This document shows, piece after piece, positions 1 through 64,000 of a DNA stretch of 64,000 nt; the first letter of the stretch is position 1, and each line of letters begins with the position of its first letter. The notes beneath the pieces were generated by a model, which did not search any database, was not told the DNA's origin, and worked only from the letters and a program-made list of their open reading frames with translations. Both the position numbers and the translations under genes were made by a program. This DNA comes from Streptomyces sp. NBC_01317 (lineage in GTDB: Bacteria; Actinomycetota; Actinomycetes; Streptomycetales; Streptomycetaceae), in NCBI RefSeq assembly GCF_035961655.1, contig NZ_CP108393.1, positions 1 through 64,000 of the forward strand, given 5' to 3'.

Positions 1-309
1 CCTTCGGGCTGCGCCCGAAGAAAACGAACCAGGTCGCGGCGCTCCCGGGCCGCTCACGCTCCGCGTGAGCGGAGGCGACTCGCTCCGCTCGCTCGCCAGG
101 TCCTTCCGCTTCGCTGCAGGACCAACCGCAGAGGTAACGGCCCGCGTTGCGGGCCCGAGCGGGAGGCCGGCCCGGAGGCTTCCGCTGCGCTCCAGCCCCC
201 TAGTGCGCTGCGAGCAGCTGGTGCGCCACGCGGAGCGTGGCGCACCCCTCGGGCCTGACGGCCCGGCAGCAAGGAGATGTGGGGGGCTTGGTCGTAGCTG
301 TGTGGGGGT
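1..309. other. Non-coding, palindrome-rich stretch
   Basis: No reading frame here looks like a real gene. The stretch is rich in short inverted repeats: a 7-bp stem at the extreme left edge (positions 2-20) and a 9-bp stem at 50-58/64-72 with a 5-base loop. They may be terminators or remnants of intergenic repeats. Nothing else is recognisable. Confidence 0.5.
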
Positions 310-570
310 TCACACTTGTTGCGGGTGGCCACCATCGCCCTCAACCACAAGCCGGTCGGTGCCGGGCTCCTCGGCTCCTTCCACCACCGTCACGTCGATC
401 TTCCCGTCACCGGTGGTGTCGAACTGGTAGAGGTCGGCCTTGCCGTCGCCAGTCGTGTCTGTCATCCAGACATCGGGCTTTCCATCACCGTTGGTGTCGG
501 CGCTGAGGACGACATGATGCTCATCCCCCTGGGTTGCGATCACTTCTTCGGCACCTTCGTTAATTTCCAT
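310..570 (-). CDS. Small acidic protein with D-x-(T/N)-GDGK-x-D repeats
   Basis: This is a protein of about 86 residues. It contains three tandem copies of a 12-13-residue unit whose core reads D(T)(N/T)GDGK(P/A/I)D. Such Asp/Gly loops resemble the calcium-binding loops of EF-hand, dockerin or thrombospondin-type-3 repeats. No signal peptide or membrane segment is visible, so it is probably cytoplasmic; Ca2+ binding is inferred from the loop pattern alone. I chose the ATG at 570; an upstream in-frame start at 615 would add 15 residues of poor quality. It is alone and divergent from the helicase gene to its right. Similar small repeat proteins are widespread in Streptomyces without an assigned role. 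Confidence 0.55.
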   Translation of the reverse strand: MEINEGAEEVIATQGDEHHVVLSADTNGDGKPDVWMTDTTGDGKADLYQFDTTGDGKIDVTVVEGAEEPGTDRLVVEGDGGHPQQV

Positions 571-826
571 GCCAGGCCGATTGCCCCCGGGAAGAGGTTC
601 GAAACCGTGTCGCACCCGGGGCTCGCGCGAGACGTCTGCTTCAAACTCTATCTGGGATAGACTCTGGACTGAGAGGCGGACGCCTGATGAGGGAAAGGAC
701 TCGTTCGCTCGTCTTCAACCCACGTGGTCCGCCGGGCACGATGCGTGGCCCTTAAGCTCGTAAATGCCCTTGTCTCCAGGCATGTTCGAGGTGACTTGTG
801 AGCGTGATTGCTAGAAGGAAGTGGGA

Positions 827-3340
827 GTGACGGACAAAGAGCTGAGGTCTCATCAGCGTGAAGCGGTCGACAGAGTGCGGAGGGCACTCGAAATCCCTGC
901 AAGATCACGGGTTCCTGACCGGGGCCTGCGCACACAGGTGATCATGGCGACCGGGTCAGGGAAGACACTCGTGGCAGCCCGCAGCGCGGAGGAACTCCGC
1001 GCGGGCCGGGTGCTCGTGCTCGTACCCTCGCTGGACCTGCTCGCCCAGACCGAGGCCGCGTGGCGTGAGGGCGGCCGCCGGGGGCCGATGATCGGGGTGT
1101 CCTCGCTGCGGGGCGAGGAGGCATCGTTCCCCAACACCACGGACGTGGACGAGCTGGTGGAGTGGACGCGGGGCCTAGACAAGGTGACGGTGTACGCCAC
1201 GTACGCCAGCCTCGGGCTCGGCACGCTGGAGCGCGCGCACGCCGCCGGCCTTCCCGGCTGGGACCTCATCGTCATCGACGAGGCGCACCGGACCTCGGGG
1301 CGGATCGGGAAGCCGTGGGCGGTCGTGCACGACAACCAGAAAGTCCCGTCTTTGCGTCGTCTGTACATGACGGCCACGCCCAGGCTCTGGCAGCTCGGAG
1401 ATGAGGACGAGGCCGGCGTACCCGGTGAGCTGGTGGCGAGCATGGACGACGACCCCGGCGGGCCGTTCGGCAGCCGCTGCTTCACCCTGACGCTCTCCGA
1501 GGCCATCGACCGGGGAATCTGTGCGCCGTACCAGGTTGTGTGCGTGGACATCAGTGACACGCAGCTCCAGGCCGCGCAGCTCCTGGGCGCCGAAGGCCGG
1601 TCGGCAGAGGTGCGCGGGGCGCGGCTCGCCGCCCTCCAGACCGCACTGGTGAAAGCGTCGGCCGAGGAGAGCTTCCGTCGCACGCTGGTCTTCCACCACG
1701 TCGTCAGGGAAGCCGAAGCGTTCGCGGCCGGCCTCCCCGACGTGGCCTCGCAGCTGCACGCCGGCGACCCGGAGCTGTACCCGGAGACAGTCTGGGCGGA
1801 CTGGCTGTGCGGCGACCACAAGCCGCTCCACCGCCGTCAGGTCCTCGGCGAGTTCGCCGCCGGGATCGCCACCGACGGCATCGTCGTGGAGAAGGGCTTC
1901 CTGTCCTCGGTGAAGGTGTTGGGCGAGGGCGTCGACACCAAGAACTGCGACGCCGTGTACTGGGCGGATGTCCGCGGCTCCATGCCCGACCTCGTCCAGG
2001 CCGTCGGCAGGGCACTGCGCATGCAGCCCGGAGAGGGCAAAGTGGCCAACCTGGTCGTGCCCGTACTCCTCGGGCCCGGCGAGACCGCCGACAACATGCT
2101 GACCTCCCGGGCGTACGGCGGACTCGCCAAGCTGCTGGAAGCGCTGCGGGCGCACGACGCCCGGATCGTGGAGCAGCTGGCGGAGCAGCAGGCCCCGAGC
2201 GCCTACAAGCCTGTCCAGAAGGCCGCGCGGGGCCAGGAGGGCCGGGGTGAAGGGAACGAGGCCTCCGGCCCGTCGGCGCCGGCCCGGAGGTTGTTGAAAT
2301 TCTCCACCCCGCGCGACCCCGCCGTGCTCGCCGCGTTCATCAACCTCCGGGTTGTCGACCCGGAACGCGAGCACTGGCGGCGCGGTGTGGAGGCCGCTGT
2401 CATCTACGTGCGAGAGCACGGCGACCTGAGGGTGCCGTTCACGTACCGGGTACCCGGCGGCAACGGCCAGGAGGAGGAAGCCGAAGGGTGGCCGGCGTCG
2501 CTCGCTGAGTTCCCGCTGGGCCAGTGGATCGCCGACGCCCGGAGGTTCTACGCCCGCGGCAAGATGGACGAGGACCGCGTCACCCAGCTGGAGAAACTGG
2601 GCATGATCTGGTCCCACTTCGACGTCGCCTGGGAAGAGGGCCTGGCCGCCGCTCAGGGGTGGGCCGCCGAGGCAGGGCATCTTCTGGCGCCGCTGGACGC
2701 CACCTACCAGGGCGCGGCGGTCGGCATCTGGTTGAAGAACGCGCGGGCCGCCGCCCGGAAGGCTGACGAGAACGAACGGCGGCGCGCCGAAGGCCTGCCG
2801 GTGGAATCGTCGGCCGGCGCCATGACCGCCGAACGGCGCGAGCAGCTGGAAGAGATCGACGCCTCCTGGTGCCCCGGCTGGCCGGTAGCATGGCAGAGGT
2901 GCTTCCGCCTCGTCCGCATGCACCTGGACGCCGGTGGAGCGCTGCCCACCAGAGTGGGCGAGACCGTACGCCAGGGTGAGGACCTCGGGCGGTGGGTGAC
3001 CTCCGTACGGCTCGGGTGGGACCACCTCACGGCCGTACAACAGTGGATGTGCGAACAGGTCCTCGGCATCGAACCCGCAGCCGAGGAGGAGAAGCCGAAG
3101 CCGCGCCGCACGCAGGCCGACAAATGGGCAGCGCACTACCAGGCCGCCAAGCAGTACCACGCGCGCGAAGGGCACCTCCACGTCCCCCGCAAGCACGTCG
3201 AACGGACCGTCGCCGGCGAGGGGCAGGAGGAGCGGGAGCTCCGGCTCGGCTCCTGGATCAGCAACCAGCGGAGCCGGGCCGCCACGCTGACGCCGGAGCG
3301 GGCAGAGCAACTCTCCAAGATCGGCATGCGCTGGACATGA
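827..3340 (+). CDS. DEAD/DEAH-box helicase with C-terminal helicase-associated (HA) repeats
   Basis: This is a superfamily 2 helicase/ATPase of about 837 residues, expected to act on nucleic acid using ATP. The N-terminal ATPase domain has a Walker A motif (MATGSGKT, near residue 41), a DEAH box (VIDEAH) and motif III (MTATPR). The second RecA-like domain has EGVD and a motif VI-like QAVGRALR. From about residue 510 onward there are four degenerate helicase-associated repeats, each about 65-75 residues with a conserved W near the start and a G-x-W core (LGQWI, VGIWL, LGRWV, LGSWI). The GTG at 827 is preferred because AAGGAAG lies 5 bases upstream; the in-frame GTG at 821 would overlap that ribosome-binding site. 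HA-domain helicases are common in accessory regions of Streptomyces chromosomes, and their substrate is mostly unknown. It is unrelated to the biosynthetic cluster. Confidence 0.9.
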   Translation: MTDKELRSHQREAVDRVRRALEIPARSRVPDRGLRTQVIMATGSGKTLVAARSAEELRAGRVLVLVPSLDLLAQTEAAWREGGRRGPMIGVSSLRGEEASFPNTTDVDELVEWTRGLDKVTVYATYASLGLGTLERAHAAGLPGWDLIVIDEAHRTSGRIGKPWAVVHDNQKVPSLRRLYMTATPRLWQLGDEDEAGVPGELVASMDDDPGGPFGSRCFTLTLSEAIDRGICAPYQVVCVDISDTQLQAAQLLGAEGRSAEVRGARLAALQTALVKASAEESFRRTLVFHHVVREAEAFAAGLPDVASQLHAGDPELYPETVWADWLCGDHKPLHRRQVLGEFAAGIATDGIVVEKGFLSSVKVLGEGVDTKNCDAVYWADVRGSMPDLVQAVGRALRMQPGEGKVANLVVPVLLGPGETADNMLTSRAYGGLAKLLEALRAHDARIVEQLAEQQAPSAYKPVQKAARGQEGRGEGNEASGPSAPARRLLKFSTPRDPAVLAAFINLRVVDPEREHWRRGVEAAVIYVREHGDLRVPFTYRVPGGNGQEEEAEGWPASLAEFPLGQWIADARRFYARGKMDEDRVTQLEKLGMIWSHFDVAWEEGLAAAQGWAAEAGHLLAPLDATYQGAAVGIWLKNARAAARKADENERRRAEGLPVESSAGAMTAERREQLEEIDASWCPGWPVAWQRCFRLVRMHLDAGGALPTRVGETVRQGEDLGRWVTSVRLGWDHLTAVQQWMCEQVLGIEPAAEEEKPKPRRTQADKWAAHYQAAKQYHAREGHLHVPRKHVERTVAGEGQEERELRLGSWISNQRSRAATLTPERAEQLSKIGMRWT

Positions 3341-3684
3341 GGGCCTCCTCGTCGTGTCCCCACCCGCTTACGCCCCAAGGGTCACCTGAGGCGGATCAAG
3401 GCCAGCTGCGGCGTACGGGTCCGCGTCACCCCGCGCTCGGACCGGATCGCGGGGAGGACACTGTGTGGTCATCGCCTCCAAGAGCCTTCTGGATCACGCT
3501 CGGGCATGCTATTGGGGTGCGTGAGACGAAGGGATCCATGGTGCCCGCAGTGGGGCGCAGCGGGGTATCCGTAAAGGCGGTCTCGAACCATTGGTACTGG
3601 TCTTTTTTTCTGCGCGTCGGCGTACCAAGGGGTTCGGTGGTCGCACGTGGTCGGCGAGCGCGGGACGGACTAGCTGGGTGTGGC
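3341..3684. other. Intergenic, nothing recognised
   Basis: This is the convergent gap between the helicase and the VOC gene. No credible coding frame is visible. A run of seven T's at about 3603-3609 is unusual for this GC content and could belong to a weak terminator, but the preceding stem is short. Confidence 0.4.
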
Positions 3685-4095
3685 TCAGGCGTTGGACCAC
3701 GCGCGTGTGCAGAGCACGAGGCGGTATCCGTCCGGGTCCTCGACGGTGATGCCCCACGTGTTCCAGTACGGATTGGGGGACGGGACACACCTGCCGCCGT
3801 GTGTCCCGAGGCGGGTTACCAGTTCTTCGGGTACCTGCTCGTCGAGGTAGATCACGAGCAGGTCTTCCACAGTGGGCTGCGGCTCGGCGAACCCGGCCAT
3901 CTCGTGGACGAGTTCGAGGTGCCAGGAGGCGTCGGGCCAGCCGACCATCAGCAGGTCGTGCTCTCCGGGCGCGTCGCCGCCCTCGGCCCGGTAGAGCACG
4001 CTCAGCCCCAGACCCCGGACCCAGAATTCCTCCGCCGCGACGAGGTTGCGCGACGGACGGGCGACGCGGATGTGGCTCTGACCGTCGGCGGGCAC
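3685..4095 (-). CDS. VOC family protein (glyoxalase/bleomycin-resistance fold)
   Basis: The protein has 136 residues, the usual length for a single vicinal-oxygen-chelate protein with two beta-alpha-beta-beta-beta modules. The N-terminal half (about residues 8-60) contains the typical N-x-x-A-x-x-F-W...LGL segment and the C-terminal half ends in WGITVEDPDGYRLVL, the classic closing strand with D-P-D-G. Members include glyoxalases, dioxygenases and drug-binding proteins, and the family cannot be narrowed here. The ATG at 4095 has a purine-rich AAGGAG upstream. It stands alone next to decayed genes. Confidence 0.8.
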   Translation of the reverse strand: MPADGQSHIRVARPSRNLVAAEEFWVRGLGLSVLYRAEGGDAPGEHDLLMVGWPDASWHLELVHEMAGFAEPQPTVEDLLVIYLDEQVPEELVTRLGTHGGRCVPSPNPYWNTWGITVEDPDGYRLVLCTRAWSNA

Positions 4096-4324
4096 GGGCT
4101 TCTCCTTCGAAACGGCATGTTTGGTGGCGAGCCAAGGGTCACGGCATTTCCGTGGCGGACCGTTTCGGTCAGCGTAGGTACGAGGCGTACTTGCCGCATC
4201 GGTCGCGGGTCGTGCCTTTCGGCCCGGAGCCCGTACGACCGCGGACTTAGGTCGTCGAGGGCCGCGCCGTACGCCCGGCGCACCGTCTGTTCATCAATGT
4301 CTGCCGGCATTCCCGCGCGGGCGC

Positions 4325-4512
4325 TCAGGCGCTCTTGCCGCGGGACCTGGTTGTCTTCTTCTTCGCGGACACCTCGGGCAGGTCGTGGACGGTCGAGATC
4401 ACCAGTTCCTCGCGTCGGGCGGTGGCCAGGTTGCCCTGGTTACTCGCCGAGCACCTCCCCCGCTCCTGCCGTAGGCGGCGGCCGTATCAAAAAAGCGGAT
4501 GTTCATGCGGCG
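4325..4512 (-). pseudogene. Decayed gene fragments (aldo/keto-reductase-like motif plus unrelated tail)
   Basis: On the minus strand the frame opening near 4506 reads MNIRFFDTAAAYG, which is the characteristic N-terminal motif of aldo/keto reductases (FFDTAxxYG). It breaks within about 30 codons. A second frame then gives an apparently genuine C-terminus (about 38 residues, ending in a Lys/Arg-rich tail and a TGA at 4325). The two pieces do not form one continuous protein, so they look like debris of one or two deleted genes. Confidence 0.4.
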
Positions 4513-4600
4513 GCCTCCGGGCCGGGCCACGACCGACCGATACCGGTCAGTCCGATCCCGAGCCCGACTCCGCGAACCCGGTGGGTTGGCGTCCGGCTCA

Positions 4601-4952
4601 TCACTTGCTCCGCGGGTGATGGGCGAGCTGGCGCTTGACGGTCGCCGCGGCAAAGTCGCCGAGGCCGTTCACGACGTCGTCGGCCTCGAGCCGGGTCCCG
4701 CGCGCGAGGCCCGCGCCCTTGAGTACGGCGCCGCGGTGGTCGGGGTCGCTGCCAGTGAAGTCGCCGCCTCCGGCCAGCTGCCGACCGACCGTACGGAGCC
4801 GGGCTGGTTGGCCTTGATCTGGACACCGCCGGGGCCGGGGGACACTCGTCCCCGCTGTCGATCCGCCCGCCGTTCGCGGCGATCACCAGCGTCGAGGGGC
4901 AGAAGGTGTTGCCGCTGCCGATGGAACACCTCCCGCCGTCGCACTGCACCAC
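4601..4952 (-). pseudogene. Frameshifted remnant of an unidentified gene
   Basis: Three successive minus-strand frames each give a short, protein-like piece with good codon bias. One is a Cys-containing piece from 4952, one is a short middle piece (VQIKANQPGSVR), and the last is a 60-residue piece ending at the TGA at 4601. Read together they suggest a single gene broken by two frameshifts. I do not recognise the family. Together with the neighbouring fragments it marks 4.3-6.4 kb as a graveyard of old genes. Confidence 0.35.
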
Positions 4953-5139
4953 GACACCTGGGAAAAGGTGTTGCCCTCACCGGTCACGCATCGTTGGCGA
5001 TCAGCGTCAGGAATGCGTTCCTACGTTCCTACGATGGTGCTCGTCCATCAGACCGAGGATCTTGTCCTGCGCTTCCGGTCAGCTCCCCTGATGGGTCAAC
5101 TCGTAGGTGTCGATGGGGCGGGCCGTGAGGCGCGGCATG

Positions 5140-5430
5140 CTAGCGGCGCGTAGCGGGCCGGTCCGGCCGGGGCAGAAAGCCGTAGTGGATCATCCGCTTG
5201 CGCTCAAGGATGACGCCAAGGCTGACGAGCACGCCCATGACCAGCGCGTACAGCACGATCGAGAGCTCGATCCGCCCCATCACCCACGTGGGCTGCCCGC
5301 CGAAGAACACGGCACCGACGAAACCGAAGGGCAGCGGATGCCGAACGGCGCGCTTGCGGCCTTCGGACGGGGGCAGGTGCCCGGCGAAGCGTCGGTCAAG
5401 TGCGAAGAATATCCGTTTGATCCGGTTCAT
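5140..5430 (-). CDS. Small hypothetical membrane protein
   Basis: The protein has 96 residues. A basic N-terminus is followed by a hydrophobic stretch around residues 32-42 (FGFVGAVFFGG) and a clear transmembrane helix at about residues 54-73 (LSIVLYALVMGVLVSLGVIL), with an Arg-rich C-terminus. The ATG at 5430 has a GGAGAG ribosome-binding site. The compact reading frame with a proper start suggests that it is real, unlike its neighbours. No family is recognised. Confidence 0.55.
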   Translation of the reverse strand: MNRIKRIFFALDRRFAGHLPPSEGRKRAVRHPLPFGFVGAVFFGGQPTWVMGRIELSIVLYALVMGVLVSLGVILERKRMIHYGFLPRPDRPATRR

Positions 5431-5994
5431 TGTTCTCTCCTCGCGATGCATGGGCCGGCCCGAGCCCGGAGGCCCGGCCCGGGCCATGAGTCCCGCCTGC
5501 GCCAGAAACCCAGCATCATACGGAATGCGGCTCCGCTCAGTCCTGACCGAGCGCCCGGACTCGTCGCCGTACCCGGGGTGCCTGCGGTGCCTGCGGTGGC
5601 ATGGCTGGTGGCAGCCTGCCGGACGGTGGCCTCTGCGCACGCCTCGCCGAAGAGGACGGCCAGAAGCCGGAGCCCTCTCAAAGCCCAGGGCGGAGTTGGC
5701 TCGGACGATGATGATCTCCGGGCGCGTCAACTGAAGCCGCAGGAGAACCCCCTGCGCCTCAGGGCCGCGCCGGTGGCGTCCGGTTCAACGCGACGACTGC
5801 CAGCTCCCGGTACGCGTGCCTGCCGCGGTCGCGGATCCGGGTCGTCAGGGTCCGCGTTGTACACCCAGCCCCGTCACCTTGTCCGTGTCCGCCCGCATCT
5901 CGGCGAGCTGCGGTCAGACGCTCTTTTCCGGGAACGCGGGCGTACACCCGGCGCGGCCACGCCGGGGGTACGTCGGTCTGCTGCGGGTTGTGGG
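5431..5994. other. No confident gene; possible debris
   Basis: Short minus-strand frames (for example around 5427-5730) have partial coding character but no recognisable domain or start signal. I treat this as decayed or non-coding sequence. Confidence 0.3.
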
Positions 5995-6372
5995 TCAGCG
6001 GTGGTTGCCGCGGCCCCAGGACTCGGAGTCGACGGTGCGGCCGCGGTCGTTGCGCAAAGTCGCGGTGTCGGCGGGGTTGGACCAGATGCAGGAGCGGCCG
6101 CCCTGGTAGACGTCGGTGCGGGTGTCGTTGCCGACGCCGGTGTGGACGCGGACGCTGGAGCGTTCCGGCCAGGCGCAGGTCGTCGAAGCGGTAGCTGTTG
6201 CCGTCGCTGTGGGACAGGGTCCAGCCGTCCAGGTTGACCGTACGGCGGGTGGTGTTGGTGACCTCGACCCACTCTGCGCTCAGGGAGCGCCGGCAGGGCC
6301 GCGACCCCGACCATGGCGCCGGCGGCGAGGACCAGCGCGGCCGTACGGCGAGCGGTTGGGGAAGATGTGCGA
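5995..6372 (-). pseudogene. Lamin-tail-domain (LTD) secreted protein, broken by two frameshifts
   Basis: Joined across frames, the pieces give a familiar Streptomyces secreted LTD protein. The first piece, near 6360-6290, is a hydrophobic signal-peptide-like stretch (AALVLAAGAMVGVAALPAL). A second frame gives the first LTD half (AEWVEVTNTTRRTVNLDGW). A third frame gives the second half (VRVHTGVGNDTRTDVYQGG, then a conserved W-N-P-x-D-T-A-T-L-R-N segment), ending at the TGA at 5995. One frame change lies just after the signal peptide and the other at about 6180. LTD domains form an Ig-like fold in extracellular proteins. As it stands it cannot yield a full protein. Confidence 0.6.
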
Positions 6373-6859
6373 CTCGTTGCCGGGTGGCCCGAGATGTGTG
6401 GCCGATCCGGCTGCCGTGCGCGGGCGGGCCGCTCACGCGCCGGCCGTGACCGAGGCCGTGCTCACTTTCTCACCGGTGCCCGGCGTCACGGTGGTCCTGC
6501 CGGCCGCCGGCCTGGATCTGCGAGGTCCCCTGTCCGGTTCCGGCTGGACGGCATCGGCCCCACCGGCGTCGAGAACCGGATCCGTATCCTGCGCGCGGCT
6601 GCCAGGGGCTATGGGCCGTTCCGCTTCGTGCGCGACGTTCCCGTTCCGTCCTCGCGGCCTCGGCGGCCGGCGGACGGCCTCCTTCAGGGCCCCGCCCGCG
6701 GGCGACCGCCGGTCCGGGCCAGGCAGCAAGCCCCTGAGCAGCACGGACACGCACCGGTGCGTGAGGTGCTCCACCTTTATCAGCGGGGCTCCCGGCGACC
6801 GCGGATCAGAGGCCTCGTCGCCACCCGCCGGAACGCGGAAGTCGCGGGTGGGCGGGTGG
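6373..6859. other. No confident gene
   Basis: Several overlapping frames are open on both strands, as is common at this GC content, but none shows a domain, a start signal or consistent codon usage. Confidence 0.35.
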
Positions 6860-7354
6860 TCAGTTCTTGTCGTCCTCGGGTTTTGTCCAGATGCGGCTGC
6901 TCAGGTCGGTGCCCCGTAGTACCTGTACGCGCCAGGGGTCGATGCGCAGGACGTGGTACTTCGGGTCGGCGGGACCGCCGCGCCAGAAGTTGTAGGGGTC
7001 GTAGCCCACTCCGGGCGGGCTGCCCTTCTGGTACAGCTCCCAGGCGTAGGTCTTGGTCTCCATGTCCTCGGCCCAGGTGGAGACGCTGTCGACGTAGACG
7101 GCGTTCTGGCGCGGGCTCCAGTACGCGTAGGTGGTGTGGGGGTTGTTGGCGAGGTGGGCGACCTTCACCGGGGTCTTGTACGCGGCGAGCCAGCCGACCG
7201 GTCTGCCGTCCACGGTCTCCCAGATCGGCAGGAGTACCCGGGCGCGCGGGCGGGACTTCTTGTCCACCGTAATCATCGTGCAGTAGCGAATGTCTTGGAT
7301 GTATTCGAAGAATTTGTCCGCGAGCTCGGAAAACGAGTCGACCTTGTCGGCCAT
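6860..7354 (-). CDS. Pyridoxamine 5'-phosphate oxidase family protein
   Basis: The protein has 164 residues and the split-barrel flavin-binding look of the PNPOx-like superfamily. The N-terminal part carries YCTMITVDKKSRPRARVLLP, the strand pair that usually binds FMN or F420 phosphate. The middle has the typical V-A-H-L-x-x-N-P-H-T-T-Y-A-Y-W, and there is a C-terminal PWRVQVL. Members are FMN- or F420-dependent oxidoreductases acting on small molecules, and the cofactor cannot be decided here. The ATG at 7354 follows AGGAG. It is on the same strand as the NmrA-like gene upstream but separated from it by a strong terminator, so it is probably independently transcribed. Membership in the biosynthetic cluster is uncertain. 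Confidence 0.75.
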   Translation of the reverse strand: MADKVDSFSELADKFFEYIQDIRYCTMITVDKKSRPRARVLLPIWETVDGRPVGWLAAYKTPVKVAHLANNPHTTYAYWSPRQNAVYVDSVSTWAEDMETKTYAWELYQKGSPPGVGYDPYNFWRGGPADPKYHVLRIDPWRVQVLRGTDLSSRIWTKPEDDKN

Positions 7355-7440
7355 GCGGGCTCCTGTCCCTGGCAATTAACCTGATCTGAAAGGTGGTCCG
7401 TGGAAGGTCACACGAAACCAGCATGCATCGGCCACAAGGC

Positions 7441-7490
7441 CCCTGGAAGAGGGCACTTCAAAGTCACCCACTCACTTACGCGATACCGTG
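7441..7490 (+). repeat. Partial copy of the 5' end of the HxlR regulator gene
   Basis: This segment resembles the first codons of the HxlR gene at 11,839-11,885. Both share TGGAAGA-GGCACTT-AAAGTCACC-AC-CACT with few changes. Here there is no ATG and no continuing HxlR frame. It is either the stub of a deleted paralogue or a shared regulatory sequence. Confidence 0.4.
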
Positions 7491-7535
7491 CGGAACTGTG
7501 CGGGAGTGCGGGACCGCCGGGGATACGTCAGGGGT

Positions 7536-7573
7536 GAGAGATGCCTTGCCGTACCTGTCGCAAGGCATCTCTC
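7536..7573 (-). terminator. Intrinsic terminator-like hairpin
   Basis: A perfect 14-bp inverted repeat (7536-7549 with 7560-7573) encloses a 10-base loop. It lies 27 bp past the stop of the NmrA-like gene and upstream of the PNPOx-like gene, so it probably ends the NmrA-like transcript. Confidence 0.7.
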
Positions 7574-7599
7574 GTTCGCGTTTCGTGTGCGGGACGGGC

Positions 7600-8442
7600 T
7601 CAGAGGTTCCATGCCCCGCGGGCCGCCGCGTCCGCCACGAAGTCGGTGAAGTCGCGCGGTTCGCGGCCAAGGACGCGGCGCACGGTGTCGGTGGGGACGG
7701 AGTTCTTGTTGTCGCGGATCTGCGCGACGAGGTCGGCGACGAAGAGGGCGTAGTCGGCGGGGACCTCGTACTGGACGAGTTCGTCGACGTAGTCCTGGTG
7801 GTCGACGTGGACGTAGCGGACGGTGCGGCCGACGGCGGCGCTGATCGTGTCGGTCGCCTCGCCGAGGCTGATCGCGCGCGGACCGCTCAGTTCGTAGGTG
7901 TGGCCGGTGTGCCCGTCGTCCAGGAGCGCGGCGGCGGCGACCGCGGCCACGTCGTCGGCGTCCACGAAGGGTTCCAGGCCGTCGCCTGCGGGAAGCCGCA
8001 GTTCGCCGTCCTTGACGCCGTCCAGCAGGACACCCTCGTCGAAGTTCTGGTGGAACCAGTTGGGGCGCAGTACGGTCCACTCCGCGCCGGACTCCTTGAC
8101 CGCCTTTTCGCCGGCGATCAGGGACTTGCCGCCCACCGGGTCGGTCACGCGCGCCTGGAGCAGCACCAGGCGGCGGACCTTGGACTCCACGGCGAGTTCG
8201 GCGAGTTCACGGATGTGGGTCTCCGCGTCCCAGGTGCCGGGCTTGTCCTGCATGTCGACGATGTAGGCGGCGTCGGCGCCCTGGAGGGCGGGTTCCCAGG
8301 TGTTGCGGTCGTCCCAGTCGAAACGCACGTCGCCGGATCTGCTCGCGGCGCGGACGCGCGCGCCGCGCTGGGTGAGCCGGCTCACCAGGCGGCGGCCGGT
8401 CTTGCCGGTCCCTCCCAGGACGAGAACGGTCTTGTCGGTCAT
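7600..8442 (-). CDS. NmrA-like / atypical SDR NAD(P)-binding protein
   Basis: The protein has 280 residues. It starts with a Rossmann strand and a nucleotide-binding motif (VLVLGGTGKTGRR, G-G-T-G-x-T-G). The sequence then follows the NmrA/QOR2-type pattern: a segment with the motif W-x-x-A-L-x-G-A-D-A-A-Y and a later FVDADDVAAVAAAAL. No Tyr-x-x-x-Lys catalytic pair of classical SDRs is obvious, as expected for atypical SDRs, which act as NADPH-dependent reductases or redox sensors. The ATG at 8442 is chosen over an upstream in-frame start because GGAAGGA lies about 11 bases before it. It lies downstream of the acyl-CoA-dehydrogenase-like gene on the same strand, with 179 bp between them, and could supply one of the cluster's redox steps; this is inference. 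Confidence 0.78.
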   Translation of the reverse strand: MTDKTVLVLGGTGKTGRRLVSRLTQRGARVRAASRSGDVRFDWDDRNTWEPALQGADAAYIVDMQDKPGTWDAETHIRELAELAVESKVRRLVLLQARVTDPVGGKSLIAGEKAVKESGAEWTVLRPNWFHQNFDEGVLLDGVKDGELRLPAGDGLEPFVDADDVAAVAAAALLDDGHTGHTYELSGPRAISLGEATDTISAAVGRTVRYVHVDHQDYVDELVQYEVPADYALFVADLVAQIRDNKNSVPTDTVRRVLGREPRDFTDFVADAAARGAWNL

Positions 8443-8621
8443 AGCAGCGGAGTCCTTCCCCACCGTGGATGCGCGAGGGGTCGCCGGCGCGCAAGGGCAC
8501 GGGGATCGATCGGTGTGGCGTGGGCATGACAGGGTGGCCGTCCGGGCCGCCCGCCGGTGCGGCGGGCGGCCCGGACGGCGTGTCCGGCCTGAGCCGGCCC
8601 CCCGGGGCGCGGCTCAGCGGC

Positions 8622-9800
8622 TCACAGGAAGGGGGTGTCGGGGGCGAGGCCGAGGATCGAGCGCCCGTGTACTTCCTGGTTGGTGTTGAACGCGAACAGC
8701 GCGTGCAGCGCGAGCCCCCGGATGTCGCGGTGGAAGCGCTGGAAGGGCACGTCGCGCATGATGACCGAGGCGCCGCTGGCCTCGAAGAGCTCGTCCACGG
8801 CCTCCTTGGCGAGCTGGATCGCGTACGCCGCCCTGCCGCGTACCGCGGCCCGTTCCTCGACGGAGGGCTGGGTGCCGGCGTCGGCGTGCTTCTGGATCAG
8901 GCTCAGCCAGCCCTCCTGGAGGCCCTCGGCGGCCGCGAGCTTGTTGGCGGCCGTGGCGACCTGGATCTGCGTCACCGGTGACTGGCTCTGGTCGGTCCAC
9001 GAGGTGTACGTGATGCCGCGGCCCGGCAGCCGGTCCAGGAACAGGTCGTAGGCGCCCTTGGCGATCCCGATGTACGCCGAGGCGCCCTGGGCCATGAAGA
9101 AGGGAATGAACGGGTAATTGCGGCCGGTGGCACCGGTGTTGGAGCGGTCGCCCGTGGCGCCCGAGAGCACGTCGATCAGGAAGGCCACCCGGTGGGCGGG
9201 CACGGTCACGTTGTCGGCGGTGACGGTGGAGCTGCCGGTGCCGGCCGCGGAGGAGGCGTGCCAGTCGTCGGCGATGCTCAGTTCGGAGAACGGCACGAGG
9301 GCCGCGTAGGGGGCGGGGGTCCCGTCCGGTCCGGTGAGCAGGGCCGACAGGAGCGCCCAGTTGGCGCCGCGGGAGCCGGAGATCCATTTCCAGGATCCGC
9401 TGAGGGTGTAGCCGCCCTCGGCGGGGGTGAGGGTGCCCGAGGGGGCGAAGCCGGTGGAGACGCGGGCGGAGCCGCTCGCGTAGACCTCCTCCTGCGCCTG
9501 GTCGGAGAACTGGCTGGGAACCCATGAGCTGGACACCCAGATCATCGCCACCCAGCCGGTGGCCGTGTCGGCGCGGGATATCTCGGTGAGGATCCTGACC
9601 TGGTCGGCGAGCGGTGCCTCGAGTCCGCCGAAGCGGCGGGGCACCGACAGGCGGAACACGCCGGCCTTGTCGAGCAGTTCGATGTTGGCTTCCGGGATCC
9701 AACGGCGTTCCTCGGCTTCGGGACCGCTCTCCCGAAGCGTCGCGGCCAGACCGGTGACCTCGTCGAGAACCGCGGCGACGGCGCTGTCCGTCGTAGTCAT
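8622..9800 (-). CDS. Acyl-CoA-dehydrogenase-fold flavin-dependent monooxygenase/oxidase (copy 1)
   Basis: The protein has 392 residues, the length of acyl-CoA dehydrogenases and group D flavin monooxygenases (HsaA, HpaB-like). The order is as expected: an N-terminal helical domain (RRWIPEANIELLDKAGVFR, FGGL), a central beta domain (WISGSRGANW), and a C-terminal four-helix domain (RDVPFQRFHRDIRGL). The usual acyl-CoA dehydrogenase catalytic Glu region is not obvious, and the closing H-R-D-x-x-x-L resembles the monooxygenase branch. It is a paralogue of the gene at 26,356-27,528: both share WIPE-NIELL and the NTGATGRNY block. Reduced flavin would come from the flavin reductase at 24,626. In streptazone- and coelimycin-type pathways such enzymes oxidise or epoxidise the cyclic imine. 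The ATG at 9800 follows GGAGG. Confidence 0.85.
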   Translation of the reverse strand: MTTTDSAVAAVLDEVTGLAATLRESGPEAEERRWIPEANIELLDKAGVFRLSVPRRFGGLEAPLADQVRILTEISRADTATGWVAMIWVSSSWVPSQFSDQAQEEVYASGSARVSTGFAPSGTLTPAEGGYTLSGSWKWISGSRGANWALLSALLTGPDGTPAPYAALVPFSELSIADDWHASSAAGTGSSTVTADNVTVPAHRVAFLIDVLSGATGDRSNTGATGRNYPFIPFFMAQGASAYIGIAKGAYDLFLDRLPGRGITYTSWTDQSQSPVTQIQVATAANKLAAAEGLQEGWLSLIQKHADAGTQPSVEERAAVRGRAAYAIQLAKEAVDELFEASGASVIMRDVPFQRFHRDIRGLALHALFAFNTNQEVHGRSILGLAPDTPFL

Positions 9801-10213
9801 TCTGCCTCCTGAGCAGTCTCGTCCCACCCGGGGGAGGTGGGAGGCCGGGTCCGGGGGCCGCCGCCGGGCGGCGGGTCACCGGACCCGTTTATGCGAACGG
9901 GTCAATACGCGCCGCGCGGTTCGGACCGCAACGCAACTTGGGCAAAAGCAACCGAGAGCAATCGACCTCGATTGCGGCACGCACCGAGCATTCTCCCGGA
10001 AGGGCGGTCTCGTACCGGTAATCAGTAAGTCATTCGCCAATCCCCGCCCAATGCGTCTCACCTCAAGCGTCAATGGGAGCGGGCCCCGGCGGGCTTCGCG
10101 GCGGGGCCGGGCATGAGAAAAGGCGGCGCCCTGGCCGGCGGGGGAATCGCGGCCAGGGCGTCGCGCTGGGGGGGGCCGTTTGGGGGCGGCCCGTCCGGGG
10201 GGTGGGGGCGGTG
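9801..10213. promoter_or_regulatory. Leader/promoter region of the flavoenzyme gene
   Basis: This gap lies between the MFS stop and the start of the acyl-CoA-dehydrogenase-like gene, both on the minus strand. A 9-bp inverted repeat (9846-9854/9879-9887) lies about 46 bp upstream of the start and could be an attenuator or operator. The middle part is relatively AT-rich and probably contains the promoter, but no -10/-35 pair is clear. Confidence 0.4.
10127..10160 (-). terminator. Intrinsic terminator of the MFS gene
   Basis: A perfect 10-bp stem (10127-10136 with 10151-10160) has a 14-base loop. Read on the minus strand it is followed within five bases by TTTT. It lies 54 bp past the MFS stop codon. 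Confidence 0.75.
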
Positions 10214-11659
10214 TTACGAGACGGAGGCGGCCTGCGGGAGGGGCTCGTCGGCGGCGCCGGAGCGCTTGCGCAGGCCGAAGGCGCTGAGCACCGTGGCCAG
10301 CAGGGCCGCGACCAGGGGGACGACCAGGGCGGCCTGGTAACCGTCGAGCTGGGCGGCGGGCGAGGATCCGTCGGTGGCGGCGATGTTGACCGCGGCCACC
10401 GAGGAGAGCCCCAGGGCCGCTCCGAACTGGAAGGAGGTGTAGAGCAGGCCGCCGGCGACGCCCTGTTCCTCCTCCTCGATGCCCTCGGTGGCGACGATGG
10501 TGAGCGGGCCGTACGCCAGGGAGAAGGCGAGACCGAGGATAATCAGGCTCGGGAACATCATCGCGTACGTCCAGTCCGCCTGGACCGGCAGGAACAGGGC
10601 GTACGACAGCGAGGCCAGGACCAGGCCGCCGAAGATCACCCGGGCGTTGCCGAACTTCTCGACCAGCTTGGGCGTCAGTGTCGGCGAGAGGACCGCGTCG
10701 ATCCCGATCACGATCATCGCGAAGCTGGTCTGGAGGGTCGACCAGTCGCGCAGTTCCTGGAGGTAGAGGACGACGATGAACTGGAAGCCGAAGAACCCGG
10801 CCGCGAAGAGGAGTCCGGCGATGTTGGAGCGTACGAGCGCGGAGTTGCGGAAGATCCCGAGCCGCACCAGCGGTGAGGCCGACTTGCGCTCGATGGCGGT
10901 GAAGGCGAGGAACAGCGCCAGGCTGGCGGCGACCGTGCCCACGGTCCAGGGGGCCGCCACGTGGGTGGCGCGCTCGACGGAGTACACGAGCAGCAGGATC
11001 GCGCCGGTGACGGTGATGGCGCCGGCCAGGTCGACGGGCTGGCCGTCGCGCCGGGGGCGGGCCGACTTGGGGATGAGGGCGATGGCGGTGACCAGGATCA
11101 GGAAGGAGAGGATCACCGGGGCGAAGAACACCCACCGCCAGTTGACCGCGGCGAGGAGGCCGCCGACGACCAGGCCGATGGAGAAACCGCCGGCGGCGGT
11201 GCCCGAGTAGACGAGCAGCGCCTTGTTGCGCTTGGGGCCCTCCTCGAAGCTGGTGGTGATGATCGACAGGCCGGCCGGGGTCATGAAGGCCGCCGCGACA
11301 CCGGTGACGAACCGGGCGGTGATCAGCATCCAGCCCTCGGTGGCCAGGCCGCCGAGGCCGGAGAAGAGCAGGAACAGCACCAGCCAGAAGATGAACATCT
11401 GGCGGCGCCCGAACAGGTCGGCGGCCCGGCCGCCGAGCAGCATGAAGCCGCCGTAGCCGAGCACGTAGGCACTCATGACCCACTGGAGCGTGCCGGTGGA
11501 CAGGCCCAGGTCCTCACGGATCGAGGGAAGCGCCACATTGAGCATCGCTACGTCGATGCCCTCCAGGAAGATCGCGCCGCACAGCACGAACAGCACGCCC
11601 CAGGCGCGCCCGCTCATGCGGTCGGTGCCGCTGCCCGACGGGTTTTGCACTGTGGACAC
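10214..11659 (-). CDS. MFS drug/metabolite efflux transporter, DHA2 (14-TM) type
   Basis: The protein has 481 residues and is strongly hydrophobic throughout. It shows the motif C region and the motif A loop LGGRAADLFGRRQMF, which identify the drug:H+ antiporter group of the major facilitator superfamily. The early GIDVAMLNVALPSI (D1-like motif) and the length point to the 14-helix DHA2/EmrB-QacA branch. It is expected in the cytoplasmic membrane exporting the cluster's product or intermediates. The GTG start at 11,659 is chosen because AAGGAG lies 7 bases upstream. It is divergent from the HxlR gene at 11,840, a common arrangement for a pump and its local repressor. The C-terminus is polar, and an intrinsic terminator follows. 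Confidence 0.9.
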   Translation of the reverse strand: MSTVQNPSGSGTDRMSGRAWGVLFVLCGAIFLEGIDVAMLNVALPSIREDLGLSTGTLQWVMSAYVLGYGGFMLLGGRAADLFGRRQMFIFWLVLFLLFSGLGGLATEGWMLITARFVTGVAAAFMTPAGLSIITTSFEEGPKRNKALLVYSGTAAGGFSIGLVVGGLLAAVNWRWVFFAPVILSFLILVTAIALIPKSARPRRDGQPVDLAGAITVTGAILLLVYSVERATHVAAPWTVGTVAASLALFLAFTAIERKSASPLVRLGIFRNSALVRSNIAGLLFAAGFFGFQFIVVLYLQELRDWSTLQTSFAMIVIGIDAVLSPTLTPKLVEKFGNARVIFGGLVLASLSYALFLPVQADWTYAMMFPSLIILGLAFSLAYGPLTIVATEGIEEEEQGVAGGLLYTSFQFGAALGLSSVAAVNIAATDGSSPAAQLDGYQAALVVPLVAALLATVLSAFGLRKRSGAADEPLPQAASVS

Positions 11660-11839
11660 AGGAAGTCTCCTTGAAAGCACGCAGGAATGAGGAAAGGGAA
11701 TTCGCCCGCGCTCTTGTCCGGCGCAGGTGGAGCGCCCGGGGGAGGCGGTGTGCGGTTCCCCGGCCACGGAGTCCGGTTACGGGAGAGCCCGCCGGTTCCC
11801 ACTTGTAACTCCCGGAATCATCCGGCAAGCTGACTGGCC

Positions 11840-12277
11840 ATGGAAGAAGGCACTTTAAAGTCACCGACGCACTGCACGGGTACCGATGGGGACTACGACA
11901 TCCTCCAGTGGGACACGCGGGAGGGCTGCGAGGTACGGCAGATCCTCGACCGCGTCGCCGACAAGTGGTCGCTGCTGGTCATAGCACTGCTGGAACGGCG
12001 GACCCTGCGCTTCACGGAACTGCGCCGCAGGATCGAGGGGATCAGCCAGCGGATGCTGACGGTGACACTGCGTCAGCTCGAACGGGACGGGCTCGTCCGC
12101 CGGACCGTACACCCCGTGGTGCCTCCCCGGGTGGACTACGAACTCACTCCTCTGGGGGCGACGCTCCACGACACCATCCAGGCCCTGGTGGCGTGGACGG
12201 AGGCGCACCAGCACGAGATCGCGGTCGCCCGCGGTGAGTACGACCAGCGTGCGAAGCTCGAGTCCCGGGCATCCTGA
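11840..12277 (+). CDS. HxlR-family transcriptional regulator
   Basis: The protein has 145 residues with the single winged-helix domain of the HxlR family. The signature block reads ADKWSLLVIALLERRTLRFTELRRRIEGISQRMLT, followed by the wing (LVRRTVHPVVPPRVDYELTPLG). HxlR proteins are small dimeric repressors or activators, often sensing electrophiles or redox state. A Cys at residue 31 sits where several redox-sensing members carry one. It is divergent from the efflux pump with a gap of 180 bp, so it probably controls the pump and itself. The first codons are echoed in a partial copy at 7441-7490. Confidence 0.85.
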   Translation: MEEGTLKSPTHCTGTDGDYDILQWDTREGCEVRQILDRVADKWSLLVIALLERRTLRFTELRRRIEGISQRMLTVTLRQLERDGLVRRTVHPVVPPRVDYELTPLGATLHDTIQALVAWTEAHQHEIAVARGEYDQRAKLESRAS

Positions 12278-12301
12278 CCGCTTGAACACCCGCTGTCCGG
12301 T

Positions 12302-12338
12302 GGGCGGTTACCGGGTGGTTGCCGGCCGGTGACCGCCC
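12302..12338. terminator. Bidirectional terminator-like hairpin
   Basis: An inverted repeat of about 12 bp with one T/G wobble pairs 12302-12314 with 12326-12338. It sits between the convergent ends of the HxlR gene (12,277) and the AfsR-type SARP gene (12,348). Confidence 0.55.
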
Positions 12339-12347
12339 CGGGGGGGG

Positions 12348-15300
12348 TTACCGGGTGTCCGGGGGCCGGCCGGCCGGTGTGGTGTCAGGGGGCTTGGGAG
12401 AGGGGGAGCGTTCCATCTCGGCGGCGGCCTGGGTCACATGGTCCGTCCGCTCCCCCACCGAGAACTGCACGGCGTACGCCTCCTCGCCGAGCACGTTGCG
12501 CAGGCGCGCCGCGATGCGCTCCACATCGGCCTGTTCGGCGGGCGGCTGGGGTGCGCCTGTGCGCCGTCTGGTGGCGGCGGCCGTGCCCAGGAGTCTGGCC
12601 GCCCTTTCCCACCGGCCGGCCAGGGAGTGGGCGCCGGCGAGGCCTTCGAGTGCCAGGGCCACGGCGCGGGGGTCGCCGGTGGCCGTGGCGGTGGCCAGGC
12701 CGTCCTGATGCAGTGTCAGGGCTTGTGCGGCGTCCACGCGTTGCTCCGCGATGAAGCCCAGTTCGGCCAGTACGAGGGCCAGGCCCGGGGCGTCGTAGCG
12801 GCTGCGGTTCCAGGTGAGCCAGGGGCGCAGCCGGGCCTCGGCGACGTCCAGGTTGCCCTCGCGCCGGGCGCCGAGGGCCAGGCCGAGGGCGGCGAACTGC
12901 TCGGCGGGCCGGTTGCCCTGCTCGACGGCGAGGCGCTGGGCGCGGGTGTGGAAGTCCTCGGCCTCGCGGTAGCGCCATTCGAGGATGGCGATGCGGCCGA
13001 GTCCGGAGAGCTGGCGGGAGACCTCGGGCCACAGTTCGAGGGCCTCGGCGATGCGCAGGCCTTCGCGGTGGAGTTGTTCGGCCTGTTCGTAGTTGCCGTT
13101 GATCTCGGCCAGTACGCTCAGTACTTCGGCGGCCTTCAGCTGTCCCCATTGTTCTCCGAGTTCGGTGAACTGGGCGCGGGCTTCGAGGGCGTTGTCGCGC
13201 AGGGCGTCGAGGTCGCCGCGGGCCAGGGCCAGGGCGGCGCGGCTGCTGAGGGCCGCGGCGGTGCCCCAGCTGTCGTGCAGGGCGCGGGAGTTGTGGAGGG
13301 CGCGCCGTACGCCGTCCTCGCCGGCGGACAGGACGCCCACGCTCCAGTGGGCGGCGCCGAGGAACCACTCGGCCCTGACCTGTCCCACCTCGTGCCCGGC
13401 CGGGCCGCCGCGGGCGGCGGGGGGCCCGGGGTCCGAGACGCCCTCGCCCAGCAGCATGGAGAAGCCGGCGTGCCAGCAGGCTGCCTCGGCCCGTTCGGCG
13501 GGGACCGCTTTGCCGCCGGTGGCCTCGCTGTCGACGGCCAGCGCGGTCGCCAGTGCCCTGCGGGCCTCGCCGAGGCGGCCGCGCAGGAACCGGTACCAGC
13601 TGAGCGCGTTGGCCAGGCGCAGCGCGCGGTGGGCGTCCTCGGTGCGCCTTGCTTCCTGGAGCGCGCGCTGGAAGTTGGCGGCCTCCGCGTCGAGGCGGCG
13701 CAGCCAGCGGCGCTGGTCGCGGCCGTGGAGGTGGGGTTGGGCGCGTTCGGCCAGTTCGGTGTAGTAGCGCAGGTGGCGGGCGGCCAGGTCGTGGGACTCG
13801 CCGGATTCGCCGAGGCGCTGCTGGCTGTAGGCGGCGACGGATTCCAGGAGGCGGTAGCGTGCGCCGGCGGGGCTGTCGCTCCTGAGTGCCAGTGAGCGGT
13901 CCACGAGCACGGCGAGTGCGTCGACCACGTCCTGGGCCGTCATGCCGGTGCCGGAGCAGACTTGTTCGGCCGCTTCGAGGTCGCAGCCTTCGGCGAAGAC
14001 GGAGAGTCTGCGCAGGACGGTCTGTCCGCGGGTGTCCAGCAGGCTCCAGCTCCAGTCGATGGTGGCCTGGAGGGTGCGGTGGCGGTGGGGTGCGTCGCGG
14101 TATCCGCTGGTGAGTATGCGGAAGCGGTCGTCGAGCCGGTCGTAGAGTTCGTCCACGCCCAGGGCCCGGACGCGGGTGGCGGCCAGTTCGAGGGCGAGGG
14201 GGATGCCGTCGAGGCGCCGGCATATCCCGGCGATCCTGCGGACGGTGGCGGCGTCGGGTGAGAAGTCGGGGTCGGTGGCGCGGACCCGTTCGACGAACAG
14301 TCGTACGGCGCTGGAGGCGAGGACGGTCTCGAACCGTTCCTCGCCGGAGGGCGGGAGGCCGAGGGAGGGCACGGGCCAGAGTGTCTCGCCGCTGATGCGC
14401 AGGGGTTCCTGGCTGGTGGCGAGGATGTGGAGGCCCGGGGCGCTGTCGAGGAGGGGGCCCGCGAGGCGTGCCACGTCGTCGATCGCGTATTCGCAGCTGT
14501 CCAGGATGAGGACGAGGCGCTGGGAGGCGAGGATGCCGGCGAGGCGCTGGGTGGCTCCGGCGGCGGGGCTGTCGGAGGCGGATTCCCTGATTCCCAGTAC
14601 GGCCATGATCCGTTCGGCGAGTGGTTCCGGTCCGATGGTGCGTTCCGGGGCGCGGGCGCCGGCCAGTTCCACCAGCCAGGTCCCGTCGGGGAATTGGGCG
14701 GTGAGGCCGTCGACGATGGCGGTGGCCAGCCGGGTCTTGCCGACTCCGCCGGGGCCGGTGAGGGTTACCAGGCGGCGGTGTGAGATGAGCCGGCGCACCT
14801 CGTCCATGGCCTCGTCCCTGCCGACCAGGGTGCTGACGGAGGCGGTGAGGTTGGTGCGGGCGCGGGCGGCGGTGGCGGGGGCGGGTCGGGAGTCGGGCCG
14901 GGCGAGTTGGGGGTCGTGGCGCAGGATCGCCTGTTGGAGGGCGTCGAGCGCGGGTCCTGGCATCAGGCCCAGTTCCTCGTCGAGGCGGCGGCGCAGGTCG
15001 GCGTAGCTGTCGAGTGCTTCGGAGGGGCGTCCGGCCCGGTAGAGGGTGCGCATCTGTACGACGCGCAGGCCTTCTCTGAGGGGGAAGCGCTCGACCAGGG
15101 CGGTGAGTTCGCCGACCAGGGCGCTGTGTTCGCCCAGTTCCAGGCGGGTTTCCGCGTAGACTTCGACCGCGGCGAGGCGTTCTTCCTCCAGGGTGGCCGC
15201 GGCGGAGCGTACGAAGGGCTGGTCGGCGAAGTCGGCGAAGGCGGGGCCGCGCCACAGGGACAGGGCTTCGGTCAGGACGGTGACCTTCTCGCGGGGTTCG

Positions 15301-15653
15301 TCGCAGGTGCGGGCTTCGGCGACCAGGGCGCGGAACCGGCCGACGTCCAGTGCCTGGGCCGGTATGTCGATGGTGTATCCGGGTGCCTGGTGGGCGATGA
15401 GGGAGCGGGCTCCGGTTTCGGCGTTCTCCAGGGCCCGGCGCAGTTGTGAGACTTTGGCCTGTAAGGATGAGGTGGGGCGGGCGGTGTAGGCGGAGCCGCC
15501 CCAGAGGTCTTCGATGAGCCGTCCTTTGGGTACGACTTCGCCGTGGTGGGCGAGGAGGTCCGCGAGGAGCGTACGGACCTTCACCTCGGGAACCGGCACC
15601 AGGCTCCCCTCGGCGCTCCACACCTCCAGTGGGCCCAGCACCCCGAATCGCAT
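12348..15653 (-). CDS. AfsR-type SARP regulator (DNA-binding + BTAD + NB-ARC + TPR)
   Basis: The protein has 1,101 residues. The N-terminal OmpR-type winged helix (residues 1-95, MRFGVLGPLEV...) and bacterial transcriptional activation domain (about 100-245) define a SARP activator. An NB-ARC/STAND ATPase follows, with Walker A LTGPGGVGKTRLA near residue 300 and Walker B LVLILDSCEY near 377. The C-terminal 450 residues are TPR-like helical repeats. This is the AfsR architecture, which integrates signals and activates antibiotic operons. Codon 64 is TTA (15,464-15,462), so translation should need the bldA tRNA. The gene is divergent from the type II thioesterase gene with a 459-bp gap. It is one of three SARPs here and probably pathway-specific given its location; target promoters are not proven. 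Confidence 0.9.
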   Translation of the reverse strand: MRFGVLGPLEVWSAEGSLVPVPEVKVRTLLADLLAHHGEVVPKGRLIEDLWGGSAYTARPTSSLQAKVSQLRRALENAETGARSLIAHQAPGYTIDIPAQALDVGRFRALVAEARTCDEPREKVTVLTEALSLWRGPAFADFADQPFVRSAAATLEEERLAAVEVYAETRLELGEHSALVGELTALVERFPLREGLRVVQMRTLYRAGRPSEALDSYADLRRRLDEELGLMPGPALDALQQAILRHDPQLARPDSRPAPATAARARTNLTASVSTLVGRDEAMDEVRRLISHRRLVTLTGPGGVGKTRLATAIVDGLTAQFPDGTWLVELAGARAPERTIGPEPLAERIMAVLGIRESASDSPAAGATQRLAGILASQRLVLILDSCEYAIDDVARLAGPLLDSAPGLHILATSQEPLRISGETLWPVPSLGLPPSGEERFETVLASSAVRLFVERVRATDPDFSPDAATVRRIAGICRRLDGIPLALELAATRVRALGVDELYDRLDDRFRILTSGYRDAPHRHRTLQATIDWSWSLLDTRGQTVLRRLSVFAEGCDLEAAEQVCSGTGMTAQDVVDALAVLVDRSLALRSDSPAGARYRLLESVAAYSQQRLGESGESHDLAARHLRYYTELAERAQPHLHGRDQRRWLRRLDAEAANFQRALQEARRTEDAHRALRLANALSWYRFLRGRLGEARRALATALAVDSEATGGKAVPAERAEAACWHAGFSMLLGEGVSDPGPPAARGGPAGHEVGQVRAEWFLGAAHWSVGVLSAGEDGVRRALHNSRALHDSWGTAAALSSRAALALARGDLDALRDNALEARAQFTELGEQWGQLKAAEVLSVLAEINGNYEQAEQLHREGLRIAEALELWPEVSRQLSGLGRIAILEWRYREAEDFHTRAQRLAVEQGNRPAEQFAALGLALGARREGNLDVAEARLRPWLTWNRSRYDAPGLALVLAELGFIAEQRVDAAQALTLHQDGLATATATGDPRAVALALEGLAGAHSLAGRWERAARLLGTAAATRRRTGAPQPPAEQADVERIAARLRNVLGEEAYAVQFSVGERTDHVTQAAAEMERSPSPKPPDTTPAGRPPDTR

Positions 15654-16112
15654 GATCACACAGTAACCCGATCGACTCGCGGAGTGATGAGGCCTCAAGC
15701 GGGCTCCAACCGGGGCCGGCCGAGAACGGGGCGGGCGCCCCGAACCGGACCCGAAGCAAACCCGAAGGACCATCCGCGACTGTGGGACCGGACCGAGGGC
15801 GCCAGAGGGGAGTCCGGTGCGGGGAGACGCGAGGGGCGGGACCGGCGCGGCCACGGCCCGGCGGCCCGGTGCCGCGGCCGCTCCTGTGGGGAGCGGGGCC
15901 GGGGGTGGCCGAAGACCCTGCGCCGTGGCCGGCGCGTGTGTGGTGGTGCCCGGGTGCCGGGGGGTGTGCTCTCCCGGTCCGCCGGGGGGTGTGGCATGCC
16001 GGGGCGCCCGGGTGGCCGGCCGGTGGGCGGGTGGGGCCGTGCGCCGCGCCCGGCCCGCGCTCAAGGAATCCTACGAGCAACCCCGATCGCACGCACAGGA
16101 GTTGAGAACACT
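15654..16112. promoter_or_regulatory. Divergent promoter region, SARP/thioesterase
   Basis: This is a 459-bp gap between the divergent AfsR-type SARP and thioesterase genes. It must contain both promoters, but no convincing -10/-35 pair or SARP heptamer array was found by eye. No credible coding frame is present. Confidence 0.4.
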
Positions 16113-16910
16113 ATGAACAGTCAGTGGTTCAGGCGGTTCGCGGAGGCGGGGCCCGGCGCGGTGCGGCTGGTCTGTTTCCCGCACGCCGGCGGTTCGGCCA
16201 GTGTGTACGTCCCTCTGGCGCGCCGGCTGTCGGCCGGGGCCGGCGGCCCGGGTGCGGTCGGTGTTCCCGGCGGCCCGGGCGTCGATGTGCTGGCCGTGCA
16301 GTATCCCGGGCGCCAGGACCGCAGGAACGAGGCGGGGCCGGCGGGCATCGTGGAGCTGGCCGGGCGGATCGCCGGGGAGCTGGGCGCGGCGCCGGGCGGC
16401 CCGTACGCCTTCTTCGGCCACAGCATGGGTGCGCTGCTCGCCTACGAGAGCGCCCGCGCCCTGGCGGCCGCGGGGGCGCCGCTGCCGGTGCGGCTGTTCC
16501 TCTCGGCGCGCGGGGCGCCCGGCCCCTTCCCGGACCGGCACGACGTGCTGGCCGGTGACCGGGAGATCCTGGCGGCCGTCCGCTCCCTGGGCGGGACGGG
16601 TGCCGCCGTGCTCGCCGACCCGGAGCTGGTGGAGATGGCGCTGCCCGCGCTGCGCGCCGACTACCGGGCGCTCGCCTCCTACCGCTGGGGCGGTGGTGCG
16701 CCGCTGGAGATCGCGGTGAGTGTGCTGGCCGGGCGCGAGGACCCGGTCGTCGCGGTCGAAGAGGCGGCGCGCTGGCGGGAGTTCACCCGGGCGGGGTTCG
16801 AGCTGGAGGTCTTCCCGGGCGGTCACTTCTTTCTGGACCAGAACCTCGACGCCGTGGCCGGGCTGGTGCTGCGCGGTGTGCGGGACGCGGTCACGCAAGG
16901 GGGCAGGTAG
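16113..16910 (+). CDS. Type II (editing) thioesterase
   Basis: The protein has 265 residues with an alpha/beta-hydrolase fold of the type II thioesterase family. An early FPHAGGSAS forms the oxyanion region, the nucleophile elbow is GHSMG (Ser near residue 108), and the catalytic His lies in FPGGHFFL near the C-terminus; an Asp (GREDPVV) completes the triad. These free-standing enzymes remove aberrant or decarboxylated acyl groups from PKS carrier proteins. Because the assembly line ends in a thioester reductase rather than a TE domain, this protein is more likely an editor than the chain-release enzyme. The ATG at 16,113 follows AGGAG. The SARP gene starts 49 bp downstream on the same strand, suggesting one transcript. 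Confidence 0.88.
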   Translation: MNSQWFRRFAEAGPGAVRLVCFPHAGGSASVYVPLARRLSAGAGGPGAVGVPGGPGVDVLAVQYPGRQDRRNEAGPAGIVELAGRIAGELGAAPGGPYAFFGHSMGALLAYESARALAAAGAPLPVRLFLSARGAPGPFPDRHDVLAGDREILAAVRSLGGTGAAVLADPELVEMALPALRADYRALASYRWGGGAPLEIAVSVLAGREDPVVAVEEAARWREFTRAGFELEVFPGGHFFLDQNLDAVAGLVLRGVRDAVTQGGR

Positions 16911-16959
16911 CGCGAGCCCCAGTCACCGACGGTCGGTTGGTCAACTCGCGGGAGAAAAC

Positions 16960-19233
16960 GTGGAATTCAAGATTCTGGGTCCGCTGGAAGTCCAGTCCCT
17001 GGACCGTACGCTGGTTCTGGGCGGCTTCAAGCAGCGTGCGGTTCTGGGGAAGTTACTCTTACGGGCCAATCACGTGGTCGCCACCAGCGAGCTGCTGGAC
17101 GCCCTGTGGTCCCAGGAGAGCCGCCCCGTGACGGCCAGGAAGATCATACAGAACGCGGTGTCCGGGCTGCGGGCGGCTCTGTCGCGGCCGCACTCGCTGC
17201 TGGAGGTGCCGGGGGCGCCGGCCCCGGAGCTGCTCACCCGGTCCCCGGGCTACATCCTCCAGGTCGCCCCCGACACCCTTGACGTCTCGCGCTTCGACCG
17301 GCGGGTGGCCGAGGGCCGCAGGCTCCTGGACGCGGGCGAACCGGCCCTGGCGGCCGAGCTGTTGCGCGAGGCGCTGGACGAGTGGCGCGGCCCTGTCCTG
17401 TCGGATCTGGTGGAACAGGGCCTGGACTGGCCGGAGGTGGCGCGGCTGCGGCAGTTGCGGCTCGACGCGATGGAGTACCGCTTCGAGGCGGAGCTGGCCT
17501 GCGGGCGGCACCACGCCGTGCTGGGCGAGCTGGTCTCGCTGGCGGAGTCGGAGCCGCTGCGCGAGCGGCTGTGCGGGCAGTTGATCCTCGCGCTGTACCG
17601 CTGCGGGCGGCAGGCCGAGGCGCTGAGCGTGTTCAGCCGGGTGCGGCTCGAACTGGTCCAGAAGTACGGTCTCGAACCCTCCCGTGACCTCCAGACCCTC
17701 CAGCAGCACATCCTGCACCACGACCCCTCGCTGACGGCGCCCGCCGAGGAGCCGGCGGAGGTGGCGCAGGTGACAGGGATGAGGGGGGCGCCGCTGGGGG
17801 ATGTGCCGCGGCCCGCGGCGGCCGGGCCCGTCCCGGACCCCTCAGGGGCGGATCCCTCCGGGGCGGCGCCGGTGCCGGCCGGGGTGCCCGTCGCGGTGAT
17901 CGGTGGCAAGGACCCCGCTCTCCCGGCGCAGGAGGAGGGCACACCGGCCGCGCGGGCGGCGGGCGGCGGCGCGCCGGCGAACAGGCGCCAGGAGGTGTCC
18001 GTACTGCTGATCCAGACCGGCACCCCGGCGGAGCAGCCGCTGGACGCGGAGCAGCTCAATGCCGCGCTGCACCGGGCGGTGACCCTGGTGGCGCAGTGCG
18101 TCGAGGAGCACGGCGGCACCGTCGTGGGGTCGGTGGGCCATCTCTCCGCGGCGCTGTTCGGGCTGCGGGGGGACCCTTCGGCGGCGTCGCTGGACGCGGT
18201 GCGGGCGGCGCTGGCCGTACGGGAGAGGTTCGGGGACGTGACGGATCTGGCGGTCCGTTCGGTGGTCACCACCGGCGGGGTGCTGGTGCGTGATGTGCCC
18301 GGTGCGCCCGGCGGCGGGGTCTCGGTGGTGGGGGCGCTGCTGGACACGGCGCAGCGCCTGCTGTCCGACGTGCCGCCGGGCAGGGTGTACGTGAGCCGGA
18401 AGGCGGCGGTCGGCACGGACAGCCAGGTGCGCTATGTGCGGGTGCGGGGGAAGGCGGGCATGGTCTTCGATGTGCGGGAGGCCTGCGCCGTCTATCCGCA
18501 GGGGCGCGGGGCGGAGGTTCCGGGCGGTGTCGCGGGCGGGGGGCCGGGGGGTGCGGGGTTCCCGCGGGAACATGAACTGGACATCCTGAACAGTCTGCTG
18601 GCGCACTCCCGGCATCATCGTGTGCCGTGTCTGCTGACGGTCCTGGGCGAGCCGGGGTCGGGCAAGTCCCGGCTGCTGGCGGAGTTCGAGCACCGGATCA
18701 CGCGCAGTCCGGGCGGGGTGCTGGTGCTGCGGCCCTCGGCGCCCGTGAGCGGCGCGGGCACGCTGGCCGGTGCGCTGCTGGACGCGTGGCGGGAGTTCTC
18801 GTCGATTCCCCCCGGCACCTCGCAGGGCGAACTGCTCATGCGTCTGGTGCACGGGACGGCCGGCAGCGGACCGGTGGCGGACCGGTTGCTCCGGGACCTG
18901 GTCGTACCGGACCGTCCGTTGTCGCGCGTGCATCCCCGTCCGGTGATGAACGGCTGGGCGGAGCTGCTGTCCCTGCGGGCGCGGCAGCAGCCGCTGGTGC
19001 TGTGCCTGGACGATCTGCATCTTGCCTCGGACGCGGTGCTGGACTGGGTGGAGGAGCTGGCCACGACGGCTGAGGGCTGCCCCTTGCTGATCGTGGCGTG
19101 CGCGCGGCCCGAGCTGCTGGGCAAGCGCCCGTTCTGGGGGGTGGGGCAGCGCAGCACCAGTACGCTCAGCCTCACCCGGCTCTCCGGGCCGGGCGGGCTG
19201 CCGCTCCAGGCGGTGTCCGGCGGCGAGGCCTAG
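16960..19233 (+). CDS. SARP regulator with cyclase-like and AAA ATPase domains (SARP-LAL type, short)
   Basis: The protein has 757 residues. It begins with a SARP winged helix (VEFKILGPLEV) and a BTAD domain (to about residue 255). A disordered Pro/Ala linker (270-345) follows, then a nucleotide-cyclase-like domain (about 345-510: VSVLLIQTGT..., HGGTVVGSVGHLSAALFG). Last is an AAA ATPase with an intact Walker A (GEPGSGKSRLL, near 562) and Walker B LVLCLDDLH. It stops soon after the ATPase core and lacks the long C-terminal repeats usual for SARP-LAL proteins. Codons 32 and 34 are both TTA (17,053-17,055 and 17,059-17,061), indicating strong bldA dependence. The GTG at 16,960 follows GGGAG at a 5-base spacing. 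It is probably a pathway activator, cotranscribed with the thioesterase. Confidence 0.88.
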   Translation: MEFKILGPLEVQSLDRTLVLGGFKQRAVLGKLLLRANHVVATSELLDALWSQESRPVTARKIIQNAVSGLRAALSRPHSLLEVPGAPAPELLTRSPGYILQVAPDTLDVSRFDRRVAEGRRLLDAGEPALAAELLREALDEWRGPVLSDLVEQGLDWPEVARLRQLRLDAMEYRFEAELACGRHHAVLGELVSLAESEPLRERLCGQLILALYRCGRQAEALSVFSRVRLELVQKYGLEPSRDLQTLQQHILHHDPSLTAPAEEPAEVAQVTGMRGAPLGDVPRPAAAGPVPDPSGADPSGAAPVPAGVPVAVIGGKDPALPAQEEGTPAARAAGGGAPANRRQEVSVLLIQTGTPAEQPLDAEQLNAALHRAVTLVAQCVEEHGGTVVGSVGHLSAALFGLRGDPSAASLDAVRAALAVRERFGDVTDLAVRSVVTTGGVLVRDVPGAPGGGVSVVGALLDTAQRLLSDVPPGRVYVSRKAAVGTDSQVRYVRVRGKAGMVFDVREACAVYPQGRGAEVPGGVAGGGPGGAGFPREHELDILNSLLAHSRHHRVPCLLTVLGEPGSGKSRLLAEFEHRITRSPGGVLVLRPSAPVSGAGTLAGALLDAWREFSSIPPGTSQGELLMRLVHGTAGSGPVADRLLRDLVVPDRPLSRVHPRPVMNGWAELLSLRARQQPLVLCLDDLHLASDAVLDWVEELATTAEGCPLLIVACARPELLGKRPFWGVGQRSTSTLSLTRLSGPGGLPLQAVSGGEA

Positions 19234-19376
19234 GAGTTCCGCCGCGGCCGGGGCCCGTACGGGCGCGGCGGGGGTGGGCGGCCGGGTGTGGCAACCGGCC
19301 GGTCACGGTCTTTCCACGGCCGGCGCGCAGAGCGGCAGGTGGGCACGCGGTGTACGGGACTTGGTTGGCTGCTCGT

Positions 19377-20024
19377 ATGGACAACAGCCGTACGCAGCGC
19401 GAGCACCCCGGCTCCGGGTCCTCGTCGCGGGCCGCCCAGGAGCCCTTCGAGGACGAGGCGACACTCGCCGTGTTCGTCGGCAGGGAGTTCGCCGTGGCCC
19501 TCACCGAGGGGCTGCGCCGGGCGAGGGTCACGTCCCGGACCACGGTGTCCGGTGAGGGTGCTCCCGCTGTCCGCCGTCCTGCCCCGGCTCCTGAGGGGGC
19601 GCCGGGCGGATCCCTGCTGGCGGAGTACTCCGGGGCGATCCTGCGCCGTTTCGAGCGGAACCTGCTGGCCGTTCCCGCGCCGGGCGTGCTGGCGCACCGC
19701 GGGACACGGGTGTCGGTGGCGCGGTGGGCGGGGCGGGTGCTGGCCGCCGCGGGCCGGACCCCGTGTCCGGGGGGCGGGGACGTGCCGCCCTTCCCCCGGG
19801 GCGCGGCCTCCCAGCACGCGGTCGCGATATCCCTGCTGATCGAGTCGGCGGCGCACACGCTGCCGCCCCAGGCGCCGCGGTGCCTGGAGGTGATCCGGGC
19901 ACTGGCCCGCGCCGGCGGGCCGGCCGGGGCGGGCGGCACCGGGGCGGGCGGCACCGGGGCGGGCGGCACCGGGGCGGCGCGGGTGGTGCGGGCCGGGCCG
20001 TCTCTTTCGGATCTTGCCGGCTGA
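19377..20024 (+). CDS. Hypothetical protein with C-terminal Gly/Ala/Thr repeat
   Basis: The protein has 215 residues and I do not recognise its family. The middle is mildly amphipathic (LLAEYSGAILRRFERNLLAV, later a run of aliphatic residues), and the C-terminal region contains three copies of a GAGGT pentapeptide from a 15-bp tandem repeat (about 19,930-19,975). The ATG at 19,377 lacks a strong ribosome-binding site. It follows the second SARP gene by 143 bp and converges with the third, so it lies among the regulators. It may be real but cluster-unrelated; the opposite-strand frame is longer but looks like a shadow. Confidence 0.45.
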   Translation: MDNSRTQREHPGSGSSSRAAQEPFEDEATLAVFVGREFAVALTEGLRRARVTSRTTVSGEGAPAVRRPAPAPEGAPGGSLLAEYSGAILRRFERNLLAVPAPGVLAHRGTRVSVARWAGRVLAAAGRTPCPGGGDVPPFPRGAASQHAVAISLLIESAAHTLPPQAPRCLEVIRALARAGGPAGAGGTGAGGTGAGGTGAARVVRAGPSLSDLAG

Positions 20025-20123
20025 GGCCGCGTTGTCCGGGGCGGGGGGTGCCTCCCGCGCCCCGGGCCGCGGGGGGGGCGTCGCGGGGCGGGGGGCCTGC
20101 CCGTAGCGGACGCGGGGGGGGCA

Positions 20124-20161
20124 GGTCCGCCAGCGCGGCGCGTGCGGGGCGCTGGCGGACC
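20124..20161. terminator. Terminator-like hairpin
   Basis: A perfect 13-bp inverted repeat (20124-20136 with 20149-20161) has a 12-base loop. It lies 100 bp past the stop of the hypothetical gene and before the palindromic mobile element. Confidence 0.6.
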
Positions 20162-20197
20162 GCAGGGCGCTTCGCGGATGTCTTCGCGGATGTCCTG

Positions 20198-20367
20198 GGG
20201 GTGTCCGCGAAGTGGCGTCGTCCGCCCGCAGGGCGGGGCCCGCGGCGTCCGGTGCGTGCGATCGCGAGGCGGAGGACCGGGCGTGTACCGGAGGTACTCG
20301 CCCGGTCCGGCAACGCGGCGAGCGCGTGCCAGGCGCCGCGTGCCGGACGCCGCTTCGCGGACACGCC
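20198..20367. mobile_element. MITE-like palindromic element, copy 1 (full length)
   Basis: This is a non-coding element of 170 bp. Its ends are inverted repeats built on GTGTCCGCGAAG (left at 20,201; right arm ending in CTTCGCGGACAC at 20,364). The interior holds a second hairpin at 20274-20308 (10-bp outer stem, 5-bp inner stem, GGA loop). It is homologous along its length to 55,181-55,352, and a shortened inverted copy lies at 27,656-27,722. Its right end abuts CTAG (20,368-20,371), which forms the stop codon of the third SARP gene. With no open frame of its own, it would need a transposase supplied in trans. Confidence 0.65.
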
Positions 20368-22572
20368 CTAGGCGACCACTGCTGCCCGGCCCGATATGAG
20401 GAGGCATTCGAGAAGCTGGTCGAGGGCGTCGTCGGCGACCGGGCCGAGGCTGATGGTCATCGCCTGCGGGCGGCCGGCGGCCCAGCCGGGGCGGCGTGCG
20501 AGAAGCCTGGCGTCGGCGCCGACGACGTTCAGCAGCGGCAGGTCGGCGCGCGGGTCGGCCAGTTCCTCGACCAGTTCGAGCAGCGGTTCGTCGGCGCGCT
20601 CGAGATCGTCCCAGATCACCACGAGGGGGTGTTTGGCCGCGGCCAGGGCGAGGAAGTCCCGCCAGGCGCCCAGGACCGCGCGCCGTACCGGGCCACGCGC
20701 GTAGATCAGCGGGCCCAGGGCGGCCAGCAGGGCGGCCCGGGTCTCCTGGTCGTCGGTGAGCCCGGCGAGGGCCGTGTCGAGTTTGGCCGAGGCGGATCCG
20801 GGGGTGTCGCCCGGGCCGGTCCCGGCGTAGGAGGCGAGCATCTGGGCCGGCGCGGACATGCCGCCGCGCGAGGGGGCGACGGTGCCGGTCAGTACCCGTA
20901 CGGGCTCGGTGGTGCCGGTCCGCACCAGGCGCTGGAACTCCAGCAGCAGGCGGGCCTTGCGGCCGGGCGGGCCGAGGACGGTCACCAGGTGCGGGGTGGA
21001 GCGGTGCCGGGTCCTGAGCAGGACGGCCCGCATCAGGTCGAGTTCGCACTCGCGGTCGCCGGCCGAGGTCCCGCACTGGTTGGTGAAGCCGTCGCCGACG
21101 GCCATCAGCTTCCAGGGGGCCGTGCCGGTGCCGGTGCCGCGGTAGGTGATGCGGCCATCGGTCAGCCGGCGGGTGGCCTCGCAGACATGGACCTCCCCCG
21201 CGGGGACCATGCCCAGCGCCGTGCGGCAGTCGTCGACGAGATGGCCGCCGATCCACGGCGGGGTCACACCGGCACCGGGCCAGCGGCAGACGACGACCTG
21301 CCCGGTGGAGACCGCGCCGTGCGCGGAGAGCGCCTCCCCCGTGGAGTGCAGGGTGTCCGCGGCGATGGCCAGGCAGTCGCGTACGGCCGCGGCGGCCCGT
21401 ACCGCGCGCACCGCGCCCGCGTTCGCCGGGGTGTCGGTGGCGGTGTCCTCGAAGAGGCCGAGCAGGACGGAGCCCAGCGCCGAGGCGACGATGCCGCCCT
21501 CCGCCTCGATCTTCTCGCGGGCGAGCTGGGTCACCGCGTCCAGGACCCGGTCGACGTCCTCCGGTGGCAGGGTGCCGAACTCGGGTCCGAGCCCGAAGCG
21601 CAGCAGGAGCACACTGGCCTGCCGGTACTCGCCCGGCAAGGCGGCGCGTGCCGCCGTGGGCTCGGCCGTGTGCGGGGAGGGGGGCGCGATGTGCTGCCGC
21701 GGGGGCGGGGTGTGCTGCGCGGGCGGTCCGGGCCGGGGGGGCCGTGCCGTCTGCCCGGGCGGGGGGAGCTGGGTCTGCCCGGGGCGGGGGAGCTGGGCGG
21801 TGCGGGGCAGGTCCAGTGCCGGGTCCTGGGTGAGGACGGCCCGCTGGAGCTGCTGGAGTTCGGGGCTGGGCTCCAGGCCGAGGCCCTCGACCAGGGCCTC
21901 CCGTACCCTCCCGTACACGGCGAGGGCGTCGGCCTGCCGGCCGCAGCGGTAGAAGGCGAGCATGAGCTGGCGCGAGGCGCGCTCGCGCAGGGGCTCGGCC
22001 TCGACCAGTGCCTTGAGTTCGTGGAGCACGCTCTGGTGGCCGCCGCAGGCCAGCTCCGCCTCGAAGCAGTCCTCCATGACGTCGAGGCGTTTTTTCTGGA
22101 TGGAGGTGACCTCGGCCCAGTAGGTGCCCTCCTCGGCGAGATCGGCGAGCACCGGGCCGCGCCAGAGCGCGAGTGCCTCGGTCAGCAGGTCGCGTGCGGC
22201 GGCCGGGCGGCCGGCGGCCAGGGCCACCCGGCCCTCGGCGACCCGCTGCTGGAAGACCAGGAGATCGACCTGCTCGGGCCGTACCCGCAGCATGTACCCG
22301 GGGTACCAGGTCAGCAGTTCGGGGGCCGGCTCGCCGGGGGACAGCCCGGCGAGGACTCCGCGCAGCCGCCAGATCGCGTTCTGGAGGATCTTCCGCGCGG
22401 TCATGGGCGCGTCGTCGGCCGGCCAGAGCGCTCCGAGTAACCGGCTGGTGGAGACCACCTCGTTGGCGTGGAGGAGGAGGTAGGCGAGAGCGGATCGCTG
22501 CCTTATACCGCCGAGTTCCACCAAGCCGTGATCATCATTGACTTCCAACGCGCCCAGAACACGAAATCGCAT
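20368..22572 (-). CDS. SARP regulator with cyclase-like and degenerate AAA domains
   Basis: The protein has 734 residues and the same layout as the SARP at 16,960: winged helix (MRFRVLGALEV), BTAD to about residue 250, a Pro-rich linker (about 265-310), a cyclase-like domain, then an AAA region. The Walker A position reads GPPGRKARLL, lacking the Gly-Lys-Ser/Thr core, so ATP binding is doubtful, while a Walker B-like VVIWDDLE remains. Codon 45 is TTA (22,440-22,438). It ends right after the AAA core at a TAG that is part of the CTAG next to the MITE-like element. It is probably an activator or a partner of the paralogous SARP. It lies 240 bp upstream-adjacent to the aminotransferase stop on the same strand. 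Confidence 0.87.
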   Translation of the reverse strand: MRFRVLGALEVNDDHGLVELGGIRQRSALAYLLLHANEVVSTSRLLGALWPADDAPMTARKILQNAIWRLRGVLAGLSPGEPAPELLTWYPGYMLRVRPEQVDLLVFQQRVAEGRVALAAGRPAAARDLLTEALALWRGPVLADLAEEGTYWAEVTSIQKKRLDVMEDCFEAELACGGHQSVLHELKALVEAEPLRERASRQLMLAFYRCGRQADALAVYGRVREALVEGLGLEPSPELQQLQRAVLTQDPALDLPRTAQLPRPGQTQLPPPGQTARPPRPGPPAQHTPPPRQHIAPPSPHTAEPTAARAALPGEYRQASVLLLRFGLGPEFGTLPPEDVDRVLDAVTQLAREKIEAEGGIVASALGSVLLGLFEDTATDTPANAGAVRAVRAAAAVRDCLAIAADTLHSTGEALSAHGAVSTGQVVVCRWPGAGVTPPWIGGHLVDDCRTALGMVPAGEVHVCEATRRLTDGRITYRGTGTGTAPWKLMAVGDGFTNQCGTSAGDRECELDLMRAVLLRTRHRSTPHLVTVLGPPGRKARLLLEFQRLVRTGTTEPVRVLTGTVAPSRGGMSAPAQMLASYAGTGPGDTPGSASAKLDTALAGLTDDQETRAALLAALGPLIYARGPVRRAVLGAWRDFLALAAAKHPLVVIWDDLERADEPLLELVEELADPRADLPLLNVVGADARLLARRPGWAAGRPQAMTISLGPVADDALDQLLECLLISGRAAVVA

Positions 22573-22812
22573 GAACTCCCCCGTTCAATGGCCACCGGCC
22601 ATGGTGATTGTCATGGCCCCGGCATGGTTCCGGTCTGCTGCCGGAATTCCGGTTTTGATTTGTCAAGCGGGCGCGGCCCCTGATGATCTTTCAGTTCTGT
22701 ACGCTGAAGAATCCTCACAGGAGTCGCGCCCGTGCCCGCATCATCGCTGACCATCCCCTGCCTTGACCAGGTCTTTAATCCGAATGCCACGCCCGGGGGT
22801 GGGCCGGTGGGC
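22573..22812. promoter_or_regulatory. Promoter region of the third SARP gene
   Basis: This is the 240-bp gap between the aminotransferase stop and the SARP start, both on the minus strand. It is more AT-rich than its surroundings (about 22,640-22,720) and so probably holds the SARP promoter. No operator was identified. Confidence 0.35.
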
Positions 22813-24408
22813 TCAGGGCGCGGTCAGTGCTTCGCCCGCGCCGGCCCGCAGCAGCTCGCACACGTCGCGCAGCCCGGTGTCGAGCTGGGCGATCTCGGCG
22901 TCGGTCAGCTCGACGGAGGGCTCGAAGCGCAGGGTGTTGAGCGCGCTCGCGGTGGGGAACGTACGCACCCGGTGGCGGCGCAGGAGGTGTCCGGCCAGGA
23001 CGTAGCCGAAGAAACCGCCGCCCGCGATCTCCCGGACCACCGGTGAGGAGGACCCCGACTGGTCGAGGAATTCCAGGCCCAGCATCAGGCCCCGGCCCCG
23101 GACGTCGGCGACGACGTCGGGGAAGTCCGCCCGTACGCCGTCCAGTGCGGCGCGCAGCGCGGCTCCCCGCTCCTGGGCGACGCGGTAGACCCGTCCGCCG
23201 TCGGCCTCCAGCAGTTCGAGGACCTTGAGGGCGATGTGACAGGAGAAGCTGTCCTTGGCGAAGGTCGAGCTGTGGACGATCTCGAATTCCTTCCGGTAGT
23301 ACTTCTCGCGCACCAGCATCACGGATGTCTTGGCGATACCGCCGCCCAGTGTTTTGGCGAGGGTGAAATAGTCGCCGCGCAGTCCGAGGGGGGCACTGGC
23401 GAGGAGTGTCCCGGTCCTGCCCATTCCGCTCTGGATCTCGTCGACGACAAGGGGGCAGCCGATCGACTCGCAGAACTGCTGGATTTCCTCGGCGAATTCG
23501 CGGGAGAGCACGCGGATTCCGCCCTCGCCCTGGATGGGTTCCACCAGGAAGGCGCAGAAGACCGGGAACTCCCGTTCGGTGAGGGTGACCTGGCCGTCGA
23601 CGGCCCGCGCGCCGAGGAGGACGCCCCGTTCCTTGGCGTGCACCTGCTTGAGGACGTCGGGCCGGTCCTGGGGGACGAACCGGGCCTGGGCGGCGAGCGA
23701 CCGGAAGGGGGCGCGGTACCCCTCGTTGTGGGTGAGCTGCACGCTCGCCGCGAGCTTGCCGTGGAATCCGCCCTCCAGTGCCAGGAACAGCGGTGGCCTG
23801 GCGGTCTGCTCGGCGTTGCGCCGGGCGAGTTCGGCCTCCAGCAGGGCGAAGGCCTCGCGGGGGTCCGCCGGGGCGGTGAGACCCAGGCGTTCCAGGGTGT
23901 GCCCGGCGAGGACGGCGGTGCCGTCGGCGACCGCGGTGCGCGCGGTCTCGTTGTGTGCGCGGATCTCCTCCAGGAGGGCGGCGGTGCGCATCCCCCGGTC
24001 CAGTTCGGCGTGTTTGACCGCCGCCTCGACCGCTTCCGCGCCGCTGTTGGCGAATACCGCGAAATACGGTTCCTCGGTGGCCAGTTCCCGGTGGATGATC
24101 CGGTTCAGCTCGGCGGCGAGGGCGTTGGCGTAGGGGTGGCTGGAGAACTGGGCGTGCACGGGGGTGTCGCCGTCGAGCAGTTCCCGCGCCCTTGCGACGA
24201 TCTCGGGGCGGTTGTGCCCGAGCAGGACGGATCCGTAGCCGCCCGCGAAGTCGGCGACGGGTATCTCGCCGCCCTCGCCGTCCCGTTGGTAGAGGGTATT
24301 GCCCTTCGCGCGGACGTATTCGACGGCCAGGCCGGCACCGGCGAGCACTTCGCGGAGAAAAGGTTCGGCCAGTTCTCTGGACGGGGTTGCGGTGTTGGTG
24401 TGATCCAT
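22813..24408 (-). CDS. Class III (omega-type) PLP aminotransferase
   Basis: The protein has 531 residues, longer than the usual 430-460 because of an inserted segment around residues 140-200. PLP-binding features of fold type I class III enzymes are present: GSVLLGHNRPEI near the N-terminus, ANSGAEAVEAAVKHA, the Asp in VVDEIQSGMGRTG that pairs with the pyridine nitrogen, and the Schiff-base Lys in LAKTLGGG (Lys352). The cluster context (terminal thioester reductase) indicates that the substrate is the released polyketide aldehyde, converted to the primary amine that cyclises to an imine, as for CpkG in coelimycin biosynthesis. It is divergent from the flavin reductase, and an array of 11-bp-spaced heptamers lies 23 bp upstream. 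The ATG at 24,408 has no clear ribosome-binding site, so a short or leaderless transcript is possible. Confidence 0.9.
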   Translation of the reverse strand: MDHTNTATPSRELAEPFLREVLAGAGLAVEYVRAKGNTLYQRDGEGGEIPVADFAGGYGSVLLGHNRPEIVARARELLDGDTPVHAQFSSHPYANALAAELNRIIHRELATEEPYFAVFANSGAEAVEAAVKHAELDRGMRTAALLEEIRAHNETARTAVADGTAVLAGHTLERLGLTAPADPREAFALLEAELARRNAEQTARPPLFLALEGGFHGKLAASVQLTHNEGYRAPFRSLAAQARFVPQDRPDVLKQVHAKERGVLLGARAVDGQVTLTEREFPVFCAFLVEPIQGEGGIRVLSREFAEEIQQFCESIGCPLVVDEIQSGMGRTGTLLASAPLGLRGDYFTLAKTLGGGIAKTSVMLVREKYYRKEFEIVHSSTFAKDSFSCHIALKVLELLEADGGRVYRVAQERGAALRAALDGVRADFPDVVADVRGRGLMLGLEFLDQSGSSSPVVREIAGGGFFGYVLAGHLLRRHRVRTFPTASALNTLRFEPSVELTDAEIAQLDTGLRDVCELLRAGAGEALTAP

Positions 24409-24430
24409 GCACCACAGGGTGCTCGCGTCC

Positions 24431-24505
24431 GGTCAACCAGCGGTCACCGCGGGGTCATCCGCGAGGGGTACGGGCAGGTGGCGCGGCGGTTACCCGGGGG
24501 TGGGA
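24431..24505. promoter_or_regulatory. Candidate SARP operator: heptamer direct repeats at 11-bp spacing
   Basis: This lies in the divergent aminotransferase/flavin-reductase promoter region. Three heptamers, GGTCAAC (24,431), GGTCACC (24,442) and GGTCATC (24,453), are spaced exactly 11 bp apart. A second, weaker set, GGTGGCG (24,477), GGTTACC (24,488) and GGTGGGA (24,499), has the same spacing. SARP proteins bind heptamer direct repeats with this helical-turn spacing, so these are likely targets of one of the three SARPs. Confidence 0.55.
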
Positions 24506-24625
24506 GACGGCGGGGCCGGCGCGGGTACGTTGAAGGCCACCGGCCGGCGGGACCCAGGGACAACCACGCGATACCCACGGATGGCACGTGATGTGCGCTG
24601 CTCAAAATACCTCGGAGAGGGTGGC

Positions 24626-25183
24626 ATGAATTCCGCGTCCACTGAACTCGATCCCGCGGCCGTGCGTCCGGGGCCACAGCCGGTGCAACCCGTCCGGCTC
24701 AGGGAAGTGATGTCCCGCTTCGCGACCGGTGTCACGGTGATCACCGTGGGGGGCGAGCACGTGCACGCCATGACCGCGAACGCGTTCAGTTCGGTCTCCC
24801 TCGATCCGCCGTCGGTGCTGTGCAGTGTGAGCCACGGCGCGGTGATGCACGGCGCGCTGGCCTCCGCGGGCCGCTTCGCCGTCAACATACTCGGCGTGCG
24901 GCAGGAGCCCCTGGCGCGGCATTTCGCCGACAAGCACCGCACGCTGGGGGCGGCCCAGTTCGAGGGGGTGGCGTGGGAGGCCGGGAAACACACCGGGGCG
25001 GCCCTGCTGGGCGGTTCGGTGGCCTGGCTGGAGTGCGAGCTGAGCGACTCGCACGTCTTCGGCGACCACACCATCTTCATCGGGACGGTCCTGGCGGCCG
25101 GCCGGGGCAGCGGCGAGGACGGGCTGCTCTTCGTCGACGGCCGCTTCGGCAGGCCCGACCCGGCCCCGGCCCCGGGCCACTAG
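24626..25183 (+). CDS. Flavin reductase (two-component monooxygenase partner)
   Basis: The protein has 185 residues with the flavin-reductase-like split barrel of the HpaC/ActVB family. The N-terminal FATGVTVITV is the family's hallmark strand, followed by MTANAFSSVSLDPPSVLCSV (flavin contact region) and, near the C-terminus, a G-D-H-T-I-F-I-G strand. It should use NAD(P)H to reduce free FMN or FAD for the two acyl-CoA-dehydrogenase-fold oxygenases in this cluster. The ATG at 24,626 follows GGAGAGG. Its TAG stop is part of the CTAG into which the IS element at 25,184 inserted, and the insertion left the reading frame and stop unchanged. Confidence 0.9.
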   Translation: MNSASTELDPAAVRPGPQPVQPVRLREVMSRFATGVTVITVGGEHVHAMTANAFSSVSLDPPSVLCSVSHGAVMHGALASAGRFAVNILGVRQEPLARHFADKHRTLGAAQFEGVAWEAGKHTGAALLGGSVAWLECELSDSHVFGDHTIFIGTVLAAGRGSGEDGLLFVDGRFGRPDPAPAPGH

Positions 25184-26095
25184 GGGTCGTCTTCAAAGCT
25201 GTTTGTGCGATGCGGGATTATGGCGGGTGTGGTGCGTCGTCATGAGTTGTCGGATGTTGAGTGGGCTGTGTTGTCGCGGTTGTTGCCGAGTTCGGGGACG
25301 GCTGGTCGGCCCCGGTCGGATGACCGGGTGGTGCTGAACGGGATCGTGTGGAAGCTGCGGACCGGTTCGGCCTGGCGGGACGTGCCGGAGCGTTACGGTT
25401 CCTGGCAGACCTTGTACACGCGTTTCCGCAGGTGGGCGCTGGACGGAACCTTCTCCCGCATGCTGAAGGCGATCCAGGCGGAGAGGGACGCGGCGGGTGA
25501 CATCGACTGGCTGGTGTCGGTGGACTCCACGATCGTGCGGGCCCACCAGCACGCGACCGGTGGGAAAAGGGGGCTGCCGACCGGGACGAAGCGGGTGATC
25601 ACGCCCTCGGCCGATCCCGTGGAGGACTGAGCACCAAGGTCCACCTGGCCTGCGACGGACACGGCCGGCCCCTCGCCTTCGTCCTGACCGGCGGCAACAC
25701 CAACGACTGCACCCGCTTCGAAGACGTCCTGGACGCCATCCGTGTTCCGCGCACCGGCCCGGGACGTCCCCGCACCCGACCCGACCACGTCATCGCCGAC
25801 AAGGGCTACAGCTCTCGCAAGATCCGCGCCTACCTGCGCAGACGCGGTATCGGGCACACCATCCCCGAACGCATCGACCAGGCCACAGGCCGCCTGCGCA
25901 AAGGCTCACGCGGCGGCCGCCCACCCACATTCGACAGGAGGGTCTACCGGCTCCGCAACGTCGTCGAACGATGCTTCAACCGACTCAAGCAATGGCGCGG
26001 CCTGGCCACCCGCTACGACAAAACCCGCGAGTCCTACCAAGCCACCGTCACCATCGCCTCCATCTTCCTCTGGATATGACCTTTGAAGACGACCC
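25184..26095 (+). mobile_element. IS5-like insertion sequence (IS427-group type), apparently intact
   Basis: The element is 912 bp. Its ends are perfect inverted repeats of 15 bp (GGGTCGTCTTCAAAG at 25,184 and its complement ending at 26,095). It is flanked by direct repeats of CTAG (25,180-25,183 and 26,096-26,099); a reading as a 16-bp repeat with a TA duplication is equivalent. It carries one transposase split over two frames. CTAG/TA target duplication and the two-frame transposase are typical of the IS427 subgroup of IS5. It sits exactly at the stop codon of the flavin reductase gene. Confidence 0.88.
25220..26079 (+). CDS. IS5-family transposase, two frames joined by frameshift
   Basis: The first frame (ATG at 25,220 to TGA at 25,630) encodes the N-terminal domain (ELSDVEWAVLSRLLP, W-R-D-V-P-E-R-Y-G) and the first catalytic Asp (SVDSTIVRAHQHA). 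The second frame begins inside it and runs to 26,079. It contains RGGLSTKVHLACDG, the second Asp (VIADKGYSS) and the catalytic Glu (NVVERCFNRLK), completing the DDE triad. A run of four A's and five G's at about 25,564-25,572 is the likely slip site producing the full-length protein. All three catalytic residues are present, so the element may still be active. Confidence 0.85.
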
Positions 26096-26114
26096 CTAGG
26101 GCGTCTCTTGCGGA

Positions 26115-26179
26115 GCACACCCGGGGCCGCCGGGTGTGCCGGAGCGGTGGGCGGCCCGCCCGGGTGCCGGGCGGGCCGC
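26115..26179. terminator. Two consecutive terminator-like hairpins
   Basis: The first is a 10-bp perfect stem (26115-26124/26130-26139, 5-base loop). The second is a 13-bp perfect stem (26151-26163/26167-26179, 3-base loop). They lie just past the IS element. Before that insertion they would have directly followed the flavin reductase stop, so they are probably its native terminator. Confidence 0.65.
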
Positions 26180-26283
26180 CGTTTCGGGCGCGGCGGGTGA
26201 GAGGGTGTGGGGGTCTTGCGGGCCCGGTGTGCGGAGAGCCGTCCGTGCCGGGGCCGTTCAGGGCCCGGCGCCGTACGTACGCG

Positions 26284-26318
26284 GAAGGCCCGGGGCGGTG
26301 AGCGCGGCCCGGGCCTTC
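26284..26318 (-). terminator. Terminator-like hairpin of the flavoenzyme operon
   Basis: A perfect 11-bp stem (26284-26294/26308-26318) has a 13-base loop. It lies 38 bp past the stop of the minus-strand acyl-CoA-dehydrogenase-like gene. Confidence 0.65.
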
Positions 26319-26355
26319 TGCGTGGGTGGGTGCGGGACCGTGCCCGCGGGGGGGA

Positions 26356-27528
26356 TCAGAGGAAGTACGTGCCGGGCTCCAGGCCCAGCAGGACCCGGCC
26401 CTGCACCTCCAGGTTGGCGTTGAGCTGGACCAGGGCGTGCAGCGAGAAGCCCTGGATGTCGCGGTGGAAGCGCTGGAGGTCCACCTCGCGGCGGATGACC
26501 GAGCCGCCGCTGGCCGCGAAGAGCAGTTCCACGGCCTCCTTGGAGAGCTGCGCCGCGTAGGCGGTCCTGCCGCGGATGACGGCCTTCTCCTCGTCCGAGG
26601 GCTGGAGGCCCGCGTCGGCCGCGCCCTGCAGGACCCGGTGCCAGGAGTGGGAGAGTGCCGCGGCCGCCTCGATCTTGCTGGAGGCGAGGGCCACCTGCTG
26701 CTGGGTGAGCGGGTGGTGGCTCTGCTCGGTCCACTGGGTGTAGGTGATGCCGCGTCCGGGCAGCCGCTCCAGGAACAGTTCGAACGCGCCGCGCGCCATC
26801 CCGACGAAGGTCGCGGAGACACTGGACATGATGTAGCCCAGCAGACCGTAATTACGGCCGGTGGCACCGGTGTTGGAGCGGTTGCCGGTGGCCGAGACCA
26901 TGGCCTCCTCCAGCGGTACGACCCGGTGCGCGGGCACGAAGACGCCGGTGGCGGTGGTCGTGGAACTGCCGGTGGCGGCGCCGGCCGAGACGTGCCAGTC
27001 GTCGGCGAAGGCCAGCTCGGAGGTGGGCACCAGCGCGACCAGTTCCTGGGCCGTCCCGTCGGGCTGCTCCACCACCGCGGCCAGCAGGTCCCAGTCCGCG
27101 CCCCGGCAGCCGGAGTTGAAGCGCCAGGTGCCGTCGAGGCGGTAGCCGCCCTCGACCGGTTCGAGGGTGCCGGTGGGGGCGAAGACGATGGAGACCCTGC
27201 CGCTGCCTTCAAAGACCTCCTTCTGCGCCTGGTCGGGGTAGAGGGTCGCGCACCAGGCGCTGGTGAGCCACACCATCGTCAGCCAGCCGGTGGAGGGGCA
27301 CCCCCGGGCCACCTCGGCGATGACCTGGGCCTGCTGCGCCACGTCGAAGTCGAGACCGCCGTGCTCGCGCGGCACGGCCGTGCGGAACACCCCCGCCCTC
27401 TGGAGCAGTTCGATGTTCTCCTCCGGTATCCAGCGCTGCTCCTCCGCGGCGGCCCCGTTGCGGCGAAGGGCGGGCACGGCGTCGCGTACCGCGTCCAGTA
27501 CAGAGGTCAGTTCTTCCTGCGTGGCCAC
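26356..27528 (-). CDS. Acyl-CoA-dehydrogenase-fold flavin-dependent monooxygenase/oxidase (copy 2)
   Basis: The protein has 390 residues and is a clear paralogue of the gene at 8,622-9,800. The two share the start of the helical domain (RRWIPE/QRWIPE-ENIELL), the SNTGATGRNY block in the middle domain, and an LQRFHRDIQG-type segment before the C-terminus. It is related to group D flavin monooxygenases (HsaA, pigment-pathway oxidases) as well as to acyl-CoA dehydrogenases. The likely role is oxidation or epoxidation of the cyclised amine with reduced flavin from the reductase at 24,626. The GTG at 27,528 is selected because GGAGAG lies 5 bases upstream. It is the last gene of a minus-strand operon beginning with the two NTF2-like genes; a short palindromic element has inserted between it and them. 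Confidence 0.85.
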   Translation of the reverse strand: MATQEELTSVLDAVRDAVPALRRNGAAAEEQRWIPEENIELLQRAGVFRTAVPREHGGLDFDVAQQAQVIAEVARGCPSTGWLTMVWLTSAWCATLYPDQAQKEVFEGSGRVSIVFAPTGTLEPVEGGYRLDGTWRFNSGCRGADWDLLAAVVEQPDGTAQELVALVPTSELAFADDWHVSAGAATGSSTTTATGVFVPAHRVVPLEEAMVSATGNRSNTGATGRNYGLLGYIMSSVSATFVGMARGAFELFLERLPGRGITYTQWTEQSHHPLTQQQVALASSKIEAAAALSHSWHRVLQGAADAGLQPSDEEKAVIRGRTAYAAQLSKEAVELLFAASGGSVIRREVDLQRFHRDIQGFSLHALVQLNANLEVQGRVLLGLEPGTYFL

Positions 27529-27655
27529 TTTTCTCTCCTCGAAGTGCCGTGGAGTACACGGGCAATACACGGGATGTGCCGTCTTTGACGCCAGAACCCC
27601 CCTGGTCCCAGGGGGGTTCGCGGTCGTGCCCCTCGTTCGCGCCCGGACCGCCCGG

Positions 27656-27722
27656 GGCGTGTGCGCGAAATGGTGTCCGGCTCGCGCCCTGCGGGCGGAC
27701 GGCCCCACTTCGCGGACACGGC
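27656..27722. mobile_element. MITE-like palindromic element, copy 2 (internally deleted, inverted)
   Basis: This 67-bp copy is in the opposite orientation to copies 1 and 3. From its right end inward it matches the left arm of the others for about 39 bp (GTGTCCGCGAAGTGGGGCC core), then jumps straight to the opposite terminal repeat (TTTCGCGCACACGCC). About 100 bp of core, including the central hairpin, is missing. The right end abuts CTAG (27,723-27,726), which contains the stop codon of the NTF2-like gene. Confidence 0.6.
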
Positions 27723-28148
27723 CTAGCCGGCGACCAGGCCCGTCGCGGCCACGGGACGGTCGATGGACATCAGCCAGCGGCCGTCCTCCCCGCGCCGCAG
27801 GACGTCGGTGCACACGCCCCGCAGCTGTACGGGCTGTCCGTCCGCCTCGATGGTGTCGATCTCGTAGTTGACACCGATCAGCGCGACGTCGCCGGCGACA
27901 TACGCGTGGGTCACCGTGGCGCGCAGGTCGGGCTTGCCGCCGAGGAACTCCTTGAAGAACGCCAGCCGTGCCTCGCCGGTGAGGGGCTCACCGGAGAAGT
28001 TCGAGATCGAGTCCTCCCGGTAGAGGCTGTCGAACAGCGCTCCGTCACCGGAGTTGAACGCCTGGATGAAGATGTCGTTCTGGGTGTCGGTGTCGGCGGT
28101 GAGGTCGGGGTTCGCCGGGTCGAAGTCGACATCGAAGGTGTACGCCAT
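27723..28148 (-). CDS. NTF2-like (SnoaL-type) putative cyclase 1
   Basis: The protein has 141 residues with a nuclear-transport-factor-2-like cone fold. The pattern is the SnoaL/ketosteroid-isomerase type: an early helix (DIFIQAFNSGDGALFDSLY), a short hydrophobic strand (SISNFSGEPLTG) and the twisted sheet ending in GRWLMSIDRP. Such proteins form a deep hydrophobic pocket. In the streptazone pathway, as I recall it, two of them catalyse carbocycle closure with epoxide opening. The ATG at 28,148 follows GGAAAGGA. Its TAG stop lies in the CTAG bordering a MITE-like copy. It is 59 bp downstream of a second NTF2-like gene, so the pair is probably one operon. Confidence 0.82.
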   Translation of the reverse strand: MAYTFDVDFDPANPDLTADTDTQNDIFIQAFNSGDGALFDSLYREDSISNFSGEPLTGEARLAFFKEFLGGKPDLRATVTHAYVAGDVALIGVNYEIDTIEADGQPVQLRGVCTDVLRRGEDGRWLMSIDRPVAATGLVAG

Positions 28149-28207
28149 GATCGGTCGGTCCTTTCCGTGGGAGGGGGGAGGAGGGAGGGGGGCGGTGCGG
28201 TCCCGGG

Positions 28208-28588
28208 TCAGTCCTCCTGGCCGTACGGGTCGTCGATGGCGTAGCGCCACACCTTGTCCTCGCCCAGCCGCAGGACGTCGACGCCCGTGCCGGTGAGCCG
28301 CTCGGGCTTCCCCTCGGCGTCGACCGTGTCGATCGTCCAGTCGACGATCAGCAGGGCCGTGTCGCCGGTCACGAACGTCTGCCGGGGCACGGCGGTCATC
28401 GTCGGCCGGTTCTTGAGGAATTCCCGCTGGTATTCCCGGCGCGCGTCGCCCGTCAGCGGCTTGCCCGGCTCCCAGACTGCGACGGACTCCGCCGTGTAGA
28501 AGCTGTCCATGGTTTCGAAGTCGCCCGCGTTGAAAGCCTCAACATATTGACTTGTGTGCTTTTCCACGTCGTCGGTGAGCTGTGACAT
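28208..28588 (-). CDS. NTF2-like (SnoaL-type) putative cyclase 2
   Basis: The protein has about 126 residues and is a divergent paralogue of the NTF2-like gene just downstream. It shares the opening helix (YVEAFNAGDFETMDSFY), the GKPLTGDAR loop and the closing strand W-R-Y-A-I-D-D-P. The catalytic residue cannot be assigned with confidence; Asp and His/Arg positions in the pocket differ between the two copies, which suggests different steps or heterodimers. The ATG at 28,588 is used; an in-frame TTG at 28,600 with a better-placed AGAAGG is an alternative that adds four residues. It is the first gene of the minus-strand operon and divergent from PKS1. Confidence 0.8.
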   Translation of the reverse strand: MSQLTDDVEKHTSQYVEAFNAGDFETMDSFYTAESVAVWEPGKPLTGDARREYQREFLKNRPTMTAVPRQTFVTGDTALLIVDWTIDTVDAEGKPERLTGTGVDVLRLGEDKVWRYAIDDPYGQED

Positions 28589-28848
28589 GACGAAATCCAA
28601 CCTGCCTTCTCTTGTAGCCGGGTGCCGCCCTTTCGTACGCCGACACTATTGCGGGGTCATCAACGTCCCGCCCATGAACGGGTAATGCGGCGGTCTCCCG
28701 GCATGTGGCCGGGGTGGTTACCGCCCGGTGGAGCCGCGCTGAGAGGGCCGAGAGGACCACCTGCCTACGATCTGGAAGCAGTGTCACCGAAATGCCTTTC
28801 AAGGTCGCCCAGTTCGGCCGGATTCACTGGAAAGGGAAGTCGAGCGCG
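28589..28848. promoter_or_regulatory. Divergent promoter region, cyclase operon / PKS operon
   Basis: This is a 260-bp gap between the NTF2-like operon (minus) and PKS1 (plus). A TACGAT at 28,766-28,771 is a plausible -10 for the PKS transcript. GGT-type heptamers occur at 28,681 and 28,692, and at 28,716 and 28,727, each pair 11 bp apart, compatible with SARP control. It shares GCGGGGTCATC (28,651) with the aminotransferase/flavin-reductase promoter region (24,449). Confidence 0.45.
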
Positions 28849-31800
28849 ATGACGAATCAGCACCATTTCCACAGGGCCGCGCAGGGCGAGGGGCCCGGCG
28901 AGGGCATCGCGGTCGTCGGAGTGTCCTGCCGGCTTCCCGGCGCGGACACCCCCGGGGCTTTCTGGGACCTGCTGCGCACCGGCTCGGACGCCATCACCCC
29001 GGTGCCCGGCGGGCGCTGGCTGCCCGCCTCCGGCGAACCGGCCTACCAGGCGGCGGAGCCGGGGACGCGCCGGGGCGGGTTCCTGGACCGGGTGGACACC
29101 TTCGACGCGGACTTCTTCGGCATCTCACCGCGCGAGGCCACCACCATGGACCCCCAGCAGCGGCTGGTGCTGGAACTGGCCTGGGAGGCCCTGGAGGACG
29201 CCGGCACCCTCCCGGCCGCGCTGCGCGGCAGCCGTACCGCCGTGTTCGTGGGCACCCTGCGCGACGACTACACGGCACTGCTCTACCAGTACGGCGACCG
29301 GGCGCTCACCCAGCACACCATGACCGGCGTCAACCGGGGCGTCATCGCCAACCGGGTCTCCTACCACCTGGGCCTGCACGGACCGAGCCTGACCGTCGAC
29401 TCGGCGCAGTCCTCCTCGCTGGTCGCCGTCCATCTCGCCTGCGAGTCCCTGCGCTCCGGCGAGAGCGACACGGCGATCGCGGCGGGCGTCAACCTGAACA
29501 TCCTCGCCGAGAGCGCGGCCACCGGGGAGCGGTTCGGCGGGCTCTCCCCCGACGGCACGACCTACGCCTTCGACGCCCGCGCCAACGGTTTCGTGCGCGG
29601 CGAGGGCGGGGCGGTCCTCGTCCTCAAGCCGCTGGCCCGCGCGGTCGCGGACGGCGACCGCGTCTACGGGGTCATCCGCGCCAGCGCGGTCAACAACGAC
29701 GGTGCGACCGCGGGCCTGACGGTCCCCGGCCGGCCGGCGCAGGAACGTGTCCTGCGCGAGGCGTACGAGAAGGCCGGCATCGACCCGGCCGCCGTGCAGT
29801 ACGTCGAACTCCACGGCACCGGGACCCCGGTGGGCGACCCCGTGGAGGCGGCGGCGCTGGGCGCGGTGCTCGGCGCGGGCCGGGCCCCGGGCGCGGGGCT
29901 GCGGGTCGGCTCGGCCAAGACCAACGTGGGCCACCTCGAAGGCGCGGCCGGCATCGTCGGCGTGCTCAAGACACTGCTGGCGCTGAGCCACCGGCGGCTG
30001 CCCCCGAGCCTCAACTTCGCCGCCCCCCACCCCCGGATCCCCCTGGAGGAGCTGGGACTGGAGGTGCAGCGGGAGCTGACCGAGTGGCCCGCGCCCCAGC
30101 GGCCGCTGGTGGCCGGGGTCTCCTCCTTCGGCATGGGCGGCACGAACGCGCACGTCGTCCTCACCGAGGGCCCGGTGTCCCTGGCACCCGGCGCTCCCGC
30201 CCACCGGGCGGCCGGTACTCCCGGTGTGGTCCCGCTGGTGCTCTCCGGGCGCTCGGAAACAGCGCTGCGGGCCCAGGCCGCCCGCCTGCGGAACGCCCTG
30301 ACGGGCGAGGGCGCGCCGGTGACCGCCGACGCCGCCTGGTCCCTGGCCACCACCCGTACCGTCTTCGAGCACCGGGCGGTCGCACTGGCCGCGCCCGGCG
30401 GCGGTCCCGGCCTCCTTCACGCGCTCGACGCCCTCGCCGCGGGCGAATCGTCGGCCGATGTGGTGCGCGGCGCGGCCGGCCCGGGGCGGCTCGCCTTCGT
30501 CTTCACGGGGCAGGGCGCCCAGCGTGCCGGGATGGGCCTGGAGCTGTACGGGGCGTTCCCCGCGTTCGCCGAGGCCTTCGACGCGGTCCGCGCCGAGCTG
30601 GACCCGCTGCTGGAGCGGCCGCTGCTGGAGGTGATCGCCTCCGGGGAGGGCCTGGAGGAGACCGGGTACGCCCAGCCCGCGCTCTTCGCCCTCGAAGTGT
30701 CCCTCTACCGGCTGGCGGAGTCCTGGGGTGTGGTGCCGGACCTGCTCGCCGGCCATTCCATCGGTGAGATCGCCGCCGCGCATGTCGCGGGGGTCTTCGA
30801 CCTGCCCGACGCCGCGCGGCTGGTCGCCGCGCGCGGGCGGCTGATGCAGGCGCTGGCGCCCGGCGGTGCGATGGTCGCGGTCGAGGCCACACCCGGTGAG
30901 GTGTCCGCGCTCCTGGCTGGCCATGAGGACCAGGTGGGCATCGCCGCGGTCAACGGGCCCCGTTCGGTGGTCCTGTCCGGTGCGCGCGAGAGCGTCCTGG
31001 CGCTCGCGGAGCGGCTGCGCGGCCAGGGGCGGCGGACGAAGCGGCTGAATGTCTCGCACGCCTTCCACTCCCCGCTGATGGACCCGATGCTCGACGACTT
31101 CCGTACGGTCGTGGACGGGCTGAGCCTGCGCGCGCCCCGCATCGGCGCGGTGTCGTCGGTGACCGGGCAGCTTGTGGGCGAGGCCTGGTCGTCGGCCGCG
31201 TACTGGGTGGAGCAGGTGCGCCGCCCGGTGCTGTTCGGGGACGCGGTGCGGGCCCTGGAGGACGCGGGCGCCACCGCGTTCGTGGAGCTGGGGCCCGACG
31301 GGGTCTGCTCGGCGATGGTCCGCGACAGTGTCCGGGAGGCGGACGCGGTGCTCGCGGTGGCCGCGCTGCGCGGGGGGCGGCCGGAGGCCAGGACCCTGCT
31401 GGCGGCCCTGGCGGCGGCCTTCGTGCGGGGTACGCACGTCAACTGGGGTGCGATCCCCTCCTACGGTGACGCCCGGCGCGTACCGCTGCCGACCTACGCC
31501 TTCCAGCGGGAGCGGTACTGGGTCTCGGGCACCGCTGCCGCCCGTGAGCTCACGCCCGGCGCGCCGCAGGCTCCCGTCACGGGGGAAGCCGCACCCGGCG
31601 GCCGGGAGGCGGGCGATGTAGCCGGGGTGGGGGCCGCGGTGGACGCGGACGCGCTGGTGGCCGGGCTGGTCGCGCGGGTGCTGGAGTATCCGGCCGGGCG
31701 GCGGGTGCCCCCGCACGCCACGTTCAAGGAGCTGGGCTTCGACTCGCTGATGTCGGTGGAGCTGCGCGACGCGCTGGCCTCCGCGACGGGGCTGCGCCTG

Positions 31801-34800
31801 GCCGGCGGGCTGCTCTACGACCACCCCACACCGGGCGCCCTGACCAGCCACCTCCAGTCCCTCCTCGCCGGGAAGGACGCCACGGGGGCAGAGGGGCCGG
31901 CGCTGCCCGGCGGGCCGGACGAACCGGTCGCCATCGTCGGCATGGCCTGCCGCTACCCCGGCGGCGTCACCTCGCCCGAGGACCTGTGGCGGCTGGTGGC
32001 CGGCGGCGGGGACGCCGTCTCCGCGTTCCCCGCCGACCGCGGCTGGGAAAAGGACCTGTACGACAGCGACCCGGCCCGCGGTGGGCACAGCACCGTGCGC
32101 GAGGGCGGGTTCGTCAAGGACGCGGCCCGCTTCGACAACGCCTTCTTCGGGATCTCGCCGCGCGAGGCGCTGGCGATGGACCCCCAGCAGCGGCTGCTCC
32201 TGGAGACCGCCTGGGAGGCGGTGGAGCGGGCGCGGCTGGACGCGGACGCGCTGCGCGGCAGCCGTACGGGCGTGTTCATCGGCGCCACCACCCTGGACTA
32301 CGGGCCCCGGATGCAGGACGCGCCCGACAGCGTCGAGGGCTATCTGCTGACCGGCACCACCCCCAGCGTGATGTCCGGGCGCATCGCCTACCAACTGGGC
32401 CTGGCGGGCCCGGCGGTGACCGTCGACACGGCGTGCTCGTCGTCGCTGACCGCCCTGCACCTGGCCCTTGGGTCGCTGCGCTCGGGCGAGTCGGCGCTGG
32501 CGATCGCGGGCGGCGCCACGATCATGTCGTCCCCCGGGATGTTCGTGGAGTTCTCCCGCCAGCGGGGGCTGGCCGCCGACGGCCGGTCGAAGTCGTTCGC
32601 GGCCTCGGCCGACGGCACCTCCTGGGCCGAGGGCGTGGGCCTGCTGGTCCTGGAACGGCTCTCCGACGCACGGAAGAACGGGCACCAGGTCCTGGCGGTC
32701 GTCCGCGGCAGCGCGATCAACCAGGACGGTGCCAGCAACGGCCTGACCGCGCCCAACGGCCCCGCGCAGGAACGGGTCATCCGCGCGGCGCTGGCGGACG
32801 CGGGCCTGGCCCCGGCGGACATCGACGCCGTGGAGGCGCACGGCACCGGCACCCGCCTGGGCGACCCCATCGAGGCCGAGGCGCTCCTGGCGACCTACGG
32901 GCACGAGCGCGGGGACCGCGCCCCCGTCCTGCTCGGATCGCTCAAGTCGAACATCGGGCACGCCCAGGCCGCGGCCGGGGTCGGCGGCGTCATCAAGATG
33001 GTGCAGGCCATGCGCCACGGCGTCCTGCCCCGCACCCTGCACGTGGACGAGCCGACCCCGATGGTCGACTGGTCCCGGGGCACGGTGAAACTCCTCACCG
33101 AGGCCGCCGACTGGCCCCGGACCGGGCGCCCGCGCCGGGCCGCCGTCTCCTCCTTCGGCATCAGCGGCACCAACGCCCACGTCATCCTCGAACAGGGCCC
33201 GCCCGCCCCGCAGCCCGCCCCCGCGCACGAGTGGTCCGGGCCCGCGCCCTGGCTGCTGTACGCCCAGGACGAGGCGGCGCTGCGTGAACAGGCCGCCCGC
33301 ATCCGCGCGTTGACCGCCGGCGGAGCCGGTGCGTACGACACCGGGTTCTCGCTGGCCACCACCCGTACCGCGCTCCCCCACCGGGCGGCGGTCCTCGCCG
33401 CCACCCCGCAGGACCTCCTGGCCGGCCTGGACGCGCTCGCCGGGGGCCGGGAGGACCCCCGGGTCGTCACCGGCAGCGCCGCGGCCCCGGGCAAGACCGC
33501 GTTCCTCTTCACCGGGCAGGGCGCCCAGCGCACCGGCATGGGACAGGAACTGTACGAGGCGTACCCGGTCTTCGCCCAGGCGCTGGACGACGCCTGCGCC
33601 GCGCTGGACGCGCATCTGCCGCAGCCGTTGCGCACGGTGCTGTTCGCCGCCGAGGGGACCCCTGAGGCGGCGGTGCTGCACCGCACCGCGTACACCCAGC
33701 CCGCGTTGTTCGCCGTGGAGGTCGCGCTGTTCCGCCTGGCCGCGCACCACGGGCTCACCCCCGACCTGCTCGCCGGGCACTCCATCGGCGAACTGGCCGC
33801 CGCGCACTGCGCGGGCGTGCTCTCCCTGCGGGACGCGGCGCGTCTGGTCGCCGCCCGGGGGCGGCTGATGGAGTCGGCGCCGGCCGGCGGGGCCATGGTC
33901 GCCATCGAGGCGAAGGAGAGCGAACTGGCCGCCGACCTGGCCGAGTTCGGCGGCCGGCTGTCCATCGCCGCGGTCAACGGCCCCGCCTCCCTGGTCATCT
34001 CCGGCGACCAGGACGCGGCCGGGGAACTCGCCGGGCGGTGGCGGGCACAAGGCCGCAGGACACGCCGCCTCCAGGTCAGCCACGCCTTCCACTCCCCCCA
34101 CATTGACGGCGTCCTGGAGGAGTTCCGGGCCGTCGCGGCCGCACTGACCTGGCACGCGCCGCGGATACCGATCGTCTCGACGGTCACCGGGCGCCTGGCC
34201 ACCACCGGTGAACTCACCTCGCCCGACTACTGGGCCGGGCAGATCCGCGAGGCCGTACGGTTCCTCGACGCGACCCGGGAACTACAGGCGCGCGGCGCCA
34301 CCGTGTTCGTGGAGATCGGCCCCGACGCGGTCCTCGCCCCGCTGGCCCAGGGCTGCCTGAGCGGCGAGGACACCCACACCGTGGCGCTGCTGCGCGCCGG
34401 GCGGCCCGAGCCGCGGACCCTGGTCACGGGCCTGGCGAGCGCCCGGGTCCACGGGGCGCCCCTGGAGGGCGCCTCGTTCTTCCCCGGCGGCCGCCCCGTC
34501 GATCTGCCGACGTACGCCTTCCAGCGCGAGCACTACTGGCTGGCACCCCACGCCCCCGGTGACGCACGGACCCTGGGCCTGGATTCCGCGGACCACCCGC
34601 TGCTGTCCACCGCCATGGACCTCGCGGACGGTGAGGGCCTGGTCCTGACCGGTCTGCTGTCGGCCGCGGCACATCCCTGGCTGGCCGACCACACGGTGGG
34701 CGGCGGGGTGCTCCTGCCCGCCACGGCCTTCGTCGAACTGGCCCTGGCCGCCGGCGGGCGGACCGGCGCGGACCGGGTGGGCGACCTCACCCTGGAGGCG

Positions 34801-37800
34801 CCGCTGCCACTGCCGCGGGACACCGCGGTGCGGGTCCAGGTCTCGGTGGGCGCCCCCGGCCCCGACGGCGCCCGGCCCTTCGCCGTGCACGCCAGGCCCG
34901 ACGGCACCGGGCACGGCCAGGTGCCCTGGACACGCCACGCCTCCGGTGTCCTGGGCGGCCCACCCGCCCCCACCACCACCGGCACACGTGATCTCGCGCA
35001 GTGGCCGCCCGCCGGGGCGTCCGACCTGCCGCTGGAGGGCGTGTACGAGCGGCTCGCGGACCTCGGATACCACTACGGCCCCGCCTTCCGGGGGCTGACC
35101 GGTCTCTGGTCGGCGGGCGAGGACCTGTACGCCACGGTGCGCCTGCCCGGCGACCAGCACGCGCAGGCCGCCCGGTTCGCCGTGCATCCCGCGCTCCTGG
35201 ACTCCGTGCTGCACCCCCTGGTCCTGCACGCCGCCGACGCGGCGGGCGACGGCGGCCTGCGGCTGCCGTTCGCGTGGGCGGGCACCCAGCTGTACGCGAG
35301 CGGCGCGACCGAGCTGCGGGTGCGGATCTCCCCGGCGGGCCGGGACACCTTCGCGCTCACCCTCGCCGACACCACCGGCACCCTGGTGGCCGAGGTGGAG
35401 TCCCTGGCCCTGCGCGTGGTCCCCCGGCAGGCGCTCGCCACCGCGGCCGCCGGGCACACCGAGGGGCTGTACCAGGTGGAGTGGATGACCGTACCGCCCG
35501 CCCCCGCACCTGCGGGCGCGGGCCCGGGCCCGCGGATCGGGTGGGCGCGGGGCACCGAACTCCCCGAAGAGGAAGGGCTGGAGGCCGTTGTCGTCCGCAC
35601 GGCAGACCTCGGCCCCGGCGCCGGCGCCGGCGCCGGCGCCGGGGACCGGCCGGCGGCGGTGCACGGGACCGTACAGGACGCCCTGGCCGTGGTGCAGCGG
35701 TTCCTGGCCGACGACCGGTATGCCCGTACCCGCCTGGTGTTCCTCACCCGGGGGGCGGCCGGGGCCTCTCACCCCGAGGAAGCCGGCGCTCTTCCCGGCG
35801 CCGGGGTATGGGGCCTGGTCCGCTCGGCGCAGAGCGAGCACCCGGACCGCCTGGTCCTGCTCGACACCCCCACCCCCAACCCCAGCCCCTCTGACTCTGC
35901 CGGGCCTTCCGACCTGGAGATCGCCGCGGCCCTGGCCACCGGTGAGCCCCAGCTCGCCCTGGCCGAAGACGGCCTGCGCGCGCCCCGGCTGGTGCGGGCC
36001 GCACCGGACACCGGCACCCCCGCGGCCCCGCTGGACCCCGACGGCACGGTCCTGATCACCGGCGGCACCGGCGGCCTGGGCGCGCTCTTCGCCCGCCACC
36101 TGGTCACCGCGCACGGTGTACGGCATCTGCTCCTGGCCGGCCGGCGCGGACCCGACGCCCCCGGCGCGGGCGAACTGCGCTCCTCGCTGGAGGAGCTGGG
36201 CGCCCGGGTGACCTTCGCGGCCTGTGACGTGGCCGACCGCGGCCAGCTGGCCGCCCTGCTGGACACCGTGCCGGCCGGGCACCCGCTGACCGGAATCGTC
36301 CACACCGCCGGGGTCCTGGACGACGCCACGGTCCAGGCCCTGACCCCCGAACGCCTGGAGTCCGTCCTGCGCCCGAAGGCGGACGCCGCCTGGCACCTGC
36401 ACGAACTGACCCGGCACCTGCCCCTGTCGGCGTTCGTCCTCTTCTCCTCGGTCTCCGGGCTGCTGGGCACCGCGGGACAGGCCAACTACGCCGGCGCCAA
36501 CAGCTATCTGGACGCCCTGGCAGCGCACCGCCACACCCTCGGCCTCGCCGCGACCTCCCTGGCCTGGGGCCTGTGGGACGCCACCCACGGCATGGGCGGC
36601 ACACTCGGTGAGGCCGGTGCGGCCAGGTGGGCCCGGGCCGGTGTCCGCCCGCTCACCCCGCGACACGGCCTGGCCCTGTTCGACCGCGCCCTGGCGGGCG
36701 GAGGGGCGCTGAGCGTGCCCGTGGACCTCGACCTGGCCGCCCTGCGCGCCCGTACCGAAGCACCCGCGCCGCTGCTGCGCGTCCTGGTCGCCCCCGCCCC
36801 CCGCCGCACCCCCGCGGCGGCCGCGGGCGGCGGCACCGGCTGGGCCCGGGACATGGCGGCACTCCAGGAGGACAAGCGCCGCGAGGCGGTCCTGGAACTG
36901 GTGCGCTCCACCGTGGCCGGCGTGCTGGGGCACACCGGTGCCTCGGCCGTCGACCCGCGCCGCGCCTTCAACGAGATCGGCTTCGACTCACTGGCTGCGG
37001 TCGAACTGCGCAACCGGCTCAACACCGCCACCGGGACACGGCTGCCCGCCACCGTGGTCTTCGACCACCCGTCCCCGCAGGCCCTGGCGGACCGCCTGGT
37101 CACCCTGGCCGCGGGCACGGGTACCGGTGCGGCGGCGGCGCGGCCCGCCCCGGCCGGCGCCGCCGCCGCGACCGAGGAGCCGATCGTGATCGTCGGCATG
37201 GCCTGCCGCTACCCCGGCGGCGTCACCTCGCCCGAGGACCTGTGGGACCTGGTCGCGAAGGGCACCGACGCCATCAGCGAGTTCCCCGCCAACCGGGGCT
37301 GGGACCTGGACCGCCTCTACGACCCCGACCCCGACCACACCGGCACCTCCTACGTGCGCCACGGCGGATTCCTCCACGACGCCGACCAGTTCGACCGGGA
37401 GTTCTTCGGGATCTCACCGCGCGAGGCCACCGCGACCGACCCCCAGCACCGGCTCCTGCTGGAAACCGCGTGGGAGACCCTGGAGAGCGCGGGCATCGAC
37501 CCGGGCACCCTGCGCGGTTCGCGTACGGGCGTGTTCGCCGGGGCCATGTACGACGACTACGTGTCGCGGCTGGCCGCCAGCCCGCCGGAGTACGAGGGCT
37601 TCCTGCTGGCCGGGAACCTCTCCAGCGTCGTATCGGGCCGCCTGTCCTACACCTACGGCTTCGAAGGCCCCGCCGTCACCGTCGACACCGCCTGCTCCTC
37701 CTCCCTGGTGGCACTGCACCTGGCGGCGAACGCGCTGCGCAACGGGGAGTGCGACCTGGCACTGGCGGGGGGTGTGACGGTGATGGCCGGGCCCAGCGTC

Positions 37801-40800
37801 TTCGTCGAGTTCTCCCGCCAGCGCGGCCTGTCCGCCGACGGGCGCTGCCGCTCGTTCGCGGCCGGCGCGGACGGCACCGGCTGGTCGGAAGGGGTGGGCC
37901 TGCTGCTCGTCGAACGCCTCTCCGACGCCCAGAAGAACGGCCACCGGATCCTGGCCGTGCTGCGGGGCAGCGCCGTCAACCAGGACGGCGCCAGCAACGG
38001 CCTCACCGCCCCCAACGGCCCCGCCCAGGAACGCGTCATCCGCCAAGCCCTCGCCAACGCCCGCCTCACCCCCACCGATGTGGACGCCGTCGAAGCCCAC
38101 GGCACCGGCACCCGCCTGGGTGACCCCATCGAGGCCCAGGCACTCCTCGCCACCTACGGGCAGGACCGCCCCGCCGGACAACCCCTCCTGCTCGGCTCAC
38201 TGAAATCCAACATCGGGCACGCCCAGGCCGCGGCCGGGGTCGGCGGCGTCATCAAGATGGTCCAGGCCCTGCACCACGGCGTCCTGCCCAAGTCGCTGTA
38301 CGCGAACGAGCCGACCCCGATGGTCGACTGGGACTCCGGCGCCGTCAAACTCCTGAACGAGACCACCGACTGGCCCCAGACGGGGCGTGCGCGGCGCGCC
38401 GGGGTGTCGTCCTTCGGCATCAGCGGCACCAACGCCCACGTCATCATCGAGCAGTACACCCCCGCCCCGGCCGCCCCCCGGCCACAGACCACCCCCACCC
38501 CCGCTGCCGCTCTGCCTGTCGTGCCCTGGCTGCTCTCCGCGCGCGGCGAGGACGCCCTGCGCGCGGCCGCCGGACGCCTGCACACCCACCTCACCGACCG
38601 GCCCGGCGCCGCTCTCGCGGACATCGGCCTGTCCCTGGCCACCACCCGCACCCTGCACGAACACTCCGCCGCGATCCTCGCCGCGGACCGGGAGGGCCTG
38701 CTGGAGGGCCTGGCCCACCTCGCCCAGGGACAGACCTCCGCCACAGTGGTACGCGGCGGGCCCCCCGCCCCGCGCGGGAAGACCGCGTTCCTGCTGACCG
38801 GGCAGGGCGCCCAACGCCTGGGCATGGGGCGCGAACTGTACGCGTCCTCCCCCGTGTTCGCCGCCGCCTTCGACGCCGTGTGCCACTACCTGGACCGCGA
38901 GCTGGTACGCCCCCTCAAACAGGTCCTCTTCGCACCCGAGGGGTCCGCGGACTCGGCGCTGATCGACCAGACGGCCTTCACCCAGGCGGCACTGTTCGCG
39001 GTGGAGAGCGCCCTGTTCCGCCTCGCCGAACACCACGGCCTGACCCCGGACTTCCTCCTCGGCCACTCCATCGGCGAGGTCACCGCCGCCCACCTCGCCG
39101 GGGTCCTCGACCTCCCCGACGCCTGCGTCCTGGTCGCCGAGCGCGGGCGGCTCATGCAGGCCGCCAAGGAGGGCGGCGCGATGGCCGCGATCGAGGCCGC
39201 CGAGGAAGAAGTACGCGAGAGCCTGGCCCAGGAGGCCGGCACGGTGAGCATCGCCGCGGTCAACGGCCCCCGCTCCACCGTCATCTCGGGCGACGCGCAG
39301 AGCGTCGAACAGCTCAGCACCCTGTGGCGCGAACGGGGCCGCAGAGCCACCCGGCTGCCGGTCAGCCACGCCTTCCACTCCCCCCACATGGAAGAAGTAC
39401 TGGACGAATTCCGCACCATCGCCCAGGACCTCACCTTCCACCCGCCCCGCATCCCCGTCGTCTCCAACCTCACCGGCACCCTCGCCACCACTGAACAGCT
39501 CACCTCACCCGAGTACTGGGCACGGCACATCCGCGAAGCGGTCAGGTTCCACGACGGAGTCCGCCACCTCACCGAACTGGGCGTCACCGAATGGCTGGAG
39601 CTGGGCCCCGACGCCGTCCTCACCTCACTGGTACGCCAGTGCCTGGAAGAAGAGGAGGAGGGCGGCCCCACGAACACGGCGGCCGGGGCCCTCGTGCCGG
39701 CCCTGCGCCGGGGCCGGGACGAGGCGGCCGTCTTCGCCACCGCCCTGGCCCGCCTCGCCCTGCGGGGCGCCCCGGTGCGCTGGGAGAACGTCTTCCCCGG
39801 CGCCCGCCGCGCCGACCTGCCGGGCTACGCCTTCCAGCACCGGCGCTACTGGCTGGACGCCCCCGCCGGCGCGGGTGACGCGGCCGGGTTCGGGATGTTC
39901 GCCGCCGACCACCCCTTCCTCGGCGCCGCCGTCATGCTGGCCGACCGCGACGAACACGTACTGACCGGCCGGCTCTCCCGGCACACCCACCCCTGGCTCA
40001 GCGGCCACACCATCGCCGGCACCGTCCTGGTGCCCGCCACCGGACTCCTCGAACTCGCCGTCAAAGCCGGGGCACACAGCGCCACCCCGGTGGTGGAGGA
40101 ACTCACCCTGGCCGCACCCCTCGTCCTGCCCGAACACGGCGGCCTCCACCTCCAGGTATCCGTATCGGCCCCGCAGGACGACGGCGGGCGGACCGTGCGT
40201 ATCCACACCCGGCCCGACGCGGACGACACCGACACCTCCGGGCAATGGGCCCTGCACGCGCACGGGCGCCTGACCACCACCCCCACCACCGACACCACCA
40301 CCGGTCCTGCTGCTGGTGGTGCTGGTGGGGGTCCGGCGGTATGGCCGCCGCCCGGCGCGACCGAGAGCGACCTGGGCGGGGCCTACGAACGGCTCGCCGA
40401 GGAGGAGTACGCGTACGGCACGGCGTTTCAGAACCTGCGGCGCCTGTGGACCGGCCCGGGGGGCGACCTGTTCGCCGAGGTCTCACTCGGCGGGGAACTA
40501 CGCCCCGACGCCGGCCGGTTCGCCCTGCACCCCGCCCTCCTGGACGCCGCACTGCACCCCCTGCTGCCCGCCGTCACCGGCCGCCCCGGCACCCCCCTGC
40601 TGCCGTTCTCCTGGACCGGCGTCACCCTCCACACCACCACAGGCCCGGCGGACCTGCGGGTCAGGCTGACCCCCGTACCCGGCACGGACCCGGGCTCACC
40701 GGCCTACGCCCTCAGCGTCACGGACACCACGGGAACACCGGTGGCCACGGTCGAGGCACTCACCCTGCGCCCCCTGTCCGCGGACCTCCTGCGCCCGGCG

Positions 40801-42822
40801 GACAACACCACCACCAACGGCCTGTTCCAGGTGGACTGGACCCCGCCCGCCGGCGAACCCGCCACCCCACCGGGAGGAGAGGTGGCCGTCATCGGCGACC
40901 CCGCCCACACCCCCTGGGCCCCCGGCGCGACCGCCCACACCTCGCTCGGCGAACTGCGGGACACCCTCGGCCAGGGCAACCAGGCACCCTCCCTGGTCCT
41001 GCTCCCCCTCCCGGACACCACAGCCGCGGACGGGCCCGGGGTGCCGGACGCGGTCCGCACCGTACTGCACCACCTGCTGGCACAGGTACAGCAATGGCTG
41101 GCGGACGACCGGTTCGCCTCCTCACGCCTCGCCGTGATCACCCGCAACGCCGTCGCCACCACCCCCGCACAGGAAACGGACCTCGTGCACGCCCCGGTCT
41201 GGGGACTGCTGCGCAGCGCACAGAGCGAGAACCCGGGCCGGATCGTGCTCGCCGACCTCGACGGCAGCGAGCACGGCGGCCCGCACAGCCCCCCGCTCCT
41301 GGACACCCTGCGGGGCGACGAACCCCAACTGGCCGTGCGCCAGGGGCGGATCCTCCTGCCGAGGCTGGCCCGCGCCCTGCCCACCACCCCGCACCAGGCC
41401 CAGGCCCAGGACCGGGATTCCGCCACGGCCCCGGTCTGGGGCGAGGGCACCGTCCTGGTCACCGGCGCCACCGGCGCCCTGGGCACGGTCCTCGTACGGC
41501 ACCTGGTACGCCGGCACCACGTACGCCACCTGCTGCTCGTCAGCCGGCGCGGCGCCGACGCCCCCGGCGCGGCCGGCCTGCGTACCGAACTCCTGGAAGC
41601 GGGCGCCACCGACGTACGGTTCGCCGCCTGCGACACCGCCGACCGCGACCAGCTCGCCGCCCTCCTGGACACCGTGCCGGCCGGGCACCCGCTGACCGGA
41701 ATCGTCCACACCGCCGGCGTCCTGGACGACACCACCCTCCAGGCCCTGACCCCCGAACGCCTGGACACCGTCCTGCGCCCGAAGGCCGACGCCGCCTGGC
41801 ACCTGCACGAACTGACCCGGCACCTGCCCCTGTCGGCGTTCGTCCTCTACTCCTCGGTCGCCGGGCTGCTGGGCACCGCGGGACAGGCCAACTACGCGGC
41901 CGGGAACACCTTCCTCGACGCCCTGGCCGCGCACCGCAGGGCACTGGGCCTGCCCGGCACCTCGCTGGCCTGGGGCCTGTGGGCCCAGGCCAGCACGCTC
42001 AGCGGGCACCTCGCCGAGGCCGACCTGCGCCGGCTGGCCCGCTCCGGACTACGGCCGCTGGCCACCGACGACGCACTGGCCCTCCTCGACGCCGTACCCG
42101 CCACCGGCCAGGCCCTGCTCGCCGTCACCCGGCTGGACACCGCCGCACAGCGGGCCTCCGGCGAACGGCCCGGCCCCCTGCTGCGCGGCCTGGTCCGCGG
42201 GGCACCCCAACGCGCCACCACCACGGCCGGCGGGCCCGCGGCCGGACCCACCCTGGTCGAACGCCTGGCCGCCGTACCGGCCGGCGAGCAGAGCCGTATC
42301 CTCACCGACCTGGTACGGGCACGGGTCGCCGAGGTACTCGGACACCCGGACCCCACCGCGATCGCACCCGAACGCGCCCTGCAGGAACTGGGCTTCGACT
42401 CACTGACCGCCGTCGAGCTGCGCAACCGGCTCGCCGAGGCGACCGGACTGCGGCTGCCCACCACCCTCGCCTTCGACCACCCCACCCCCGGCGCCCTCGC
42501 CGTTCATCTGCGCGAACGGCTCGCGGTCAAGGAGACCACCCCGGACGAGGCGGTACTGGCCGAACTGGCCCGCCTCACCCCCGCCATCACCGCCCTCACC
42601 ACGAACGGGGGAACCCCCCGGAACGCCGGGAACAGCGGGAACGCCGGGGGCGGGGGTAACGGCGGGGACGGGGGGCCGCGCGGGCGGGTCATCGCCCGGC
42701 TGCGGGAACTGCTGGACTCCGCGGAAGCCGCGCAGGCGCCCGCCGCCCCCGGGGACAGTGAAGCCGATCTGTCGGGCGCCACCGACGAGGAGCTGTTCGC
42801 CCTGCTCGACGACCTCGAATGA
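28849..42822 (+). CDS. Modular type I PKS: KSQ loading module plus modules 1 and 2
   Basis: The protein has 4,657 residues. Loading module: KSQ (residues 16-438; the active-site Cys is replaced by Gln187 in VDSAQSSS, giving malonyl decarboxylation), AT (547-890) and ACP (934-1005). Module 1: KS (1025-1449, VDTACSSS), AT, DH (about 1912-2200; His in [10 protein letters not shown], Asp in LLDSVLHP), KR (core 2399-2575; GGTGGLG, LDD, Tyr in GQANY) and ACP. Module 2 has the same set: KS 2777-3198, AT 3312-3668, DH 3685-3980 with [12 protein letters not shown] 4200-4378, ACP 4484-4557. A C-terminal docking segment with an acidic tail follows. All three ATs have GHSIG and HAFH, indicating malonyl-CoA. 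Both KRs have LDD (B-type). The expected product is a hexa-2,4-dienoyl chain. The ATG at 28,849 follows AAAGGGAAG; upstream in-frame starts lack a ribosome-binding site. Confidence 0.95.
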
Positions 42823-42891
42823 CCCGCGCACCCTCCCGGCGCACGCGCACCCACGACGCAGCAGACCGATCCCACAGGAGTGGAGAACACC

Positions 42892-45800
42892 ATGGCGGGC
42901 GAGGACAAACTCCGCGACTACCTCAAGAAGGCCGTCGCGGATGCCCGTGACGCACGCAGACAGCTCCACGAGGCGAACGACCGGCAGCACGAGCCGATCG
43001 CGATCGTCGGCATGGCCTGCCGCTACCCCGGCGGCGTCACCTCGCCCGAGGACCTGTGGGACCTGGTCGCGAAAGGCACCGACGCCATCAGCGAGTTCCC
43101 CGCCAACCGGGGCTGGGACCTGGACCGCCTCTACGACCCCGACCCCGACCACCCCGGCACCTCCTACGGGCGCGAGGGCGGATTCCTCCACGACGCGGAC
43201 GGCTTCGACGCGGACTTCTTCGGGATGTCCCCCCGCGAGGCCCTGGCCACCGACCCCCAGCAGCGGCTCCTGCTCCAGGCCACATGGGAGGCACTGGAGA
43301 GCGCCGGGATCACCCCAGGGGCCCTGCGCGGTTCGCGGACGGGCGTGTTCACCGGGGTGATGTACAACGACTACGGCTCCCGCCCCCACCTGCCGGCCGA
43401 CGGTTTCGAGGGGTATCTGTTCAGCGGCAGCGCGGGCAGCGTCGCCTCGGGCCGCCTGTCCTACACCTACGGTTTCGAGGGGCCGGCGGTCACGGTCGAC
43501 ACCGCCTGCTCCTCCTCGCTGGTGGCACTGCACCTGGCGGCGAACGCGCTGCGCAACGGGGAGTGCGACCTGGCACTGGCGGGGGGTGCGACGGTGATGT
43601 CGACGCCGGTCGCGTTCGTGGAGTTCTCGCGGCTGCGGGGGCTGGCGGCGGACGGGCGCTGCCGGTCGTTCGCGGCCGGCGCGGAGGGGACCGGCTGGTC
43701 GGAAGGGGTGGGCCTGCTGCTCGTCGAACGCCTCTCCGACGCCCAGAGGAACGGGCACCGGATCCTGGCCGTGCTGCGGGGCAGCGCCGTCAACCAGGAC
43801 GGCGCCAGCAACGGCCTCACCGCCCCCAACGGCCCCGCCCAGGAACGCGTCATCCGCCAAGCCCTCGCCAACGCCCGCCTCACCCCGGCCGATGTGGACG
43901 CGGTGGAGGCGCACGGCACCGGGACCCGCCTGGGTGACCCCATCGAGGCCCAGGCCCTGCTCGCCGCCTACGGGCAGGACCGGCCCGCCGGACAACCGCT
44001 GCTGCTGGGCTCGCTGAAGTCGAACATCGGGCACGCCCAGGCGGCGGCCGGGGTCGGGGGCGTCATCAAGATGGTCCAGGCCCTGCGCCACGGTGTCCTG
44101 CCCAAGTCGCTGTACGCGAACGAGCCGACCCCGATGGTCGACTGGGACTCCGGCGCCGTCAAACTCCTGAACGAGACCACCGACTGGCCCCAGACGGGGC
44201 GTGCGCGGCGCGCCGGGGTGTCGTCCTTCGGCTTCGGCGGTACGAACGCGCATGTGATCGTGGAGGAAGCCCCACCAACCCCGCAAGCCCCGCAAGCCCT
44301 GTCGGCCCCGCAAGTGGCGGCCCCGCAGGCCCTGTCGGTCCTGTCGCGGGAGCCGGGCGCCGGGGGGGTGCGGCCGGCGGGGGTGGTGCCCTGGGTCCTC
44401 TCCGGCAAGACCCCGGAGGCGCTTGCCGGGCAGGCACAGCGGCTGTTGGCGCATGTCGAGGCCGATGCCTCGCTCACCGTGCCCGACATCGGGTACTCGC
44501 TGGCCACCACCCGTACCGCCCTCGACCACGGTGCGGTCATAGCCGGCAGCACCCGCGACGAACTCCTCGCGGAGTTGCGGGTGCTCGCGGAAGGGGTGCC
44601 GGCGGGGGGCGGGCGGCCGGCGGTGGGACGGGTCGCGTTCCTGTTCACCGGGCAGGGCGCCCAGCACACCGGCATGGGCATGGAACTCTACGCCGCCTAC
44701 CCCGTCTTCGCCGAAGCCTTCGATACTATTTGCGCCCACTTCGACCCCCACCTCCCACGCCCCCTGCGGGAGATCATCACCACCGGTGAAGGCCTCAACG
44801 ACACCGCCCACACCCAGCCGGCGCTGTTCGCCCTCGAGGTCGCGCTCTACCGGCTGGTGGAAAGCTGGGGCGTCGTCCCCGACTACCTCGCCGGGCACTC
44901 CATCGGTGAAGTGACCGCGGCTCATGTCGCCGGTGTCCTGGGCCTGGCCGACGCCGCCCGCCTCGTAAGCGCACGGGCCCGCCTCATGCAGGCCATGCCC
45001 CCCAACGGGGCCATGATCGCCGTCCAGGCGCCCGAGGACCAGGTCCGCCCCCTCCTCGCAGGGCGGGAGAGCGAGATCGGTGTCGCGGCTGTCAACGGGC
45101 CCGCCTCCGTCGTCATCTCCGGCGACACACAAGCAGCCGAGGAGGTGGCCGCCCGGCTGGCCGAACAGGGATACCGGACGCGGCGCCTCACGGTGTCGCA
45201 TGCCTTCCACTCCCCTCATATGGACGGCATGCTCGACGACTTCCGCACCACCGCCAAACAACTCACCTACCACCCCCCGGCCATCCCCGTCGTCTCCACC
45301 CTCACCGGCCGCCCCGCCGAGGGAGAGGACCTGCGCACCCCCGACTACTGGGCCAACCAGGTCCGCCACACCGTCCGCTACAACGACGCACTCCACACCC
45401 TGCAATCGCAAGGGGTCACCACGCTGCTGGAGCTGGGGCCCGACGGTGTGCTGAGCGCGCTCGCGGTGGCGGGCGCGGAGCGGCCCGAGGCGCTGACGGC
45501 CGTGCCGGCACTGCGCCGGGGGCAGCCGCAGGCCCGGACCCTGGCAGGCGCGATCGGCACCTTGCATCTGAGCGGGGTACGGGTGGACTGGGAGGCCTCC
45601 TTCGCCGGCACCGGCGCCCGGCACATCCCCCTGCCCACCTACGCCTTCCAGCACGAACCCTTCTGGCTCACACCCGAAATCCCCGCCGCGGACGACGGCG
45701 CCCAGGAAGGCGGGCTGGTCCACCGCACCTGGGAGCCCCTCGAACTGCCCGAGCCCGCCGCAACGGCGCGCTGGGCCGTACTGACCCCGGAAGAACCCGG

Positions 45801-47556
45801 CACACCGGCCGGGGCGCTGGGCGGGACACCGGCCGGGGTGCTGGTGGGGGCGGCGCGTTTCTCGCGGGTCGCGGACCTCGCGGCCCAGGCAGAAGGCGGG
45901 GCGGGGCCCACCGCCGTACTCCACCACCTCACCGCCTCCAAGGAGGCACCGCACCAGGCACTGGCTCTCGCCCGGCAGTGGCTCGCGGAGGACCGGCTGG
46001 CGGACATCCCCCTCATCGTGCTGACCGACAACGCCGTCCCCGCCGGCCAGGTCCCCGATCCGTACACCGCCGCCGCCTGGGCACTGCTCAGCTCGGCACA
46101 GTCCGAGGCACCGGGCCGCATCATCCTCATCGACATCGACGCCTCCCAGGACGCGGATCCCGCCGTCCTGGACGCCATCGTCGCCTCCGGCCACGCCCGC
46201 ACGGCCATACGCCCCCAAGGGGTCCTCGCACCCCGGCTGCGCCCCCTGCCCACCACCCCCACCACCCCCTCCGCCCCCGTGTTCGACCCCGCCGGCACCG
46301 TCCTGATCACCGGCGGCACCGGGACCCTGGGCTCGCTGGTCGCCCGCCACCTCGTGACCTCACACGGCGTGCGCCACCTGCTGCTGACCAGCCGCCGGGG
46401 AGACCAGGCCCCCGGGGCACAGGACCTGGTATCCGCACTGTCCGCTCTGGGCGCCACGGTCACGGTCACCGCCTGCGACGTCACCGACCGCGACGCGCTC
46501 GCCGCACTGATCACCCACATCCCGGCCGGCCACCCCCTGAACGCGGTCGTCCACACCGCGGGCATCCTCGACAACGGCCTCCTCTCCGCGATGACCTCCC
46601 CGCGCCTGGCCGCGGTCCTCGCACCGAAAGCCGACGGCGCCCGGCACCTGCACGAACTGACCCGGCACCTGGACCTGAGCGCGTTCATCCTGTTCTCCTC
46701 GGCCGCCGGGGTGTTCGGCGCACCCGGCCAGTCCAACTACGCCGCCGCCAGCGCGTATCTCGACGCGCTCGCCGAACACCGCGCCGCCCACAACCAGCCC
46801 GCCACCTCCGTCGCCTGGGGCCTGTGGCAAACAGGAGGAATCAACGCGGACCTCGACGAGAGAGAGCTGACCCGCTCGGCGCGAGAAGGCTTCCGGGCCC
46901 TCACCGACCAGGAGGGACTGGCCCTGCTCGACGACGCCCTGGCCTCAGGACGCCCGGCACTGATCGCCGGCGTGAGCGCGGCGGCCCCCGTGCGGGGCCC
47001 CGCACGGGCACCGGCCGGCACCGCACCGGCCGCCCTCACCCAACGGCTCGCGAACCTCCCCGCGACCGAACGGGAACCGTACCTGTCCGCCATGGTCACC
47101 AAGGAGATCGCCTCCGTACTGGGCCACGCCTCGGCCACAGCTCTCACCCCCGGCAGGCCCCTGCAGGAACTCGGCTTCAACTCCCTGACCGCTGTGGAAC
47201 TACGCAACCGGCTCAGCGCCGCCGCCCGCCTCCCCCTGCCCGCCACCCTCGTCTTCGACCACCCCACCCCCGCGGCACTCGCCGCGTTCCTCCTCACCCT
47301 GGCCGCACCCCCCGCCGAAGACCCCGCCAAAACCGTCCTGGCCGAACTCGACCGGCTGGAAGCCTCCCTGGCCGCCCTGCCACCCCAGGACGAATCCCGC
47401 CCCGCCCTCTCCGTACGCCTGCACGCGCTGCTGGGAAAACTCAACGCCAAAACACCCGAAGGGGACGGCGGGGAACCCGGCGAGCCGTTCGCGGCCGCCT
47501 CGACCGACGACATCTTCGACTTCATCGACAACCAACTCGGCCGCGGTACCGGCTGA
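42892..47556 (+). CDS. Modular type I PKS: module 3 (KS-AT-KR-ACP)
   Basis: The protein has 1,554 residues. It opens with an N-terminal coiled-coil docking helix ([20 protein letters not shown]), then KS (34-457, VDTACSSS), AT (582-926, GHSIG and HAFH, malonyl), a short KR structural subdomain, KR (1135-1311, GGTGTLG, LDN in place of LDD, Tyr in GQSNY) and ACP (about 1400-1470, LGFNSL rather than the usual GFDSL). A C-terminal docking region ends in [11 protein letters not shown]. There is no DH, so the beta-carbon stays hydroxylated. This becomes C5 of the final chain, the position where a ketone is needed for six-membered imine formation. The AT region is nearly identical in DNA to that of module 4. 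It starts 69 bp after PKS1 and follows AGGAG. Confidence 0.95.
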
Positions 47557-47760
47557 CACCCGGCCACCACCGGCCCACCGGCCCGGAGCACACCCCACCA
47601 CCCCACCACTGCCGCCGTTTCCGCCACCACCCCCACCCCCACCACTGCCACCACCGCCGCCGCCGTTTCCGCCACCGCCGCCACCACTGCTGTTCTGGTG
47701 GCGGCACCGGCCCGCCGGCCTACCGGCCCACCGGCACCGACGAGGAGAGACTGATCCCGC
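47557..47760. other. Intergenic CCACC/CCGCC repeat stretch
   Basis: This 204-bp gap between PKS2 and PKS3 is dominated by CCACC and CCGCC repeats on the plus strand, so the minus strand is G-rich with several closely spaced G-runs able to form G-quadruplexes. It has no coding content. A GAGGAGAG ribosome-binding site for PKS3 lies at its right end. Confidence 0.55.
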
Positions 47761-50700
47761 ATGTCCGCTGACCCGTCCAAAGAGCAGAAGCTGGTCGACT
47801 ACCTGAAGTGGGTCACCGCGGATCTGCAAAAGGCCCGTGAGCGCATCACCGAGCTGGAGAACGCCGGTGAGGAACCGGTCGCCATCGTCGGGATGGCCTG
47901 CCGGTTCCCCGGCGGCGTCACCTCACCCGACGGCCTGTGGGACCTGGTCGCCGAAGGCACCGACGCCATCGGCGGCTTCCCCACCGACCGGGGCTGGGAC
48001 CTCGAACAGCTCTACTCCCCCGACGCCGACACCCCCGGCACCTCCTACACCAGGGAAGGCGGATTCCTCGACGGGGCCGCCCTCTTCGACGCCGGCTTCT
48101 TCGGCGTGTCCCCCCGCGAGGCCAGGGCGATGGACCCCCAGCAGCGCGTGCTCCTGGAAACCGCGTGGGAGGCACTGGAGGACGCCGGGATCGACCCGGC
48201 CTCACTCAAAGGCTCCAGCACCGGCGTGTTCGCGGGCCTGGTGGAACAGAGCTACCTCGGCCTCGAAGGACCCCAGGAACTCGAAGGCCACCTCATGACC
48301 GGCCGCCTCAGCAGCGTCGCCTCCGGCCGTATCGCCTACACCCTGGGCCTCGAAGGCCCGGCCGTCTCCATCGACACCGCCTGCTCCTCGTCCCTGGTCG
48401 CCCTGCATCTCGCCGCACAGTCACTACGCAGCGGGGAATCCACACTCGCACTGGCCGGCGGCGCCACCATCACCGCCACCCCCGGCGGCTTCGTCGACTT
48501 CTCCCGGCAAAAAGGCCTGGCCCCCGACGGACGCATCAAATCCTTCGCCGCCGCGGCCGACGGCACCTCATGGTCCGAAGGCGCCGGCATCCTGGTCATC
48601 GAACGCCTCTCCGACGCCCAGAAGAACGGCCACCGGGTGCTCGCCGTGCTGCGGGGCAGCGCCGTCAACCAGGACGGCGCCAGCAACGGCCTCACCGCCC
48701 CCAACGGCCCCTCACAAGAACGCGTCATCCGCCAAGCCCTCGCCAACGCCCGCCTCACCCCCACCGATGTGGACGCCGTCGAAGCCCACGGCACCGGCAC
48801 CCGCCTCGGCGACCCCATCGAAGCACAAGCCCTCCTCGCCACCTACGGCCAGAACCGCCCCACCGGACAACCCCTCCTGCTCGGCTCACTGAAATCCAAC
48901 ATCGGCCACACCGTCGCGGCGGCCGGCGTCGGCGGCGTCATCAAAATGGTCCAGGCCCTGCGCCACCGCGTCCTGCCCCCCACCCTCCACATCGACGAAC
49001 CCACCCCCATGGTCAACTGGTCCCTGGGCGCCGTGGAACTACTCAGGGAAAAACGCCCCTGGCCCACCCGCGGCGGCCAACCCCGGCGCGCCGCCGTCTC
49101 CGCGTTCGGAGTCAGCGGCACCAACGCGCACGTGATCCTGGAGGAAGCCCCACCAACCCCACAGGCCCCGCAAGCCCCGCAGGCCCTGTCGGCCCCGCAA
49201 GTGGCGGCCCCGCAAGCCCTGTCGGTCCTGTCGCGGGAGCCGGGCGCCGGGGTGGTGCGTCCGGCGGGGGTGGTGCCCTGGATCCTCTCCGGCAAGACCC
49301 CGGAGGCGCTTGCCGGGCAGGCACAACGGCTGTTGGCGCATGTCGAGGCCGATGCCTCGCTGCGCGTGGGGGACATCGGGTACTCGCTGGCCACCACCCG
49401 CACCACCCTCGACCACGGCGCCGTCATAACCGGCAGCACCCGCGACGAACTCCTCGCGGAACTACGGGCGCTCGCGGAAGGGGTGCCGGCGGGGGGCGGG
49501 CGGCCGGCGGTGGGACGGATCGCGTTCCTGTTCACCGGGCAAGGCGCCCAGCACACCGGCATGGGCATGGAACTCTACGCCGCCTACCCCGCCTACGCCG
49601 AAGCCTTCGATACTATTTGCGCCCACTTCGACCCCCACCTCCCACGCCCCCTGCGGGAGATCATCACCACCGGTGAAGGCCTCGACGACACCGCCCACAC
49701 CCAGCCGGCCCTCTTCGCCCTCGAAGCCGCCCTCTACCGGCTGGTGGAAAGCTGGGGCATCGTCCCCGACTACCTCGCCGGGCACTCCATCGGTGAAGTG
49801 ACCGCGGCTCATCTGGCAGGTGTCCTGACCCTGGCCGACGCCGCCCGCCTCGTCACCGCACGGGCCCGCCTCATGCAGGCCATGCCCCCCAACGGGGCCA
49901 TGATCGCCGTCCAGGCGCCCGAGGACCAGGTCCGCCCCCTCCTCACGGGACGCGAGAGCGAGATCGGTGTCGCGGCTGTCAACGGGCCCGCCTCCGTCGT
50001 CATCTCCGGCGACACACAAGCAGCCGAGGAGGTGGCCGCCCGGCTGGCCGAACAGGGATACCGGACGCGGCGGCTCACGGTGTCGCACGCCTTCCACTCC
50101 CCTCATATGGACGGCATGCTCGACGACTTCCGTACCACCGCCAAACAACTCACCTACCACCCCCCGGCCATCCCCGTCGTCTCCACCCTCACCGGCCGCC
50201 CCGCCGAGGGAGAGGACCTGCGCACCCCCGACTACTGGGCCAACCAGGTCCGCCACACCGTCCGCTACAACGACGCACTCCACACCCTCAAAGAACGCGG
50301 CGTCACCACCCTGGTCGAACTGGGACCCGACAGCGTACTCACCGCCCTCGCACAAAACGCGTTCCACGGGACCCCCGACACCCTCACCACCACCGCCCTG
50401 CTCCACCACGGCCGGCCCGAGGCCCGGACACTGGCCACCGCCCTCGGCCGGCTCCACCACACCGGAGCAGGACCCAACTGGAAGGCCTACTTCGCCGGCA
50501 CCGGCGCCCGGCACATCCCCCTGCCCACCTACGCCTTCCAGCACGAGCGGTACTGGATCGACCCCGCCACCACACCCGCCGACGCCAACGGACTCGGACT
50601 CCTCCCCGCCGCACACCCCCTGCTCGGTGCCGCACTCCCCCTCAGCGGCACCCAGGAAACCGTGTTCACCAGCCGCCTGACCCGCACCACAACCCCCTGG

Positions 50701-53700
50701 CCGGCCGGCCACACCCGCGGCGGAATCCCCGTCCTGCCCGAATCCGCCCTCGTAGAACTCGCCATACGCGCCGGCGACGAAGCACACTGCACCACCCTGG
50801 ACGAACTCCACATCACCCAACCCATCACCCTGCCCGCCGAAGGAGCCATCCACCTCCAGATCCGCCTCGGCGCCCCCGACACCAACGGACAACGCACCCT
50901 CACCTTCCACACCCGCCCCGACCACACCCAAACCCCCTGGACCCCCCACGCCCACGGCCTGCTCAGCACCACACCCCACCCCACCCCGGCCACCACACCC
51001 AACACCCCCTCACCCCACCCCGGCCCATGGCCACCCGCCGGCGCCACCCCCCTCGACCCCCACACCCTCTACGAACAATCCACCAAAAACGGAATCACAC
51101 ACGACCCACAGACCCGGGCCCTGACCCGCCTCTGGCAACACGGACACGACCTGTACGCCGAAGTAGAACTGCCACCCGGCACACCCACAGAAACAAACCC
51201 CTACGCACTACACCCCCTCCTCCTCGACGCCGCCCTGCTCCCCCTCCTCACCCCCACCCCAACAAAAACCAGCACCCAACCAAAAGCCGAGACCGGGGAA
51301 ACCGGAGCCGGGGAAACCCGAACCGACACAGGGAACAGGGAAACCGAGGCCGAGACCGACGCCGGGGCCGGGGAAGCCGGAACCGAGGCCGGAGCCGGAG
51401 CCGAGACCGGGGCCGAGGCCGAGGCCGGGGCCGGGGCCGGGGCCGGGGCCGGGACCGAGGCCGGGGCCGGAGCCGAGACCGGGGCCGGAGCCGAGACCGG
51501 GGCCGGAGCCGAGACCGGGGCCGGAGCCGAGACCGGGGCCGGAGCCGAGACCGGGGCCGGAGCCGAGACCGGGGCCGGAGCCGACGCCGAGGCCGAGGCC
51601 GGAGCCGACGCCGAGGCCGAGGCCGGAGCCGACGCCGAGGCCGAGGCCGGAGCCGAGACCGGAGCCGGAGCCGAGACCGAGGCGGGGGCGGGGGCGGGGG
51701 CGGGCATTGTCACCGCCTGGCACAACGTGCGGCTCCACGCCGCCGGAGCGACCACCCTGCGCGTACACCTGGCCCGCGGCGGCGAAGGCACCGCGAGCGT
51801 ACGGCTGGCCACCCCCGCGGGACAGCCCGTCGCGGACATCACGGCCGTCACCGTGGAGCCCCTGGACCTGACCGCACTCGCGGCCGCGGCCGCCCGCGAC
51901 CACGAAGCGCTCTTCCACCTCGACTGGACACCCCACCACCTCACCCCCACCACCGGAACACCCGCCCCCCACACACCCGCCGACGGAACACCCGCCGACG
52001 GCATACCGGCCGGCGGAACACCGGCCGACGGCATACCGGCCACCCACACGCCGGCCGCCGGCGCACCGGCAGGTGGCGTACCGGCCGACGGCATACCGGC
52101 AGGTGGCGTACCGGCCGGTGGCATGCCGGCCGGTGGCATGCCGGCCGGCAACGTGATCGAGCGCCTGCGCTCCGCCGACCCGGCCGATCCCCTGGCCTCG
52201 CTGCACGAGACGACCCTGCGCGCACTCCAGCTGGCCCAGCGCCACCTCGCCGACGAGGACAGCACCCACACCCTGACCGTCCTGACCCGCGGGGCCGTCA
52301 GCACCACCCCCGGGGAGCCGATCACCGATCCGGGCGCCGCCGCGGCCTGGGGCCTCCTGCGCTCCGCCCAGTCCGAAGCACCCGGCCGTATCATCCTCAT
52401 CGACGCCGAACCCGGCACCGACCCCGCCCTCATCGCCGCGGCCGCCGCCTCCGGCGAACCCCAGGCCGCGATCCGCCAGGGCACCATGACCGTGCCCCGC
52501 CTGACCCGGGCCACCCGCCCCCAGCCCCCCACCACACCCGCCTTCACCCCCGGGGGAACCGTCCTGATCACCGGCGGCACCGGAACCCTGGGCTCCCTCT
52601 TCGCCCGCCACCTCGCCACCTCACACGGCGTACGCCACCTCCTGCTCGCCGGCCGCCAGGGCCCCCGGGCACACGGAGCCCAGGAACTCGCACAGGAACT
52701 CAACCGCCTCGGCGCGAGCGTCACGATCAAAGCCTGCGACGCCGGCGACCGCGACCAGCTCGCCGCCCTCATCGACGCGATCCCCGCAAACCGGCCCCTG
52801 ACCGGCGTCATCCACACCGCCGGCATCCTGGACGACGGGCTCATCCCCGCGATGACCCCCCAACGCCTGGCCGCGGTCCTCACCCCCAAAGCAGACGCCG
52901 CCTGGCACCTGCACGACCTCACCCGCCACCTCCCCCTCACCGCCTTCGTCCTGTTCTCCTCCGTCGCCGCCCTCATCGGCGGCCCCGGCCAGGCCAACTA
53001 CGCCGCCGCCAACGCCTCCCTCGACGCCCTGGCCCACCACCGCGCCGCCACCGGCCTGCCCGCCACCTCCATCGCCTGGGGCCTATGGGCCCAAAGCACC
53101 GGACTCACCGGCAACCTCAGCGAAACCGACCTCAAACGCATCGCCCGCACCGGCCTGCTCCCCGTCCCCACCACCCAGGGCCCCACCCTCCTCGACCTCG
53201 CCCTGCGCACCGGCCGCCCCGACACCGTGGCCACCCCCCTCGACCTGACCGCCCTGAGCGCACAACCCCACATCCCCACCGTCCTCACCACCCTCGCCCA
53301 CCGCCCCCCACGCCCACACGTCCACAGCGACACCCCCCACACCCCCCCGCTCACCGAACAACTCACCCACCTCACCGGCGAACAACGCCACGAAGCGGTC
53401 ACCCGCACCATCCTCGAAGAAATCGCCGGAACACTCGGACACACCACCCCCCAGCACATCGACCCCCACCGCCCCTTCCAGCAACTCGGCCTCGACTCCC
53501 TGACCTCCGTCGAACTACGCAACCGCCTCACCACCCGCACCCACCTCAAACTCCCCGCCACCCTCGTCTTCGACCACCCCCACCCCCACGCCCTCGCCAC
53601 CCACCTCCTCACCCGCCTCACCCCCCACACCACCAGCACCCAACCCGCCGACACCACCAACACCCCCGACACCACCGACTACACCGCCGACATCCACCTC

Positions 53701-54873
53701 GACGACGACATCCGCCCCACCACCCCCCACACCCCCCGCACCACCCCACCACGCCACATACTCCTCACCGGCGCCACCGGCTTCCTCGGCACATTCCTCC
53801 TGCGCGACCTCATGCGCACCACCACCGCCCACATCCACTGCCTCGTCCGCGGCACCGACACCACCACCGCCCTCCAACGCCTCACCACCAGCCTGAAGTG
53901 GTACCGGGTCTGGGACGACATCGACCCCCAGCGCCTCACCGTCCACCCCGGCGACCTCGCCCAACCCCTCCTCGGACTCACCGAAAACACCTTCAACACC
54001 CTCGCCCGCACCCTCGACGTCATCCACCACGCCGGAGCCACCGTCCACTGGCTCCACCCCTACACCACCCTCAAACCCGCCAACGTCGGCGGCACACAAG
54101 AAATCCTCCGCCTCGCCACCCGCCACCACACCATCCCCGTCCACCACGTCTCCACCGTCGGCGTCTTCAACGGCCCCCGCACACCCGGCACCCCCCTCAA
54201 ACCAACCGACCCCACCGGACCCCCCCAACACCTCCCCAGCGGCTACCTCAAAACCAAATGGGTCGCCGAACAAATCCTCGACATCGCCCGCACCCGCGGC
54301 ATCCCCGTCACCACCTACCGCGTCGACGTCATCTCCGGCGACCAGAAAAACGGCGCCTGCCAAACCCGCGACTTCGTCTGGCTCACCCTCAAAGGCATCC
54401 TCCAGACACAAACCGCCCCCACCCACACCCAAAGCCGCTTCCACCTCCTCCCCGCCGACTACGTCAGCGCCGCCATCCTCGCCCTCGCCGACAACCCCCA
54501 CACCACCGGCCACACCTACCACCTCCACAACCCCCACCCCCTCACCCTCACCGACTGCATCGAACACCTCCGCACCCTCGGCTACCCACTCCACAACACC
54601 ACCCGCCACCAATTCACCCAAACCATCCAGAACAACCCCGACAACGCCCTCCAACCCCTCCTCCACGCCTTCGACATGATGACCAACCACACCGACGCCT
54701 TCTACCCCCCCATCGACACCACAGAAACAACCCGGGCACTCACCGGAACCAACATCCACTGCCCCCCCATCACCCCCCAACTCCTCACCACCTACATCCA
54801 ATTCTTCATCGACCAAGGCCACTACCCCCCACCCCCCAACCCCACCAACACCCAACACACACCACCCACCTAA
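47761..54873 (+). CDS. Modular type I PKS: module 4 (KS-AT-DH-KR-ACP) with terminal thioester reductase
   Basis: The protein has 2,370 residues: docking helix (1-35), KS (38-460, IDTACSSS), AT (585-931, GHSIG/HAFH, malonyl), DH, KR (1599-1776, GGTGTLG, LDD, Tyr in GQANY), ACP (1880-1953, LGLDSL) and a C-terminal SDR-type thioester reductase (1996-2360; GATGFLG, Tyr-x-x-x-Lys in SGYLKTKW). The reductase releases the chain as an aldehyde, as in coelimycin-type alkaloid synthases. The DH is odd. Its N-terminal half keeps [10 protein letters not shown] and LLDAALLPL (His usually found after the Asp motif is Leu), then about 150 low-complexity residues (1164-1313) intervene before the last DH strands resume ([20 protein letters not shown]). 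A second repetitive linker (about 1400-1463) follows. Whether this DH is active decides the C2-C3 alkene. Codon usage becomes extremely C-rich toward the 3' end. Confidence 0.95.
51463..51648 (+). repeat. Coding tandem repeats: six perfect 18-bp units then three perfect 24-bp units
   Basis: Six identical, contiguous 18-bp units (51,463-51,570; GGGGCCGGAGCCGAGACC) encode GAGAET each. After one variant unit, three identical 24-bp units (51,577-51,648) encode GADAEAEA each. Related imperfect copies extend from about 51,285 to 51,703. They lie within the DH domain of PKS3, stay in frame, and are the kind of array that changes copy number by slippage. Confidence 0.9.
51958..52150 (+). repeat. Coding minisatellite of about 15-bp units (PAGG/PADG pentapeptides)
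   Basis: This encodes a Pro/Ala/Gly linker made of about 13 imperfect pentapeptides of the form (A/G)-(D/G)-G-(I/V/M/T)-P-A between the DH and KR regions of PKS3. Units such as GCCGGTGGCATGCCG repeat back to back near 52,110-52,145. All variation keeps the frame. Confidence 0.8.
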
Positions 54874-55180
54874 ACCCACACCCACACCCACAAGAACACC
54901 CAGCCGCCGCCCCGCCCGCACCCCGGCCGGCCACCAAACGCACAGCGCCACGAACACCACGCGGTCCAGGAGACGACGCGCCCGGCCGGACACCGCCCGG
55001 GCGCCCACGCCACGCATACGGCCCATACCCGCCAGACAGGCAAGGACGGAAAAGCGTTCACCGGGCCCGAACGCAGCACACCAACTTCCCTCACCGACGA
55101 ACGACCTCACCCCACACCCGGACAACACACCCGAAAACCCCACCCGCTTCCAGCACCACAGAGGATGCCCCACAGCCCAG
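54874..55180. other. Non-coding, A+C-rich 3' flank of the PKS operon
   Basis: No gene and no strong terminator hairpin are seen. The plus strand is conspicuously rich in A and C and poor in T, continuing the asymmetry of the upstream PKS3 3' end although it is non-coding. Confidence 0.5.
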
Positions 55181-55352
55181 AGCGTGTCCGCGAAGTAGGG
55201 CCGTCCGCCCGCAGGGCCTGGCCCGCCGCGCCCGGTGCGTACGATCGCAAGGCGGAGGACCCACCCCGTACCGGATGTACGGAGTGGGTCCGACAACGCC
55301 GCAAGCCCGCGTGCCAGACGCCGCGAGCCAGAACCCACTTCGCGGACACGCC
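55181..55352. mobile_element. MITE-like palindromic element, copy 3 (full length)
   Basis: This 172-bp non-coding copy is homologous to copy 1 (20,198). Its ends are inverted repeats (GCGTGTCCGCGAAGT at the left and the complement at 55,338-55,352), flanked by matching CCAG on both sides (55,177-55,180 and 55,353-55,356). The central hairpin (55,257-55,291) pairs GGACCCAC with GTGGGTCC. It directly abuts the dead IS element on its right. Confidence 0.68.
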
Positions 55353-55356
55353 CCAG

Positions 55357-56220
55357 GGGGTGTCTTGTCGATCACGTGTTGAGCCAGATGAGTGTGCTGA
55401 CGAGGGTGATGGCGGCGAGGTAGCGGTCTGGGCGTTTGTCGCAGCGGGTAGCAATGGCGCGCCATCGCTTGAGGCGGTGGAAGCAGCGTTCGACGACGTT
55501 GCGCCGCCGGTAGGCGGCCGAGTCGAACCGGCAGGGCCGTTCGCGGCGTCCTCTGCGTCCGGCGACCTGCTCAACGCGTCCGGGAATCGTCGCCTTGATC
55601 CCACGCCGGCGGAGGCAAGCCCGAAAAGCACGGGCCGAGTAGCCCTTGCCAGCGACAACGTGGCCAGGCCGGGTCCCAGGCCCTCCCGGGCCCGGCCGCG
55701 GCACGCGGATCCCGCCGATGACAGCTCCGGCCCGGGTACAGTCGTTACCGTTGCCGCCGGTGACCAGGAAAGCCAGGAACCGGCCACGGCCGCCGCAGAC
55801 AAGGTCGAGCAAGCTGGTCAGCCCCCCGCGGGAGCATCCCGGTCCGCGTTCCTCAAGCCCCCTTCGACGGCCGCGTGCTGGTGCGCGCACACGATCGTGG
55901 AACCGATCGCAACCAGCCAGCCCACCTCCGACCGCGCCAGCGCCGCGGCCAGCAGGCGGCCGAAGGTACCGTCGACGGCCCAGCGGCCGAAACGTCCGTA
56001 GACGCTCTGCCACGGACCGAACCGCTCGGGCAGATCCCTCCAGGACAGCCCGATGCGGAACGCGAACACGATGCCCCCAAGGACCTGGCGATGACCCCGC
56101 CACCGGCCACGACCCCGGCCCACCGGCGGCAACAACAGCGCAATCACCGCCCACACAGCATCAGAAATCTCCCCACCCCTCACGACCAGACCAACAACCC
56201 GATGACCAGAAAGACACCCC
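55357..56220 (-). mobile_element. IS5-like insertion sequence, decayed
   Basis: This 864-bp element has imperfect terminal inverted repeats (GGGGTGTCTT... at the left, complement of GGGGTGTCTTTC at the right). The flanks are CCAG on the left (55,353-55,356) and CTAG on the right (56,221-56,224), probably a once-identical target duplication. It is a different lineage from the intact element at 25,184. Its transposase has lost catalytic residues. The right flank CTAG contains the stop codon of the LuxR remnant. Confidence 0.75.
55372..56183 (-). pseudogene. IS5-family transposase, catalytically dead
   Basis: The two-frame transposase starts at GTG 56,183 (ISDAVWAVIALLLPPVGRG) and ends at 55,372. 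Against the intact copy at 25,220, the first catalytic Asp is Gly (VAIGSTIVCAHQ instead of VDST), the second is Gly (VVAGKGYS instead of ADKGYS), and the conserved DGRG is GGRG. The Glu (NVVERCFHRLK) is kept. No DDE chemistry is possible. It still has the two-frame arrangement. Confidence 0.75.
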
Positions 56221-56788
56221 CTAGGCCTGGTCGAGCCACCGGACGAGTTCGATGCGGGAACGGATGCCCAGGGTAGCGAACACATTACGCAGATGGTGAT
56301 CCACCGTACGGGGACTCAACGACAAGCGCAGCGCCACCTCACGATTAGTGGCACCCTCCGCCACACAACGGGCAATCCGCTGCTGCTGAGGCGTCAGCAT
56401 ACGCAACACACCCACCCCGCGAAACCGCTCCCCCGCCGGATCGGACACCGCCTCACCCGCAGCACGCAACTCACCACGCACCCGCCCCAACCACAAATCC
56501 GCACCACACCGCTCAAAAGCAACAAGAGCATCCCGCAACGGCCCCCTGGCCTCACGAGTCCTGCGACGACGCCGCAACCAATGCCCATAAAGAAGCAACG
56601 TACGACCACGCTCAAAATCACCAGACACACACCCATGCCGACGCAACGCCTCCTCAAACCACCACCCCGCCTCACCCCCAGAAGCCAACAAAGCCCGACA
56701 ACGCGCCAACTGAGCCGACACCACCACATCCCCACAACCACCCACCCAAACACCAAACTCCTCCACCACCACACCAACCCCCAACACC
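56221..56788 (-). pseudogene. N-terminally truncated LuxR-family regulator
   Basis: Only the C-terminal part of a large LuxR (LAL-type) protein remains. It has helical-repeat sequence (VVVSAQLARCRALLASGGE, FERGRTLLLYGHWLRRRRR) and then an intact LuxR helix-turn-helix (LTPQQQRIARCVAEGATNR, ending SRIELVRWLDQA). The frame loses homology at about 56,788, where the base composition also changes abruptly and an unrelated frame begins. There is no start codon for a functional protein. The TAG stop at 56,221 is part of the CTAG bordering the dead IS. It was probably once a cluster or neighbouring regulator. Confidence 0.6.
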
Positions 56789-56821
56789 GCACGTCGGAGG
56801 CGACCGTCCGGGCCTGGCAGG

Positions 56822-56975
56822 TCAGTTGAAGCGCGATCCGCCCATAGTCGCGCGTCGCGACCATGTCCTCGCCGGTCCACGCGAGAAGGGCCTTGACGAG
56901 GCACTCGTACAGTTCGCGGTCGCGCGGGAGCCGCGCCTCGATCAGTCCGTCGGCGTCGTAGTAGAGGAACGATCA
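56822..56975 (-). pseudogene. Unidentified coding fragment
   Basis: The minus strand gives about 50 residues of good coding quality (LYYDADGLIEARLPRDRELY onward, then LLAWTGEDMVATRDYGRIAL). It is out of frame with the LuxR remnant and has normal, unskewed composition. It seems to be the 3' or internal part of another gene, cut at the junction near 56,788. The family is not recognised. Confidence 0.35.
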
Positions 56976-57043
56976 GGCCAGAACAACCTGGAGCCCGGCG
57001 GCAGGCGTATGAGGTGTGTCCACCACACCGATACTGTGAGCCC

Positions 57044-57469
57044 GTGATCCAGCCTGACCGAAGTGACTCGACATTCATACGCGGCACGGCGATTTTCGCC
57101 GCCGTCGTCACCGCCTGCGTATACCTCCTCGGCCTCCTGCTGGTCGGACTCACCGTCAGCCAGGTCGGGGAAGGAGCGGATTCCACGCCCATGCACCAAT
57201 GCCGCTACACACCCAATCGCCCGCAGGACGCGCAAGTGTTGGGGCACGAGGTGCGGTTGATCCCCTTGAACATCATGTGCCGCACCACGGACGGAAGACT
57301 CTTCAACAGCCAGGTCGTCCCCGCTTGGCTCAACCCCGCCCTGGCGGCATCGTTCGCGGCCACGGTCGTGCTCATGGCCGGCGCCGTCGTACAGGCACAC
57401 CGGCGGGACACGGCACGGTGGCAGGCCGAAGACGAAAGAAACCGCGAGTCGGTCCCGCCCAATCAGTGA
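57044..57469 (+). CDS. Hypothetical membrane protein, two TM helices
   Basis: The protein has 141 residues. TM1 is about residues 15-38 (IFAAVVTACVYLLGLLLVGLTV). A 60-residue extracytoplasmic loop follows with two Cys residues (CRY, MCR) that could form a disulfide, then TM2 at about 100-120 (LAASFAATVVLMAGAVVQAH) and a charged cytoplasmic tail. The GTG at 57,044 is chosen because the next codons enter directly into the first helix region. The family is unknown. It stands alone. Confidence 0.6.
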   Translation: MIQPDRSDSTFIRGTAIFAAVVTACVYLLGLLLVGLTVSQVGEGADSTPMHQCRYTPNRPQDAQVLGHEVRLIPLNIMCRTTDGRLFNSQVVPAWLNPALAASFAATVVLMAGAVVQAHRRDTARWQAEDERNRESVPPNQ

Positions 57470-57578
57470 TCACTGACCGAAACTCCCTATCCACAGGCCC
57501 GGCAGCTCTCCCAGCCCGGCCCTCACATCAGTGGCGCCGACGCCCCCTCCGCCGGACCGGCCTTCCGCTTCCCCGTCA

Positions 57579-58007
57579 TCAGGCGCCCATCACCCGGTAC
57601 ATACCGATCGAATCGTGCGTCGCGGTATCCGCGAAACCGAACTTCTCGTAGAGAACACGGGCAGGGCCGTCCGCGATCAGTGAGACGTAGGCGGTAGCGG
57701 GCGCCCGGCGCTCCAGTTCCCCGGTGAGCGCGGCCATAATGCGCCCACCCAGGCCACGGCCCTGGTGTACGGGATGAACACAAACATCGACAATCTGAAA
57801 CGCCGTACCGCCGTCACCAATGACGCGGCCCATACCGATGGGCTCTCCCTCATGCTGAAGGAGCACTCCGTACCACGTATGAGGCAACGCGAGCGCCACC
57901 GCTTCCGGGGCCTTGTCCGACAAGCCGGCATCGGTACGCAAGCGCCGGAAAACCGCCACGGAAGGCACACCCTCACGCAACTCGTACAGGTCGTTCAAAC
58001 CGTCCAT
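57579..58007 (-). CDS. GNAT-family N-acetyltransferase
   Basis: The protein has 142 residues, a typical single GNAT domain. The acetyl-CoA pyrophosphate loop reads VHQGRGLGGRIM (Q/R-x-x-G-x-G/A), preceded by the strand IVDVCVHP. The C-terminal YEKFGFADT is the usual closing Y-x-x-x-G-F. The acceptor is unknown; similar proteins acetylate amines or ribosomal proteins. The ATG at 58,007 is clear. It is not obviously part of the alkaloid cluster. Confidence 0.85.
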   Translation of the reverse strand: MDGLNDLYELREGVPSVAVFRRLRTDAGLSDKAPEAVALALPHTWYGVLLQHEGEPIGMGRVIGDGGTAFQIVDVCVHPVHQGRGLGGRIMAALTGELERRAPATAYVSLIADGPARVLYEKFGFADTATHDSIGMYRVMGA

Positions 58008-58110
58008 CTCCGATCATGTGATACCCGAGGCACCAGCCCACAAGCATTTCAGACCCGACACCGTACGAACGACAGCGGCGCCGGATCAGGAAGATTCCAC
58101 TCCACCCCCG

Positions 58111-58300
58111 CTACCGGCGCCCCCACGGTCGACGGGCGATGAGGCCGTCAGCCTGATCGTCCCCGTCACAGGCCATGCACCAGGCCCGGACATCCGCGTC
58201 CGAAGGCCAGGCATCGCCCCTCAGAATGCGCGCGATCTTCACCGGGCGCCAGCCACACCGGGTATACAAGCCCGGTGGAAGGGCCCTGAGGCGGTACCGC
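58111..58300 (-). pseudogene. Fragment of an XRE-family (DUF5753-type) regulator
   Basis: The frame ending at 58,111 reads CGWRPVKIARILRGDAWPSD, then ADVRAWCMACDGDDQADGLI, which is the second helix-turn-helix half of Streptomyces XRE regulators (pattern GW-x-x-S-K-x-S-R-x-E-x-G, then IRAWC-x-x-C-G-A-x-DQA-x-x-L). There is no N-terminal half in frame, and the protein stops soon afterwards, so it is a remnant. Confidence 0.5.
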
Positions 58301-58430
58301 GTCGTGCTCTGCGCGCAGGAGAGGAGCCGCCCGCCCCTGCGCCGCAAAACCTCCCGGCCCCCGCGAGACCGGGGTGCTGGTCATCACGTGGTGAGACGCT
58401 GTCGAACTCCCGAATCCGAGAGGGAGTTGG

Positions 58431-58970
58431 TCACTCGGGCGGTGTATCGGTGCCAGGTCGAGTCGGTGGCGACAGCCTGCGCGGGGAGTACGAGAGCTCC
58501 CACGACCTGTCCGGGACGTGCCCCCGCCACAACAGCACCGCGTTCTTCCTCTCCCAGCGCTCGGCGACGCCGGCCCGGATCAGCCAGTCCAGGGAGAGCC
58601 AAAGGGGGATCAGGGACAGCCAGGGGCTCAGGGCCAGCCCCGCGACCAGTGACGGCACCAGCAGCACGGAGAAGAAACGCTTGTCGACGATGTTGCGGCG
58701 CGGAGAGTACTCGGCGGGCCGGAGGGCTTCGGGGTCGAGCAGCGGAACCGCCTCCTCGAAAATGCGCACCTCACCGACCCACTTGGACCGGGAAGCCGCG
58801 AGCATCCCGAAGAGCACGACGCCGCCCAAGAAGCAGAGAGCAAACCTCCACACCACGCCGTCGGCCACGGCGGGGAATCCCCGCACGCCGAACGACACCG
58901 GCGCGCTGACGGCGCAGGAGCTCACCGCCATCGCGGCGCCCATCAGGTGATGGTGGACGTGTCTGATCAC
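58431..58970 (-). CDS. Hypothetical membrane protein
   Basis: The protein has 179 residues. Hydrophobic segments lie at about residues 8-30, 40-60 (WRFALCFLGGVVLFGMLAAS) and 103-128 (SVLLVPSLVAGLALSPWLSLIPLWLSL), with a polar stretch (EVRIFEEAVPLLDPEALRPA) between the last two and a hydrophilic Pro-rich tail. The GTG at 58,970 has AGGGGG upstream; an internal ATG at 58,943 is an alternative. The family is not recognised. Confidence 0.6.
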   Translation of the reverse strand: MIRHVHHHLMGAAMAVSSCAVSAPVSFGVRGFPAVADGVVWRFALCFLGGVVLFGMLAASRSKWVGEVRIFEEAVPLLDPEALRPAEYSPRRNIVDKRFFSVLLVPSLVAGLALSPWLSLIPLWLSLDWLIRAGVAERWERKNAVLLWRGHVPDRSWELSYSPRRLSPPTRPGTDTPPE

Positions 58971-59442
58971 CGAGCCCCCTACTCGCTACGCAGAGGGTCA
59001 CCCCACCCCCCGACATCTCTGCCCCACACCGCAGCCTCCGGCCCAGGCTCAACACCCACAGCGGTCCGCGAGGAGTAGCCGCGCCGGTGCCGGATGGCCC
59101 CACCGGATGCCGCCAACCGTAGTTTCGCCCGCCCAGTGCGGCCACCCAGCGGCCTGAACGGCCGGTGAACACCAAGAGATCTCCGTGGAAGCAGAGGGAC
59201 GCCGACCAGAGCGACGTACGTCCGGGGCAGCAGCAAGCCAAGGTCGAGGGTCGCCGCTGAGGCGAGCCAATGGGCTACTGGGCGGGACAAGAGCGCCGCG
59301 CCTGCTGTCGGCGGAGGATGTCGTGCCCGTGGCTGGCCGCTCGGTCGGACTCCACGTGTCGGCGCGGAGCGGATGCCGCGGCGGCCTGCCGCCCACTTGC
59401 GGGAACGTCCACGTGTGGTGCGGCCCGGGGGCGGGCCGGATC
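58971..59442. other. Intergenic, nothing recognised
   Basis: This is a divergent gap between two small membrane-protein genes. The open frames in it look like GC-bias shadows. The promoter for the rightward gene is at its right end. Confidence 0.4.
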
Positions 59443-59456
59443 TATAGGTTGTACCG
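59443..59456 (+). promoter_or_regulatory. Probable promoter -10 of a leaderless transcript
   Basis: TATAGGT at 59,443-59,449 resembles a -10 element. The GTG start codon begins 8 bases after it, at the place where transcription should start, and there is no ribosome-binding site. This suggests a leaderless mRNA, common in Streptomyces. Confidence 0.45.
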
Positions 59457-59978
59457 GTGAACAGCCTTCGTCCCTGGCCGCGCAGACCAGACCCGGCGGG
59501 CCGGCCGGCAGCACGGACGGACTACGCGGGCGCTCTCTACGGATCGCTTCTCACCGCTTCCGTGATCGCCACGGCCGGCGCGGTCGGCGACTTCCCCCGG
59601 CTCCAGGTCGCCGTGCTGCTCCTTGTGACCGGTCTGGTCTTCTGGGCCGCCCACGTCTACGCACGGCTCGTCGGCGAGCGCCAGATCGGCCGACGCGTCA
59701 GCTGGGCCGAGACCCGACGCGTCGGGCGGCACGAGCGGCCCATCTTCGAGGCCGCCTTGCTGCCCGCCGCAGCCGTGGCGGTGAGCCCTCTCCTGGGACT
59801 GGGGCTGACCGGCGCAGGATGGCTCGCGCTGGCCGTCGCGCTGGCGCAACTGGTCGCCTGGGCCTTCCTCGGAGCTCTGCGTGCCGGTGCGTCCCGAACC
59901 CAGGCGGGTATCGAGAGCATCGTCAATCTGGTCCTGGGGCTGATCCTTGTGGCGGCGAAAGCGGCCCTCGGACACTGA
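59457..59978 (+). CDS. Hypothetical membrane protein, four TM helices
   Basis: The protein has 173 residues. After a basic, Pro-rich N-terminus there are four predicted TM segments: about 26-45 (ALYGSLLTASVIATAGAVGD), 50-70 (VAVLLLVTGLVFWAAHVYA), 98-140 (a long hydrophobic hairpin) and 155-172. I do not recognise its family. It is probably expressed from a leaderless transcript. It converges with the membrane protein gene to its right. Confidence 0.65.
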   Translation: MNSLRPWPRRPDPAGRPAARTDYAGALYGSLLTASVIATAGAVGDFPRLQVAVLLLVTGLVFWAAHVYARLVGERQIGRRVSWAETRRVGRHERPIFEAALLPAAAVAVSPLLGLGLTGAGWLALAVALAQLVAWAFLGALRAGASRTQAGIESIVNLVLGLILVAAKAALGH

Positions 59979-60130
59979 CGGGGGGGCTGACGGAGCCTGC
60001 CGCTTCCAGCCGTTGTCACCGTGGCAGGCTGGGCGCCGGGTCCGAAGTCTTCGAGCCCGCCTGGGACGCCGCCGGCAACCCGGCGAACCGTTGCCGTCCG
60101 GTTCTGCGACAAGCCTCCGCTCAGGCCTCG

Positions 60131-61201
60131 TCACCTCAGCAGTACGGTGACGATGAAGGGAAGAGCACCGGCGAACATCGCCAGGAGTGTGGAGGCGAGG
60201 GTCTGGCCATTCACGGCGGTGTTGGGACTCGCGACGATGTACGACAGCAAGTCGTTCACTCGCGCGTCGGCCTCCGAGATGTCAGAGGCACGCCGAGGGG
60301 CGCGAGGGGGCAGCGCTTCCTCAAGTCGCCTGATCGAGACGGCCCTTACCTGTTCGACGATCCACGACAGGCGCCATTGCGAGTAGAGGCCGAAGAGTGT
60401 GATGGCCACCATGAACGTGCCGGCCAGGACCCACTTGATGGTGATGAGGAGATCATTGCCCGGGTCTATTCGGGATACGTAGATGATGGGGACGAAGGCG
60501 AGGCACAAGCCTGCGGCTGCTACCAGCGTGACAAATCGGTACCAGCGGGCGACCCGCTCGAGACCGATAGTGCGCGACGGCGCGAACCACAGGAGCTTGA
60601 CGTTCGCCGGGTTGGTCACGATGCGCGCCAGCCGGATGGCGCGGATCATCCAATAGTTGCTGTTGGCCGCCGCGGCGCCGGTCACCACGATCACCATGTA
60701 GGAGGCGACGTCGACAAAGAGGCGTGGTGTGGTTCCCACCGCACGTTGAATTCCGAACATCGCGCCAACAGCCGCTACCGCGCCGAGTACGGTGTAGCGC
60801 CATTGGCGTTTCGCAGAGATCCCGCGGTCGATCCAGGTGTGTACCCCCACGCGGCCGGTCGGCGTGAGCATGCGGTCCAGGGAGTCGCACATCGCGTGAA
60901 AGCTCCGGCAGCCTATCCACTGGCAAAGGATCACCGCGAGGTTGACCAGTGTGTAGTACAGAAGCCACATGCCGGAGGTCTGGAACTCCGGCACGGTGGT
61001 CGAGAAGAATCCCAGGTGCACGCCGGCAGCGACAAACGGCAGCCCGACCGCAAGGGCAAAGGGCCAGCAGCGGTTCGCCTGCCACGTGACCGCGGTTCCC
61101 GAAGCCCGGACCCCAGCCATACGCAGAACAACAACCTGCGCCATATCCGCCGCGTAGCGCCGGTCAAGGTCCCCCTGGTTCGGCACGTACGCCTCCGTCA
61201 C
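60131..61201 (-). CDS. Hypothetical multi-pass membrane protein
   Basis: The protein has 356 residues and about seven hydrophobic segments, including WPFALAVGLPFVAAGVHLGF, LLYYTLVNLAVILCQWI, YTVLGAVAAVGAMFGI, YMVIVVTGAAAANSNYWM, FVTLVAAAGLCLAFVPIIYV, IKWVLAGTFMVAITLFGLYS and a C-terminal LASTLLAMFAGALPFIVTVLL. The family is unknown. The codon usage is slightly less GC-extreme than the neighbours, suggesting separate acquisition. The GTG at 61,201 is the most likely start. Confidence 0.6.
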   Translation of the reverse strand: MTEAYVPNQGDLDRRYAADMAQVVVLRMAGVRASGTAVTWQANRCWPFALAVGLPFVAAGVHLGFFSTTVPEFQTSGMWLLYYTLVNLAVILCQWIGCRSFHAMCDSLDRMLTPTGRVGVHTWIDRGISAKRQWRYTVLGAVAAVGAMFGIQRAVGTTPRLFVDVASYMVIVVTGAAAANSNYWMIRAIRLARIVTNPANVKLLWFAPSRTIGLERVARWYRFVTLVAAAGLCLAFVPIIYVSRIDPGNDLLITIKWVLAGTFMVAITLFGLYSQWRLSWIVEQVRAVSIRRLEEALPPRAPRRASDISEADARVNDLLSYIVASPNTAVNGQTLASTLLAMFAGALPFIVTVLLR

Positions 61202-61627
61202 CTAGCGGCCCGTCGTTGCGGCGCACAGGAAAGCGTCGCAGTTGGCGTGATGCCGCGATGGCATAGGGAAACCACGAGGTCATCTTGGTCCATGGCGAAG
61301 TACGACGATGTTCGTATCGCTTCCGCGAGGACGCCGCGGCGGAGTGGGGCCTCCGCCACCGGCTGTACGCGCGAGATCCAGGTGCGGGCCAGCCGGCTTT
61401 CGGCCGGGCGGGGCGGCGGCGATCGGGGCGTCCATTGGTCCGGTGTTGCGGACACCCCCCGCACTGTGCGACGCGAAGCCCGCCCGGCGGACCTCTTTCG
61501 GATCACCGGCCCGGCGCTCAGGCGAGGCGGTCGTGCGCACGTGCGGCCGGTGCGGCTGATCAACGCGGGCTCCCGGCGCCGGGACCATCGGTGGCGGTCA
61601 TATCGGCTCTTCGTGGGCGGTGAGTGA
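61202..61627. other. No confident gene
   Basis: Overlapping frames on both strands are open but lack recognisable domains. An ATG at 61,292 opens a plus-strand frame of 111 residues to 61,627 with poor coding character. Confidence 0.35.
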
Positions 61628-62194
61628 TCAGGATGGGGCTGTCCGGAGGCCGGCGATCAGGGTGTCGACGAGGTAGCCGTAGCTACGGTCGACGTCCTGG
61701 GGCAGCCCGAAGCCACCGGCGCTCTCCAGGGTGACGAAGCCGTGCAGCGCCGAGCGGAGCGTGCGGGTGGCGTCGATGGCACGGGCATCACGCAGTCCGA
61801 AACCGGCGAGGACGTCGAGGAAGATCTGGAGGGCATCGTCACTGGCCTGTTGGTCTTCCTCGTCACCGGCGGCGGGTGCGCGAATGGTGGCCGCGTAGCG
61901 CCCGGGGTGATCGACAGCCCAGCGGCGGTACGCGTCGGCGATCGCGTGGACCGCGTCCCGGCCGGACCGGCCGGCGGTGGCCCGGGCGAGCGTATGCCCC
62001 AATTCGCGTTTCGCCAGTACGGAGATGCCGTGGCGGAGAGCGTCCAGCGAGGCGGTGTGCTTGTAGAGGGACGGCGTCCGTACGCCGACCCGCTCGGCCA
62101 GCAGACCCATGGACAGCTCCGTGAAGCCGACCTCGTCGGCGAGATCCGCGCCCGCCGCGACAACGGCGGCCGGGCTGAGGCCGGCCCTAGGCAC
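61628..62194 (-). CDS. TetR-family transcriptional regulator
   Basis: The protein has 188 residues. The N-terminal helix-turn-helix is canonical (VGFTELSMGLLAERVGVRTPSLYKHTASLDALR), followed by a ligand-binding domain of the WHG/TetR_C type. The GTG at 62,194 overlaps the stop codon of the upstream hydrolase gene (GTGCCTAG), so translation is probably coupled. It is likely the repressor of its own operon; a palindrome upstream of the hydrolase gene is a candidate operator. Confidence 0.85.
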   Translation of the reverse strand: MPRAGLSPAAVVAAGADLADEVGFTELSMGLLAERVGVRTPSLYKHTASLDALRHGISVLAKRELGHTLARATAGRSGRDAVHAIADAYRRWAVDHPGRYAATIRAPAAGDEEDQQASDDALQIFLDVLAGFGLRDARAIDATRTLRSALHGFVTLESAGGFGLPQDVDRSYGYLVDTLIAGLRTAPS

Positions 62195-63020
62195 GGGCGT
62201 GCGCCTGGAGGAAGGCGAGCATCAGGGACACCACCTCGTCGGGATACTGGACGTGCGGGTAGTGGCCCGCGCCTTCGACCATCTCAAGCTGCCCCAGCCC
62301 GGCCGGCAGCGCGGCCACGATCGCTTCGCCCTCGGCCCGGGGGTCGGCCCAGTCCGGGTCGAGCGACCCCTGCACGATAAGGGCCGGGCACCGTACGTTC
62401 TCCAGCTGCGCCCCGGCATCGGTCGGCGCCGACTGGAACATCTTCTGAAACGCCTTCATACGGCCGGGCTCACGCAGCATCGCGTCGATCCGATCCAGCC
62501 GTTCGGTCCAGTCGGCGGGCTTCTTCCCCGGGTAAGCGGTGTCGAGGTAGGCGCGCCAGCGCGCCACACTGCCCAGCATGCCGGCGCCGGCCATCCGGAG
62601 TGCCGCCTTGCGGTAGCGACCGAAGCGCAGGTCGCCCGGCTTGACCGTCTGCTTGCGGGTGAACGGACCCAGTTCGACGATGCCGGTGATCACGTCGGGT
62701 GCCTGGGCGGCGGCGATGGTGGCGGCGCCGCCGGAGATCGAGTGACCGACCAGTACGGCGGGGCCGCCGAGGACGCGGATCAGCGCGAGCAGGTCGCCGG
62801 CGATGTCGGTACGGCTGTAGGACGGCCACACCGCACTCGACCCGCCGCACCCCCGGAGGTCGACCGTGGCCACCCGGTACCCGGCGGACACCAGGCGGGG
62901 CGCGACGAACCGGTACGCCTCCCGGCTGTCCCCCATGCCGGGCGCCAGGACGACCAGCGGGCCCTCGCCGGTCACCTCGTACGCGATCGTGCCGTCATCG
63001 ACTGTCACAAACTCGGTCAT
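62187..63020 (-). CDS. Alpha/beta hydrolase
   Basis: The protein has 277 residues. The catalytic triad is visible: nucleophile elbow GHSISG (Ser near residue 91), acid in GSLDPDW, and His in GAGHYPH. An early LAPGMGDSREAY supplies the oxyanion loop, and VDLRGCGGSS is the usual strand 4 motif. The substrate is unknown; the close TetR partner suggests inducible detoxification or an esterase role. The ATG at 63,020 follows GAGGG; a GTG at 63,032 is an in-frame alternative. Confidence 0.88.
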   Translation of the reverse strand: MTEFVTVDDGTIAYEVTGEGPLVVLAPGMGDSREAYRFVAPRLVSAGYRVATVDLRGCGGSSAVWPSYSRTDIAGDLLALIRVLGGPAVLVGHSISGGAATIAAAQAPDVITGIVELGPFTRKQTVKPGDLRFGRYRKAALRMAGAGMLGSVARWRAYLDTAYPGKKPADWTERLDRIDAMLREPGRMKAFQKMFQSAPTDAGAQLENVRCPALIVQGSLDPDWADPRAEGEAIVAALPAGLGQLEMVEGAGHYPHVQYPDEVVSLMLAFLQAHARA

Positions 63021-63048
63021 GGCATCCCTCACGTTTGGCTAACCTTGA

Positions 63049-63061
63049 TAGCTAAAAGCTA
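63049..63061. promoter_or_regulatory. Candidate TetR operator
   Basis: TAGCT-AAA-AGCTA is a perfect 5-bp inverted repeat in an unusually AT-rich patch about 30 bp upstream of the hydrolase start. Its position over the presumed promoter of the hydrolase-TetR operon fits autorepression. Confidence 0.45.
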
Positions 63062-63159
63062 ATGCCATAAGCCGCGTCCGTCAACCGATCCTCCGTACAA
63101 GATCAAACGTGGCTCCTGGCGCTCGGTCGGCGTGCCCGTCATGCCGCCCTGACCTGGAG

Positions 63160-63270
63160 TCCCTCCCCCTGATCGCCCTCGCCGACGTACAGGTCGGCGA
63201 CGTCCGCGTCCGGGCCGGGGCTACTTCAGCCGCCGGCGACTGGCGAGGGCTATCTCCTGGGCGACCGGGC
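63160..63270 (+). pseudogene. Cytochrome P450 fragment (short)
   Basis: The frame reads LIALADVQVGDVRVRAGATS and then loses homology and stops. This is the strand pair preceding the heme region of actinobacterial P450s (I-A-x-x-D-V-x-V-G-x-V-x-V-R-A-G). Positions 63,171-63,224 are a near-exact direct repeat (one mismatch in 54) of 63,798-63,851. Confidence 0.5.
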
Positions 63271-63408
63271 GCTTAGAGGTGGTCGACGTGATCCATGCCG
63301 ATCTCTGTCCGGACCGGTGTGTGAGGCGTTCGGCTAGGAACGGGCGGATGCGCGCAGGAGCGCGGCCAAGCGGTTACGGGGAGTCCGGCGCCGGAAGTCG
63401 TCAACACC

Positions 63409-63864
63409 ATGGGCAACGTCAACAGCGCCGGACTCCACCAGGAGGTACTCCGAGCCTTCGGCCCCCGGCCCGGCCCGGCGAGTGCCCAGTGGATGCGGGC
63501 GCGGGTGCACGAACTGATCGACAGCGTGGTCGAGGAAGGACCGCCCGTCGATCTGCGGACGCGGTTCGCCGAGCCGTACTCCGCGGGGATGGTCTGTGAA
63601 GTGCTCGGCCTGCCGCACGAGCACCGCCAACTGGGACAAGGTGCCATGAGCACCTGCGTGTTCCTCCTCCACGCCGTCCTCACCCTCGTCCAGCACCCCG
63701 AGACGATGCAACGCCTCCGCGAGCAGCCCGACCTGATGCCACGAGCCGTGGAAGAACTGATGGGCGGCACGCTCTCCATCGGTGACGGGCTGCCCCGGAT
63801 CGCCCTCGCCGACGTACAGGTCGGCGACGTCCACGTCCGGGCCGGGGCTACAGTCCGTCGGTGA
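63409..63864 (+). pseudogene. Cytochrome P450, internally deleted and truncated
   Basis: About 151 residues cover several P450 segments out of natural spacing: the C/D-helix region (VDLRTRFAEPYSAGMVCEVL), then directly the J-K region (LTLVQHPETMQRLREQPDLM, A-V-E-E-L), and a beta strand (IALADVQVGDVHVRAGATV). The I-helix with its oxygen-binding A-G-x-E/D-T and the Cys heme-ligand loop are missing, so it cannot bind heme normally. It overlaps the end of the S8 peptidase gene. Confidence 0.6.
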
Positions 63865-64000
63865 AGAGGATCGCGTTGGGGGAGGTCTTGCTGAGCTTGG
63901 TCAGGACGTTCTTGGTGGACTCGGAGGCGAGGAAGCCGGCGAGTTCGGCCGGATCTGCCTCGGGGTGGGCCTGCTTGTAGAGGGCGGCGACTCCGGCGGC
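63848..64000 (-). CDS. S8 family serine peptidase, C-terminal part (runs off the window)
   Basis: Only the last 50 residues are in the window (AAGVAALYKQAHPEADPAEL, ending SPNAILFTDGL). The start is the G-V-A-A-L helix that follows the catalytic Ser in subtilisin-like proteases, and the ending S-P-N-x-L-L-F is typical of secreted Streptomyces S8 enzymes. The catalytic residues lie beyond the right edge. Confidence 0.7.
   Translation of the reverse strand, partial: AAGVAALYKQAHPEADPAELAGFLASESTKNVLTKLSKTSPNAILFTDGL

Follow-up and report, generated by a model that had tools for sequence, protein, structure and literature searches.

An important question raised by this locus is why mobile elements repeatedly come to lie exactly at the ends of genes. 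A direct reading of the window (the whole stretch of DNA analysed, 64,000 nt) bears out the initial annotation, in that a CTAG is present at positions 20368, 25180, 27723 and 56221, the TAG within it is the stop codon of an open reading frame, and the very next base is the end of an element. All four stop-bearing reading frames contain a domain recognisable by Pfam: SARP (BTAD), flavin reductase, SnoaL/NTF2-like and LuxR (GerE).

The first junction belongs to the third SARP-type regulator gene (20371..22572, - strand; BTAD domain, PF03704, E 1e-47; stop at 20368-20370), whose CTAG (20368..20371) is both a stop and a target-site copy for MITE copy 1 (20199..20367, around 169 nt), a near-perfect hairpin fold-back with GGCGTGTCCGCGAAG-type ends; its other flank, by eye, is CTGG (20195-20198). 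The second is that of the flavin reductase gene (24620..25180, + strand; PF01613, E 1.2e-38; stop at 25181-25183), where the CTAG at 25180..25183 provides the stop and the left target duplication of IS-A (25184..26095, + strand), the right duplication being at 26096..26099. The three closest homologues of the flavin reductase can be aligned with it as far as residue 180-184 of 187, which suggests that the gene is complete. At the third, the SnoaL/NTF2-like gene (27726..28151, - strand; PF12680, E 1.4e-12; stop at 27723-27725) shares the CTAG at 27723..27726 with MITE copy 2, a short form of 67 nt (27656..27722) with CCGG as its left flank. The fourth is that of a LuxR-type regulator remnant retaining the C-terminal GerE domain (56224..56730, - strand; PF00196, E 1.3e-13), whose CTAG (56221..56224) is the right flank of IS-B (55357..56220, - strand, 864 bp); the left flank of IS-B is CCAG. 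Beyond this lies MITE copy 3 (55181..55352, 172 nt), flanked by CCAG on both sides, a fifth element that had been missed; it adjoins the dead IS, and the two elements make the fourth place a nested pair. The target duplication that had been proposed for all four elements is therefore present on both sides of the intact IS alone (25180 and 26096), MITE 1, MITE 2 and the dead IS having kept just the gene-side copy.

IS-A, an intact element of the IS5 family (IS427-type), consists for most of its 912 bp of two transposase frames (25205-25630 and, in a different frame, 25630-26079), with matches to PF13340 (DUF4096, E 3e-28) and PF01609 (DDE_Tnp_1, E 2.8e-22). According to the criterion in the available text of PMC9241763, this two-frame arrangement is consistent with the IS427 group, the frameshifted product being a prediction from the sequence. 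The terminal inverted repeats are GGGTCGTCTTCAAAG at the left end and its inverse at the right, and the second frame ends at a TGA within the element. Five identical copies exist in the genome, one of which is a terminal-repeat duplicate, and all five have CTAG on the left and the right. IS-B, likewise of the IS427 type, also encodes a DDE_Tnp_1 transposase, with DUF4096 in the other frame; nothing else in the genome matches it at more than 66% identity, and the element looks dead. The IS481 family was considered for both and rejected, the Pfam matches of their proteins being of the DUF4096 and DDE_Tnp_1 type only.

The MITE family, with sizes of 44-172 nt, inverted-repeat ends and CTAG duplication, has what is expected of short elements of the IS427 type. 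Among the 22 two-ended copies, CTAG flanks both sides in 9, one side in 10 and neither in 3. At E 1e-30, the family is found in 2 of 199 sampled genomes of the genus, this one included. No autonomous partner with matching ends was identified among the IS loci examined in this genome; in another genome (G098), one IS427-type family starts with GGCGTGTCCGCAA, like the MITE. A second MITE-like family (GGCSTGTCCGGCGGATC) is also present and stands outside the counts given below.

The frequency of the target has a bearing on the question. This genome strongly avoids CTAG, which the initial annotation described as rare in Streptomyces DNA; the window has 14 occurrences versus a mean of 73 in shuffled sequence. 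The avoidance extends to stops: the base preceding TAG is C or G in a ratio of 26:64, versus 275:119 before TGA. The same annotation took CTAG stops to be perhaps the commonest safe sites; they are not the most frequent CTAGs, for in a background of 40 stretches of 20 kb each from this genome, 132 CTAGs comprised 27 stops, 81 sites between genes and 24 inside genes. In the window, 6 of the 14 CTAGs are stops according to the gene caller, and manual addition of the LuxR stop makes 7; elements occupy 4 of these 7, the free ones being at 5140, 19230 and 62187.

The test proposed in the initial annotation gives a positive result, insertions being enriched at stops relative to all CTAGs. In this genome, 17 of 24 insertions are at CTAG stops (MITE 14/20, IS-A 3/4) versus 27/132 in the background (p 2.6e-6); in a first set of related IS loci, 20/57 versus 13/120 (p 1.8e-4); and in a second set from 12 further genomes, 27/66 among the matches listed versus 60/289 (p 8e-4). 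The pooled, stratified odds ratio is 3.89 (p about 1e-11). The first set began as 86 loci. Removal of 5 duplicates and of 12 loci lacking two clear ends gave 69 sites, of which 25 are at stops; a further 8 with less than 400 nt of flank were dropped, leaving 57 relatives and 4 of this genome's own. In the second set, whose genomes were picked by copy number, 15 of 81 sites were dropped for want of two clear ends; the two sets have no site in common. Of 74 two-ended IS sites, a number that includes four of this genome's IS-A, 59 have CTAG on both sides, as do 55 of the 66 second-set sites among the matches listed. The counts retain five G007 rows, possibly from another repeat, in which one flank reads CTAA or TTAG, and two loci (L191 and L365) with ends that are probably wrong; they cover neither this genome's other IS427-like matches that lack recognised ends nor MITE pieces with a single end. 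The MITE figure of 14/20 excludes an 88-bp copy with CTCG as its stop-side flank (L011) and a nested copy (L042), and becomes 17/22 if these two and L031, all three being nested, are counted by hand as stop sites. The gene caller was home-made and recovered 30 of 42 annotated stops (8 plasmid loci).

The most probable explanation, to which we give a probability of roughly 0.7, is that insertion at CTAG followed by selective survival at harmless sites accounts for most of this excess. In this view, IS427-type transposases, and MITEs with the same kind of ends, take the palindromic CTAG as their target and copy it on insertion. Since CTAG contains TAG on both strands, insertion into a stop-codon CTAG restores the stop next to the gene, which is left unchanged. 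Such restoration is seen for IS-A; for the MITEs and IS-B, the gene-side copy is seen and its partner has presumably been lost. Insertions within genes, in 5' regions or between the genes of an operon would be removed by selection, so that the remainder would pile up at the 3' ends of genes, where a CTAG stop is the exact harmless seat. The gene-side CTAG would then be held by selection on the stop while the far copy decays.

Several observations are signs of survival. In the pooled sets, insertions favour stop and 3' sites over interior and 5' sites (odds ratio 2.94, p 7.5e-8), and a large part of the excess at stops reflects a scarcity of insertions in the interiors and 5' regions of genes; against survival, the first IS set by itself gives no significant avoidance of this kind (odds ratio 1.62, p 0.11). 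Stops lying less than 60 nt before a gene on the same strand, as in tight operons, make up 11 of the 87 background stops (those of this genome and the second set) but carry 1 of the 64 insertions at stops (p 0.011). A CTAG that is the stop of two convergent genes occurs at 4 of the 66 second-set sites among the matches listed versus 1 of 289 in the background (p 0.005). Diverged MITEs are at stops more often than ISs (14/20 versus 47/123, p 0.013). The identical copies of two genomes, with 10/22 at stops versus 31/118 (p 0.06), point the other way. Gene-end-specific transposons of the Tn7-like kind are known for insertion confined to a gene end and for a dedicated targeting protein. Insertion is not so confined here: some ISs are inside genes (5/57 in the first IS set and 6/66 of the second-set sites among the matches listed), and others are in divergent regions.

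Another explanation is a real target preference, in which insertion would be directed to the CTAGs at gene 3' ends, over and above survival, by the transposase or by the DNA there, through hairpins, supercoiling or the termini of earlier CTAG elements. Relative to 3' intergenic CTAGs, stops do hold an excess of insertions (odds ratio 2.35 when pooled, p 4e-4), which is significant in two of the three sets, this genome (4.25, p 0.013) and the first IS set (3.85, p 0.004). In the second and largest set, however (66 sites among the matches listed, 289 background), the excess is not significant (1.5, p 0.15). Under stricter gene calls, the pooled value is 2.09, with 8.6 for this genome (p 4e-4), 2.45 for the first set (p 0.06) and 1.23 for the second (p 0.32). 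A preference alone, moreover, would not predict the avoidance of tight-operon stops. In its favour, E. coli IS5 apparently needs features of the DNA besides the 4-mer, according to the available part of PMC5493358. As the principal cause, such a preference is rather unlikely; as an addition to selective survival, a preference for stops, or for CTAGs beside an older element, is possible. The initial idea that CTAG is the target and that its duplication keeps the gene's TAG stands, and that of systematic stop-codon targeting is only partly supported.

A hint of an additional preference comes from sites hit more than once. The CTAGs at junctions between a MITE and a gene hold 4 of the 6 IS427-type insertions with recognised ends in this genome (P about 1e-4 versus 3'-side CTAGs, in a post hoc count), which is more than survival predicts. 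The CTAG of the LuxR stop is occupied on both chromosome arms, but by different elements: on the left by IS-B, and on the right by another IS with a DDE_3 (IS630-like) element after it, CTAG standing between each. This suggests, tentatively, that CTAG stops might be accretion points, where a first element seats at the stop and the junction CTAG becomes a preferred target for unrelated CTAG elements; we regard this as doubtful. If it were true, strings of IS427-type and IS630-like elements separated by CTAG should lie at the 3' ends of intact genes, and the preference would belong to insertion itself, beyond survival.

A third explanation is that the palindromic MITE is retained because its hairpin at the stop serves the host as a predicted 3' terminator or mRNA stabiliser. 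MITE 1, the single copy folded, forms one long hairpin as RNA (-137.7 kcal/mol, z -9.9), and a convergent gene faces 11 of the 14 MITE copies at stops. However, among all stop insertions, convergent neighbours show no significant excess (p 0.066), ISs trend to stops likewise, and the MITE occurs in 2 of the 199 sampled genus genomes at E 1e-30, which makes this explanation very improbable. Equally improbable is chance with ascertainment, whereby CTAG, being rare and often a stop (27/132 in the background; 7/14 in the window, with three empty), would give four junctions per window for any CTAG-targeting element, and as a whole explanation it is refuted by the significant enrichment in each of the three sets.

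Insertion at CTAG with selective survival would thus offer a counted example of how a target that is also a stop palindrome lets elements persist, at little cost to the genes, in genomes that are densely packed and rich in GC. The background rates supplied here set a bar for claims that stop codons are targeted. A string of CTAG elements at the end of a gene might be read as a log of repeated insertion, and target duplications may be overlooked where the gene-side CTAG alone survives.

The comparison with known systems draws on the available parts of the papers cited. CTAG is under-represented in bacterial genomes (PMC5493358). E. coli IS5 has a looser target, Py-T-A-Pu, of which CTAG is the most frequent (15 of 24 listed), and its described insertions are in regulatory regions; no stop-codon pattern was found in that part of PMC5493358. 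ISMysh01 of Mycobacterium shottsii resembles IS-A in its IS5-family transposase and 4-base CTAG direct repeats, but has one ORF, not two frames, and is filed under IS5/IS5; target-gene stops are not mentioned for it in the portion available (PMC9241763). ISLxc2 (IS481 family) of Leifsonia xyli has an NCTAGN duplication with a stop codon inside it, which is the transposase's own, whereas here it is that of the target gene (PMC2516522). In a literature search largely outside subscription journals, target-gene stops were discussed only for TnRErm46/ISRe46 (IS481 family) of Rhodococcus equi, which targets CTAG with an NCTAGN duplication; a tally against all CTAG sites was not found in the part of PMC6794481 available. 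That CTAG supplies the stop of the target gene has thus already been published for TnRErm46, which shares this feature and the CTAG target with the elements here (PMC6794481). TnRErm46 differs in being a resistance transposon with an IS481-family transposase, and in that this transposase draws its own stop from the target, whereas IS-A carries its TGA internally.

Four element ends in the window lie on CTAG stop codons, as the initial annotation had read from the sequence: the CTAGs at 20368, 25180, 27723 and 56221 each contain the TAG of a gene (SARP, flavin reductase, SnoaL/NTF2-like and LuxR-type, respectively, according to Pfam) and each touch an element end. CTAG is scarce here, with 14 occurrences in 64 kb versus 73 in shuffled sequences. 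IS-A, after the flavin reductase gene (25184-26095, 912 bp), is an IS427-type element of the IS5 family whose two frames encode DUF4096 and DDE_Tnp_1, and has CTAG at both flanks. Its relative after the LuxR-type gene, IS-B (55357-56220), has a best match of 66% elsewhere in the genome and reads IGSTIV (55818-56285, minus strand) where IS-A has VDSTIV. IS-B thus seems to have lost the first catalytic Asp of the transposase, which we take to be that of VDSTIV, in agreement with a dead element. A hairpin miniature element (MITE) is present in three copies: MITE 1 (20199-20367), MITE 2 (27656-27722) and MITE 3 (55181-55352). IS-B, MITE 1 and MITE 2 have CTAG on the gene side only, with far flanks of CCAG, CTGG and CCGG, respectively, which would fit the decay of a copy needed by no gene. 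MITE 3, flanked by CCAG on both sides, adjoins IS-B, so the LuxR site is a nested pair.

The 64 kb of the window form the start of one 8.07-Mb contig, and the outer part of the window recurs inverted at the opposite chromosome end (comparison loci L043, L044, L052, L061 and L066; window 18701-29220 and 53679-56782). Positions 18701-21871, 23684-27595 and 26186-29220 match three loci from 8.04-8.05 Mb at 100%, and because of this inverted terminal duplication MITE 1, IS-A and MITE 2 are each present twice; each was entered once in the counts. Elsewhere, the two arms are 98% identical at 53.7-55.3 kb and 97.5% identical over 56.2-56.8 kb, and between these stretches they carry different elements: on the right arm the order is LuxR gene-CTAG-IS-C-CTAG-IS630-like element-CTAG, then MITE-like sequence, while the left-arm counterpart is occupied by IS-B, so that one stop carries different elements on the two arms. 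The IS630-like element (L066:2281-3412), flanked by two CTAGs, encodes a DDE_3 transposase of 363 aa whose stop is the TAG within a flanking CTAG.

Genome-wide, IS-A is found in five identical copies, of which one is the terminal-repeat duplicate, and CTAG flanks each of them on both sides. The MITE gives 41 BLAST matches, among which 22 distinct copies with two recognisable ends were classified, one-ended pieces being left out; CTAG is found at both flanks in 9, at one in 10 and at neither in 3. Another family of MITE-like elements, whose ends read GGCSTGTCCGGCGGATC, occurs around 3690613, 6885221, 790727 and 1713119 (L232, L234, L242 and L246); CTAG adjoins several copies, and one directly abuts a first-family copy with a single CTAG between.

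Background CTAGs came from forty 20-kb stretches of this genome, on which a codon-usage gene caller was also trained: 27 of the 132 are stops, 24 lie in gene interiors and 81 are intergenic. In this sample, C precedes TAG stops 26 times and G 64 times, versus 275 and 119 for TGA, an avoidance of C before TAG of about 5.7-fold (odds vs G); CTAG avoidance extends to stop codons. The caller recovered 30 of 42 annotated stops on eight annotated plasmid loci, where independent annotation places two of eight IS copies (L371 and L377, the latter with a weakly recognised right end) beside a CDS ending exactly at CTAG.

The empty site of each insertion was reconstructed and its CTAG classified. In this genome, stops account for 14/20 MITE sites (two nested copies omitted; 17/22 when three nested copies are assigned manually) and 3/4 IS-A sites, against 27/132 in the background. 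Among related IS loci from named genomes (the first set, drawn from 80 kept of 547), the figures are 20/57 against 13/120, and in 12 further genomes (the second set) 27/66 against 60/289; no site is common to both IS sets. The predicted enrichment at stops relative to all CTAGs was therefore found, with a pooled odds ratio of 3.89 (3.61 under stricter gene calls) and p about 1e-11, p values being uncorrected and sites of one genome not independent.

The question is whether this excess reflects survival or a preference at insertion. Position at the 3' side of genes accounts for part of it: taken together, stops and 3' intergenic sites are favoured over gene interiors and 5' sites, with odds ratios of 2.94 pooled, 9.46 in the own genome, 1.62 (p 0.11) in the first set and 3.22 in the second. 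Stops compared with 3' intergenic CTAGs alone still give a pooled 2.35 (p 4e-4), or 2.09 under stricter calls. Per set, the values are 4.25 (p 0.013), 3.85 (p 0.004) and 1.5 (p 0.15) for the own genome, first and second sets, and 8.6 (p 4e-4), 2.45 (p 0.06) and 1.23 (p 0.32) under stricter calls; two of the sets thus retain an excess at stops, and the second, which is the largest, does not show one. Three observations speak for survival. Stops followed by a same-strand gene at a distance below 60 nt hold 1/64 stop insertions versus 11/87 background stops (p 0.011); CTAGs that are the stop of two convergent genes, where the duplication provides each gene with a separate stop, hold 4/66 insertions (L302, L344, L358 and L364) versus 1/289 background CTAGs; and stops account for a larger share of diverged MITEs (14/20) than of ISs (47/123, p 0.013). 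Identical copies in two genomes (G058 and G089; 10/22 at stops versus 31/118 background CTAGs, p 0.06) do not decide between survival and targeting.

A hint of something beyond survival comes from the six IS427-type insertions with recognised ends in this genome (four IS-A, IS-B and IS-C), four of which occupy a CTAG that has a MITE on one side and a gene stop on the other. Given that about 30 of an estimated 1331 CTAGs flank a MITE (28 were counted), P is 4e-6, or 1e-4 against 3'-side CTAGs only, for a pattern spotted after the fact; IS-C is separated from its MITE by the IS630-like element. The pattern is real and countable in several genomes, and its cause is mostly ordinary: a rare palindromic target rebuilds stop codons on insertion, and selection would then filter the insertions. 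There may also be a modest preference, at insertion, for CTAGs at gene ends or beside elements.

In the literature searched, whose reach excludes most subscription journals, no published count against all CTAG sites was found. IS5-family elements with CTAG repeats and the scarcity of CTAG are described in two papers (PMC9241763, PMC5493358). The IS630-like element, whose transposase stop lies in an adjoining CTAG, resembles published IS481 elements in this respect. TnRErm46 of Rhodococcus equi, an IS481-family element, targets CTAG, and its duplication gives some target genes their stop (PMC6794481); given this precedent and the published CTAG repeats and scarcity, the principle is not new.
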